Assembly (NCBI RefSeq): GCF_010093595.1 | Contig: NW_022985454.1 | Location: forward strand, 883,142-947,141 | Origin: Mytilinidion resinicola | Taxonomy: Eukaryota > Ascomycota > Dothideomycetes > Mytilinidiales > Mytilinidiaceae | Length of the DNA stretch: 64,000 bases | Direction: 5' to 3' | Shown: one piece after another, positions 1 to 64,000 of the stretch | Layout of the letters: each line of letters begins with the position of its first letter | Numbering within the stretch: the first letter of the stretch is position 1 | Translations under genes and position numbers: made by a program | The notes under the pieces: model-generated | What the model was told of the DNA's origin: nothing | The model's input: the letters and a program-made list of their open reading frames with translations, nothing else | The model's database searches: none

Positions 1-745
1 GCCATGGTGGACTAGCAACCGTCTGGCTTTGCCGAGACCTTCAGATGAGCAACTACGTTGCTGTGAAGATCATGATCGCGGACGAATCTCGTGAAGATTG
101 CGGGGAGCTAAGAATAGCGAGTCTCGAGAACGACGAACCTGGAGAGCCGGGATTTGAATATCTTTGTCTAGCTCGAGGGCATTTCTAGATTGAGGGCCCG
201 AATGGACGACATCTTTGCCTGGTTCTACCGGTCTTAGGACCCCACGTAGATCATGCATGGGATATTTTTCAAGGATCTGGCACGATTTTGAGAGGGCTTG
301 CGGCACAAGCTACTCAAGGGCTCCACTTTCTCCACAGTAGAGGGTTATATCATGGTGGTCAGTCCATCTTTACTCCCTTGAAGTATTGATATTAGCGAAG
401 AAGTGACTAACTAAGCTTTCAGACTTCCGCCCAGCAAACATACTGCTTCAAGTTACGAATATCGACCATCTTAGCGAAGATGAAGTGATGGAAGAGCTAG
501 GAGAGCCCCTTTTGGAGTATGTTGAAACTACTTCCGGCGAAGATCCTGCTCCAACGGCTCCAGAGTACCAGGTAGCAACAGTAGCTTGGCACAAAGTCAA
601 TCGCCAATTATTCAAGGACCAAATTGCCATAGTTGACTTCGGGGAATCATTCGAGACATCTGGCCCTCCAAAGGGACTTGCTACTCCATCAGCGTACTGC
701 GCGCCTGAGCTCTTAATGTATTTCCCAAGACGTCCAATAGCCTGA
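1..745 (+). pseudogene. SRPK-like protein kinase, broken fragment
   Basis: The frame is open at the left edge with a glycine-loop remnant (GLATVWLCRDL), followed by VAVKIM with the catalytic lysine, GPNGRHLCLV, an HGDFRPANILL catalytic loop, the DFG motif (IVDFGESF) and CAPELL. This order is typical of fungal SR-protein-kinase-like kinases. A 65 bp intron fits at 358-422 (GTCAGT to TTTCAG). Two defects are visible. An in-frame TAG at 186-188 falls just before the conserved GPNG segment, and the frame ends with TGA at 743-745 soon after the APE motif, so the C-lobe is missing. The gene is therefore a relic, not an active kinase. Upstream sequence lies outside the window. The family call is firm; the exact parent gene is not known. 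Confidence 0.75.
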
Positions 746-1187
746 TATAAGGGTACTTAAACTATAAAGATTAAGGTGAGCAATGTATGTATATACTATC
801 TATCACCATTTTAGAGGAGCTTCAATCACTAGATCGTTGCCAACGATCGAAGATACATAGAAAATAGAATATAAAGCAAGATTACTCTCTTGATCAGTGG
901 ATTCTCCAGCAAAGCTGCATTCTTCATCGTTGTTAGAGAACCCAGCACGTTCGGGAAAAGGAGTGCTCAAAAAATATTGAGATAGAAACTGCACATACTC
1001 TTAAGAGTGCTTGCCTCGTCGTTAATATAGCTAACAAATGTTTGCTCACTTGCGTCACAGCTCGTTATACAGCTGGTCTTGCGCAGCTTCTATCGGGTCA
1101 TCTGGGGTATTAAGTTTAATTCAAAAGCCAAGAGGTATCCTTCATACCGCACCGTTTGTCGCTAATGAGAACAATCTAACCTCGCAG

Positions 1188-1680
1188 TTAGAGCAAACAC
1201 ACGTATACCGCCATCCGCCTTACATCATCTGCGAATTCCTTCAAGCAGTACATGCGCATCACTCCGGACTGATGATCAGTACAATCGTGTACCAGGCCAA
1301 TGTGTCTTCGCTCATCAGCAAGGTTGTGACCACACAGGCATGCACCATTCGCGCTGTCTGCACATGTGCATCTCCCGGTGTAGACGAAGTCAATGCGAGT
1401 GGGAAGCACGTCGTGCTTGTAGGTGAGGTGGCAGACATCGTCATAATGCTGGCACTTTACGGACACATCAGATCAGCGTTAGCCGTGTTTATCGATAGGA
1501 GTACTTACCCAGCAAAGGAAATTCTAAAACATCTTCCAGGCACTCCACACGTGTGGCGTGAGACATCGCGTGGGCAGTACTGATCCAAGCTCGCCGGCGG
1601 AGAAGTCAGAATATGGGAAGAATCATGACTGGTGAGAGGTTGAGTGGCGGGAGAGAGAAGAGACATCATTTTGGATTTGG
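1188..1680 (-). pseudogene. relic F: last two exons of the zinc-finger family
   Basis: On the minus strand, the frame around 1510-1600 reads LDQYCPRDVSRHTCGVPG, which aligns with LDQYCPCTLSGHLCGMVG of gene B. A canonical donor (GTAAGT, about 1507) follows, and a 3' block at about 1250-1450 reads CQHYDDVCHL, then YTGRCTCADSANGACLCGHN and DERRHIGLVHDC. This aligns with the final CCCH exon of gene A (YTQPC, C-DFGHD, ERRRLLGPGHPC). Damage: the second Cys of CPC is Arg, the first CCCH Cys is missing, the two exons do not join in phase, and the usual stop is lost. It lies directly 3' of gene A in the same orientation, so it looks like the tail of a former tandem copy. No coiled-coil or first zinc module is seen. 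Confidence 0.6.
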
Positions 1681-1851
1681 CTAGTGTACATACATCAAAG
1701 GCTCAGTCCTCATAAGAAAAAAGAGCATTCGAGCGAAGGACCCAGAACTGGATTTTATGCAAAAGCCAATTTTCACCCCACAAACTACACAACCTACCTC
1801 TTAGTATAGAGGAAGGCCAATTCCGAGCTTACGGCCATGCGTGCAGCCAAA

Positions 1852-3818
1852 CTAATGGTGCTTGCAAGGGTGTCCCGGGCCAAGGAGGCGTCTCCTCTCT
1901 TCAACACGGTCATGACCAAAATCGCACTTTCCGTCAAGTATATCACCGCATGGCTGCGTGTATAGGTAATTCAAACAGGTCGGACGCAAGCCGCGTTGCT
2001 CGAGAGGGTGGCAGTCGTCTCCATAGCGACGTTGCTACTTGGGTTAGCCCACGAAGATCTCGTTTTCAGGGGAAGTACTCACAAGACATAGCTTTGGAAG
2101 CGAACATCCATCAGACAGAACTTTACACTCATGCCCGCAGACGTTGCAGGGGCAGACCTCTTCCACGTCTGTCGCCTCTGGAATTGCCAGCTTCGGAGTG
2201 CTAGACGTTCTGACTGGGATGCTGCTTAAGACAGTCGAAGAACTACGCGTGTACATATCTTGGTGTTGATTCCCTGGGCCCATCACATCTCCGGGGGAGG
2301 ATTGCTGTTGTTCCGAATCGGACCCGTGACGATTGCCACCTCCGACAGTCCGCTTATTTGTTGAAGACTCCGAGTCTTCAACAGCCGAAGCACGTTTCTT
2401 CCAGCCCACCAAGGTCGACTTATACGAGACTAATTCGATATCAGAGGCGTTCCTTACATGTGCCTCGGGCATTAAAACGTACCTTTATATCCCTCTCGTC
2501 CATTCCCTTTGATACTGTCGACCTCAGCAGGGGGCAGTTCACGCTGATTAGACAACCGCAAAGTGGCACTCTGATTTGGGACCCCGTTTGCTCCATGGTC
2601 CACGGATTCCAAAGCCTCATGCCACTTGTCGTTGTGCTGCGCTGCAATATGCCCCCTAAACCCAGCCTCGCCCTTGAACGGGGATATGTTAGTTTCGGAT
2701 CGCTTAATCGAGTTACAGCCGCATATGCTGCATGAAAGTTCCACGTAGGTGCCATCAGCTCGCTTGATGATGGTGGGGAAGATTGTCGTCAAGAGTTGGT
2801 CTGCTGAAGCCATCTCTCCACCCAAACGCTGTCTCCTTACAGGAGTTCTCTCCATATAGTCGTCATCATCTCGCGACGAAGAGTCGTCTTCGCCATTCTC
2901 CAAAGCTTCTTGCTCGCCCGATCCATATTCTAGAGGCCCATTTTCGTTATCGTTGTTGATCAAGGGATTGTCAGAATTAGTTCCGGCTGTTAACTGCATA
3001 GTGGGAGCACCAGTAAGACCCTTCAACAAGGCGTTGATTTCGTCGGCGGTGAAATCCCGATTTTTGCAAGATTCCACCACTTCGTAGGTATCCATCTTCA
3101 ACCTATGCTTTGCCGACAGGTGGCGTTTGAAGCCATCTATGCCTTTGAGATACTCGTAAGGAACGTCGCGGTGAGAGGCTGCGTTCGTCTGGCAGATACC
3201 ACAAGATAGCTCAACCCACGTACCTCCCTCCAGCCGGACCACATGGGGATACTTCTCTAAGTAGGATAGGTAGCCTTTTTATTGAACGACCCCGATTTCA
3301 GTTCCTTATCGCGTACGCGAGTTGTCCTCGATGCATTCGCAAAAGCTGTGGCATCGTTCTGATCAAGGGGAGATCCTACTAGCGGATTGGACTGAACACT
3401 CGAGCGCAGCCCGCGTGTGACCTGGTTTCCAGTGGCCGAAGAGGTTTGCGCCTCTCCTGATCGCGGGGATTGGGAGGAGGGCGTGCTCTGATTTGCTGCA
3501 TGCGATGGGGTGGTGACGCAAAGGAACCGTTATTTGTCAGTAGGAAGAAAGAGCTCATGCTTGACGACTGGAGCGCTCGCAGTCGTTTGCGCGTAGTCTT
3601 TCGGACAACAATTAGAGAGCGAAAAGAAAAGATCTTGAGGAGATAGGAAAACTTACGAACTGCTTGGAGTCTGTGTTACCTATCTCTTCATTCACCCTCT
3701 TGAGGTCCTTCTGGAGTTTCTCTGCTTCTGCGACTTTCTCTTGCATTGATTGATGTAGCCTAGCAAGCTTACTATGCAGTGTAGCTGCTTCGTGGAGGCC
3801 GTCCGCCATGGTGGCCAT
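1852..3818 (-). CDS. zinc-finger-family gene A (possibly frameshifted)
   Basis: I do not recognise this as a named family; it shares its plan with genes B, C and D. Exon 1 (3657-3818) encodes 54 residues of charged coiled coil ending KQF. Intron 1 is probably 3598-3656. A Ser/Thr/Gln-rich stretch is followed by two modules: VELSCGIC...GFKRHLSAKH near 3110-3220 and VELSCSIC...GFRGHIAAQH near 2645-2745. Intron 2430-2482 precedes a Lys-rich linker and CPCNVCGHEC; intron 2035-2082 precedes the last exon with TCLNYLYTQPC, a CDFGHD block and C-terminal HPCKHH, giving C-x8-C-x7-C-x3-H. Two frame breaks remain unexplained: one after the exon-2 start and one near a T5 run at 3276-3280. Either small introns were missed or the gene is decaying. 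The zinc-binding role is inferred from Cys/His spacing. Confidence 0.65.
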
Positions 3819-5063
3819 TGACAGAGCCTGTCAGCTCTCAACAGCCTTGACGAAGGTAAGTGACAAAGTTGTGGTGACCGGAGAAACAGCAGATGTCGCC
3901 AAGAGAGAAAAAGTGGGGCAAAGGTGTGGCGGTGAATTGCCATGCAACACGCACACCGCCTTCTCCGCCGCCATCTACGGTGGCTCGACAGAAACTCGAA
4001 AGAGGTCAAAATCCACCTTCTTGAACAACGCTAAAACTCGTTAGGCCACCGCAGGCGGTTGCAGCTGGGTGTACACAAGCCCGAGTTAGACTGCGGAGGC
4101 AGAGTGGATCGTAGCTCCGGACGTATCAAAGGGCTACATAGTCCAGTATCAGGACTCCCATGCTCTTCTGCCACGGCTTGTGGTGGCCCAACACTCTTCC
4201 AGAGATCTGAAATAGGTGGAACTTCATCATGTTGAGCAAGTGCGAACCTCGCCAGGCTACCTCAAGCGGCCTCGGAGAAGTGTACACAGTTGGAAAAGGA
4301 TCATTGCTCCAGATTTTCAAAACTGGTTCAAGGCACCACAGACCGTGGCAGGTCCTCGGGCATAGATATTCGGCGAGGCAGTGAGGTGTCGCCGGAGGAA
4401 CGAAGAGGAAGACCTGAAAAGAGAGTTAGAACACCTCAGCAGAGTTGAGTATGATTTGAGGTTTGATGGAAATGAGGTGAGGAAAGTGGTCGTCACTTAC
4501 GCAAGTCGACGAATGTAGAGACTCTCATATCACCTCATGGATCAGGAGCAGATGAGGTCATAAGAGGAAGAAACTGTGTTGAGGTTTGTCTGTTGAGAAG
4601 GTGGGGAAGAGGAGGGAAGAGGAAGGAAGAAGCTTCGGTTTAGTTGTCAAGATATATAGAGTGCAAATAAACAATATTGTTCCGTATCTCTTCCAGGCAA
4701 CTATTGAATAGCTCTCCTCACCAGTGAAGTCCAGTAGGAACATGACTACCAATCAATATACCTCGAGTTCGTTATGATAGAGTCCAGTAGCTAATAAGAT
4801 TGGTCCGTATCCCCTCCGACCCCCAACCTACCAGCAAGACGCACAACCCTCACATACCATTGAAGTCTGGCGATGACAAAGAGCCCTGATAATACAAACC
4901 CTGGGCGGCCACGGAATAGCTCACAAGCTAAAGACTTTGGTCCGTATCCTTACGGTCCTCCAGACTACCAGTAAGACGGACAACACCCCATACCGGTAGT
5001 GTCTAGAATGACGAGGTTGCTTGCACCATCTCTAGATGGACTTTCAAAATACACTTACTTACT
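3819..5063. other. intergenic, no gene supported
   Basis: This is the upstream side of gene A and downstream side of gene B. Only short unsupported reading frames are present. The part from 4675 to 5015 holds the imperfect repeats listed separately. Confidence 0.5.
4675..5015. repeat. imperfect direct repeats built on TTGGTCCGTAT
   Basis: Two clear units (4799-4880 and 4937-5015) share TTGGTCCGTATCC, then CTACCAG, AAGACG-ACAAC and a CATACC block. A weaker unit starts near 4677 (TTGTTCCGTATCTC). Spacing is about 125-140 bp. In one plus frame the units read GPYP-PP-YQ, so a decayed coding repeat is possible, but no open gene remains. Confidence 0.5.
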
Positions 5064-7352
5064 TCAATGACTAGCATGACGATGCTCATACAACCGCCGC
5101 CGAACATCCTCATCCTCGTGATCATACGGACACCCCCTATCCCGCACCAAACACTCCCTTCCATTGACAACCGAGTAACACGTCATGCGAACATTACATT
5201 CATCGGCGATGACGCAATTGTTGTCGTGTTGGTAATTCTGGCACTAGCGTCAGCAGATAGCTTCAAGACAAGGAGAGAACCGCAGCACGGGCGACAAACC
5301 AGACATATCTTAACTTTGGCACACCCAACCATCCCGCACAGGTGGCCGGATAAGGTACAGGGACAATACTGGTCTAAGCAGCTAGACGGTGATGAAACGG
5401 GCGACGCTCGCGCCGCTACCTGGCCTTCGACGGCCGACAACATGGGGGATAAACTAACCACGATTTCATCGCCGAGCGTTTCTGAGCGATTGGGGGGAAA
5501 CAGGAAGTAAGAAGGCGGGGATTTACTGCCAAGTCTACACACATGGGAGCAAAAGTAAGCTTTGGAGTGCGTAAATGGACGACGATGGATATGTAGCCTT
5601 GATCCACTTACCTATGCGGAGCGCTCACGATCTCATTGTCCGGGCAGGGTCGTTTGCGGTCGCGATTGCGAGTACGAGGTAACTCGCGCGACGTAATCAC
5701 GCTATCATCATCGTCGTCTGTTGAGCGGGTGGTGTCCTCATCTCCCGAATCGTCAGGGTTGTCGTTGGTGCTTGTAGAGGTAATGCTCGGTTCTCTCTGT
5801 CGCTTCGGGCCTTGGGTTGGATTGAGCTTGACTGGTGGAGCATTAGAGGGTGTGAAAATAAAGTGTCGCATATGGACAACTTACCCTTGTAAGCGCTCGC
5901 CCCATGCTGCCTGATAGCCTGTAGTTGATTATTGGTCAAGATCTTCTGGATACATAAGGAGAGAATGGTATCATGCGCTGTCCCGTCTCGTCCCACAGCA
6001 TCTTTCTTCTCGTGCCATTCCTCTTTATGAGTCTGTCGGAGGTGTTGCCGGAAACCTACCCATTTTCTGTATGGACGAAGCGTGTATGGTGTTCGGTGCT
6101 TGACCCAACTATTCGCATTGCAAAGTTTGCATCTGAGTTCAACATAGTTGCCGTCGGAGCACCTGACGACAGTTGGCAACTCTGGGAAATCGTCCACCGG
6201 GGCCTGCACTCTAGTAATCTTCGGCTTTTCGATTTGTAGGTAGGTCGGATCTCTCATCTTCATCTCAGGGGCGCCGGGTAGGCCCAATTCCAGTGCCTCA
6301 ACCTGGGCTCCCGAGAGGTCCCGCACCTTGCAACGCGAGATTACATCAGAGTAGTCTAGATGCGTTGTAATCCCATGGCCTTGGAGATGGCGTAGAAAAC
6401 CTTTCAGCCCTTTTATGAAGTCTGGCCCGAAGCAATTCCTGCCGCAGGTGCCGCATGCAAGCTCGATCCAGCTTCCGTCGTGGAGGCAAACAACATGCGG
6501 ATACTTGGGCAAATAGTTCCGCCGGCCACTAATTTCTAGAAAAGAATAGCGATGGTCCTCGTTTGAGGACTGAGAGTAATCAGGATCGTGCTCTCCTTCC
6601 AGATCGGCTGAGTCGTCCGAGCCGCCATCTCTGTCACCAAGATCGATTACTTCATGTATACCGAGGTTAGCTACTGGAGCTCCTGAACGATATTCCGGCG
6701 GCATATTTGCAGTTCTCGTTGGTATTTCGGCAGCTCTGTAGGCTGCTGATGGTATAGAGCCGCCGACATTTCGCGTGGAGGAAGAAGCCATAAAAGACAA
6801 TGGTGATGAGGCCTGTGACACTTGAACCCGGCCACTTTCGACGTCCGACTCAGCCTGCGATCGAAGACTTGGAGCCTGCCGCCTCTCATCCATTGGAGCT
6901 ACTCGGTATGGCCGGCTTCCTAGCCGATCCGAAGCGCCTTGTGCTCGTGTTGAACGATCCGTTCTTGTTTGTGTGTGGCGGAAATCGTCGTTCTCGATTC
7001 GCAGCTGTGTCTCCGATTGCTTCGAGGTGGAATTTTTGAGGCTGTGATAGGACGCTAGCAGCGAAGAACGAAGAGTTGAGTCTCGAATTGCGCGTTCTTG
7101 CTTTCTGACTGCCTACAGCGGAGATTAGTTCACGGTTTACTGCGCGGCTACTGTGGAGAAACTTACAACTTTGGTACCAAATTTCTCTTCTTCGACCTTC
7201 TCCAATTCATCCTCCAACTCATCTAGTCTTTCTTGAAGACACAAGGATTGTTCCTGTAGCTTCCGAAGTTCGCTGGACTTGCGCTCATGTAAACTCTTCA
7301 AGCTGGCGTGTTGGTCACGGAGGAGATTGAGCTGGCCTGAAGGGTCTGCCAT
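5064..7352 (-). CDS. zinc-finger-family gene B, 682 aa
   Basis: Unknown family, and the best preserved long member here. Exons 7167-7352, 5885-7112, 5612-5831, 5300-5534 and 5064-5243 join in phase to 682 codons plus stop. Exon 1 is a Leu/Glu/Lys coiled coil (62 aa) ending EEEKFGTKV. The second exon opens AVRKQERAIR, matching ALRKQLREVR of gene C. Module 1 has C282/C285/H304/H308 (ELACGTC...GFLRHLQGH). Module 2 has C390/C393/H419/H424 (ELRCKLC...GFRQHLRQTH). A basic and Asp-rich linker follows, then YCPCTLSGHLCGMVGC. The last exon carries a CCCH motif at C645, C654, C661 and H665 and ends HRHASH. The 5244-5299 intron uses the weaker donor GTTTGT. A nuclear nucleic-acid-binding role is an inference from the finger-like spacing and the basic linker. 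Confidence 0.8.
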
Positions 7353-7654
7353 GGTGTAGGACGCAAGGTAGTTCGTAGTAACGACAATGATCAATGAAAG
7401 AGGCACTAGAGGAAAACAGGCAAGCAGATGTGCCAGAGAAATTGAATTGGACTGAAAGATAGGTAGATGGGAGCAAACCTGTAATGGACACTCAGTCATG
7501 CGCGTTGCCGTCTGCTCGTACACCGCTCCTCGACTAAGGCAAGACACGGCTAACGACTTCATGGTGGCAAAAACCAATTCAGTTTCAGGCAAACCGAAGA
7601 CAACTCGGGGTAAGCCAAGGTTAGTCTTGAAATGAAGGTGCAGGTATATCAGCC

Positions 7655-7978
7655 CACGTGACATAGTCTCAGGAGCGTGGACGGAAGATGGCTGAACAGA
7701 CAGGGGCGAAGAGTATAATGTTTGGGGGAAGCATATCAATAACTCGAGAGCGAGAAACTAGAAATTGGCAGAGTGGAGACGGTGAAGATGCACCTTACGG
7801 TACGGAAACCGATATGTAGTGATCACCAACAGACCCATAGATGGTTTGATCAATCAACTCCATTGATGCAACTCTCGGCACCAACCCAACACGCTCGCTA
7901 CCAGCGCCCGAAACTCCAACGCAAACCTTTACATGACGATGGACCTATAAACCACTTACCGATCCGTCATCACGTGAC
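7655..7978. promoter_or_regulatory. two CACGTGAC elements upstream of gene B
   Basis: CACGTGAC occurs at 7655-7662 and 7971-7978, about 300 and 620 bp upstream of the gene B start. The palindrome CACGTG is the core bound by bHLH factors such as Cbf1. Use here is an inference. The rest of 7353-8039 holds no supported gene. Confidence 0.25.
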
Positions 7979-8039
7979 TCGTGTCTCAGTCTTTGAACGG
8001 GCTCGCCCATCGTCGATATCCCACCAAAGACCGTTTGAC

Positions 8040-8537
8040 TCAGTCTTCAGTCGACTTCTCATCAGTCGCAGCCCCTACCCTGCCTGCCCTCCTCCTCTCC
8101 GACGCGTATTGAATCCCCCTCGCCGTCCACACTCCTACCACCACTAGTGCACCCATCACAACACACAAAACGCTCAGCGTGATCGCAACAACGGCTAGAC
8201 TCTGCAGCCATACCGACAGGGTGATTTTCGGTTCCCCAGTCGTGAGGATCGTGAATATAAACATCAGGAAATGGCCCATCCAAATCGCTATAAATGCGGG
8301 TCCAAACGTGTATTTGGCCATGAAGTCGATTTTGAGAATTCTGCCGGTGACGGCCATGGTGATAGCTGCAACCATCATTGATACCAGTAGGCCGGCAAAG
8401 AAGAGAATCGCCCAGGGGATGTAGAGGAGGATGTGGAGGATCCAGCTGAGGAGGAAGACGACTTTGGAGAGGGTGGCTTGTAGGGCGGCGCCAAGGTTGG
8501 TGGTGTCTGAAGGGGGGATTGCTATGGGAGGCGCCAT
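8040..8537 (-). CDS. four-helix membrane protein, 165 aa, unknown
   Basis: A single uninterrupted frame from ATG at 8537. The N-terminal ~25 residues are soluble, followed by two close hydrophobic segments (about residues 26-65), a third (about 80-100, PAFIAIWMGHFLMFIF) and a fourth (about 112-138, VVAITLSVLCVVMGALVVV). The C-terminal tail is Arg-rich then acidic (ASERRRAGR ... EKSTED) and is likely cytosolic. Hydrophobic periodicity and length argue for a real gene, and no motif identifies a family. It might be a small uncharacterised fungal integral membrane protein. Confidence 0.65.
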   Translation of the reverse strand: MAPPIAIPPSDTTNLGAALQATLSKVVFLLSWILHILLYIPWAILFFAGLLVSMMVAAITMAVTGRILKIDFMAKYTFGPAFIAIWMGHFLMFIFTILTTGEPKITLSVWLQSLAVVAITLSVLCVVMGALVVVGVWTARGIQYASERRRAGRVGAATDEKSTED

Positions 8538-9480
8538 GATGAAGGATCGATTGTGGAGATGGGTTAGAGTTGAGAAAAGGATGGAGGTTGGTAGTTATGA
8601 GACGGAAGGTTTCCGGTGAAGATATGTAGACTGATGTCAGTTGAGGGGATCCCTGCAGCTGCGCTTCGCAGGATTTGGCCCCCAACGAGGCTCTACCTTC
8701 ATTTCCTCAGGATGGCTAAGGCCATACCTACCTAAGGTACCACTGCCCTAGCCACTCACGCGGGGCATGAAAAGGGTGGCACTCTACTATACACACTATT
8801 TCTGTGCTTGTGTACGCTTGTTTACCGCCGCTTGAGGTTCTCCAGTATGCCATTGTTATTCAAGAGATACCAGCTTTGGCAAGCCTGATAGCTCTCCGGG
8901 TCACCTCAGACGGTGTTGAACTAGTTGAATGTGCCACTTCTTTCCCGCCTACCTAGCCACTGTCCAGCCTCAATGGCAAGTAGGTGCCTAAACGTATCTG
9001 ATGGTAGTTCGACGGAGTGATTAGAATACGGTGGGGTCGTTTCTGCCTTGTTGCCTGAACGAAGAATACTCACTAATCTCACTAACTACCTTGATGTATT
9101 AAGTTGACTTTACTTCGTACCTAACGAAGCGCTCCGAAAGCCTCAATATGAAATCACAAAGGAATCCCGCAGAACGATTATTCTATCTTCCAGTGGGAAT
9201 ATCTCGAAACAGGGACCAGGGGCACCCAAATCGAACGCAAATACAGCTCTCAAACTTGTTTCTCAACCCTGACCTCACCTATAAGTGCTACCTGATTCAA
9301 CCAGCGGTCACAGCAGTCATTCGCGATACCCGAGCCATCCCCGCATCTCCTCCAGCCTTGCCCGAGGCATCCATAACGCCGTAATCCCCACTCCACATAG
9401 CTCAACCTTCAAAGACATCATCAAACCGCGCGGTCAGCTTACCACCGAGAGAACCCCATAAAGAGCTCCAAAAACCACGC
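8538..9480. other. intergenic, nothing supported
   Basis: Shared upstream region of the minus-strand membrane gene and the plus-strand alcohol dehydrogenase. No open frame with recognisable content. Confidence 0.5.
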
Positions 9481-10797
9481 ATGTCGGTGAAGCTCGGTAT
9501 CCCCATCACCCTCGCAACTAGAATCGCGCAACCAGCTGTATTAAGAAGTTTCAGTCTCAATTGCGTCATCCACACCCCATCTTTCCCCAGCCTCAGAAAA
9601 AATACTAACATCTCGTTTCCAATTCTATCTACACGAACTCTACACACCAAACCCAAAATGACCGAATCCACCACCTCCCCCCTCTCCGGCCTCTACACCC
9701 CCACCCAACTCGCCCGCCTCTATTACGGCCCCGGCTCCGTGGCCAAACACCTCCTCTCCACCCTCCCCTCGCCCACCTCCAAAGCCTTCATCATCACCGG
9801 AAACTCCCTCGCCACAAAGACCCCCCTGGTCAAAGACGTCGAACAACTCCTCTCCCCCACCCACCACGCCGGCACCTTCTCCAACATCCGCGAACACGCG
9901 CCCATCGCCCAGCTCGACGAAGCCACCGAGCTAGTCGCCAAGGACTCAACCATCGACACGGTGATCAGCATAGGCGGCGGCTCCCCCATCGACTCGGCCA
10001 AAGCTATCTCCCACCGCACGCACGCGCGCACGGGGAAGTGGCTGTTCCACATCGCCATCCCCACCACCCTCTCCGCGGGGGAGTGCACCTACGCGGCCGG
10101 CTACACCGAGTCCTCGGGGGTGAAAACCGGCGTCAGCGACGTGCACCTCGCGCCCTCGGTCGTCATCTACGACGCGAGCTTCGCGCAGCACACGCCGCCT
10201 ACCTTATTCCTGTCGACAGGCCTGCGCGCGCTCGACCACGCGGTCGAGCTGCTCTACCACGAGACCATCAGCGAAGTGCCCGGGCGGGTCATGTGCCTGA
10301 ACGCCGCCGCTGCTCTGTTCAAGGGCCTCCCGCTGTATAAACACGACCCAGGGGACGTGGACACGATCACGCGGCTGCAGCTCGCGGCGTTCGAGAGCCT
10401 AGGGTTCCGCGGCACGAACGTCAAGGGCGGCATCGGGCTGAGCCATTCGCTGGGATACGCGCTGGGCAGCCCGTACGGGATCCCGCACGGCATCACCAGC
10501 TGCCTGACGCTGGGGCATGTGGTGAAGCTGAAGGCGGGGGATCCGGCGGCGGCGAGGGAGGTGGCGCGGGTGCTGCCGTTTGTTGGGGGCGTGGCGAGTG
10601 GGGATGAGAGGAGGGATGCGGAGGAGGTCGGGGAGAGAATTTTGGACCTTGTGAGAGGGTTGGGGTTGAAAAAGACGCTGGGGGAGTATGGGGTGGGCGA
10701 GGACCAGGTTGGGGTGATTGTGAAGAGGGCGACGGGCGGGTTGGAGGAGGGGGAGGTGTTTGATAGGGTTGCGCAATTGGTGAGGGGGTTGTGGTGA
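9481..10797 (+). CDS. iron-type alcohol dehydrogenase / maleylacetate-reductase-like
   Basis: A single-exon frame of 438 codons. The dehydroquinate-synthase-like fold is shown by YYGPGSV near residue 82, SIGGGSPIDSAKA (about 163-175, nucleotide binding), PTTLSAGE (about 194), and the metal-region segments LDHAVE (about 251), GLSHSLGYALG and IPHG. This resembles the maleylacetate reductase branch that reduces maleylacetate in aromatic catabolism, or a related NAD(P)H-dependent reductase. At the position four residues before the first metal His, where this superfamily usually has Asp or Asn, there is Arg, so metal use is uncertain. Two starts are possible: ATG 9481 adds about 59 Ser/Arg-rich, acid-free residues like a mitochondrial presequence, while ATG 9658 has the better context (CCAAAATGACC) and gives a cytosolic form. 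Third positions are strongly G/C biased compared with the neighbours. Confidence 0.85.
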   Translation: MSVKLGIPITLATRIAQPAVLRSFSLNCVIHTPSFPSLRKNTNISFPILSTRTLHTKPKMTESTTSPLSGLYTPTQLARLYYGPGSVAKHLLSTLPSPTSKAFIITGNSLATKTPLVKDVEQLLSPTHHAGTFSNIREHAPIAQLDEATELVAKDSTIDTVISIGGGSPIDSAKAISHRTHARTGKWLFHIAIPTTLSAGECTYAAGYTESSGVKTGVSDVHLAPSVVIYDASFAQHTPPTLFLSTGLRALDHAVELLYHETISEVPGRVMCLNAAAALFKGLPLYKHDPGDVDTITRLQLAAFESLGFRGTNVKGGIGLSHSLGYALGSPYGIPHGITSCLTLGHVVKLKAGDPAAAREVARVLPFVGGVASGDERRDAEEVGERILDLVRGLGLKKTLGEYGVGEDQVGVIVKRATGGLEEGEVFDRVAQLVRGLW

Positions 10798-10869
10798 GTG
10801 ATGGGGGGGGGGAAGGGATGGCGATAGTACTTCGTACCACGGAACGAAGACCCTGACAGGCTAAGCTTA

Positions 10870-11106
10870 ATTTACAACTTGCAAACCTTCACATTCAATC
10901 TCTAGATAGCCCAGGGTGGTCTTCCATTGGTGTCTACACTGTCAAAACACACGTTGACTACCTCTGATTTCATACGTCCGTGGAAAAGAGTGAAGAGATG
11001 GTAGTCACATGATCGAGGTCTGATTTACAACGTGTAAACTTTGACATTCACTTTCTAGAGAGTCTAGATAGCCCAGGGGTGTCTTGCATCGGTATCTACA
11101 CTGCCA
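10870..11106. repeat. two-copy direct repeat, about 75-84 bp
   Basis: 10870-10944 and 11023-11106 share ATTTACAAC-TG-AAAC, ACATTCA, TCTAGATAGCCCAGG and TCTACACTG, with one 9-10 bp indel (extra AGAGAGTC in the second copy). No coding sense is seen. Confidence 0.6.
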
Positions 11107-14100
11107 TACTGTACGTATATATGACGCGATATGTAGAGTAGTAGAAAGCCAGTGTCCACGCAGCGTGGTACAGACGCGTCGTAGGAAAAATGCCAGAATA
11201 CGTGTAGTAAGACAGTAAGGCAGTACTACTGTGCGCTACCTATTAACCACCGCATCCAGCATCCCCTATTGGTGGAGACACGCGTGCAACAATCCGCATT
11301 CCCATGTGTAGCTCGAGCCGTCGGGCACCAAGTTAACAGCTCCCGAGTCTGGTATAGCTTCCGCCCGACAGCTACCGTGGAGGGGTACAGGTGTACACTT
11401 TCTTTCTCTGCTCCCCCGCTGACCAAAGCCACACTGTTGATGACATGATCGCAACTCCTCACCTGGAACAACGCTCGCACGCACTTTAGCCGGATAACAG
11501 TGGGGTCCGATGCTGCGCGGCGCCGGTCAGAGCAGATGCGGCATGTAGTAGCGTGTATACAGGTATGCAGCCAAGGAGTCCGGGCGTTGCGGCATGCGCT
11601 GGGTAGACCTGATAGAGACGATGATAGTGCGATAGCGCGGTGTTTCGCGATTGCTTGTATACGCATCCAAGGCCAAGGATTCCTGCGTGTATACGCAGCT
11701 GTAGCCAAGGCTTTCTGTGCATTAGTATACCCTGGAAGTGTATGTACGAGCCTAGATGGAGAGGGTGATAATCTGATAGCGCGTGTCGCGGGGCTAGCAA
11801 TGCATGGAAATGTAAGTCTGGACAGACTTAACCCTGCAAGCTAAGGGCTTCTGGACAGACCACGTTCTGTGCAGAGCAACCAACATGCAGATCACATGAA
11901 GGCGGTAATTCCTAACGCTGGGCTGATTAGTTAGCCTACCTAACGATATGATAGCCTCGAGATGGTGCAACCACAGCCACTTTGAAAGCGGGGTTGATTC
12001 CCGTAGGGCTGGCCTATCACGGTACCGCTGGCTACTGGGGATTCCTAGCGGCGTTTCCGACGAGTCGTTCACACGCCGCATCGTGCGGTGGCCTGATCAT
12101 TGCAGCAAAAACAGCGGGAGACGTCGCCTGGGATCCGATGCTATTTCCTGCCATGACGTAGCCGTGGGCCATCGATATACTTGGAAGATGCGTACAGTAG
12201 CAGCTCGCTAGTGTTCTAAATTTGACGACAAGAATGAGAGCGAGTCGAGGGCGTTCGGCTCTGAAAGCCGAATAGAGGCACGGCGTCGAGGAAGAAAATT
12301 GCCGAAGAGCCGGTATCGCAAGCGTCAAGGCCGCCTGTCATGTCCACTCTTCCCGAGACCCTGATCTGCACGCGAGCAGGCGACTCTCCACACCCACGGC
12401 GCGGGAAGGATTTAGGGCTGGTGCGTCACCGTAGGGTTAGACGAGTACAGAAGTGACACGGAACGCGGTGCGTCACGATGGGCTGGAGGTGAGGATAGTG
12501 GAATACTGCTTTGGGTGAACGGTAACTGGGCCTGCTATATTAATAGGTGGGCGAATGCAGTAGGCTTCCTGTCCGGTTCTGCAAGAGCCAGCATCCCGGC
12601 TCGAGTAGCCACGCACTAAAGACCAAGTAGCATATGTAGTGCCCACGGAGGTAGGGCTAAGCGTTGAAGACGCTGGCGAGACAGATAGTGGCACTGCTAA
12701 GGCGGGTTGAGGTTACTATCAGATGCCGCAGAGGGCCTGCTCTCCCCGACCCTCGGCCCCGGCAGCGCTAGCCGTTTGACGGGTGATGTTCTGAGCCTGT
12801 GCTTGGCTGCTCCAGAAAAACACCATGCAGCCATCCCGAATTGTTCGGGCCGATCGGCGGGCGCTGGGGAGCGATGGGCAACTGCAGACGGTGTCTTGAG
12901 TCCTTCGCGCTGTGTAGCTCTGCGCTAGGCGACGGCACAGAGGCAGATCGAGTGAGATTGCAACGACGAGAAGCAGATGCGAGGACGGGCATCAGCTGTT
13001 CTTAAAGTTATTTCCAGCCTCGAGCACCCGCCACTCCGGATCTGGCATGCCGTCCGACACGCTTCACCTCCACTCGAACGATCGCCCTCGCCGTAGACAC
13101 GGAGACGGAGTACGCGGCTGCGCGGTGTGGTTCCGGGCCTGCGCGCTGCCGTCTGTCCTGCTGTCGCTTCAACTAGTCTCGACCTGTCGTTTCCCTGGTG
13201 CCGTCCTGTCTCTTTCGTAGTGCCGCCGCTCAGGAGGTGGCCATTCTCGCAATGGCACCGTGTCTTCGCGACCGTTAGCCTAACGAGGTTGGCAGTTCAA
13301 CGGCGTCTGGCGGACGGCAAGTGCCTATATAGCTGGTTCGTATGGCTCGTCGCGCGGAGAAGCGAGAAGCGCCGCTGATACGGTTTCTATTTTGGATCCC
13401 ATGTGGCTGCACGTTAGGCCGCGCACGGGCTGCCGCACCTTCACCGCGTCGGCGGCGAGTAACGTCGCGGGGACAGCTTCAGCTGTCGACAAAGAGTTTT
13501 CGGCGGTAACGACAACGGGCAGCTCGACCCTGCACACCAAGCCGGAGCTGACGGGAGTAACGTCGACGGCTGTTGAGGTTTTTGTCCCTGCGGCCGCGTG
13601 TCCCGGCTGAGGGATGGCCTTGAGGGATAGGTCGAGTGACGGACAGTATCGCAACGGCTGCTTTGGCGGGCAGACAGTTCGCGCGGCGGCTTCTCCAGAT
13701 TACACAAGAGTACTAATGGGGCACTAGCCGGGTGTCTTGTCGCGAACACCAGCAGCGTGGTGGTGCGAGAATAGCGTGGTGGTGAGGGCAGGGCTTGGCA
13801 CCGCGCCCGAGACTTGTCTTCAGCCCTACACGCTGCAACGGGCAATTGATGCTTCTCGAAGCCGGCCACCGCGCTGTCTGTGCGTGACTCATCTGGCCTG
13901 GAATGACTAACGGGATGCAGACGAGGCCTCATGCGGCCTGGCGCGATCGATTTTATCAGATACCGCGTTGGGTGTAGCGGCCCGAGGTGCATGGTTGCGG
14001 CACAGGGCGCCATCACTGGCCACTCACGCCCCCAGCGCCCCGGTCACAAGAATAAACACCACCGTTTTATCCCCGAAGGTCCGCCAGCACGCCGAGCTTG

Positions 14101-14533
14101 CGCAGAGCCAGGGCACGCCCGCTGCAGGGCTCAGAATGGCAGCGCGGCGTCGTTGATGCCGCCCTTAAGCTTTCCCTGGCCTGCTGCAGCCATGCCCCAG
14201 CCTGCATCTGAACCCCGTCACCGCGACCAGAGGAACATTCCGCCATTCACGCCCGGAGCACCGTCTGACGCTGTATAAGATCGAGCCCGTCCCTCAGATC
14301 GATCGCGGCCTCTTTCTGTTAACCTAAGCACCAAGCTACCCTTTGGCCTCTCTCACCAATATCTACCTACTACAACACTAGCAGCCCTACCGACAACCAG
14401 CCTACCATTACTGATCCGGATAGCTATTACTGATCTGCTCCTGGCAAACTCTACTACTTGTTGAAACCACCGTTTCTTCGCTGCTGTGCTTCCTCATCCT
14501 CACCTCACCACTTCACAACCCTCAAACCGCACA
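11107..14533. other. gene-poor GC-rich stretch
   Basis: About 3.4 kb with many overlapping frames on both strands but none with a recognisable domain, signal peptide or splice pattern. Frames here are Arg/Ser/Pro/Ala-rich, as expected for random frames in GC-rich DNA. The last ~200 bases (14300-14533) are pyrimidine-rich and probably the leader of the bZIP gene. Confidence 0.45.
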
Positions 14534-15389
14534 ATGGACTCCCAATCATTCGACTACTGGCTAGCGCAAGGGAACTACCTTCCCCCGCACCAAACACAAG
14601 TCTTCGAGCTCCCCGCAGACCTCTCGCAAGTCCCCAGCCTAAGCAACTCACCCGTAAGCATCTCCCTTCCCCCAATTCCCCCCTAAACCTCAATCCGCAG
14701 CCTTTCTTGGCGTCCAGAATCCATCTCTTTACAAAAACACAAACCAACGATCCTAACAGTACCCCGAAAAGGTCTCCGCAACCTTCGATTCGCTCCCGCA
14801 ACAACACCCCCACCAACTCTACCAACAACAATACCCGCACATGGCCGACGAGCTAAACTTCTCGTACCAACTCCCCATGACGCCCTCGGACTTCGGCAGC
14901 GCGGACGAGAGCCCCTACTGCAGTCCGCGGCCGCGCCAGACAGAGCTGAGCTATCCTCCGCCGCAGCCCGCCGAGCGCACGCACACAACTAGCGGAGTAA
15001 GTTTGCCCTCAACCTCCCTATCACGTGACCCAGCCGAGCATCAGCTGACCGCTCTCCAGCGCCGCCGCGCCCAAAATCGCGCCGCGCAACGCGCCTTCCG
15101 CGAGCGCAAGGAGAAGCACGCCAAAGACCTCGAGGCGCAGCTCGCTGTCCTGACCGAAAAGTACCGGCATCTGGAGTCGTCGCACGGGGAGCTCAACGCG
15201 GCGTACGACAAGCTGCGCAAGACGATCGAGCTGCTCACGGCCGACGACAGCGAGAGCGTCGGCGGCGGCGCGGAGGGGGAGAAGCAAGGGGAGCTCGGGG
15301 GCCAGCAGCGGAAACCGAGTAACGCGGATACGCTGCGGAAGTTGCTGGATATATTGCATGGGGAGGTGCGGGTGAAGAGTGAGACTTGA
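14534..15389 (+). CDS. AP-1/Yap-like bZIP transcription factor
   Basis: The start ATG at 14534 (CACAATGGACTCC) opens a 40-residue exon (to 14653). A GTAAGC to CTAACAG intron (14654-14759) then joins in phase to YPEKVSATFDSLPQQ and a Gln/Tyr/Pro-rich segment. The basic region RRRAQNRAAQRAFRERKEKH has the N-x2-A-A-Q-R-x-F-R signature of the Yap/Pap1 class, and Leu heptads (EAQLAVL, YRHLESS, GELNAAYDKL, IELL) form the zipper. No C-terminal Cys-rich redox domain is present, so it is unlike Yap1 itself. A 63-nt segment (15000-15062, GTAAGT to CTCCAG with a CTGAC branch point) just before the basic region may be spliced or retained, since both keep the frame. Nuclear DNA binding is expected; the target genes are unknown. 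Confidence 0.85.
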
Positions 15390-16150
15390 ACAGCTTCATG
15401 TCTTCATCCTTCTTCTCTTCATGTCTATTCCTGTTTGCAGCAAGCGACTAGCGAAAAGGGCGGCGGGTCTGTCTTCTGATTTAGCAACTTTAATGAGGGA
15501 ACTTCCAGCGGGTGTTTTGGGTATTGGAAGGATAGGGGGGGTTGGGTATCTGAGGCTAGGGCGGGGCTTTACTTCCTTCCCCTCCAGAACCGTCCTCGGA
15601 CGTCTACGGGCGCTGATCTTTTCACGAAATTCATTTATGAGTTTGAGATGGAGCTAGAGACCACAGTAATATGGTGTTGCTACCTTACGATCATATCACC
15701 TCTCTCTAACTGCTCTATCACGTGACACACATACTCAACCACCAAATCCATGACCAAACAAAACTCAACTGCCACCTCAGACTCTCAAAAACAATCCCTC
15801 AAAGTAACGAGAAACACCAGGAGCACCCGCGAACCAACGACCCGCGCCCTCCCCACCGCCATCCTCCCCAGACTCCCTCACTGACTCCTCCCCCTGCTCC
15901 CCTCCTGTCCTCTCTCCTCCATCAAACTCCGACGCATCTCCAGCAGCCTCACCCTCCTGCACGCCCACAACGCCTCCTCGTCATCCTCCCCCGAGCAGCC
16001 TCCTCGTCCCGAGATCCCGCACCACGCGTCCCCATCGCCACTGCTGCGGCGCGTGTCGTGCCGGCTACCCGGCGCACAGCCGCCGGCCAATAGGGCTGCT
16101 GCCGGTTTCTTGTGCTGTGCAGGCGGCCATGCGGTGTGACGCGTGGTTGG

Positions 16151-16167
16151 GTGTGTGTGTGTGTGTG
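16151..16167 (+). repeat. (GT)n microsatellite
   Basis: Uninterrupted GT dinucleotides, about 8.5 units. Confidence 0.9.
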
Positions 16168-16335
16168 AAGGATGGGGTCACCAAACGGGCGTAGCGGGCG
16201 GGTTGTGTGCAGGCCAGCAGCCACGGAGTTCGTGCAGCCCTGTGGGATCGGGGAGGCGGTGTGGTTGGGTGGGTGTGGGATGGGGACGTGTGACGAAGGG
16301 AAGGGGGACCGCGAATACGGGGCGTGGGAGCATGG

Positions 16336-16357
16336 GGAGTGGAGTGGAGTGGAGTGA
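16336..16357 (+). repeat. (GGAGT)4 pentanucleotide repeat
   Basis: Four consecutive GGAGT units within G-rich DNA. Confidence 0.85.
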
Positions 16358-17510
16358 GACGGGAGGTCGGTATTGTACTGTAAGGGGGAGGAACTGGGCG
16401 GGGGTATTTTTAGAAGATTGGGCAGGCGGGACGGGAATAAGGGTTGCATTTTGAGAGGGGCTTGATAAGGGACTCGATTGGCAGTGTTCCTGGGGGTTCG
16501 GAGATAATGGTACGGGGATTCGTTGAGGCAGGGAGGTGAAGGAAAAGCGGAGGGTCGCGAGATTGGGATGGCCAGGTGAATACGGGCGAAGTGCGAAGTT
16601 GCGGAGATGAAGTTCGTGAAGCGTTGAGACACGGGCGGGTAGGTGTTTGATGTGCGGGTCTGGAAACTGGGGACTTGGCTAACCAGCCGTTGGGTGAGTG
16701 TCGAGACTCGAGGCGAGTGTGAGGCTAGACTGCCTGGGCGTGGGTGGGGAGGGGTCCCGGGGTCGTGTCAGGGAACGAATCTGTTCCTGGATCGGGACAT
16801 GCATGAAAGGGCGCTGGTGTGACTGCCTAGAAACTAGGTGAGTGCTAATGCGGGCTTGGGACCGCAGCATGGCTGATTGGGATGGTCCTGGAGGCGTTTG
16901 CTAAGATCGCTGTCGTTCCTGAAATTGGACCTTCTGCGTCAAATGGGAAGCATGCTGCGAAAATTACCTAGATCATAGCTCGGTGAGTGCTAGTGCGTAA
17001 GAACTCACGACTGGAACGTGGGCGGTTGGTTTGGTCCTGGGAGTGTTTAGTGAGCATCATGATCCGTGGCTTGTTTCACGTAGTGACTATTTGAAGCGTT
17101 TAGTTGTGTGAGCGCTGGATACTCTGGTATCCTAGGTTAGTGTAGTCTTTAAATATATGCATATGTCAGATGTAAAATTGGGTTTAAGAATTATGGGACT
17201 GAGGCTGAGGAGGAGTTGGAGCTGGTCTACTTCAGAACTCAGCTGCCCCTGGACTCTTCACTACTACGCATGGGAGGACATATTCCGCGCTCGAAATACA
17301 CCACGCACACTTTTTTCTATTTGTCCCTGTTCTTGTCGATGTTGGTGGCAGTGGCTGAGAGCTTATGAGATTTCTTTTGGTGAGCTCTATGTGATTGGGG
17401 AGAGCATGTTGAAGGACTTGGGAACATACTTGCCTACTTACTTACAAATATACATGAAGAGCAGTTCACGCCAATAGAATCCAAAGCGCTTTTCGACAAA
17501 CCCATACTGT

Positions 17511-18278
17511 TTACGACTCACCGATCTCCTCAATCACCCTTTTTAGGTTCTGGATGTCATGCGCAAACCTCCCAAGGAACAAACCATCCACCCCGTCCCT
17601 TATCTTCCCAAAAGTCCCCGGTCCCGCACTCCCTCCATAAACTATTCTCGTAACCCCTTTCCTCCCCTTCGCCATCGCTCTGATCTCCTTTGTCACGTTA
17701 ACAACATGATCCGCGTCCGCAGGCTCCTTCGCTCCAATCGCCCACACCGGCTCATACGCCAGAATCACTTCAGCGTCCTCCGGAATCGCGGCTAAGACTG
17801 CTTCAACCTGCGTCCTACACTCCTCCACTGCCGCGCCCACCGCCGCCGAGGCTATGTTCCCATGCGTCCGCTCCCCAATACACACGAGCGGGATCAGCCC
17901 GTTCCGCGCCGCCGCACCCGCCTTCAGCGCAACCTGCGCGTCTGTCTCTTTGAATATTGCGCGTCGCTCTGCGTGGCCTATCTCAACGATGCGTGCGCCG
18001 GCTTGGAAGAGGGAGCGGGCTGAGACTTCGCCGGTGTATGCGCCGGCGTCTTCCCAGAAGCAGTCTTGCGCGCCGAGGATTATAGAGGAGGGTTGGAGAA
18101 TGCGGCCGGAGTCGGCGAGGGATATGAAATCGGGAATGACGAAGAGGTCGATGCGGTAGTTCCAGGCGAGGCCGTCGAGCTCGAGAACGCCTTGCACGTA
18201 GCGGAGGGTGGAGGAGAGGTCGTAGTACATTTTTAGGCTGACGCCGACGAGGCGGCGGAGTGGAGTGGAGGCGGTCAT
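17511..18278 (-). CDS. triosephosphate-isomerase-like enzyme
   Basis: A single exon of 255 codons, the usual TIM length. The TIM-barrel landmarks are present: the active-site Lys in SLKMYYD (about residue 16), the catalytic His in VEIGHAERR (about 101), the catalytic Glu in AYEPVWAIG (about 175), and the phosphate loop YGGSAGP near residue 215. The Asn that normally precedes the active-site Lys (NWKMN in glycolytic enzymes) is Ser here. This and the divergent N-terminus suggest a paralogue acting on another sugar phosphate, for example tetrulose phosphates as in the bacterial EryH/EryI group, rather than the glycolytic enzyme. The substrate assignment is an inference. It is likely cytosolic, as no targeting signal is seen. 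The neighbours give no pathway clue. Confidence 0.85.
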   Translation of the reverse strand: MTASTPLRRLVGVSLKMYYDLSSTLRYVQGVLELDGLAWNYRIDLFVIPDFISLADSGRILQPSSIILGAQDCFWEDAGAYTGEVSARSLFQAGARIVEIGHAERRAIFKETDAQVALKAGAAARNGLIPLVCIGERTHGNIASAAVGAAVEECRTQVEAVLAAIPEDAEVILAYEPVWAIGAKEPADADHVVNVTKEIRAMAKGRKGVTRIVYGGSAGPGTFGKIRDGVDGLFLGRFAHDIQNLKRVIEEIGES

Positions 18279-19065
18279 TATGGATATTTAGATGGGCTGG
18301 TAAGTACGGTGATGAATGGATCTTGTATCAATGCCTTGCTGCTGTTCAGTGCGTTGTGTTATTCTACGATATATGGTGTTTGAAAGTGACGATGATGGTG
18401 AGGAGTCCGGCACGCTGTTTCGGGCATCCCGACTCATCACGTGTTTTCACGAGGTCGGGGAACGGCGGCTCGTTCCAGGCACCCTGTCCACGGGAGCCAA
18501 TGAGTCTTGATGGCTGCTCATCGTCCCTGGACGCCGAAGATTGCGGTCATATTTATTCGACGTGGATGACAGGGCCAGCGCACCCCACACTTTGTAGGAC
18601 TTTTCCTGTCTTAGCGGGCCGACCGGCGTCATTCTTTGACCTCCGATTCAAACTCCGAAATCTCCCAACTCCAACACTACGACACAAACACCACCCATAT
18701 TCACCACAGACCCGCCCGTTCGCTCGATATTCGGACCAGCATCTGTGGTACATGCATCGGCAGCTTGCTGATCGTTGGGCTCGTGCGCGGTACTTTGGAT
18801 AGCTGGCGCCGGCAGACAGGCGGAAAGGTGCAGATCTGAGCAGTGGAAACCCCGGCGGAGTGCGAACGAACAGTGCTGCCCTATATCAGCTGTGCGGTAG
18901 GTAAGCTGACATGACACCGACTCCGATGAGTTGATACTCAACCACGTTCAAGACCAATTGGTGACTCATTTCATCTTTGCTAACTTGTCCCTCAACATCA
19001 TTCAGTAGCGTGGCAACTCTCCTTCACGTAGCCTCCACCACAATTCAACTTTCTCTCCATTCACA
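18279..19065. other. divergent intergenic region
   Basis: Lies between the minus-strand TIM-like gene and plus-strand MTHFR, so it holds both promoters. CACGTG occurs near 18439. No supported gene. Confidence 0.45.
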
Positions 19066-21067
19066 ATGCATATCTCTCAGATGCTGGAGCAGTCGCGGAG
19101 GAAGAACAAGGCGACATTCTCGTTCGAGTTCTTCCCTCCGAAGACAGCTCAGGTACGTCCGGCACTCTACAAGTTGGTTGAGCGAAATCTGATAGAATTT
19201 TAGGGTGTGCAAAATTTGTACGACCGTATGGACCGCATGCACAGCTTCGGGCCCGCCTTCATTGACATCACCTGGGGCGCTGGCGGCCGCATGGCACGCC
19301 TTACAAGCGATATGGTCAAGGTCGCCCAATCTGCGTACGGGCTCGAGACATGCATGCACCTTACATGCACGGACATGGAAAAATCGAAGATTGACGAGGC
19401 ACTGAAGGAAGCATACAAGGCGGGTTGCACAAACATCCTGGCTCTGCGAGGAGACCCTCCTCGGGAGAAGGAGAAGTGGGAGGCCACAGCTGGCGGTTTC
19501 CGCTACGCAAAGGACCTCGTCAAGTACATTCGTGACACCTATGGCAACCACTTCGATATCGGAGTCGCAGGGTACTCTGAAGGATGTGAAGACCAAGACG
19601 ACCATGAGCTTCTCCTGGACCATTTGAAGGAGAAGGTTGACGCCGGCGCTACCTTCATCGTCACGCAGATGTTCTATGACGTCGATATCTTCCTTGACTG
19701 GGTCGACAAGGTTCGAGCGAAAGGTGTGACCATCCCTATCATCCCCGGTATCATGCCAATCCATACCCATGCTGCTTTCATGAGGCGAGCCACATGGACA
19801 AAATGCAACATCCCGACCGCATGGACCAAGGCACTGGAGCCAATTAAGAACGATGACGCTCAAGTACGAGAGGTCGGAAAGACTCTTATTGCAGAGATGT
19901 GTCGCCGGCTTCTCGAAGCGGGCATTCTACATCTCCACTTCTACACTATGAACCTCGCCCAAACCACTCGTATGGTCCTAGAGGAGTTGGACTTGATGCC
20001 CGACATGGAATCCCCAATCGAAAAGCCTCTACCATGGCGGCCATCGCTTGGACTCAACCGCCGAGAGGAAAATGTGCGCCCCATCTTCTGGCGAAACAGG
20101 AACAGGTCCTACGTCGCTAGAACCCAGGACTGGGACGAATTCCCCAACGGTCGCTGGGGTGACGCTCGTTCTCCCGCGTTCGGTGAACTGGATGCGTACG
20201 GTGTCGGTCTCAAAGGTACCAATGAACAGAACATCAAGCTCTGGGGAAGCCCCACCTCGGTCAAGGACATTGCGAACCTCTTTGTTCGCTACATGAGCGG
20301 GAAGCTCGACAGTTTACCCTGGAGCGAAGCCCCCATCTCGAAGGAAGCTGAGAGCATTCAAGACGACCTTGTCAATCTCAACACCCGAGGCTTCCTTACC
20401 ATCAACTCCCAGCCTGCTGCGGATGGAGTCAAATCGTCCGACCCTGTTCTTGGATGGGGCCCTCACAATGGATACGTCTACCAGAAGGCCTACCTCGAGG
20501 TCTTTGTCTCGCCGGAGTACATTGCAGAGGTGATCACCAGAATCGAACGAGATCCTGATATCACGTACTACGCTGTCAACAAGTCTGGTGACCTCAAAAC
20601 GAATGCACCTGGAGATGGACCAAATGCTGTGACTTGGGGTGTATTCCCCGGTAAAGAGATCGTGCAACCTACCATTGTCGAGACCGTCAGCTTCCTCGCC
20701 TGGAAGGATGAATTCTTCAGACTTGGTCAAGATTGGGCAAATTGCTACAGTTCCGTCAGCCCGTCCCGTTACGTTGTCGAAGACCTCATGGATACATGGT
20801 ATCTTGTCAACATCGGTGAGTTTTAGTAAAATATTCCCTTCCTCTACGCCACATGTACTGATAGTTATCATAGTCCACAATGATTTCCACGTTCCGCACG
20901 GTATCTTCCCTCTGTTCAACGGACTTGAAGTTGAAGACATGGAAAAGCCTCTTCATTCGACTGGGATCGTAAATGGAGACGAAAAGCCCACCGAGTCATC
21001 AAAGCCTACTACGAATGGCGCAGCTGCTCATACTAACGGCGTCAATGGTCATGAACAAAAAAATTAG
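19066..21067 (+). CDS. methylenetetrahydrofolate reductase
   Basis: Exons 19066-19152, 19204-20815 and 20874-21067 join in phase to 630 residues, the normal eukaryotic length. The enzyme reduces 5,10-methylene-THF to 5-methyl-THF for methionine synthesis, using FAD. The N-terminal barrel shows FSFEFFPPKT (residues 18-27), FIDITWGAGG, MHLTCTDM, LALRGDPP, YSEGC, FIVTQMFYD and IPGIMPI. The C-terminal half (GRWGDARSPAFGEL, LWGSPTS, WGVFPGKEIVQPTIV, WADEF-like) is the regulatory domain that binds S-adenosylmethionine in eukaryotic enzymes. The tail after VPHGIFPLFNGLE is a low-complexity Glu/Ser/Asn extension. Fungi often carry two paralogues (Met12- and Met13-like), and I cannot tell which this is. 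It is cytosolic. Confidence 0.97.
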
Positions 21068-21795
21068 TACCATCTCGAAGATCGTGTGTCAATCTCTTCT
21101 CAAGACATTCAACATCTCTGTTAGTCTACCTTAATATGGCGTTTCTGGAATTTCTTCTTCGCTTCTTAGCATTTTCAAGGGCGGCGACCCTACGAATCGG
21201 TTGCATTCAACACGGGGGTCCCTTCGTCAACCTGAGGGGATAAAAGTTGTGATTTTTCACATATTGCATTGGCAGGCGTCTATTCAACCTTGACGGCTCA
21301 TGATGAACGGAGACATAAACAAAGTGCGTGGGAACGAGAAGGAGTGACGAGACGATCTTTTTGAGATACCCCATTTCAGCGCCCTCAACGGCGCTTGCTT
21401 TTCTTGAGGTAGAGCTATGTTAGTATTTTAATGGCTTGATGGATGGTGGAATGGAATGTGATGGTCGGATAGGTAGATTCCCGACGGTGAGAGATTTTGG
21501 ACAATCAAAATTATCCTCTCGTCCATCCCCTATCGATGTTAAATTTCCATATCTTGCAGTGTAACATGAGGTATGCCTTACTCGGTAGATCAGCAGCTAA
21601 GTTGTTCCGTTCCGATATTTTCACCTTTCATGAAGGATGATAGAACCCAAGTGAGATTCTTCACCTCCCTTCTACCTTCGCCTATCACGCCATTGCCGGT
21701 AGTCCTATCGCGCTAAGCGTGGCGCTAGTCTCCTTCACCCTCTCGCTAACCTTTATGTACTTCTTCTACTTCTTGTTCTTCTTCGCTCCTACACC
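21068..21795. other. intergenic, promoter side of gene C
   Basis: No gene supported. A pyrimidine-rich run (CTTCTTCTACTTCTTGTTCTTCTTC) precedes the gene C start, typical of fungal core promoters. Confidence 0.4.
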
Positions 21796-23805
21796 ATGTC
21801 GTCTACAAACCGCACTTACGACATGGCGGCCAACATGGATCCCGGCTGGTTTGAGCAAGAGCTAGCCAACCTAGATGGCATCAAGCGTCAGAAGATGGCT
21901 GAGTTGGAGGGACTGCTACAGGACACTGCTCGAAAGCAGATCCAACTTGAGGATGAGCTGGAAGCGCTGTCCTCCCGAGAATTTGTGAGTTAAACCCACC
22001 CCAATTCGCAGCGCCATACGGACCGGTAGCCTCAGTGGGGCCAGATCGCTGCCTTGCGGTTTTTTCATTTCCTCTTGGAGACCACCCCACGAGGTACCTC
22101 AGAGGGTGATGAGGGTGCTCAAGCGCGTTAGAGGAACTATCTGATTTGCGCTATGTCGTCTGCTTGGGTATCTATCGCGCTTCAATTCTAACTCTATTCC
22201 ACTTCTAGGCACTACGCAAGCAGCTTCGAGAGGTGCGCACCTCGTCGCTGACTTTGCACTCGACTAGCTTGTATGGCTCCGGCAGCGGTGAACCGTACCA
22301 CCAGCAGTACGACACGAATGGCGGATTCGCAACCTTGACACCACCTAATACGCCAGAGAAGCCCACTCATAGGAAGGGAAAGAAGAACAAGCAAACCGAG
22401 TTCCCCGTGGATGTTCATTTCCTTACCCGCAGCCAGCATGGGGCCTACCTTAAGGCCTTCGGAAGCATCGTGTATATGAAAGGCATCTGGCACGAACTGC
22501 GCTGCTACATCTGTGGCGGCAATACTGCCACGACCGTTCGTACCGGGAACTATATCAATGGCACCACAGGGATGAGAAAGCATTTGGTGGAATCTCACGA
22601 CCTGAAGGCCGCAGAAGCCTCAGAAGTGAACGGAAAGGGCTTGATTCTCGACGATGAGATTATCAGGTTATGCTCAGTCCGCCAATTATCTCCTGAGGCT
22701 ATCCGAGATCTATGCCACGGTATTGAAAAGATTAAGAGCCGCACTACGGACATGATCATTGCAGAGGAAGATACCAAACCAGTCAAGCTATTGGGCTCTG
22801 TTGATGGATTGCCAACGGTAGTCAGATACTCCGATGGTTCGATGATCGAAATGCGTTGCTGTCTATGCGGCACGAACTGTTATGGGTCATCCTCAAGTCT
22901 CAGATTCTACAAGGGCATCTCGGGATTCATCTCACATCTGCAAGGGGCGCATAGTCAATACTACAGTGACCTCGAGGATCCTATTCTGACTAGAAATGAA
23001 TGGACTGTGCAGATGTGCACGTATAGGAAGCTTACGCAGGAAGAGGTAGAGAAGATCAAAGTTGAAGGCCCGGGAGGATACAAAGGTATGAACGACTTTC
23101 GTCTTGAGCATTGGTTGCGACCGTAGACTAATCATTACTTAGTCGAGTACTTCGAAGATCCTGATAAGCCAAGCAAAGTTCAGGACTCCCCCGACAATAT
23201 GGAACCGGAACTCAATGCCTCTAATGACGGCAAAGCGACCGTTGGCGCTGTTAGGGGCAGAGGGGGCAGTGAAATCAACTCACCGCAGACTCGCCGCCAG
23301 TCAAAGAGACTACGCCTCAGCCTACCAGAGGACAATCCAGTTGTCAAGCAGTAAGTGTCCGATTTTCTTCCTCGCCGCGATGCTATCTCTTGTTTTACCT
23401 AAGCTAACACTGTACCAGCGCCCCCGATTTCGGCATTTCCCAAGGCGTGGATGAGGTCCAGACCTTCGAAGTACCTAGCTTCGACATGGACCCCTTCTTC
23501 CTATATTGCCCTTGCACACTATCGGGACACCTTTGCAGCGAAGATTGCATGAGAATCAAAGTGTGCACTGTAAGTCAAAGTTATATCAACTACCGAAGAT
23601 CGTATTTAATCACCATCGTTTGTAATAGCTCGAGAGTCACGGTATCCAGTGCGCTTTTCGCGACCACGTCGCCCGGCCTACCTGCCTCTCAATGATATTT
23701 GGGACCCAGTGTCCGGCGTACGAAACGGACAACTGCACTTACGGCCACGACGATATCGAAGTCAGACAGGAAATCTTTCATGGCCATGTTTGCAACCAAC
23801 ATTAG
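21796..23805 (+). CDS. zinc-finger-family gene C, 533 aa
   Basis: Unknown family, apparently intact. Exons 21796-21984, 22209-23085, 23143-23350, 23419-23569 and 23629-23805 join in phase to 533 residues. Exon 1 is a coiled coil (LEGLLQDTARKQIQLEDEL) ending SSREF. Exon 2 starts ALRKQLREVR. Module 1: C162/C165/H188/H193 (ELRCYIC...GMRKHLVESH). Module 2: C280/C283/H306/H311 (EMRCCLC...GFISHLQGAH). Each module is followed by a helix-like segment with a conserved Cys and R-x-L (CSVRQLSPEAI, CTYRKLTQEEV). Exon 3 is basic (RRQSKRLRL), exon 4 has YCPCTLSGHLCSEDC, and exon 5 has TCLSMIFGTQC-x7-C-x3-H and ends HVCNQH. It is the best reference model for the family here. Confidence 0.85.
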
Positions 23806-25274
23806 CGCACGCTTGCGGGCCTACGGATAGCGGCTAGGACCGAATCTGCAACTGGAAAGATCTTGGGTTGTAGCGACATCGCCTAGCAACGTATTAGGCT
23901 GATTAGGATCTTTGCTGTCTTGATATAGTTTGAGCCTGACGGTCTTACAAGGGATGAGTATGTCCGTGCCGGGTTATGTTGTTTGAGACAACGGGGTGGA
24001 AAGGTTCTATAGGTAACCTGTAATGAGAAATCTCATTCTCTCTAGGAATGTTCTTTCGAAGAATGCCATTTGACTATCCGGTGATGCTGCTCTTGAGATA
24101 TCGTTGAATGGGGAGCGGTCGGTCGCCCCGGCGTCCGAGATCCTGTTGCAAGCCGGGGCTTGATAGGGCTCTTGGATTTACCGAACTGTTCGTACGGGAC
24201 TGGCCGCCAGTGACCATTCCAGCAGTCGGTAGTCAGGTGGTTATCCTACTGCATCCACCAACACGACATCGCCGATAAGGTTCTAACGAAAATGCAGGTC
24301 TACCGTCTCAAAACTAGTGGCGGACTTGGCGCAGTAGTCGGGCGTTAGAAGCCTTGCGTACCATTTCCTACTCCCGCTGCACCCAACTTCTTTGAGAGTG
24401 ACGGAGAACCCAAACTCCGGCAATTGTAGGTGTTCGAATCATCCTGTTCACACGTCTTGTAAGGGAATAATAGGTTCGCCATGTGTGCAGAGGGAAACAT
24501 TGGCGCATCGAGGGTCTAGAAGCAGGGATTGAAGCGAGAATGTGATATATAACATGTCGGACTTCCCACTCCCCCCACCCAGCCTCTTTTCCCGGACAAT
24601 CCCTGGCGCCAATCTCTGAGAGCAACCGATCGCGGTTTATTCTACTCGCCCCCGAGCCCGCAAAGCTTGCTTCCTGCAAGCCACCCTCTGCAACAGGCCT
24701 TTCTCGGAGCAAAACACCGATCAGATGAGCGACCTGGACCTTGAGAAGCTTCTAATTATGGCATCCGGCCCTTGCAATAGCTCATACGGGAAGTGGATCG
24801 TCTAGTCGTGCTTCCACCACCGACGCGTTTGTCACATTGAAAAGCCACCTCGAGTCTACGCACCGTACGGACTTCCGCTACACGTAGGCAACTGTCTATA
24901 CAGTCCCTTCGGATTGGTCAACCCGCTAGCCTTCCGATAACTTTCGCCTTGCTATGTTACAGGAAGAGGTCGGCACTCGAGCCTACTGGTTCAAGTCAGC
25001 CCTTTAAGAGACTTGAGGCTTCGGTGATATTCGTCTTCGTTTCACTAACCATGGGATGTGCAGATGAAATAGTGCCTTCGTGCAGATGAGCAGTGACTCA
25101 TGTAAATATTACCTGTCACTTTTTCAAATCCAGCGCGTAGACGGGTACACTGGCGTTCCCCCCGACTTGAAGCCCTGGTACTCTAGCCTCCTCCTCGCTG
25201 GTCATCGCGTCTTGTCTTCTCTTCTACCAGGTATCTCTACGATCGATTGTCTATTAGACACTCTAACTTGCAAG
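23806..25274. other. intergenic between genes C and D
   Basis: About 1.5 kb. I looked for family fragments on both strands and saw none. The last ~200 bases are the probable leader of gene D. Confidence 0.4.
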
Positions 25275-27203
25275 ATGTCGGACACTAAGACCCAGTACAA
25301 TCCATTCGGCGGCCAACTCGCCGACCTTGACAAGTCTTTCGAGCAGAACTCAGCAGAGCTACAGAAGATACAAGTCGATACCGAACGGATCTCTGCTGAG
25401 CTCAAGAACCCAGAGAAACTGAAAGTGGACACGTTCTGCCGGGAAACAGAACTTGAGGAGGAATTGGACAAGATTGAAGAGGAAAAATTTGTAAGTCTAG
25501 TGGCGGCTATGTTGTGTTGAGATCAGTACTAACCGTGGATGGGAATATAGAATCTTGCCAAACGAAATCTTGTCAGTCAATCCACAATTTAGCACAGCGG
25601 CCGGCCTCTCACTAACTTTGGATTTTTCTCAGGACCTCAAAAGACTAGCGCGTGTGCATCGCAAATCTCTACTTCCAGACTACCAAAGCCTGGCGACTCC
25701 GCCTTCACAGCAGCCCAAGGAACAGGCTTCCCCAAGCTGTTTCGACGATATTACCCCACCGCGGTCCCCAGTTGCACCCACGCTTCCAACGGTAATGCCG
25801 TTGGTCACTTCGTTGGCAAGCAGAATCCGTGGCCGCCCAAACTCGCAGAAGGAAGCCCAATCGCCTGTTCAGAGTGTTCAGGATGAGTTGAAGCAACCCA
25901 CCATCAATCATGCCTCCCTCTCGGGAGCTGCTCGCAGTCCTATCCCCTCAAATCACCTTGGACTTCCCTATTCTGGTTCCGAAGATGACCTCGATGATTC
26001 TGGTGACGATTTCGGGTCAGAAGCACTGAAATCCCCCAAAAGAAGACGGTGGCCAGACCATATTTTTGGGGTCAAAACCGAACGCGGGACTACCTATCTG
26101 GAGAAATACTCGCACGTTACTCGGCTAGATGATGGAAGGTGGGTTGAATTGCGATGTGGCATATGCGGTGTGAACAGCGGCAGCGAGAACAATTTTTACA
26201 AAGGTTTGAACGGCTTCAAACGCCATTTCAGCTGGTTCCATCATATGGCAAACCTTGCAGATGACCAGGTCGTTGCTCACTGCAAAGTAGTACGGCACTT
26301 GTCTACTGACGAAGTCGACGCCCTTCGTCTCGGACAACCTGGTGCTCCATCCATGCGTAAAGTCAAGGCGAGCGCTGCCAACCAGACTGATGTCGTGCTG
26401 CGGCTTTTCCCAACCATCGTCAAGCTTTCGAACGGAAAATATGTCGAACTGAAATGCAACGTTAAGGGTTGCGACATCAATAGCACCAATAAAGGAGCGA
26501 ACGAGACGACCGAGTTCAAAGGACTGAATGGATTCGGAAGCCATATCAGACGATCTCACCCGGAGGAGTGGGAACTTGATGTGGACTTCGCCGCGTTTTC
26601 ACCTCGCAAGGAGACTCCCCATACAGATCGGATCTTGTCTTTCTGCAGCCAACGTGAATTGACTGACAGAGAAGTAGAAGCAATCAAGCAGCGTGGCAGA
26701 GAGGCATATAAGAGTAAGTTCGACGTGGTGTTTCTGTTCATCAAAAGTATATTCTAACCCTCAACCAGTTACCTGCAAAGCTGCTTCCTACAAGCGAAGG
26801 CGCAGGAGCAGAACTGTTCGCTCCCCGTCGGTCGACGAAAGTGCAGAGTCAGCCGGCGACATGGTGAGCGAGTACGAAGATTCAGATCGCGGAGGGGAAA
26901 TCAAACGTGCCCGCCGGAGCGGAGATGGGTTGTAAGTCCAAGTCGGAGCACCTTCTACCCGAACGACTTTCAACTAATCCCCCAAATAGTCTGCGAGACT
27001 CCTGTATCAAATCCTCACCCCCGGCGTCTACTATCGGTGTGCGAGACCAGATTACTGTGGATATGTCTCGGCAGAAGCCGGAGCCGACACAATATCAGTT
27101 CGAGGAGTACTGCGCATGTACCCTCTTAGGTCATCAATGCGAAACGGTCGGCTGCACGAATCTCAAGTTCCCACAGATGCCCTTCCTCCAGTCTTCCTAC
27201 TAA
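25275..27203 (+). CDS. zinc-finger-family gene D, 564 aa, lacks CCCH exon
   Basis: Unknown family. Exons 25275-25490, 25551-25571, 25633-26713, 26769-26931 and 26990-27203 join in phase to 564 residues. Exon 1 is a coiled coil ending EEEKF, and a seven-codon micro-exon (NLAKRNL) matches the start of exon 2 in the paralogues. A long Pro/Ser linker and an acidic patch (SEDDLDDSGDD) precede module 1 (VELRCGIC...GFKRHFSWFHH, about residue 253) and module 2 (ELKCNVKGC...GFGSHIRRSH, about 354). The later exons carry YKRRRRSR and YCACTLLGHQCETVGC, but the frame then runs FPQMPFLQSSY to a stop. The conserved Cys and the final CCCH exon of A, B and C are absent. A CCCH exon sits on the opposite strand 110 bp further on (relic E), so local rearrangement is likely. 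Confidence 0.78.
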
Positions 27204-27312
27204 TTGTGTCCGAGAGCACGAAGGCCGTTGAAGTTTCCCGTCGTGCTCACCACTACCGGGCTTGTGTAAGGTCTCTTAGTACCCTATCCTGGCATTGTCG
27301 CGGCAATTCCAG

Positions 27313-27690
27313 CTAGTGATGGGCGTGATTATGGTCGAGGTAGATCCGCCTCCTGTGATCTCCAGCGTCATGCCCATCTCGGCAGTCGCGTAGTACACAG
27401 TGTTGCCCGCGGGCGATCTTAATGCAGGTGGTTCGGATGGTGCAAATCTCACTTTTTCTCGCACATCCAATCGTGAGACGGTTGCTGTATAATATGCTCA
27501 TTACAGCACCTCGTCTGGACATCTCTTGGTCGGTTACTTTGGCTGGTTTTCCTCGGTCGATTTCCTCGGGGGTTTCAATTGGCGCTTTAGTTATGATCTC
27601 TATCTGGTCAGACTGCAGGCAATTCCAAAAAGCACACCTTCTCGGCTTCTGTAGTATTCGGTAGCACCAATACAGTATCTTTGGTGCACA
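27313..27690 (-). pseudogene. relic E: inverted CCCH exon of the family
   Basis: The minus-strand frame ending with TAG at 27313-27315 reads CTIRTTCIKIARGQHC, VLRDCRDGHDAGDHRRR and ends HNHAHH. It aligns with the last exon of gene B (CNVRMTCYSVVNGREC, RDRGC-YDHED, RRRLY, HASH) and keeps C-x8-C-x4-C-x3-H. The frame stays open upstream to about 27690 but shows no CPCTLSGHLC block, coiled coil or zinc module, and a plausible acceptor (TATACAG) is out of phase with the paralogues. It is therefore a fragment. It lies tail-to-tail with gene D, which lacks exactly this exon. Confidence 0.62.
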
Positions 27691-28131
27691 CTACCGGCTT
27701 CATACGTGCTGATTTCTAGCTTCTACTCTCTGGTTCCTCTAAGAATCCAGCTGGCCGACAGTATTCATACCCGCCTTTCAAACGAGGCAAAACAACGCGA
27801 GCATCGGACGCCACTCGTTGCCTTCACATGCCTTACTTTACCCGCTGATAAAAACAGCACTGGCATACACTCATTAAGCCGAAAACACGTTTGCTTCGCG
27901 ATTCATAACCATGCTAGATAATCTTATGTTACTGCCTGTAACACTCCGCGTTATTCTCTGAGCCCTGTAACTATCACCCCTTACAACGGTCAGCCGTCGC
28001 GCGACGTAGCCCGGCTCGATTACCGATCATACCAACTACCACTCATCCATCTCGATCGCCATTATAACGGTAGACTGGAGCGCCCGTACAATTACGCTCC
28101 ACAACTCTATCCCCCCCCTCTTCTCCTTCCA
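27691..28131. other. intergenic, nothing supported
   Basis: No gene, repeat or RNA seen. Confidence 0.4.
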
Positions 28132-30292
28132 TCACACCCTCCACACCGCATCCGCCATCGCCACCACCTTCCCCATCTCATCCACATCATGCACCCTCAC
28201 CACATCCGCGCCCCCCGCCACCGCCGCACTCACCGCCGCCGCCGTCCCCCACGTGCGCTCCCTCGCCTCCTTAACCCCCGTAATCCGCCCCACAAACGCC
28301 TTCCGACTCGTGCCCACCAGCCACGGAAACGCCTCGAGCCCTGGGTACGCCCTCAACTGCCCCAAATTGCGCAGCAACTCGAGGTTATGCTCCTGCGTCT
28401 TCGCGAACCCGATCCCAGGGTCGAGGACGATGCGCCAGCGCCTGATCCCCGCAGCCTCGGCGGCGCGCACGCGCTCGAGCAGCTCCTCCGCGACGGTGGC
28501 GACGACGCCGCGGGGGTACGACGCGCGGTCGTTCATGGTCGCGGGCGTGCCGCGCATGTGCATCAGGCACACGGTGCAGCCCAGCCGCGCGACCGTCGCG
28601 AGCATGGCCGGGTCCATGGCGCCGGCGCTGACGTCGTTGACCATGTCCGCCCCGGCGGCTACGGCGGCGGCGGCGACACCAGCGCGGTAGGTGTCGACGC
28701 TGATGGCGATGGCGGCGGCGGCGGGGAGGGCGCGGATGGCGCGGATGGCGGGGAGGACGCGCGCGAGTTCTTCTTTGGAGGAGACTTGGGGCGCGCCGGG
28801 GCGGGTGGACTGGCCGCCGACGTCGAGGAGGGTGGCGCCTGAGGCGATGTGGGCGGCGGCGGTTTCGGACAGGTGGGTGGCGTCGTGAGGGGAGTGCAGG
28901 CCGCCATCGGAGAAGGAGTCGGGGGTTACGTTGAGGATGGACATGATGTGGGTTTTGCGGTGGGTGTGGTGGGGTGTTATGGGAGGTAGTTGGCGTGAAT
29001 GGAGCGAGAGGGGGGTATAGGAGGTCATAGGGGCGCCCCCGAGGGGTAGTCGGTTTAAGGCGGCGCTTATGGTGGTTGTTGGTGTTGTTGGGAGAGATTC
29101 GGTGGGGATCAGTCTGGGATGTTTAGCGCAAAGCGTTGAACAGAGGGGAAGACGCGGAAGGCAAACGTGGAGGATATAGATATGTGGCAGACGTGTGGGA
29201 CATACGTATGTGGTAGACGCGCAAGGTAGATGTGCTGGGTAGACGCGTAGGGGATAACTTACTCGGAAAGAGGGCGCAGGACGAACTCACGCTCAAGCAT
29301 CAACTTGTGCGGTATTTGTAGGCGCTCGTTGAGGAAGATTGTCTGATCGTACAGAAGGATGTCGAGGTCTATGTTCCGAGGGCCCTTGTCAATCAGCTTC
29401 ACGCGGCCAAGTTGATTCTCGATTGCTTGAAGCCTGTCGAGGAGCTCTATAGGGCTCAAGAGGGTTTCAATCTGTACAAAGTTAGATCAATTTTAAGTGT
29501 GTTTCAATAAGCATAAGACGTCGATGATGATTCACTAGGTTCAACGGTCCATTATGACCAATGAACGATGCTGCCTGAGGTATCCCAGTGAGTGCACCAA
29601 GTCGTTGGAACTTTCAAAAGACAGCAGTGCAAACTACGATGTGACAAAATTCGACACTGTCTTAGTCCTGGTAACTTGTTGAGCCACCACAGACAGCGGC
29701 AAGTAACGGGAAATTTCGAAACGAAGGCATTGCAAATTGGAAGCAGGTAAAATTGACATCTTGTCCTGTATTTGATAGTATGGCGGGGCACCGCAGACAG
29801 TGGTAACCGATGAGAAACGTTACAACATCGAGAAGATGATTGAGACATGAGATTTCTTACCTCGCATACACCGTTCAGAAAGTCCGCCTGATCCAAAACG
29901 TACATAGCAGACGTTTGCCAAAGGCTGCTAGTTCGTAGGATCCGGATATCGTGTCCTATTTCACCCTTAAGACCACCCCCCGACTCCATCGCTTTGCATG
30001 CCTCTTCAATCCATCGAATCCTGTCTCCGAGGTTACTCCCAAGGGCGATGAAGGCGCGGTGTTTCTCACGAGGCCCATCGTGGAAACGACGCACGAGGGA
30101 CTGTGTGAATGTGACAGGAGCCATATCACATACTTTTCGCTTTGGTGAGTGGGAGTGAAGTGAAGAGGTTGACACACCCCCGGCGAACAGACGCGGACTC
30201 CGAATGGAGTGTAATACGGCAGGGGTTGTATTTCGGAAGTTTGGCGAGACCGAGCTTTTAGAGGCTCTACAAGCGCTCGCGGAGATCCTCAT
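28132..30292 (-). CDS. bifunctional HPPK-dihydropteroate synthase (folate synthesis)
   Basis: Exons 29861-30292, 29263-29471 and 28132-29113 join in phase to 540 residues. The first ~75 residues are Arg/Ser-rich with few acids, like a mitochondrial presequence. HPPK (pyrophosphorylates hydroxymethyl-dihydropterin) shows FIALGSNLGDR (82-91), the QADFLNGVCEIET region and KGPRNIDLDILLYD. DHPS (joins the pterin to p-aminobenzoate) shows HIMSILNVTPDSFSDGG (about 268-284), LDVGGQSTRPG, NDVSAG, MHMRGTP, LDPGIGFAK and VGTSRKAFVG. The yeast protein Fol1 has a dihydroneopterin aldolase part in front, and nothing like it is seen here, so that step must be encoded elsewhere. The 389 bp first intron is unusually long for this window and contains a repeat. 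The ~550 bp divergent promoter is shared with the nitronate monooxygenase gene. Confidence 0.93.
29646..29817. repeat. imperfect tandem repeat inside the HPPK intron
   Basis: 29646-29714 and 29749-29817 (period about 103 bp) share AAAATT-GACA, GTCCTG, CACAGACAG/CGCAGACAG and GGTAAC-like parts. It lies wholly in intron 29472-29860. Confidence 0.5.
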
Positions 30293-30846
30293 CGAGGCGG
30301 CGTATTGTGCAACATCAGCCTTCCCAAGTGGAGATTTTGATGATGCTGGTGGTTAGGTGAATAAATCTTCATCGCGCCGGCTGCTCCGAGGACTAGCGCA
30401 GGGTCCATTGGCATTTTAATCGGGCCCTCGCCAAAATGGCATATTGAACCCTGCTTATTGGGTTTCGTCAAGCACCTGTGAGAGCGTTCGACCTGTCATA
30501 AGAGAGCGATGCCGTCTGCTCAGGCGCATGCTGCCTCGAGAGGCAGAATCGACCGAAGCAGTTGCCAGCACCAGCAGATGCTGGCGGAGATGCAGCTAGA
30601 TGGAGGAGGCAAAGCGTCCGCACTAAGCCGAGCGCAGTTAAACCCGGTTTCTTTCGGTGCCTCGGTATCTTCTCGATTGCTGGGGAAGGGCGTCAGACGT
30701 CGCGCCGTTCGACTCTCCGCATTCATTCATAAGATCCGGTCCTCGCACTTGCAAACACATCCTCCAGCTCCTCTCCACGCTCTCACCCACACAGAAGACA
30801 CACCCTTCCAGCATCCTCTCCTATTCAGAAAGCATCAACCGCCACC

Positions 30847-32103
30847 ATGGCCTCTCCGCGTACGCCACTTTGTTCCTTGTCACATGCACGTGCGCTGCTT
30901 CTAACAACTCACAGAGCAAATCCGCACCACGGCCACTGATCTGCTGAAGATCAATCACCCCGTCCTCCTTGCTGGCATGAACGTTGCTGCTGGTCCCAGG
31001 CTCGCCGCTGCTGTCACAAATGCTGGAGGTCTCGGTGTCATTGGAGGTGTGGGGTACACGCCTGACATGCTACGAGAGCAAGTCGCAGAACTCAAGAGCT
31101 ACTTGACCGACAAGAATGCGCCGTTTGGTGTTGACCTGCTGCTGCCCCAAGTCGGTGGAAGCGCGCGGAAGACCAAGTAAGCACTGTTATTCTCCAGCTC
31201 TCAACTATGCATCAGAACGCCTTAGGACCCGCGTGATTACTATATCACTCAGCAAAGGGATGATGATCCGAGGACCTAAGCTGACATTTTCATGTGATTA
31301 GCTACGACTACACCAAGGGAAAGCTCAATGAGCTCGTCGACATCATCATCGACTCCGGCGCCAAGCTATTCGTCTCAGCCGTGGGCGTCCCACCACAGGC
31401 CGTCGTCGAGAGGCTACACAAGGCCGGCATCCTTTACATGAACATGATCGGACACCCCAAGCACGTCAAGAAGTGCCTCGAAGTGGGCGTGGACATCATC
31501 TGCGCCCAGGGAGGAGAGGGTGGAGGACATACTGGCGATGTCCCGACTACAGTCCTCATCCCGACCGTCGTCGAACTCGTCAAGGGTCATAAATCGCCTA
31601 TGACTGGCGCCCAGGTACAGATCATCGCTGCTGGCGGTCTCTACAACGGCCAATCTCTCGCTGCTGCGCTGATGCTGGGCGCCTCGGCTGTCTGGATCGG
31701 CACACGCTTCATTCTATCAGACGAGGCTGGCGCCCCAAAGGCTCACCAAGAAGCGGTCCGCACCTCTGGCTTTGATGACAACGTCCGCACAATCATCTTC
31801 ACTGGCCGGCCACTCCGCGTGCGCACCAACCCATACATCGCGAATTGGGAAGAGAACAGGCAGCAGGAGATCAAGGAGCTTACAGGCAAGGGTATCATCC
31901 CCGCTGAGCACGACCTAGAAAAGATGGGTGATGATATCGATGACGAGACCATGGACAACGCTCGCCCATTCCTCATGGGTAAAGCTGCCGCGGTTGTTAA
32001 CGAGAAGAAGAGCGCTAAGGCTATCGTGGACGAGATGGTCGGAGATGCGGTCTCTTGGCTGCAGAAGGGCAACTCGTTTATCATATCGAAGCCCAAGTTG
32101 TGA
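30847..32103 (+). CDS. nitronate monooxygenase (2-nitropropane dioxygenase)
   Basis: Exons 30847-30859 (a 13-nt micro-exon, MASP plus one base), 30915-31176 and 31302-32103 join in phase to 358 residues. This FMN TIM-barrel enzyme oxidises alkyl nitronates such as propionate-3-nitronate. Landmarks: HPVLLAGMNVAAGP near residue 20, NAGGLGVIGG, PFGVDLLLP, GAKLFVSAVGVPP, QGGEGGGHTGD (about 162-172, with the active-site His region), AAGGLYNGQSLAAALMLGASAVWIGTRF and the FTGRPLRV segment. The start is chosen because CCACCATGG has an ideal context and the micro-exon restores frame. No targeting signal is seen, and it may be cytosolic or peroxisomal. Confidence 0.93.
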
Positions 32104-33194
32104 GCGGTTGAAATCGTGGAGTTGGATTAGCATTGGCGTTATGTACTTTGCCAGTTCTTGTAAAAATAATACGAGGTGATTGTTATTTGCTGGGCCGGTT
32201 CCTCTCCGAACCTCGAGCGTGTCTTCCGTAGAGCGGAAACTTCTCACGATAAACATGTGAAAGTCTAGGAAAAAGTTCGAAACTGTCACATGCCGCCAAT
32301 CTGTCGCTTCATTTCTTAGCCATCTATATCACGTGGTCGGCATCACCTTCCTTCCCGTACGCCCAGTACCTAGGTATAACGTCCCTCCCTGGAGACAATC
32401 TGTGGAATGCAAAAACGTAAGAGATGGATCTAGTGAAGGGATGTGGGGAGCGAGCAAACGAGAAAATTGACTTACTTTAGAGGTATATATTTTGTTTAAT
32501 TTTGACTGTCCTTCAACGAAATCACAATGGAAGCTTGACACGTTCATACCCCTTAGCCTAGTGGCGAAGGCTTGACAATTGTCATACCCTTCCAGCGTGA
32601 CAAGTCACCAAAAGTGTATTATTATCCTGCGTTGTGTTTTCTTTTTTGCCCTTGTGGAGGACCAGGTTCGAACTGCGCTCTAGCCGTTCATTTTTTTTTA
32701 TTTCACATAATTTAGAAACTTAGCGGGCGAAATCTTGGCCGATGGAGACTGCTGGCGGGTCGCGGAAAACCCACCGCGCCGGAAAATATAAGGGGTATTT
32801 TGACTGTAAATAATTTAGCCCGTCTTGAAGAACTGATCCGCGTTTCGCTCCTCCGACTTTCTCTCCACACTCAGCCTCGCACCTACAAACGACCCACTCC
32901 AGACATCTTTCCTTGGTATTTTTGATACTTTCATGCCGCGAACAGAATTGTTTTCAAACGGCGTACGCGTCAAGATAAGCCTCGATTGATCACTGTTTGC
33001 TGTCTTCGACAAGTGCCAACACATCACGTCGTCCCCGCTATCATCAGCCTTGTCCGCCAGGCATCAGCTCAAAGGCTTTTGCAGCAACTCGATACTGAAC
33101 GAGTCAACGAGGGAGGACTGCTTGCATTTTACGCGCTGTTCCACGGTCACCAGAAAAGAAAACTACCGCACGACTGCGAACGAAGACTAGCGTC
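32104..33194. other. intergenic, nothing supported
   Basis: About 1.1 kb, AT-richer than the flanks, with a TTTTTTTTATTT run near 32693. No gene seen. Confidence 0.4.
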
Positions 33195-34608
33195 ATGCAG
33201 CGCGATACAGCTCTCACATTCGGCGACATACACGGCTCCCTCGAAGTTTTCCAGGCCAGTATCGACGAGATACAACGGGTCGCACTAGTCGAGAATAATC
33301 CGGACCAGGACTTCCGTCTTCGCTTCCTCGTCCCTGTTGAGCCTCGACCCCTACCCCGGAGAGATCAGGTGCATCTGCGCATTGCCGACACATGGGAGCA
33401 TCACAGCACCGGCTTGCCATATGTCGCTATGTCGTATACCTAGGATACTGTTAAGCCGCAAGTTCTCGACGGTTCGATCCTACAATACGTGATCTGGGAT
33501 CCAAAGCCAGGCAGGGATATCAATAAACCCTTCCATGCTACGGATTGCGATGCACGACCACCAAGATGTCGCGTCGAAGTACTCCACCGGGCTTTGCGCT
33601 TCGCAATTTCTAAGATGGATCCAGGCCAAATTTTAATCTAGATCGATCAGGAATGCATCGTTCAGGACGATCCGGACGACATCGAGGCTCATCTGCAGAT
33701 CATGCACAGGGTTTACTCCGAGAGCGCCTTCACAGTAGCAGTGTTATCTCAGACACTCACTTCTCAGAGTCTAATAGACACCCTAGAGGATTTCCTGCTT
33801 ACTACCAAGACGACCCCGATGACCTCCGGGTTAATAAGAGAGCACACAGGATCTTTAGCTTCATCGTCCAAGATAGGTGGTTCACCCGTACTTAGACATT
33901 CCATGAGAAATTCTGCGCAAGCCGTCTCTACTTCTTGATACCTTCGGTCGCCGAGATGACTATCAATCACATCGAGCGCGTCGGTAGAGACATGTGCATT
34001 GACAAAACCTGGCTCCAACGCCAATTAAATGGCCTGCAATTTATCGGAGTCGAGGATGGGCATCATCAAATGGTGCCCGTGATGAGAGAGTACCTAGAAA
34101 TTGGAAAGTTTGCTTCGGAAAATTTTGCATTCCGCTACGATGCTTTTAGTGGAATACTGATGTCGATTTACCCACCGTGGAAAAGGCCACCTATGTACAA
34201 GCTTATGGAGCGCATGGATAATCTAGTGGTTTCCGATAGGATCGCCATTTTTGCCAATGTCAGCAACCTCCGCTTCCGGTTGAATACTTCAGCTTTGAAT
34301 AACGGGAAGTATAGCTACAGCACTTGCATCCTGGTACTGGCTTTGAAAAACGAATCAAGATATCGTCGAGAGCATGTGTCGTTACTAGTCCTATCCGATC
34401 GGAGACAGAAATACCTGAATATGACCATTGAGGAGGTATTATCTTCGGCAAAACTTGTGATGGATATGTTAGTTCCAAAGACGGGAGTATAGCGAAGAGG
34501 TCCGGGAGCTGGTGAAACGGAAGCACTTCGTCTAGACATCACTGCGGAATACGAGGAGGCGAACTTCATTGCTGTCGAATACCGTGCAACGGAAAAGGCG
34601 GTATAATT
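33195..34608 (+). pseudogene. HET-domain protein, RIP-like pseudogene
   Basis: Pieces of a heterokaryon-incompatibility domain are in order: GLPYVAMSYT-stop-DTVKP, QILI-stop-IDQECIVQDD, HLQIMHRVYSESAFTVAVLS, DRWFTRT-stop-TFHEKFCASRLYFLIPS, and the downstream SDRIAIFANVSNLRFRLNT region. Intact HET proteins have Trp at each of the three stop positions (SYTWG, WIDxxCI, RxWTFQE). Here they are TAG at 33441-33443, 33639-33641 and 33893-33895, that is TGG to TAG. A frameshift lies near 33790 (frame 0 to frame 2), and the C-terminal frame stops at 34490-34492 with related frame continuing to about 34608. HET proteins trigger cell death on non-self fusion; this copy cannot encode one. Confidence 0.8.
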
Positions 34609-35387
34609 GGGAAGACCCTCTCGTCACCTAGATTTCATCATCATCAATCTGTATAACCTAAGTTACATCATGTTTGTAAGAAAGCTGAAGTCGCCCGTGT
34701 AAAAACCTACTTGTTGTCTTTGTACTACTTCGGTAGCCAGCCTCGTGCGCCAGTCCTCTTCTCTCGCAGTGCGAAAATTTCCTTTCACAACAACATTTCT
34801 CGTTGTTCGCAGTGTTTCAGCTATCATAATGCACATTCTTCTCTTTGATGCTTACCTCCTAGGCAAGAGCCATCCCACTCAAAGGTTGCGCAATCCTTTC
34901 TTTGTCCCTGATGCAGCGATCGGTAAGTTCTTCGTCCTCCGTGGACTCCACACCACGCATTCAATATGTACGACTGTTGCTTAACGTAGAATACCCCACA
35001 GCAATGGTTCTCATGTCGCTGGTACTAGGATCATAGATCTAGATCACTAGGTATCGAAGTGTAGTTCTGTTTGAACCACAGGTAACAGTTCCGATCTCAC
35101 TCGTCTAAGGTATCCTCATAGCTGCCCCAAATCTCTGTTGGGGCGATAGACTCGCGCCTAGGCGCCGCCACGGCTTCGAAGTGGCTTCTCATCAGTAGTT
35201 CGTGTACAAAGACCTGGGCCACGCTACCTTGGCGCCATAGACATGTGCACAAGGAACGTTCTAAGTGAAATGAACCTACGCGACCCAACTTCTTCTCCTT
35301 TCGATTTTCGCTTTCGTAGTACGCGCCCAGCTTTCCAAATTCAATTTCGACGGGTTCGAAATTAAATTGCATGGCAATCAAGCCAAT
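34609..35387. other. intergenic, nothing supported
   Basis: Only short frames without recognisable content. Confidence 0.4.
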
Positions 35388-36684
35388 ATGGCTCCCTCAC
35401 TTACTCTCTTTGCTATACTACTTCTCAGCATAATCCAACTTCACCCATTCGTTTCTGCTCAGAGTGTCGCCCAGTCTAAATCGCCATCAACAACATCCTC
35501 TGCGCCTGCACACACTTTCACTGTCACGGTTGGCGATGGCGATCACAAGTTTGTGCCTGATGTTACCCAAGCGAACGTTGGAGATGTAGGCCTGCCCCTA
35601 TCCCGATGACTCTTTCGTCAAAGCTGACGAACATTAAAGATCATTGAATTCGACTTCTTCCCTCCCAACCACTCCGTCGTGCGCGCGGAGTATTTGCATC
35701 CATGTATCCCCTACGAGATGACTGGCAAAGGCAAAGTCGGGTTCTTCTCCGGCTTCCACCCCGTCGACGCCATCCTATCAAACGTAAGCCTCGCAAACAA
35801 GCACGAAGGGAACATAAATCCAGCCCACCTCCATCCATAATCTTTCTTCCAACTTCCTTACTAACACCTGAACCCAGCCTCCCAAATGGACCCTCCGCAT
35901 CAACGACTCCAGCCCCATCTTCTTCTACTGCTCCGCCGTCGGCTCCTGCATCGACTACGGCATGGTCGGCGTCATCAACCCCAACGCCACCACCTCGCTC
36001 TCAACCCAGCGCGCCCTTGCCCTAAACGCCTCTTACATGCTGCAACCCGGCGACCCCTTCCCCCCAGAATCCTCCTCCCCCTCCCCCTCCCCCGGCAGCA
36101 CCACCATCGCCTCTCCCACCGGCCCAACCACCCTCCCCACCCACCACGCGCCCCTCACCCGCGCCGCCATCGTCGGCATCGCCCTCGCCGGCGCCGCCGT
36201 GCTCGCCCTCGCGGCCCTGCTGTGCTTCTTCATCGGGCGCTCGCGCACGCTGACGCACGACCTCAGCCGCAGCCAGGCGACGGTCGTGCGGCCGGAGGGC
36301 GAGCTGGGGCTCGGCGGCGGGCCGCTGTACGCAGCGGGGGCGGTGGGGTTTAGCCGGTTCGAGGGGGTCAAGAGGGGGGCGAGTAGCGCGGGGGGGAGTA
36401 GTGTCAGGGAGGTTGGGACGGCGGAGTGGGGGGAGGGCCCGATGGGGCCGTGGCCTGTGGGTGCGGCGGCGCGTGTGAGGTGAGTTGCTGAAGTTTTGTT
36501 GAGTCTAGGGGGCGTTGGTGTGTGGTTGAGGGAGGGATGTTTTGCTGATGTGGGTTGTAGTAATGTGACGAGCCCTGTTTCGCCGAACTCGCCGCCGGCG
36601 TTTTCGCCGCGGGCGGTTATTCCGGAGAGGCCGGTTGAGATGGAGGGGAGTTCGCCGTTGGAGGGGAAGGGGGGGAGGTTCTGA
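35388..36684 (+). CDS. cupredoxin-like extracellular serine-rich membrane protein
   Basis: Exons 35388-35585, 35640-35783, 35878-36479 and 36561-36684 join in phase to 355 residues. A signal peptide (LTLFAILLLSIIQLHPFVSA) is followed by a Ser-rich spacer and a cupredoxin fold (HTFTVTVGDGDHKFVPD, IIEFDFFPPNHSVVRAEY, FFYCSAVGSCIDYGMVGVIN). The ligand region keeps Cys and Met, but the His of classical type-1 copper sites is not at its usual place, so copper binding is doubtful. After a Ser/Pro stalk comes one membrane helix (AAIVGIALAGAAVLALAALL) and a cytosolic Gly/Ser/Pro tail. It is probably a cell-surface protein with unknown function. ATG 35388 is preferred over 35367 because it starts directly at the signal peptide. 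Confidence 0.82.
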
Positions 36685-37750
36685 GAGATGGTAATGGGGG
36701 TGATGGAAGGGTTGGTTTTCAGACGTGTATTAGTGGTATATGCTGTATAGCGGCATACGCTGTGGTCCTTTGAGGAGATGGAAGGAGCCTAAATTCTAGG
36801 CCTGGGTTTCGTAGAGATGTAGGCTTTGCGTTGGTGTGTGTATGCCCAAACTGGTATATATGGCTGTTGAAAGAGATGACATCCCATTTTTCGCACGTCC
36901 CGTTTTGATGAGTGCAATTTATTGCTCTTTGTAAGGAGAATGAGAAGACGTTACGTAATGATCCATATTCCAGTGATGTTGGAGTGTCAAGGGTGCGCGA
37001 AATATGCAATACCCGGTATACTGAAGCCGCAATCGTGGCTCGCGATGTAAGCGACGCAGGTGATGAATGCTGGTAAGTATTTGAGGGTGGCGAGTGACGT
37101 GTCACTCTGTGGTTCCTAGAACTTGGCGGGGTTATTGGGGTAATTAGCCCTATGATAGCAATGATAAGGTATTTTAAACGGTAAATAGCTCCCGAGATAT
37201 CGGAGTAACGGAGCTGTATCATTGAAGCACTGTAATAAATAGCTTCGACATTCCAAAACAGAAGCCCTAAGATATCCGACCAAATGTGCAAATTCCCAAT
37301 TCATAATGCTAAACACCCGATGCCAAATTATCCTTAGTAAGGCTAGCCAATGCCGTATTCCCAAACCTGGTATCAATTCCCATTCCTGTTCTATGCCCAT
37401 GCATCCCATTGACCGACCGTGAACTCCTTGTAAAAGGAAGTGCCCGTAGCCCTACCCATGATGCCCCTACCAATATCCAGAATTCCGAGCGAAGTGAAGA
37501 AGGAGAAGAAGAAGAGAGTGAAAAGGCTATGTAAGATCCATATAAAAGAGGGATTGAAGAAGGTTGAAAGCACTACATGAAATGAAAAGAGCATTCAAAA
37601 GACTGGACGCGTTTCATGTGTTCATGAAAGACCATGGTGACACAAGAGAGTCCGAGAACGTTACATAGACAAAACACCGAGCTTTAGAAGAGAACAACGA
37701 ACGAATGAAAGGAAAGTAAGAGTAATTGTCAAGTATAACAGTCAGCAGGA
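36685..37750. other. convergent intergenic region
   Basis: Lies between two converging genes (+ and -). No gene supported. Confidence 0.4.
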
Positions 37751-39557
37751 TCAAGATTGCATGTTTACATTGCGGCCAAGATCAACACGACTACCACCCG
37801 CCGAACGTGAGCTGACAGAACTTGTGTTCGGTGAATGAGCCCCCAAGGGAAGATCAGGGTGATTGTAGGTGATGCCTTGGTGGAATTGTTGCGACTTCTT
37901 AGACGACAGATTGCTTTTTACTCGTTTGACGGACTTCTTGAAATTGAAACGTTGAACGGGGGTCGACCGCGAAGGCCCAACAGAGTCGGTGTATTGATGA
38001 TATGTTTCGACAACCGGATGGGAAGGTTGCCCCGGATTGACGATTTGTAGTTCACTGTTCGGTAATTCTTGAGATTGGCTGCCACAAGCAGGCAGACCCA
38101 CGTTTTCGATAGGTTCAGTAGCCGGCCATAGATCCAGACCAGGTTCGTCGAGTACATCAAGCATGGTGACGCTGGCGCGACGTTGGGAATCAATATCACT
38201 CAGAGTGGAGTATGCAGTCTGTTCGTGGTCGAAAGTGTCGTCCGGCAGATAGAAAGTTGCAGGTAGCTCATGGTTCTCGCCTAGGAGTGCTTCCATATCT
38301 TCGTGAGGGTGTTTATCCGGCACAAGCTTGTCTGAGCCTTGAGGGCCAATAGGGATATACTGCGCATGAGGCTGTTGAACATCTGATGGCTTCTGGTCTG
38401 GGGTGACTTGAGCTCTGGGCGTAGTGAAACTATCCGGGACTGGGGATTGGCCTAGTCCGAGCTCAACAGCATTGATGAAGAAATTTAAGAGAGGGACATC
38501 AGCGAAGTCATTACACTCGAGCTTTTGTCGGAGTACTCTTGAGGTTTTTGGATTCCAACGTAGCTTGGTGCGATCTATGTTCCAGGCATAGCAGATGCTG
38601 ATAAGAAATCTCTTCCACTCGTCATGTATACAATTCTGTCTCAGAAGATTTCGTATCCTTGTTGAATAATCCCAGTCGGCGCCAGCAAAGAAGAGCGGAC
38701 ATTTTGCAACGTGATTGCAACGATCATCCCAGTCGTATGATACATATTTACAGCCCTTGAAGCCGCAACCAAATGCGACCCTGTCTGGTAGTTTGACTAT
38801 GGCGTCGTCGGTAGAATCTGGAATATGCCGGTGTTCTCGCTGCTGATGCTTCAAGAAGTCGCTGGCACGTTCAAATATCCGGAAGCATCCATGAACGTTG
38901 CATCGCCATTCATGTCCTGTTTCGTGAAAGTTTGTCTCATGTTTCTTCCAGTCCGATTTCGTTTTGAAAGTCACTGATTTTTGGACATTTTGCTCAGCGC
39001 AAAAGGTGCAAAATAACTGTCTTTTCGGTTGCTCGATCATCTCCTTAGGCTGCGAGATGTTGACAGTAGGGCAATCGAGTGGCGATTGAATCTGGTTCAG
39101 AGGGCTGCTTCCTGGGAGTGCGGAGGTTACACCATAAGCTTGGTAAGCTCCTGGTTGGGTTATGGGCTCGTAAAGAGTTGGGTCCGGACCGAGAGGAGAA
39201 GGATGTTGGAGGTGTGGTGCATGTAGGTACTGTGAAGCGAACGATATGGCGCTGTTGTTCGTGTCGCAGCTCCGGCGAAGTGGTGGGACGCTTGAAGCGC
39301 TAGATGCAGCATAACGCCCTGATTGAGAGGAATTCGATGTGAGCGATACAGTCGAGATCGGTGAGTCTGGTCTTGAGGAGTGAACAGAGCTGCGTCCTGG
39401 TGCAAGGTCCTTAGCCATGAACAAGCATTTCGCGGGTGGGAGACTACGAACGAGATTGGTCAATGTTGAGGATAAGGCGACCTAGTTCGCCAACACCATA
39501 CCTGTCGAGCAGTGCCTCGACAATCTCTCGATCTGAAAGACGACTGAGATCGGCCAT
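37751..39557 (-). CDS. C2H2 zinc-finger protein, 582 aa
   Basis: Exons 39502-39557 (MADLSRLSDREIVEALL) and 37751-39443 join across a 58 bp intron in phase. After a Ser/Pro-rich region come CTFC...KKHETNFH (residues 165-192), RCNVHGC...DFLKHQQREH (about 200-224) and a Cys-rich CGFKGCKYVSYDWDDRCNHVAKC (about 245-267). The rest is Ser/Thr/Gln-rich and disordered. This arrangement is common in fungal nuclear proteins annotated as C2H2 transcription factors. It is a different type from the A-D family: there is no coiled-coil exon and the finger spacing differs. Targets are unknown. Confidence 0.85.
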
Positions 39558-40840
39558 CAACGTGGTCAATTGCCACGACAGGCAAAGGAGTGGTCGGTCT
39601 GATATGTTGTGCCCGTGGGCAGCTCAGCCGAATCCGATTGCGAAGCGGATGCACGGAGAGAAATGAATGTATTGAGATAAGAATAAGCGGCGACAATAAG
39701 GACAGTGACGAGGACTCGAAGAGGACTCGCGGGACTGAGACGGCGGAAAAGAAGAAAAGTAGAGGGAGAGGAAATCTTTGGTATTCATACAAATCTGGGG
39801 TTCCTGAGCCATGACGCCACCGACCGCAATTTTGCGCCCGGTGATAACGGCAGCTGGGCAGGAACAAGGCTAAAGGCTGCGGACCGTCCCAGGCACAGTG
39901 GCGTTACTTGCGATCGCTTCGCGGGTGTCCGATCCGTCTTGGCTCTTCGAAGTATTTCCGGCGCATTACAGACTTGCGGCACAATTGCTAACTCGTCATC
40001 GGCGCTTTGGCTTTGCAACACCATCATGAAGTTGCTGGAAGTGTTTTGAGGGCGGTGGTGTTCCTGAGCTGTTGCCTGCCTGGCCAAGATTACGCATGCT
40101 GCAGAAGGCAGATCATGCCATGCACGGACATCGGCCGCAACAATGCGAACCGTGAACACTCCCCGTGACCTCGAGGCCCTACGCGGCCAGGTGTCCCTGC
40201 GGCCGACACTACGGGGTTCCAGCTGGAGTTGAATCGAAGCTCTTTCTTCCCAAGCGCGCTCCCCCGCCATACGGAACCAGTGAGAGACTGGTGTTGAAGA
40301 CCCAACCCCTTGTATGTATGGAGGTCTAGTATCGGCGCACATGCAGCAGCGGCTTTCGCACTACTGTTCTCGCATTCATAGTCTCCTAGTAGTTGAGCGT
40401 AAAGCTCCATGGTGTATGCCTGCAGAGATTCCACCTCCACATTGAAATCGGGTTGCATATACCCTGTCCAGGGGTGAGTGGTGTTGTACGCTTCTGGGGA
40501 TCTTATTGGCTGCCTCGGCTTCCGAGTTCTGTCAACTGAAACCTACGCCTAACCCCTAGCCAAGGCACACTTGTAAATAAAAGAATCGACAGACGTAATT
40601 GATCCGAAACTCAAAAATACCGAGACAGCGGACACGAGACATCGCCTTTCCGACCTCTACTCCAGCCCATAGGGCTACTTGGATTATTTCCGCAGTCCGC
40701 GGGTTATTGCGCCATGATATTCGTTGGAGCTGCGAAACTGCCAAGTTCTCTTGGCCATCGTGGTTATGGTAGTCACCGAGATTGTACCGCGCCATAGCCC
40801 GCCCTTACGAAGTCCTGTAGCAACAACTCTGACCTCTCCA
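39558..40840. other. intergenic, nothing supported
   Basis: Several short frames on both strands without recognisable content. Confidence 0.4.
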
Positions 40841-42192
40841 CTACGCCAACTCATTCCTATGCCCCCCGCTCTGCTGTCCATACTGCGCCGGCATCTCATA
40901 CGCATACGTCGGCGGCACCGCCGGATACGCCTGCTGCGGACTCACAGCCTGTCCTCCCATCTCCGCTACTGGCGGATAGCCCTTTTCAGTTGGGTACCCA
41001 GACACTGGTGCTGGGGCTGGGTACGCATTTTGATGTATGCTGTCTCCCCCAAGCTCCGTAGTGTTGACGTACGGCTCAACATACTGACTCTTCTCCCGCG
41101 GCACCATTTCAATTCCCTGCCCACCCATGCGCCCATTGTTTGCAAGAGCCTGTGGTGCTGGCCCCGTGGGCTTCGTGCTAGGCCGTGAAGTGTCTGAGAT
41201 GGCTTGGAAGTTCTTCGCCGACTTGCGCCGTTTGTGGAGGAAGAGTAGGATCAGAGCCAGGCTGGCGATGACGGCTATGGACACGCTGACGCTGACGGCG
41301 ATGGCGGTGGTGTGAGTGGTGGACTTTTGCGTTCCAATTGGAATCGCGGTGCCTGAGGCGCTTGAGGTGGCGGAGGAGGTTGTAGAGCGCGAAGCTGATC
41401 CTGACTGCTGGGCTGTTGAGGTGACCACGGCCTGAGTTTGGACAATGATCGAGCCACCTGCGGCGGTAACGGTGACGACCCTGGGTATAGCTGAACTGGT
41501 GCTAGCAGGTGAGGTTGGCTGGGTAGCAGCTGAAGTTGCGGACGAGGCGGGAGCTGCTGCGCTCGACTTTGCGGCTGCGCTCGAGGCGGGCTGGGCAGTG
41601 CTCGCGGCTGGTGTTGCGCTCGCTTGCTCGCTGGTAGCTGCTGGAGGCCCAACCATAGTAGAAGCGCTCCATATGTTGGACGAAGAAGCTGAGGTGGGCA
41701 TGTATACCCAGTAGTCGCCGTTGCCCGCTGACGCAGAGACGAAGGCGAAATGGCACACAGGCGCGTTGCCATTCTTAAGGCTGGCAGTTTCTATGAGATG
41801 CCAGAACATTGGAGACCCGTTGGAGTTTCGAGTCGCAATTTGGAAGGCTGTGTGGGAGTAAGTGGTTGGTCTGAGGCGCGCGCGATGAGAAGTTGCTCGT
41901 ACTAACCTCCGTTGCCGTCATTCCAGTCACAATAGAGATTGATCTGGCACATCTGGTCTTCCGGAGTATACTCTATTATGATCACATCTTCAGGGTATAC
42001 AGGGCCAAACCCGGCGGCGACGTCGCTTGTTTCGTCCGTGGTGCCGGGCGGAAAGCTCCATTGGAGGTTGTTTGCGTCGTCCCTTTTCTTGAGATTCATT
42101 GACTCGGCGATTGTGAGGTTATTAGGTCCGGGAGACGATCTGATTCCAATGGCCTTGTTGTGTTTGAACTGTTTCATCATTGCTCCAAACAT
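40841..42192 (-). CDS. Ser/Ala-rich single-pass membrane protein
   Basis: Exons 41907-42192 and 40841-41847 join in phase to 430 residues. The N-terminal part (LQWSFPPG, VIIIEYTPED, CQINLYCDWNDG, MFWHLIETAS, CHFAFVSAS) looks like a small extracellular beta domain found before Ser/Thr stalks in many fungal Mid2-like surface proteins. A long Ser/Ala/Thr stalk, one membrane helix (AIAVSVSVSIAVIASLALILLFL), a basic stop-transfer KRRK and a Pro/Tyr-rich cytosolic tail follow. No signal peptide is seen at ATG 42192, so an upstream coding exon may have been missed or the protein is a signal-anchor type. A wall-sensor role is inferred only from architecture. Confidence 0.75.
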
Positions 42193-43538
42193 CTTGAGTT
42201 ATAAAATGAGTGTGAACAACTTCTGTAAAGTAGTAGCGCTACGTTGGTAGAGAACAATGATAACGACGGTAGTAAGATGGGCTGAAACGATAGTGAGGTT
42301 GGACAGAAAACTTGCGTTCTTCAGCAATGCTCCGGCGGGAATATTATGAATATGTATGAAGTTCAACGACCAACCCCCTTACTAGCGTACAAAGACTATG
42401 GGGCCAAGTTGAAGTAGCAACACCTAAAAACGGGCAGCCGCTCATACAATCCTCGTGTTACGATATCTTCATCCTTGCATTTGGAACCCGGTGGCTTCGG
42501 ATCGCACAGCCGAGGGGCTGCTTCTACGATTTTCTTTGGCCCAGCCTTCAACTAGAGGCCTTTCGGACGAGGCTTGGTGGTGATTCACACAGGGTACATC
42601 AGGGGTTGAGAGGCAGGCCTATCAAAGCCATCAAGTGTAGATAGACTTGCCAGGGTACCCATGAAAGAAAGTTGGGGTGTCTTCACCGGAAAAAAGACCG
42701 GTGACATTCTTCAAGGAGAACTGGTGCCGCGTTTAGGAAGGTGATGAGGAGAACCCCAGCTTCCTGAGCAGGTTGAGGCCCATCGAGGCAGAACACTTCT
42801 CAAACAGACTTTTATATAACAACAAGTAAAGAATTCCAACTACTAGAAGGAAGAGTTGTCAAAAGTACTTTGTACGTCTTAGAAGTCTGCTGGATGGGTG
42901 GGGGAATACCAGCAAGGTTTCTCAGATTTTTTTTCTCTCTCAATTTCCACCAGGGCCCGCTGCTAGGTGCGTTACAAGGATCCCCTTCGAGCCTGAGCTA
43001 GATCTGTCCAAGTTTATTTCAGCCTTGCGACCCTTGCATCGTCTCCTCGGAGCGTGAGAGCCGATTGATCCAGACAGCATGTTACAGAACAGAAAAGCGA
43101 AGACAGATTTTTTGGAAAGGAACTTACATGTTTACTAGCTCCTCAGCGCGGGCACGTAATTTGGCCGGGGCATCTAAATGTCGAAAAAACCCATGGCTAA
43201 CTAGGCCTCGCTAATAAGCGCATTGCACGGTCTGATCACACGGACTGATACATATACCAGCATCAGATTTCTTGGCTGCAACAAATTTGGTTCAAGATCT
43301 TGGTCATTCGCCATCCAACCCCAGCGATCATGCCGAAACTCAAAAATGTGCTCCAGATAGCGCCTCGCTCTACCTGCTTCGGAGTGAAATATCTATAATC
43401 TATTAGTCTTGTCTACGGCGGTTTCTTGAAGACCTACAAATTGAAGATTTCAACCAGTATCCCGAAAGCGCTACAATATCCCAGGAAACCACCTAGTAAA
43501 GACATTCTAAAGATGGCGAGCGCCCCCGACCAGTTCAG
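42193..43538. other. intergenic, nothing supported
   Basis: About 1.3 kb without a supported gene or repeat. Confidence 0.4.
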
Positions 43539-44824
43539 TCAAACTAGACTTATCTCCTCCATCTTGAATTTGCCTTCCTTCCACCACTGAACAACTTCGC
43601 CACGCATAATGCCGTGAACATAGCATTCGCCGACAACCTGATAATGCGACGGTGTTTCGGTAGGCCTGAGAATGAAAGGAACTCGAGCGCCGATGAGCAC
43701 GCAGCACATGTCGCCCTGCTGGACAATCATGGGCGCAAGACCGTAGTAGCCGTTCGACGTGATGAAGAACTTCCGGCTGCCACACGCTATAGATGCATCA
43801 AGGATAAAATCCTCGGCATGCCTACTTCTCTTCAGCCTTTTGAGACTACGATCCTCGGTGTCGGCATTATTACGGGTAGCACTGAAGTACTCCTGCTGAT
43901 AGGCAGTAAACTCTCTTTCATGTCGCTCGATATTATCTTCAACAGGCTCATCGCCCCACAAGCCTGCAACAAACGTGAAACTAGCTGCACTTTCCCGGTC
44001 CGGGTACGGACACGGATCCTCGCCTTGAGTATCAAAATAATGCAAGGCAGACTCAAGTACATTGAAGCCGGTGCTGTCTCTTGACTTTGATGATTTTTGA
44101 ACTTCCCTGAACATGGTTTTATGGAAGGATTTGATAGCGCCAAAGATGATACCATTAACTCGCAGTGATGTTTTTTGAGACGACGGCTAGCACTCATCCA
44201 AGCAAGCAAAAGAATTGAACAGCTCCTCAGTTTCAGATCGGCGGTCTGCATGATAGTATCGGCATGATAGTATCCCTAAGTGTCCAACAGGTATTGGACA
44301 GTCCCATCGTGGAACCCAAGAAGGAGTGCCTGGTTAATGCATATAGCATCTGCCCACAGAGTTCTGACGTCTTTTCTATCTCGAAATCTTCGTAAAGCGT
44401 CCCGTAGGTTGACAGTGATGTGCATGGGCCGGCCCTCGCATTGGATCGCAGCGGTGTCCTTAGGGTCCCCCCAAACGTAGGATATTGCTTCGTAGGAAAG
44501 GCCTCGTCGCAACCGTGTCACATGTAGCTCACACGAGATAGGATCGTCGAAACCTCCAGGGTGAAGCCTTAGGACTCGGAGCCACTTTCCTGCGGGGAGT
44601 GCTGTGTACGAGTAGGATGATGTAGGTTCTCTGGACGCATCAACGGGCGGAGTATCGGAGGTGGAAAGTCCAGGTGCACATCCGCTCGTCGCCGAATGTA
44701 CAATACAATCTGATCTGCCGTGTATGGTGTGTTGGAGCGAAGGCTTTGCCCGCAAGTTTCGCTCTTGAGTATCCTGAGAATCGACTAGACGACGTTTCCG
44801 TAGTATGCGCTGTGCTTGTTCCAT
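43539..44824 (-). pseudogene. HET-domain protein with internal deletion
   Basis: The N-terminal part (44277-44824) has RVLRLHPG, YEAISYVWGDPKD and LWADAICINQ, the opening motifs of a HET domain. Instead of continuing, the frame reads ALLLGFHDGTVQYLLDT and stops. The C-terminal part (43539 to about 44150) has the typical HET-protein ending: FFITSNGYYGLAP, QQGDMCCVLIGARVPFILRP, YQVVGECYVHGIM and GEVVQWW. The intervening ~200-280 residues of the usual protein are missing, and a short tandem repeat (ATGATAGTATC twice, about 44250-44275) sits at the join. No intron reconnects the parts. It is a deletion pseudogene or at best two truncated frames. Confidence 0.72.
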
Positions 44825-45432
44825 ACTGATATCGGAGGTCGCAGTGTGATATCCGGATTTGGGGGAGGAATGACCGTAGATTGGGATAGAGATGGAAAGC
44901 TGTTCACTTTTGAGAGATGAAAAGGTTGCTAAAAATGCTGTGCAGGCTGTAGGCTCGTCGCGAGCTCAGCCCCAACGCAGAATACGCCAGCAAAGCACTG
45001 CGGCACAGTGCTATGCATGGCTGCCTTGTCTTGCCCACTCTCCAACTCCACTCGATATGCCAAGTTTTCAGGCCTTTTTACAGGGCGTATTTGCAACGCG
45101 TGTATGTACTTCCACACGAGGTTCGCGAGCTTCATTCGATCTGATGTTGGCCACGCAACCATTCAATATAGTGCCATCGCCGCGGGAAACAGTGAAGTTT
45201 CCGTAAGACCACGGCAGTAATACCTCATTTCACCTGCTTTCATAGAAACATAAGGTATAGAAAGAAAGTGAAGTCCAAGGTCGGTTTAAGCTTGAGACAC
45301 CGCTCCGGTACCGAATCGCGCTACCCGTCCTCCGGCCCAGATCTGACTCGCGCCACGCGCTACCCCTGCAGCCTGTTTCCAAAACATCAACACCACGCGC
45401 GTCCATCATGAAGTCATGAAACTACGACCCCA
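44825..45432. other. divergent intergenic region
   Basis: Separates the minus-strand HET remnant from the plus-strand gene at 45433. No gene seen. Confidence 0.4.
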
Positions 45433-46874
45433 ATGGCAGACATATCCTTCGTCGAGCTGACCCCCTCGAGCCTCGCCCGCTCCACGGCGCGTCCATCCAA
45501 CCGACCCTCCGTGCCTGTCACCTCCAATGCTGTCAGGCCTACAGCGCGATACATCATGTCCTCACGATCCTTCGAGCTGCAAAAATACATTGGCGCGCAT
45601 TTTGGCCAGTTGAAGGGGGCAGACCGAAAGAAAGCGAAGGAGATCATTCGACGCGGCAACTTTGGGGAAGAGAGGAAGCTGGATCTGGGACAACTGCCGG
45701 TGGAGCACTTGGAGGAGTTGTTTAGGCATGTATTGGAGGTTGTCAAACGGGGCACTGTGCCTTCGCAGACCGGAGAATCGAAACACCCTGTTCGACCTAA
45801 GGTGGAGTCTAGGGAAGACTCGCGAATACCGGATCAGGCACAACTGGACCAAGAACGACGGCACAGAGAAGAACGGGTTAGAAAGGAGGGGCAGGAACAA
45901 GAGCAGCGACGCATTGCGCGTGAACGGGTGCGACAAATGCACGCTACAAGTGTACAAGGGGCCCAGGGAGCCAACAGCCAACGTCAACAGCCCGCTACGA
46001 ACGCTCACGCCCCTAGACCAAGTCAGCAACAGGCTCAGATCCCGAACAAGCCACTCCAGCAATCCTCAGCGAACCTCCCCATCCCGCGACTAGATCAATT
46101 GCGCAACATTATCATGACCGCCGACGTCCTTGCCATACGCGATGTCTTCCTCAATCTATGCTACTCCTCTCCCTCCCTCGGCCGCGCAGCCATTCGTTGT
46201 CTAGCACCTCACTCTACCTTCGCGCAAGCAACACTACAACAGGCACGAGCAGCTGCGGTGACGCAGCAACCCCCAAAATCTGCACCACAGCCACAGATCA
46301 AGCACGAGTTTCGACTGCCAAAAGAGAGCTCACCTCGGAACAGACCAAGCTTCAAGGTTCCCGAAGTGCCACAGATAAATCCGGTCAAGCAAGAAAAGGG
46401 TACGCAAGCACCGAATACAATGCCGAAGAGGAGCACGCCGTATCCTTCAGCCCTCGTGGAGTCAGAGCATGCAACTTCACCGTCTCTGGGACAGCAACGT
46501 AGCGTACGCCAGCCACTAAGCCTAAAGTCGGCGAACATACCATCTCGGGTCAATCCAGAAGCGTCTACTTCATCGTTGAGCCAAAAGAGAAAAGTCGAGG
46601 ACGAGAACACCCACATAGGTCAGTGAATGAAAACCAAGGTTTCTCGACGAGCAATTGCTAACCTTTATTAGGTAATCTGGTACCCAACTGGAACCACGAC
46701 TTCTGGCTAGACGACCAGATCGACGTGGACCAGGTGAATCCCAACGAAGGAGAGAATCGCCGATACTTCAAGTACGATTGCTGCCAGCTGCCAGGCATGT
46801 TCTCAATGTGCGCGAACGTTGCGGGCGCTAAGAAACCGCGGTGGTCGACGGGTGGAGTTCAAGAGGCCAGATGA
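45433..46874 (+). CDS. basic coiled protein of unknown function, 462 aa
   Basis: Exons 45433-46618 and 46672-46874 (54 bp intron, GTCAGT to TTATTAG) join in phase. The N-terminal region is Ser/Arg/Pro-rich, followed by a globular stretch (YIGAHFGQLKGADRKKAKEIIRRGNF ... LEELFRHVLEVV). A strongly charged helix (QAQLDQERRHREERVRKEGQEQEQRR) and a Gln/Pro/Ser-rich disordered part come next. The C-terminal exon is compact with WNHDFWLDDQID and CCQLPGMFSMC. Conserved-looking N and C ends and clean splicing support a real gene. I do not recognise the family. A nuclear role is a guess from the many Lys/Arg clusters. ATG 45556 (SSRSFELQKY) is an alternative start. Confidence 0.7.
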
Positions 46875-47618
46875 ACGATGTTAGGTTTGGAGAATAGAAT
46901 GCAGGCGTTTGGATGCTAACCTGGTTGGTTATCGAGAGGCAAATCCCAAGTATTTGGGACTGCTGGTTATTGCATCCAAGGGTGGGAAACTCTTATTAGT
47001 CTTGGATATTTGAGCTATTGGGTACCTTCTTCCCAAAAGTTTACGGCCACCCGGGCGTTTTTGCATCTATGGGGAGTAGAGGGCAACTCGAATGAGTCCC
47101 GGGCCTTTGGATATATGGGGCCTTCTTCATGATAGAGACGATTATGATCATCATCGTTATCGAACGCCCTATTGATAATAGGACAAACAAATATCTTTAT
47201 TCATTATTCATCCGTCTCTCCTCCATTACCTCTGTAGGAGTCACTCTAAAACCGGCTTCCAACGTTATCTTTACCCTCCACCTTCCTTCTCTTTCTCCTG
47301 CCAACTGGGCGTCTTTTCATCCCTCCCTGCCCGAAACTCTAAACATCTCTCGTTGGCCGGTTACACTTCATGCCGTCCTGCATCCAATCACTGCCACACA
47401 ACTTCCTACGATACCACAGAAAGTAAATCTGCCGATGCTTCACCTAATCTCTATACCTCACATAACCCCTCGTCACCGCATCCCCCATAACCACCATATA
47501 AAACCCCACCCCCCACTCACTCAACAAGCATCCTCAACCCTCTCCTTGCCTATCTCAACCCCCGCCATCAGATGCCCATACCCCAAAAAACCGCCCAAAA
47601 TACCCCGATCCCCCCCGC
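46875..47618. other. convergent intergenic region
   Basis: No supported gene; AT-rich around 47130-47210. Confidence 0.4.
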
Positions 47619-47975
47619 TCACACGACCCGCAGCGTGGCCCAATAGACGCCGAGAGTAGCACGCTGCCAATGGGTCGCGAGACGACGGGGCGGGAAGAGC
47701 GCGACAGGCAGGGCGATGAAGCAGAAGACGGCGAGGGAGGCGAGGTGGGAGGGCCAGGCGAGGGTGTAGGAGCCGGAGAGGGGGGTGGTGACGAGATGCT
47801 CGTAGAGGAGGAAGAGGAGGGGGCAGTAGAGGGCGTTGTATCTGATGCTGCGGGGGAGGGATTGTGGGGAGGGTGATGGGATCGGAGATGCCAGTTCGGT
47901 GGGGTTGTTGGGCGAGAGAAGTGAGTGAGGGCGGAAGGAAGTGTGTGCTGGTGTGACGGGTGTTGGGGTTGGCAT
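47619..47975 (-). CDS. small two-helix membrane protein, 118 aa
   Basis: ATG at 47975 is chosen because the sequence upstream in frame is low-complexity. A Pro/Ser/Thr-rich N-terminus is followed by RSIRYNALYCPLLFLLYEHL, a second hydrophobic segment (ASLAVFCFIALPVALF) and a basic end (PPRRLATHWQRATLGVYWATLRVV). This looks like a small organelle membrane protein. No family is recognised, and the reverse strand is also open, so confidence is moderate. Confidence 0.5.
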   Translation of the reverse strand: MPTPTPVTPAHTSFRPHSLLSPNNPTELASPIPSPSPQSLPRSIRYNALYCPLLFLLYEHLVTTPLSGSYTLAWPSHLASLAVFCFIALPVALFPPRRLATHWQRATLGVYWATLRVV

Positions 47976-49071
47976 GGTGGAGTGGTGATGGGATTGAGGT
48001 TGGGGATGGGGAACTGGTGATGTCGGCGTGAGGGGGTTTGCGCTGGTATCGGAGGTGTCAGTTTTGTGTCTTGCGATACTTTGGTGATGTTTAGTAGTAT
48101 ATGTGGTATATATAGTTGAACCGTGCTTGATGGCTCTAGAGTTGGATGATGTCCACAAGGCACGTGACTTTAAAGCTTCGAACCGCTGAAAGATATTTGG
48201 CTTCAGGTAACTAGTTGGAAAGCACCCTGAGCTCTAAAACTTGATTTGGCGACGGGTATCCTGTAGAAGTGGAGAAATTCGACTCGAAAGGGTAGGGAAA
48301 CCATACATGTAGCAAATTGACGATTGACGATTGATGAGATTCAATTCAAGCAAGCACAAGGCTTGTAAGAACCGCGAGTCCCATGGTATATGAGTACACA
48401 CCGATGCATTTTTATACCTAACCATCGGCTAGCTACCATCCCTCGTCTAAACAACTCCCACTCTCACGGCATGAAGATGCCACCTTGATGTCACCTCCCA
48501 AAAAAAGAAAAGAAAGTCCAATGCATCAAGCCAAAGCCAAAGCTGAAGCCAAAAAAGTCGACACAAAGAGGAGCCAAAGCCGCAGCCAAAGTCATGTAGT
48601 CCCACCAAAGAGGGAAGTTGTCTCAAGAGAATGCTGAGGCGTCCCATTTTCAATAATGCATACGCAAACCCCCCGCCTAGTATCCGCCTGCCGTGTTGGC
48701 CCCCAAATGCTTTCCTGATATTCGTAGCGCCCGGTCAGTGAGACGAGATAGTTGGTGATAAGAAAGATGGGTTGATGGACGGGTGTTCGTTGGCGGTCTA
48801 GTCGTTTTAGTGACGGAAACGAAATGAATTCGAAATGGATTCGAGACTTTAGCGGAAACATGAGGCATACAGCCAAAGTGCAGATGTGGCCATGGAAAAG
48901 CGCGTGAAAATGAGTTGAGGTCGCTTTAGTTTGTGGTGTAGAATGGTATGCTCAATGATTCATGGTCGTGACGTGGGTCGTGAAACATCCAAGAGTCGTT
49001 CTGTGAATCCTGGTACTGGGTTGTGAACTGGATTGAATAAGGTGCGTTCATACGTTGTTGGCAGTCGGAAT
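47976..49071. other. intergenic with CCAAAGC-type simple repeat
   Basis: No gene supported. 48528-48594 has repeated CCAAAGC/GCCAAAG words. CACGTGAC lies at 48161-48168. Confidence 0.4.
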
Positions 49072-51033
49072 CTACATGTCGTTCTGAAGGTCCGTGACAA
49101 GATGCCAGAGTTCTTGCGCCTTCTCAGGTTTGATCTGGAAGGCTAATCAGCTAATGTTTCTCTGATACGTCTGTACGAGTATAAATACCTTAAGGGTGAT
49201 ACTTTCTAACTTCTCGGATCCGACAAACTGAGCAAAAAGAAGTACCCGTCCATCAGTTGGCTTTTCGCCCGTACCTGTGCCGAGCTTAAGGTCTTTCTTG
49301 AGAAGCCAGTTGAGAATCAAGCGTTTCGAACCGTCCGCGCGCATGACGAGTCTGGGTCGCTTCTTTGGGCCGTCATCACTGTCGTCAGAAGACAGTCCTT
49401 CTTTCAAGACGTTGAGCTTGAGGTCGCCCTGACCTCGCTCCTTCCAGCCACGCTCTTTGCCTTCGCCAGTCGAGGAAAAACCGAAGATTTTGGCACGACT
49501 AGAGAAAATGGTCTCCTCATTCTCCTCGCCAGTCGAAACTATAGACTCAGTAAGTTTGGTTCTAGGGAGCGGCATATCGCAAACAATTACCTTCTTGAGC
49601 AAAGAATCGCTTGTCTCTCCCTCCCTCCTCCATGTGATAAGGCTTGGAGTCGGCGTCCTCCTGATCGTCATCGTCTCCTGACTCTGAATCTTCGTCTTCA
49701 TCTTCTTGGGCACCAAAGGGTTTAGCAGGTTTGTCGCTAAGCCCCGTGATTCCCGATGTCCCTGGAGCAGCGAAGCTCGACCCGATGGGCTTCGAAAATC
49801 CTCCGAAACCACCACCGAAGCCGCCACTGAAGCCGCCCCCCAGTCCTCCACCGAACGCAGAAGGTGTATCGCCACCAAATACCGACTTCCCGGACGAAGC
49901 AAGGGCGGCGAAGCCGCTTTCTGACGATGTGGGTGATTTGGCCGGAGTGCCAAAGCCAATGCTAGGCTTAATAGCAGTTGCGGCGGCACCGAAAGGAGAC
50001 GCTGAACCAGTGTTGCTGAGGGAAGCAAATGGAGAGCTTGCGGATGCGAACGAGGAAAGACCAGACTTCTGGAATGCAGACGCAGAGGCCGGAGACTTGG
50101 AACCCTCAGGCGTAGCGTTTTCGCCGTCCTTGGCGCCGAAAGAGCCAAACCCAGACTGGGTCTTGCCGCCAATCGAAGCAAAGGGAGAAGTTGTGGAGAA
50201 GTTCGCGAAACCACTTCCTAGAGGAATCTAGTCATGAGTTAGCAGAAGCGCTATTGGATTGAACGTCGCTGACATACCTTAACTTGCTTTGGCTTCTCAT
50301 CTTCTGTGGACGACCTTGGGCTGTTGCTGTCGCGATGACGCTTCGACTGACGCTCCTCAGCGACATCAGTCTTAGACTCTCCAGTTTGAACAACGCTGGA
50401 AGACAGCTTCTCTGGTTCGGGGACGCCCTTTTCGGAATCCTGGTATTCTTCCCGGCTGCGCTTGTTCTTGGGGCTGATCATGCTTTCGACCTTGCTGGCA
50501 GTATCCGACGGGGTGGTGGGACGTGACTCGGTAGACTTCATAGGTTCGTCTCCATCCTGCTCGTCGATCTTAGACACGGAGCTTTCTCCAGACGACTTCC
50601 GGTACTGCTCCATCTCGCCAGTCTTGATGTCTCGTGACTTTTTGCGGGTGTGCCTCTCTGGTTTCTCGGGCGTCTTGTCGGGCCCTTGATCTCCATCGAT
50701 ATCATCAAAACTTCTCTTGCGCCGTAATCTCCCTCTATCGCTGTCGGATCCAGAGTGAGCGTCGTCTGTTCCCGTCTTCTTCTCTCCTGCTGGTGGTGCA
50801 TCGTCCTCGGCGTCTCCCATATCGTACTCAGGACTTCCTGTGTCCTCCGGCTGGCCATCGATCGTGGTAGCCTTCAGCTTCTCCCTAACTGGTTTCTCGC
50901 CCCCTTCATTATCGCTGTTGGTGGCGGAGTTGGCGTGCAGAGACGCCGAGGAAGCGACTCGGGGGTGGACGGCCTGGTCGTTCATTTTCGCAAGTCGCTG
51001 CGGGGATTCGTGGCGCGGCGTCGAACGCGCCAT
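49072..51033 (-). CDS. Ran-binding FG nucleoporin-like protein (Yrb2/Nup50 type)
   Basis: Exons 50278-51033, 49591-50227, 49189-49538 and 49072-49134 join in phase to 601 residues. The N-terminal third is highly charged with Lys/Arg clusters (LRRKRSF, TRKKSRD, KNKRSR, SKRHR). A Gly/Phe/Ser-rich part with FG repeats follows (SGFGSFG, SPFGAAA, GGGFGGFSKP). A Ran-binding domain ends the protein: ETIFSSRAKIFGF, WKERGQGDLKLN, RLVMRADGSKRLILN and LLFAQFV. The layout fits Yrb2/Nup2/Nup50-like factors that bind Ran-GTP and assist nuclear export or import at the pore. ATG 50985 (MNDQAVHPRV) is an alternative start 16 codons in. Confidence 0.9.
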
Positions 51034-52052
51034 CCAAGTTGTAGCCTATTAGCTGGATATAGATGGGTGTCGAAGCAAATCGACAGGCGGCGGTGTATCC
51101 AAGAGTGTGGAGCAGAATGGCGACCCAGGAAACAAGCCGGCTATGAGTGACGCTGTCGTGCGAGTGTTGGAGGTCGGCAGTCAGAATCGAGGAGCCGCGC
51201 AAGGTTTCTGCACGTCAGATACGTTAGCACCACCAGGTCTTCGGGATGCAAAGACAGCTTTTGCATGTGTCGAGGTCCTTACTGAGGGCGTAGAGGAGGA
51301 AGTGGCCGTCACAAGACTAGATAAGCGTTGTCCACTGGCGGCGGCGCACTCGAGGCTCGAAATTGGCACGAAAGGCGCGGTCCGAGACGGGGAATTGGCG
51401 AATGCAGGTCTGCTTGCTGGAGAAAGGAAATATCGGAGCGCAGCAGTCAGAGAGATGTTGTTGGCGGTCCAAGCGGGTGTCTCTGCTGGCTTTGTTGGCA
51501 CGGTAAACCCTGCAGGCGTTGAGCCTCCGCGGGTTCAATGCGGTCAACAGCAGCCTCGAAATCCAACTGGCGGGACACAGACGCGATGGCAGGTGCCCGT
51601 AGCAGACGAATTGCGCATCGGGCGGTGCTGAGTGGTTGGTAGTGGGCACTGGCTTAGCGCCTGCGGAAGATGAGGGGAGGAGGCGATGATGCCGTGGTGG
51701 GGATCATTCTCGCCCGGCGAGCTACATAAATCACGTATTCACCCGTCAGAGAGATAGCGTTCATCGGTCGTGTCAAATCAAAACTGATGTGCTATGTCTA
51801 GCTTTGGTGTTTTGAGCAGTGCCGACCACGTGTGTCTCCCTCTGTGGTTTCAGCATCGTCTGTCATATTTGAAAGCGAAATTGCCAATTGGTTCATCTGT
51901 GAATTGCGCCAAGCGTCAAGCCATATATTCTACAGCCTGACCGCCAGAAAGGCCCCCAAACGCTTGCTATGAATACACGCTCTTAAGTAATGGGTATCCC
52001 ACGGAGCCCTGCGATGATAAAGAATCTAGTAGTACAGGCAGAAAAAAGACGC
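51034..52052. other. intergenic with one unsupported plus-strand frame
   Basis: A 174-codon plus-strand frame (51107-51631) and shorter minus-strand frames overlap here. None shows a domain or convincing splice pattern, so I do not call a gene. Confidence 0.4.
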
Positions 52053-53120
52053 CTAGCTGATGAAGCATAGGCATCCCAGCGCAAAGTAGAAAACAAGCAG
52101 CGGGTATACAGCAAGACCAACACGGTTCCTGACCACACCAGATCCGCCCAGTATACTTATGCCCGCTCCTAGTGACCACGCCACGAGGACCAGATACACG
52201 GGTATTCTCGCAATGGAAGGTAGACCCACGGCACTGAGCAGCGACGCGATGACGAGGGGAAACAGGGTATAGCCGATGATGGAGACAGACTGGAAGAAGG
52301 ATCTGAAGCTTGATTAGTTTTTGTCCAGTGTATCGCAGAACCAAGACTTACATGTTCCCTCCGAGAAGCTTGATCTGCATCGTAACCACAGCCTCTCCTA
52401 TCCAGACCAGCGCAAAAACGCCGGAGAAGACTTGTGGCTTCTGCTTATCTTTTGCTCCTCTCGACAGAAAGAAGCTGAGAAGGAGGCAGAATACGAGTGG
52501 GCCCCTAAATCCAACATAATCAGCAAGCTGTCGAACAATGCGGCCGCGAAGACCTACCATAGATCCCAATCCCGCAACCCGTCACTCATGCCCGACTGCA
52601 GAATAACATCGGCATCCGGCCATCGCCCGACCAGCCCCCTAATGCCGTCCACGCCGAAGCCCTCTGCCTCGCCTCGCTCGGCCGCTGCGATCCCTCCACC
52701 TCTGTTCATCATGCCACCCAGCAAATATTTCGGGTAGAGCACCTGCTTCATCTTCTCCCAGATGGCCAGCAGGTCTCTCGATAGCGTCTCCCATACTGTC
52801 TCGTCTATGGTGTTTGTGGGCGCACGACGGTCCTCTCCGCCGATGGAGGAAGTTAGGTAGGATTGCGCATTGGCGTTGCCGCGCGACTGGATGTTTCCGG
52901 TAAGAGGAGCACGGTCGGATGTAGATTGCAGCGGATCATCGAGGTCATCTAACGTGGCTATTGGAAATAAATTTATTAGTCTGGCATCGAACAAGCTATT
53001 CTCGCTAGGCAGCTCCTTACCATCATCGGGGTCGATGAGATCTCGCTCCACGGCATCGGTGTCATATGAATCGTATGGATTATGCGAAGAAGTCGACGAG
53101 CTGGGCATCATGGCCGCCAT
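52053..53120 (-). CDS. Yip1-domain Golgi membrane protein (YIPF6/Yip4 type)
   Basis: Exons 52558-53120, 52352-52504 and 52053-52302 join in phase to 321 residues. After a Ser/Asp-rich cytosolic part comes the conserved TVWETLSRDLLAIWEKMKQVL and LRDWDLWGPLVFCLLLSFFL, which marks the Yip1 family. Hydrophobic segments follow: FSGVFALVWIGEAVV, IIGYTLFPLVIASLLSAV, IPVYLVLVAWSLGAGISI and VYPLLVFYFALGCLCFI. That gives about five membrane helices with a cytosolic N-terminus. Yip1-family proteins bind Rab GTPases and act in ER-Golgi transport. ATG 53120 is preferred; an in-frame upstream ATG at 53270 would add 50 residues. It shares a 320 bp divergent promoter with the GAL7-like gene. Confidence 0.9.
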
Positions 53121-53385
53121 GGCTGCGGAATGGTGGTGGGTGGTGGGGACTTGGAGACTGCAGGGCTCGTTGATGGAGCTCTGTTCTGCAACGTGGAGAC
53201 CAGCCGATAGAGTAGCAGCACGTGATTTTCGGATAGGCTGCCCCAAGTGGCAGCTGGAACGCCTTTCCAACCTCGCGCCCTCGAGAAAGCTTGTTACTTT
53301 AGCGGCCGAGTGTTTGCGCCTCCGTCACTCCACGGCCCGCCTGCCCTTTGCCGTTTCTGCAATCTTTCCAGTTCATGACCTTTAA

Positions 53386-54804
<1,419 letters not shown>

Positions 54805-55144
54805 CATAGATGAATTCGATATCCCCTAGAATAATAGACGAAACCGTTGTGCATTGAATTCCAGCCTATCAGTGTCTACAACCCCTAGACAGCGGCATAT
54901 AGCTGGTTACTGATATGATGTATGACCTGTTTATCTTGATAATTATGAGTGTAGAAAATTAGCGAAGGCCTACCTGACTCCCTAAACATTTATGCAACCC
55001 TCGGCAAAAATTGCCACTCGGCATCCCGAATCCCGGCTCGACATCCAAGCTCTGCTCAGGGTCCATCAACATCAACACCATCCCAACCATTCATCAGCCC
55101 CCAATTGGATTCATTTTCCCCACACAACACCACCTCGACTTGCA
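54805..55144. other. short intergenic region
   Basis: Promoter side of the ERG28-like gene; nothing else seen. Confidence 0.4.
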
Positions 55145-55663
55145 ATGGACGCCCTAACAGCCTACCTCCCACCCCACGAAGGCCTTCTCCCAAAATGGCT
55201 CCTCCTAGTCCGCCTCCCCACCCCCTCCCCCCTTTCCCACGCTCTCACCTAACGCGCACCCCAGGTCTCCGCCGTCTCCGTCGCAAACAGCATCCAATGC
55301 TACCTCACCACCACCTTCACCGCGCGCGTCTACAACGGCCCCAGCCCCCCCACCGCCTCCAAGTCCAAATCCCCCAAACCTCCCCCGTCTACGTCGCCCG
55401 TGACACCCCTCTCCTCCCGCACGTTCGGGACCTGGACGTTCCTGAGTAGCGTTATAAGACTGTACGCAGCGTATTATACGAGCGATCCCAGGGTGTATGA
55501 GTTGGCGTTCGCGACGTATGCGATCGCGTGGGGCCACTTTATGCTCGAGTGGTGGGTGTTTGGCACGGCGAGGTGGGGGGCTGGGCTGGGGAGCCCGGTG
55601 GTGGTGAGCTCGACGAGTTTGGTGTGGATGTGGGTGCAGTGGGGGTTTTATGTTAAGGGGTAG
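55145..55663 (+). CDS. ERG28: Erg28 ergosterol-biosynthesis scaffold protein
   Basis: Exons 55145-55207 and 55265-55663 join in phase to 153 residues. Erg28 is an ER membrane protein that tethers the C-4 demethylase enzymes. Recognised from LLPKWLLLVSAVSVANSIQCY (first helix), then SSRTFGTWTFLSSVIRLYAAYYT, VYELAFATYAIAWGHFMLEWWVFGTAR and a last helix (VVVSSTSLVWMWVQWGFYV). A Pro/Ser/Lys-rich insert (PPTASKSKSPKPPPST) lies between helices 1 and 2, longer than in yeast. The donor GTCCGC is weak, but the join restores the conserved VSAVSVANS. Confidence 0.92.
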
Positions 55664-55739
55664 GGGGGTTAAAGAGGGGAGGGGGGTGGGTTGGGAATTT
55701 GGGGCGCGGTTTAAGAGGGGTGGTTGGGAAGTCCACGAA

Positions 55740-56936
55740 TTTGTGTTGATTCATGTTTGTGGATGGGATGGTTGAGTCGGTCTCGGCGAGGTATCAGTTG
55801 TATGACGGCGTCGACGCCCCCGCGGAAGACGCCGAACTACGCGCCGTACAGCCAAGACGCATTTCTGGCGCAGCTAAAGACGTTTGCGGACGTAAAGCTT
55901 TGGACGATGAAGCCGGACGCTATTAATAAGGTGCAGTGGGTGAAGAGGGGGTAGGTGTGCAAAGCGTGGAATACTGTTGTTTATAAGGGGGGATGCAAAG
56001 CTAGAGTAGTAGTAAGTCTAAGGCTGAAGCGGAAGGACGAGAAGGGGGAGGAGATTAAGGGGTTAGAGGATTGGAGTGTAAATATTAAAGAGGAGTTAGT
56101 GGCGGCGTATATAGAGAGGATTATAAAGGGGCATGCGGAGTTTTGCTTGTAGAGGAGGGCGGGGTGTAAGAGTAAGTTTAGATGGGTATAGCTATTCGGG
56201 TGTAGGGAATAATGCTAATCTGGTTGTAGAGGATATCTATTATATTCCGATTGCGCGACGCGATGTCTGCGAAGCGGATCTCTTGCGGCGGTATTAGTCC
56301 CTTAAGGCGATTAAGGCATATCTGCCTCTGTTTAAGTGTATTAAGTATACCGGCATTAATCCAGCGTCTCTTATTAAGTGCTTACTACCCTTATTCTTTG
56401 CCGCGACCGAAGAGAGCGCTGCTACTAAGGATTCACCACCACCCTCCCTTACAGCCTTCGCTTTCGCCCTCTTTAGCTGGAACAGCGTTGCCTAAGATGG
56501 CCTCTATATTGCACAGTGCTCCTACTATTTCCAGCGCGTGGGACTATAGCTCTACACTAAAGAGTGTATTGCCACTATAGCTAAGAAAGTCAACGCCGAA
56601 GAGTCCTAACTCCTTCTTAATCTCCTTAAAACACACTGCGAGCACTGCCTCTAGAAGAACGCGGAGGCGCAGGCTAACCCGCCGGACGGACAAGTGGCGG
56701 GCTTCGCGGCGTGGCGGACACTATAATATATGCTTAGCGTGAACAAGAGGCGGGATACCACAGCGACACAGGGTAGTGTAGAGGTTGGTGGGGAGGCAGA
56801 TGTAGCAGGGAAGAAAGACAGAGAGGAGAAGGGGGATAACGATCTCGCGGGGAGGTGGCAGTGGTTGAAGAGTAAGTTGAAGAGATCGACCAGCAAGCGA
56901 AGTTTGAAGTCCCTAGGGAAGGGTGGAGATTCCTGA
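55740..56936 (+). pseudogene. Rsm1-like C3HC zinc-finger protein, decayed
   Basis: The frame reads TPNYAPYSQDAFLAQLKTFADVKLWTMKPDAINKVQWVKRG, stop (TAG 55952-55954), VCKAWNTVVYKGGCKARVVVSL, IERIIKGHAEFCL, stop (TAG 56150-56152), RRAGC. This is the C3HC zinc-finger layout of Rsm1/NIPA proteins (nuclear, mRNA export in fission yeast), and both stops fall where that family has Trp. Downstream, remnants such as DIYYIPIARRDV, ATEESA, HCEHCL-stop-KNAEAQANPPDG and the Lys-rich end WLKSKLKRSTSKRSLKSL complete the gene with several more stops. The changes are mainly TGG to TAG, consistent with RIP. It cannot encode a working protein. Confidence 0.7.
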
Positions 56937-58218
56937 GGCTCTAGCTCGATGCTGACATTAGGATTCTCCTGAAGCGAGGCTCCTCTGCTCTACGAAAGGC
57001 AAACGCTGACTCCGCCACCATTACCGCCCAGTCCCAAGCTTATTGGGATCAGTAAGTGGACGAGTTAGGCGATTATGGTTTATCCGGCGAACGTCTCATC
57101 ATGGTGGAGGAGCTATGAGGATACTCCTACCAGGTTAGGATGGTCATGGCTCATGGGTTCAAGGGCGGTGGCATATAACTACGACAGCGATATTTCCGCC
57201 AGTCGAAGACGACGAATCGTAGTGAAGGAGCTACAAGGATATTCAGCTAGGTTCAGGATAGTTAATTATCTAGTATGATACTCCTCAAATCATCAATTAG
57301 AGTTTCCCATCCACATCCCTTTCTCGCTAGTATTCATGTGATCAAAGGCACTTGACTTCCACGCTTAGCACGTGCGGCGTCCGTGCACGGCTCATATTAT
57401 TTCTATAAAACCTACTCGTTCGTCTTTGGTTTGGCTCGCTACGGGGGAGCGAGTGGTATTCAAACTGATCGTACGAGGTCATCATAGTGTTCGAAATACC
57501 ACTAGATTTCTCTTCAAGGAAGCGTTTTGGCTTGTGTCAAAAGATCATGCACAATCTTTCCATGGAGTTGGAGGAGTGTGCGTCTTTGGGTTGGTGTAGT
57601 GGTCTGGAATGTGATGATGTGCATCTCAACCTCTTAGTGAAGATTGTGGGGAGCATTTAGCGAGGAGGGAAGTGTAGATTAACAAAGCAAGATTTAGGGT
57701 ATTGCCCTGGAGAGTAGATGATGGTGAAGATTATTATTACGTAGCGATGGTGGGAAATGACAGCGACTTCCAACACACCTCCATGAGGACTTCTTTGATC
57801 GAAGTGATGCTCCACGGCCGCCTGAGGTGGCGCGGCACGATATCAGGTTTGCTAAGATAATGGGTCTACATGTCCTTTAGATTGACGAACATCTCAAAAT
57901 GTTAAAAGAGTAGTGTCAGGGAACTAACGTTTAGTAAGTGGATTGGCTTGGATTCCAGGCCGTAGCGTCTGAACATTCAATGAAGAGGACATTATGTACA
58001 TGATTTTTCCCTGATTGCTACTAACATTGCTTGCTGTGGGGGATTGTTATGATCTAATAGATTCTATTACAAGGAAATACAGGCGCTAAATCAGAGAGAA
58101 GTGCACCTCTATCATTACTTGACTTTCTTTCCACATATAGACATGACAAGAGAACATGAACCATAAGTACAAACCAAAGGTTTCGTGTCAAACTGATAAC
58201 CTACTGCTGTACCCAGCA
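56937..58218. other. intergenic with a degenerate short repeat
   Basis: No gene. Near 57103 and 57220 two ~40 bp segments match with mostly transition differences (GTGGAGGAGCTATGAGGATA and GTGAAGGAGCTACAAGGATA). Confidence 0.4.
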
Positions 58219-59095
58219 TTATGAAAGTTCCTGCGGAGCATTGTATCTATCTCCTGGTAGTTCTGACGGCTCTGTGCGGAGCTCTTCGCTAGAAGGCGCT
58301 TGCGAGTACTCCACTAGCGGATATTTTGGAGGGTCAGGACCAATGTAGATAGACTGATCCATGGTTTCCCCTGCCGTTTGACGCGTTTTCATAGCTTGCA
58401 TGCCAAGGTATACACCAAGAAGGAGTACTAGAGGTATGCCTAGGCCCAAGCCAACACCGAGTCCGATCTTCACTGCAGTGTCTTTGTTTTGCGGCTGTGG
58501 TGATTGAGTCGCAGCGCTTGGTGTTGAGGCCGGGAAGGACTGTGTAGCCGTGGCGCTTCTTGTGCTTGAGTCTGCGACTGAGGTCGAGGTTGTCGTAGAT
58601 GTTGCTAACGTGGTGATGGACGACGAGACTCCTCCTGCTGTGATGTTGAAATAGTGGGATGTGATGCTATGACCATGTAGATCATCGACCTGGAGGAAGA
58701 AGACGTTCGAGTCCTCCAAGTCCATAGAGTAAGTCTGGACGGTCCATGTGAAATTGCCTACTTCAGAATCTTCTGATGACTTCGCTATACGATCTCTTCG
58801 TTAGTTCGGGGGCTCTTGAGTACGACCGATCCAAGGTAGACATACCATACATGGTTTCCCCTGCAGTAGCTTTGTTTCCCGACAGGTGCTGCTGCCAGAG
58901 TCTGATCGTATAAGCGTCGAAGTCTGTGCTCCATCGAAGGGGCTGAGGAGTAGATTGCGGGAGGATGGGATTTTCAGAATAGTCGTTGTTGGCGCCATTT
59001 TGACCTGGAAAGAGCCAGAAATTGCTTTCGGCGCTGATCCCTATAGCAAGAAGCAAGTGGCCAAGGATAAGAAGGGGCCTGATCATTCCAAACAT
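58219..59095 (-). CDS. Ser/Thr-rich type I membrane protein, 271 aa
   Basis: Exons 58846-59095 and 58219-58784 (61 bp intron) join in phase. A signal peptide (LLILGHLLLAIGISA) is followed by an extracellular beta-like domain (FWLFPGQNG, YTIRLWQQHL, NFTWTVQTYSMDLEDSNVFFLQV, SHYFNIT), a Ser/Thr stalk, one helix (VGLGLGIPLVLLLGVYLGMQA), basic KTRQ and an acidic/Pro cytosolic tail. The layout is shared by many fungal surface proteins of the Mid2-like type and resembles the gene at 40841-42192, although sequence identity is low. Function unknown; intact although surrounded by pseudogenes. Confidence 0.78.
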
Positions 59096-59306
59096 TGGAA
59101 TCAGACTGGTGCCTCCCGAAAATGGAGAAAAAGAGAATATTTAAAGTGGAGTAGATGCTGTGGTAATGCCTAAAAACACAGCAAGAACACTGTGCTTTGT
59201 TTATAGGAACGACCTGATGGCTGGGTCCAATCTTACCACTAGTCCCAGACGCATACACGATATTGGTGGCTGTGGCATAGCAGGGTCTCCACCAACCACT
59301 CGCCAT

Positions 59307-59701
59307 ACAGCCTCTAGACGCATCTCGTAGTTATCGTTGCAAGTGGTTGCGGTGTCATAATGGCTTTGGATCCCTGAAATAGACTGCTTTGGACCAATGA
59401 GCTCGATCTAATGGAGCTCCCATAGCAAGCCACCTGCACAATAACCACGGGATGCGTCTGGGGGCTGCACAGCCTCTGGATGCGTCCGGTGAACGAGCGC
59501 GGATTTGACGCCACAGGTATACTAGAGGGGATTGGAACAGAGGAAGCCCTTTTTAGACCAAAGCTTACCGAGGCTGAGCTGAATGTGCAAAAAAGCAAGG
59601 CACTAAGTTACGAGGCGTAGCTTTCGAGATTATCCCTCTTTTGCAGCTGCGTTTTGTGGCTTGATAACCGCGCTAGTCCACCAGACGCATCCAGAGGCTG
59701 T
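59307..59701. repeat. short inverted repeat with a diverged third copy
   Basis: 59469-59486 (ACAGCCTCTGGATGCGTC) is the exact reverse complement of 59684-59701. A direct third copy at 59307-59324 differs by three transitions only. Spacing of the inverted pair is about 200 bp. Confidence 0.75.
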
Positions 59702-60021
59702 AGCTGAAATCGAAAATCTTTTGCACTGTCGCAAGATTCACAGGGCATTTGAAGAAGTGGAACTAGTCGACGGGAGTAGAGTAGATTTCCTTGGAAGCGT
59801 TCCGTGAAGCTGTTGTAGTTGGGAGCAAAATCGTGAAGTCGAGAAAGCCAGATCCCTAGTAATATTACGGCCAATAGGAACCTGAACTTTAGCTCCCAGC
59901 CCCTTTCACTCAGGGCTAGCGGCTCGGCAGCGGACCGTCCCATTCCTGGCCTGCCTGCGCAGGGGCTCCCTGCGCCTAACACCATATTTATACCGTCTTT
60001 GTTTCGCCTTCTCGTCAGCAT
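59608..60021 (-). CDS. possible small signal-anchor protein (weak)
   Basis: A 137-codon frame with an internal hydrophobic segment (FRFLLAVILLGIWLSRL) after a basic/polar N-terminus, then a Cys-containing lumenal-like part. It is divergent from the glycosyltransferase relic. No family is recognised, and it overlaps the inverted repeat. It may be a chance frame. Confidence 0.25.
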   Translation of the reverse strand: MLTRRRNKDGINMVLGAGSPCAGRPGMGRSAAEPLALSERGWELKFRFLLAVILLGIWLSRLHDFAPNYNSFTERFQGNLLYSRRLVPLLQMPCESCDSAKDFRFQLQPLDASGGLARLSSHKTQLQKRDNLESYAS

Positions 60022-60179
60022 ACGCCGCAGGCCTGCATGAGATCCTTTGTCATGGCTGCGGATCAGCCTTTCGCATGCGGCGTAGGGCGCCTAGCTGTGC
60101 CGCATGCATCAGCCTTCCTTGAAGATGCCAGATCTTCCTCGATTCCCCAGGAAATCTGCGCGATCTCAGCCGTTCTGTC

Positions 60180-61533
60180 ATGATTGCAAATTCCATACCT
60201 CAAAGGCGCATTCAACTTGCAATAGTTGGCATTGTCGCTTTGTCTTTGTTTCTACTTTATTTTCGACGCGAACTATCATCTGCATCGAATGAACTGCCAT
60301 ACTTGAGTGGGGCGATTGTGCAAAGCGGCTTCTTGGAACATGTGCAAAACCGAACTTTAGGGGTACTTTTGAATTTCTTTTCCGCAACTTCTTACTCCGT
60401 GTGTCCAAGCAGACCCTCACAATGCGTTAGTTCCAGAAAATCTTCGTCCTCAATCTCCCATCTCGGACAGATCATAAAGACGCCGTCTCCCTAGCTGCTG
60501 CCTTGAGCAATTTACAGCTCGATTGGATAGATGGAGTGAAAGGCGCCGATGTACTTGATAAGGTTCTACCTCCAGGAGATTACCAAAACCCTCCTGATAG
60601 CGTTAAAGGATGCTGGAGGGCACACATGAAAGCTCTTCTAACGTGCGTACTCTAGAGATGCTTACATATGCTTCGTCCATTGCTAAGAACTTTCTGTAGT
60701 GTTGTCCAACAAATTTTTTCCACGGCCCTTATAATGGAAGATGATGTAGACTAGGACATACGAATCAGAGACTAACTACAGAATTTCGCACTCTCATCAC
60801 GCGCTCTTATACAACCTATCTCTTCAAATCCCTCCAAATACACCGATCCAACATTTCCAGCACCGGAACCAGAAGCTCAGATCCTGAATATCTCTCTCGA
60901 AAGAGTCCCCAGGACGATCGAGCCCTCAAGTTCAGCCTATGGCGATAATTGGGATCTGCTGTGGCTCGGCCACTGCGGCATGCAATTCCCCAAGCCCGAT
61001 AACAAACCCCCCAACCCGCTCGGTCGTGTTGTATACTCCAACGACCTCACCGTCCCAGAGAAGCAATTCATCCATTTCCAATGGGGCTCCGAAGACCTCA
61101 CTAACGACTATCCCACCCACACCCGCGTAGTGCACCATGCCACTGGCGGCGTCTGCTCGCTGGCCTACGCCGTCTCGCAGCGGGGCGCACGCCGCCTGCT
61201 GTACGAACTCGGCGTCAACAAGTTCTCCTCAAATCTGGATACCATGCTGCGCGAGTTCTGCAATGGCGCGAGTTCTGCAATGGGGCGAATCGGCGCGTGC
61301 ATGGGACGTGTTTGACTGTGCAGCCGCAGTTGTTCCAGCACCATCGGCCGAGGGGCGCGAGGAAGGGATTCAGTGATATTTCGAACCATGGGGAGGATTG
61401 GAATGAGAAGCCTTACTCGAAGCATATACAGTGGAGTGTTAGGAAGAATTTTAGGAAGATGGTGATGGGGGAGACGGATTATGTGGATCAGTGGCCGGCT
61501 GGGGGGAAGGATAATGGGTTGCCTAGTAGATAG
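60180..61533 (+). pseudogene. family-25 glycosyltransferase, broken
   Basis: A type II membrane start (RRIQLAIVGIVALSLFLLYF) is followed, across an intron from about 60364 to 60430, by FQKIFVLNLPSRTDHKDAV, LDWIDGVKGADV, KGCWRAHMKALLT and, after a second intron, ALIMEDDVD-stop. This is the GT25 (LPS glycosyltransferase/procollagen-galactosyltransferase-like) signature. Defects: TAG at 60752-60754 where the family usually has Trp after EDDVD, TAA at 60773-60775 (probably CAA), and a 17-bp tandem duplication (61250-61266 and 61267-61283) that shifts the frame. Removing the repeat unit from consideration, the downstream frame (VQPQLFQHHRPRGARKGFSDI to 61533) matches the family's end. The first two are RIP-type changes. 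It probably once acted in the Golgi or at the wall. Confidence 0.8.
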
Positions 61534-62659
61534 ATATTGGGAAATGACGTAAAATGAACGGAAATTTGGATATATATCATTGCTCTGATGTGGCTTTCTA
61601 CGGATAGACTACTACCTGGGTTCTCATCTATGGGTGCACCGCCGTTTGAGGTGGCCTAGCGGGTTTTGACTATTCAAAATGATTGAATGCTGTCTTACTA
61701 AGAGTTTGGAAGATACTCTGAAGCCTTATATCAAAGGATTGTGCTTATAATTAGGTCTTCTATTATAATACTAGAAGGATGAACTCTGACTCGACCGCCG
61801 TGGTCGCCGCAACGCCGAAACTCAAATATCTCCACTCCAACAGCTTATTTTCTAATTCTAACGCGATAGAACGTTTCGCCTCAATATGAACTTCTACTAC
61901 GCCAGCGGATAGATCCTTAAGTCTCGTTGTTGAATTTACACGAATTAATTAGTGGTAAAATGTAAGGTCGCTCTATGCTCAACACTTATCCGTAACGAAA
62001 ATACCGAAAGCGGCAGGAGCTCGGACCAAAAGGGAGGGGTAGTTCTGAGGTTGTGTTGACCATTCACTGAGGAAATTCGACCTAAAGACGCTCACATGTT
62101 ATTGCAAGTAGAATTCACCGCTGAAAGCATATCACCTGACAGGAGTGATAACTCAATATATGATTGGATGAGCGCAGGAAAACCGCAGCCAATGAGGGCA
62201 CAACCGTGGCTGACCCTCGCGTCCCGATGCCGTCATCACCTGCGGCATGCCGAAACGACGCATGCGTTAACCGTGTCACGGCCTCCACCGAGAATCCCGA
62301 CCGGCCTGCGAGATGGACGTAGGTACGACGACGGTGGCTTTGCTACTAGTTTTAAAGCCTGGAACTGTCCGATTTCTGACTCTATATCATGGGCGGGTTG
62401 TGGCAGTAGACTTACATGCGCTTTTAGACCTGAAATCCTTTACATTTCCGAAAGAGTCACGAGTATGCCCTATATCAATGACGACTTTTAATTTTATACT
62501 TTGCATTTGATACCCTAGACAATCGAGCCTTCTTAGATTTCCTAGACTGTTATATCTTAGTTTGCAAACACATTCCTACTATTCTACTTTATACCCTCTT
62601 CAACACCGCTTTATATAGCACTCTATTAAGCACAGCATCACCTTAAAACCAACAGCATC
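61534..62659. other. AT-rich intergenic region
   Basis: No gene; AT-rich near 61740-61960 and 62480-62620. Confidence 0.4.
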
Positions 62660-63291
62660 ATGGTATCCACCCTTAAATCCGCCCTCTCCACCTCCCGCTC
62701 CCGAACCCCCTCTCCAAACCCATCTGTCCCCGACCCCTTGTAAAAAGACAAATACCTCCTCCGCGTCACCGCCGGCCCCACCTACGCGCCCTCCACCCAC
62801 ACCCTTATCCCCGTTAACACCACCTCGCCCACCCACATCTCCACCCCCCTTATGGACGCCTGGCTCAACGTCCGTATCAAAGGCTACAACGGCCTCCCCA
62901 CCTCCGCGCCGCCGACCGACTCCGCCTACTTCTCGCACCCGCTGCACACCTCCGACCTGCACAGCGTCGGCTACACCTTCATCCCGAAGCGCGACATCCC
63001 CGGCCAGGATCTGGTAACCGGGTTCGATTTCGACCACTCTATTCGGGATAGGCTGCCGCCGGGGTTCAAGACGGCGATGCGCATCGTCACGACGTTGCTC
63101 GATCCGGGGATTTATTCGGATCCGTATTCGGACGCGCCGTTCCTCTATGGGCTGGCGTTGTCGAGTTTTTTCGCGTTTCGGGTGGGGGATAAGGGGGATG
63201 GGGGCGTTGGTGAGTTCCGTATATCTATGCTTCTCTCTCTTCTACTCCCGTCCCTGTAGGCTGGAGCAACAGCTCTACCACCGAGTAAGGT
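62660..63291 (+). pseudogene. DUF1769-type protein, interrupted and truncated
   Basis: From ATG 62660 a Ser/Pro leader runs into TAA (62741-62743). The same frame then continues KDKYLLRVTAGPTYAPSTHT, ISTPLMDAWLNVRIKGYNG, YFSHPLHTSDLHSVGYTF, ITVTGFDFDHSIRDRLPPGF-like and PFLYGLALSS, the order seen in the fungal DUF1769 family (function unknown). A GTGAGT donor near 63210 leads to a short exon (GWSNSSTTE) and stop, so the C-terminal half of the usual protein is missing. A downstream in-frame Met could restart translation, but the truncation remains. Confidence 0.65.
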
Positions 63292-63299
63292 TGAGTCTA

Positions 63300-63660
63300 A
63301 CGACGGTGTCCATAGGTCCTTCATCAGTATAATTCCACTGGTAAGTGCTATCCACCAAGGCCTGAATATACCAAAATCTAAAATTCATCCACAGGCCACA
63401 CTCGTATTATTGGCGTATTTTGCGTTCAAACGTTTCAATCCTGTTACTCATCGGAAGAAAGATGTGAAAAGTATGGTGTGAAGGAATTGCATCTAGTCAA
63501 ACTACCTGAAGCCCAGATTGGCCACTACCCGCGTAGCATGCTTAGAAGTATGACAGCTCAATTGCAATGTCGCCTCATCCTATTTTATTTTACCTGTACA
63601 CCAACCACACACCGTGAACTCGGCAACTCCTTTTTCGCAAGAGCAACAGACGCTGAATAG
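63300..63660 (+). other. possible spliced frame of unknown origin
   Basis: A canonical 51 bp intron (GTAAGT near 63341 to CCACAG near 63393) would join HQYNSTG to HTRIIGVFCVQTFQSCYSSEE and continue open to a TAG at 63658-63660. No start codon or family is recognised. It may be a fragment of another gene. Confidence 0.25.
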
Positions 63661-63816
63661 AATCGAGATCGATCTCTGTCCCCTCGATCCTAGCTTTCTC
63701 AATCTGAGATTTCGCGACTTCAGCTTTCTCTTTGAGCGTCCACCCTATTCTACTCAGGTTGCAGCACTACAACCTAGGATCAACAACTCATATGCCAGAA
63801 AGCTACTCTCCGAACA

Positions 63817-63897
63817 TCAGCTGTAGAGAACCCAGCTGAAATCTCAGCTGTAGAGAACCGAGCTGAAGCCTCAGCTGTGCAGGGCTCATCTGAACTT
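63817..63897 (+). repeat. three 27-bp tandem units
   Basis: Units start at 63817, 63844 and 63871 with the core TCAGCTGTAGAGAACC-AGCTGAA. The third is diverged (GTGCAGGGCTCATCTGAA). Confidence 0.8.
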
Positions 63898-63899
63898 AC

Positions 63900-64000
63900 T
63901 AGCGCGCCACCCTGGGGGTGGCCCCCTTCCTTCCCCTAGTATATAGACAACTAGCTAGACGTCTATAGAAATCAGAGTTCACATCAATTTCAACCTGAGT
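63900..64000. mobile_element. possible LTR fragment (weak)
   Basis: A CCACCCTGGGGGTGGC hairpin, then CTAGTATATAGACAACTAGCTAG and ATCAGAGTTCACATCAATTTC run off the right edge. TATATA plus such CA-rich leaders are common in fungal copia/gypsy LTRs. No TG...CA ends or coding part is visible in this window. Confidence 0.25.

Follow-up and report, generated by a model that had tools for sequence, protein, structure and literature searches.

CCCH zinc fingers have the spacing C-x7-8-C-x5-C-x3-H. For the zf-BED finger, two conserved aromatic positions are described (PMC9296551), and in the Drosophila insulator protein BEAF-32 a BED finger that binds DNA is joined to a self-association region (PMC5021357).

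We analyze here a stretch of 64,000 nucleotides (the window) from the Dothideomycete Mytilinidion resinicola (Mytilinidiaceae), whose genome comprises 47.1 Mb in 44 contigs. The original prediction proposed for this locus a fast-evolving, unnamed family of modular zinc-binding genes, with four long copies (A to D) and two relics (E and F) in 27 kb. Judged on sequence, the family is genuine and old, under constraint and without a name, and it is larger than was claimed; its zinc-finger-like domain can in part be recognised as BED.

A repeated module of about 90 residues

The defining unit of the family is a domain of about 90 residues, ELxCxxCxxN...GFxxHLxxxH...CxxR (Table 1). A module profile built from 12 modules elsewhere in the genome, with none taken from the window, was scanned against the 1321 stop-to-stop frames of the window (at least 30 residues each) and against the reversed ORFs as a control. 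It recovers all eight modules of A to D at 45.5-77.0 bits, after which scores drop to 6.6 bits for the next match in the window and to no more than 6.0 among the 1321 reversed ORFs. The two modules predicted for each gene are therefore all present, with the qualifications that A module 2 has lost the cysteine of its CxxR and that D module 2 departs from the usual cysteine spacing.

Residue counts over 20 aligned modules (the eight of the window and 12 elsewhere) reveal that both cysteines, the asparagine three places on and the last histidine are invariant, and that the glutamate (19), the leucine (18), the first histidine (19) and the cysteine (17) and arginine (19) of CxxR are nearly so. The spacing is C-x2-C in 19 of the 20, D module 2 (C-x4-C) being the exception, and an aromatic residue occupies each of two positions before the cysteine pair in 18/20. 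Structure prediction, which had been put forward as a check, yields for D module 1 an AlphaFold2 model (mf96850add342, 26098-26376; mean pLDDT 83.9, pTM 0.72) with a zinc-finger-like core and an alpha-beta-alpha extension. The fold is predicted with fair confidence: a BED/C2H2-like core (two strands, CxxC and a helix with HxxxH), putatively zinc-binding, is followed by an alpha-beta-alpha extension carrying CxxRxL.

In genes B and C, of 682 and 533 aa, a coil first exon is followed by the two modules, the charged linker, a CPCT-type exon and, last, a CCCH-type exon. Each is modelled with five exons, GT-AG introns and no internal stop, and is presumably expressed; intron phases are 0/1/2/0 in both and 0/1/2 in D. 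The ordered set of modules and the four long copies originally described stand in full for these two genes. Gene A is not intact: its reading frame shifts near 3275, directly before module 1, and one further upstream shift was judged by eye. An extra intron was considered as the cause and rejected, no convincing donor-acceptor pair being found by eye; the break possibly reflects a misassembled stretch of A residues. Gene D ends without the CCCH exon, stopping in a short run-on after CACTLLGHQC, and the public record BDZ99DRAFT_540405, identical to our model across all 557 residues, has the same ending. The public record for B, BDZ99DRAFT_524666, consists of exons 1-3 only and ends at a stop read into intron 3, without the CPCT and CCCH exons read here (5064-5534); this public gene model is apparently truncated, with its two last exons missing. 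The string CPCTLSGHLC, which had been taken as common to the family, occurs exactly in B and C only, its counterparts being CPCNVCGHEC in A, CACTLLGHQC in D and CPRDVSRHTC in E.

A/B and C/D form two pairs with unrelated genes between them (Fe-ADH, bZIP, TIM, MTHFR). Folate-related genes flank C and D (MTHFR at 19204-20823, a pterin-binding enzyme at 28135-29286). Further along, at 37754-39481 of the window, lies a 576-aa ORF in which repeats resembling C2H2 fingers can be seen by eye, although Pfam gives no match at E <= 0.01.

Table 1. Genes, exons, modules and relics of the family, with module loci outside the window (positions are those of the window unless a contig is named)
Feature	Position	Strand	Description
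Relic E	1266..1585	-	degraded copy of both tail exons, directly downstream of A
Gene A	1852..3818	-	coil exon, modules, linker and CPC exon, last exon; reading frame interrupted upstream of module 1, after the coil exon
Gene A coil exon	3657-3818	-	
Gene A open module region	2484-3275	-	
Gene A module 1	3000..3260	-	77.0 bits, outside-window profile
Gene A module 2	2484..2783	-	45.5 bits; CxxR cysteine replaced by Ser
Gene A linker and CPCNVCGHEC exon	2083-2429	-	
Gene A CCCH-type last exon	1852-2034	-	
Gene B	5064..7352	-	intact five-exon model, 682 aa
Gene B exons	7167-7352, 5885-7112, 5612-5831, 5300-5534, 5064-5243	-	
Gene B module 1	6264..6512	-	outside-window profile
Gene B module 2	5886..6185	-	outside-window profile
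Gene B exon with CPCTLSGHLC	5300..5534	-	gene model and profile
Gene B CCCH-type last exon	5064..5243	-	ends ..HRHASH*
Gene C	21796..23805	+	intact five-exon model, 533 aa
Gene C exons	21796-21984, 22209-23085, 23143-23350, 23419-23569, 23629-23805	+	
Gene C module 1	22449..22736	+	outside-window profile
Gene C module 2	22806..23084	+	outside-window profile
Gene C exon with CPCTLSGHLC	23419..23569	+	gene model and profile
Gene C CCCH-type last exon	23629..23805	+	ends ..HVCNQH*
Gene D	25275..27203	+	four exons, 557 aa, without CCCH exon
Gene D exons	25275-25490, 25633-26713, 26769-26931, 26990-27203	+	
Gene D module 1	26098..26352	+	outside-window profile
Gene D module 2	26401..26712	+	outside-window profile; C-x4-C
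Relic F	27316..27465	-	last-exon relic, strand opposite to D
Relic G	C18:880857 onward		tail-only, both tail exons, ends HQCGNH; 2.2 kb before window
C18 module loci	near 414, 464, 474, 792, 822 kb		
C24 module loci	near 535 kb and 562-564 kb		two modules and three modules, respectively
C9 module loci	near 73, 76, 80, 81.5, 83, 90, 212 kb		
C16 module locus	near 135 kb		

Copies across the genome and relatives in Lophium

The family, originally described as a 27-kb cluster, extends well outside it: 18 further modules lie at 15 further loci outside the window, on contigs C9, C16, C18 and C24, bringing the genome to at least 26 modules (eight in the window and 18 elsewhere). The outside loci were found by searches with B, D and three outside modules, followed by a profile check; the genome search scored the best candidates only, so the locus count is a lower bound. 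Twelve of the 18 outside modules, at nine loci, are rows of the 20-row check profile and match it by construction, having first been detected by single-protein searches, and the six that are not rows (C18 at 414, 464 and 792 kb; C9 at 73, 76 and 90 kb) score 33.0-53.0 bits for their main piece. Some of the outside modules are interrupted by stops or split. A candidate at 353 kb on C35 was dropped, its profile match being absent at E <= 0.1, and fragments on C9 and C16 that scored no higher than 13.0 bits were left out of the module count. At about 475.6 kb on C18, beside the 474-kb gene, there is a coil-like ORF that resembles the first exon of the family and to which no module was traced.

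Among the matches scored from 5.8 billion proteins, relatives come from Mytilinidiaceae only. The searches gave one match at E <= 0.001 (4167 candidates), four at E <= 10 (7998 candidates) and two at E <= 10 (7991 candidates), scoring in the last two only the candidates that share most words. The protein search with B as query missed the Lophium mytilinum protein BU16DRAFT_622924, which in a direct BLASTP comparison matches the public record of B with 140 bits, and the 7991-candidate search did not return B's own record even with B included as a row. Homologues were thus demonstrably missed, and the Mytilinidiaceae-only result may reflect a limit of detection rather than absence from other fungi, as may the lack of Lophium counterparts of A, B and C among the matches; the lineage specificity originally suggested is a possibility.

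BU16DRAFT_622924 (P0007; 575 aa) is the Lophium counterpart of D, with 48% identity by BLASTP and 56% over MAFFT-aligned columns, and it has the full architecture of coil, two modules, linker, CPC tail and CCCH end, with a complete tail (YCPCSLSGHPC...RPTC...C...C...H...HNHTSH). Two single-module genes also have counterparts in L. mytilinum. In Lophium, the counterpart of D and that of the 474-kb gene are reported on contigs of equal length (1,448,612), which fits synteny with C18. Public proteins of the family are labelled uncharacterized or hypothetical, except for P0002 (BDZ99DRAFT_540095), a 'SAE2-domain' protein in UniRef; we set this label aside, since no domain of that kind turns up in a Pfam scan even at E <= 10. 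Literature searches by subject, species name and locus-tag prefixes, largely outside subscription journals, brought up nothing on the family.

Many dispersed copies, together with partial zf-BED similarity, are what would be expected if the family descended from the BED finger of a transposase, either as a domesticated DNA-binding part or as part of a non-autonomous element. We consider this origin unlikely, because no transposase catalytic domain is found by Pfam in the members scanned, the genes carry several introns at shared phases, and counterparts exist in two genera, two of them on Lophium contigs that agree in reported length, as fits stable positions. The only transposase-linked match is a sub-cut-off ISL3-type zinc ribbon in P0004.

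Tail relics, constraint and age

All five tails tested (A, B, C, F and the Lophium counterpart of D) show C-x8-C-x(4-7)-C-x3-H, after which the CCCH-type tail ends [CH]-x2-H; relics E and G, by eye, do not have the whole pattern. A genome search with B's tail as query did not find the tail outside this cluster and relic G. The two relics originally described are borne out, and relic G, tail-only, adds a third just outside the window. Relic E is nearest to A's tail (alignment score 97, vs 57 for C, 36 for B and 34 for Lophium D); its score was reached in none of 1000 shuffles against the tails of A and C, in 75 against B's and in 300 against Lophium D's, and its profile scores are low, at 18.0 bits in the last exon and 12.3 bits in the CPCT-like exon. 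Relic F scores highest against the tail of Lophium D (114, vs 103 for B, 55 for C and 50 for A), and none of 1000 shuffles reached its score against any of the four tails; it scores 31.8 bits by profile, and one might guess that it is D's own lost last exon, inverted. The CPCT exon of relic G scores 34.5 bits by profile and its last exon a weak 7.0 bits, a last-exon alignment score reached by 4, 88, 10 and 435 of 1000 shuffles against A, B, C and Lophium D, respectively.

About 1.4 kb before relic G, on the same strand, is a HET-domain ORF (PF06985, E 4.7e-20). Within C18:879000-883141 it occupies positions 2-463, and the next ORF (865-1650), which has no Pfam match, may be a continuation of this gene; about 200 bases after it, relic G starts with its tail exons. 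Window positions 407-742 and positions 3911-4142 of C18:879000-883141 read like what we take to be protein kinase parts, with no Pfam match in window 407-742 at E <= 0.01.

The module is the most conserved region, in protein-level identity, in all three cross-genus pairs. Between D and its Lophium counterpart, identities are 66/90 in module 1 and 71/107 in module 2, vs 42/79 in the coil, 36/88 in the linker, 7/13 between the modules, 46/89 in the charged linker and 10/21 in the CPC part. In the pair P0002/P0003 the module has 73/91 identities, vs 74/153 before it and 5/10 after it; in P0004/P0005 it has 65/96, vs 150/243 and 37/72, a small difference. Conservation of the modules with the Lophium counterpart of D, as read from the proteins, indicates purifying selection, for which the original prediction had asked.

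Among the window paralogues A to D, the module regions have amino-acid identities of 0.28-0.43, and codon position 2 is the least and position 3 the most different in all six pairs. Synonymous change is saturated: dS is not computable in five of the six pairs and is 3.2 for the pair A-D, so dN/dS among the four genes is unusable. A tree of 24 modules separates first-type from second-type modules (95/92) and pairs each D module with its Lophium counterpart (97/91 and 98/92); C module 2 groups with outside second-type modules and not with those of A, B and D (90/78), and C module 1 is a long branch of unsure placement. RIP was rejected as a cause of the divergence, since A to D show no RIP signature by TpA/ApT (0.66-0.78; window 0.77) or by the second index (1.14-1.21 vs 1.16), and their GC content is ordinary. 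Given saturated synonymous change, the conservative second codon position and the grouping of the D modules with those of Lophium, the description of the family as fast-evolving is poorly supported; the sequence comparisons make A to D old, constrained duplicates, with some copies in decay.

The broken frame of A, the lost last exon of D and the fragments E and F might suggest that most copies in the window are decaying pseudogenes derived from a single functional gene. This is very unlikely, given that B and C are intact across five exons, that codon-position constraint is seen in 6/6 pairs, and that D has an annotated model and shares 56% of the aligned columns with the Lophium protein.

Proposed role and comparison with known domains

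In A to D, an N-terminal helix of about 90 residues precedes the two modules, which are followed by a linker containing stretches of basic and of acidic residues and by the Cys/His tail. The reading that we favor, and hold to be somewhat more probable than all others together, is that of a real protein-coding family, found so far in two Mytilinidiaceae genera, whose members would assemble through the helix into a coiled-coil oligomer, enter the nucleus under the direction of basic patches and bind DNA with their paired modules, the tail perhaps contacting RNA, DNA or a partner. Six of seven public relatives, P0002 being the exception, contain such basic patches (K[KR]x[KR] or four basic residues), some of which may be chance occurrences. 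From the sequence features, we can reasonably infer nucleic-acid recognition by the family.

The modules could instead be zinc domains that mediate protein-protein contacts or regulation rather than DNA binding, and whose copies diversify in self/non-self recognition alongside HET-domain genes. The HET-domain ORF before relic G is in keeping with this, as is the clustering of lineage-specific genes with HET genes in Neurospora, reported in one study (PMC10684091). It is nevertheless distinctly unlikely: a single HET gene lies near this cluster, A to D sit among metabolic and regulatory genes, HET, NACHT and death-fold domains are absent from the members scanned, and the modules are constrained rather than hypervariable. 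The defence role originally suggested finds no evidence beyond that one gene.

Returning to DNA recognition, a bolder and improbable extension is that the module, by virtue of its alpha-beta-alpha CxxR extension, founds a zinc-domain superfamily apart from BED and C2H2 that gave rise in Mytilinidiaceae to a nuclear gene set of no fewer than 19 loci, each carrying one, two or three modules, which serves as a diversifying DNA-recognition repertoire. The KRAB and ZAD zinc-finger sets of animals are comparable repertoires. Since fungi have many gene families without a name, the finding is moderately surprising; nonetheless, a domain with at least 26 copies in a single genome that is conserved between two genera has no family model covering the whole of it. 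A proper module profile would name a set of proteins now called uncharacterized and provide a testable DNA-binding candidate in Dothideomycetes.

The claim that no named family accounts for these genes holds in that the models of Pfam, NCBIfam and PADLOC reach no further than the zinc core or the coil in the members scanned, and a PDB search with the module profile gave nothing convincing (best E 0.6). It needs amending for the core, where the zf-BED (PF02892) gathering cut-off of 20.6 bits is passed in two readings, by BU16DRAFT_622924 (21.6 bits, residues 197-228) and by an exon-2 reading of gene C (24.4 bits). A (15.6) and full-length C (15.7) fall below it, and B, D and P0002-P0005 give no match. 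The alignments over the cut-off span only profile positions 17-44 of 44, the C..C-H..H core. The Cys-Cys-His-His pattern of zf-BED is present in the modules, with both cysteines and the last histidine in 20/20 and the first histidine and C-x2-C spacing in 19/20 each.

Like zf-BED, the module has a C-x2-C ... H-x(3-5)-H core and a helix GxxxFxxHLxxxH. Its two aromatics before the cysteine pair (18/20 at each position) may or may not correspond to the two of zf-BED, because the Pfam alignment stops short of the first 16 profile positions. Unlike zf-BED, it carries a C-terminal alpha-beta-alpha part with CxxRxL and an invariant asparagine after the cysteine pair, and it is arranged in tandem. We treat the module, on its residue pattern, as BED/C2H2-like with an extension and not as a proven BED member. 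The C-x8-C-x(4-7)-C-x3-H of the tails resembles CCCH zinc fingers (PF00642 and relatives), with Pfam CCCH models far below cut-off (best E 0.15 and 0.18). No member scanned contains a HET domain, HET being confined to the nearby gene, and an undescribed combination of domains appears supported as far as tested. BEAF-32 differs in its reversed order, its one finger per protein and its BESS domain, and the accessible part of its description leaves a Cys/His tail unmentioned; the likeness is one of plan only, a finger together with a self-association region, which in BEAF-32 is a putative leucine zipper plus BESS domain (PMC5021357).
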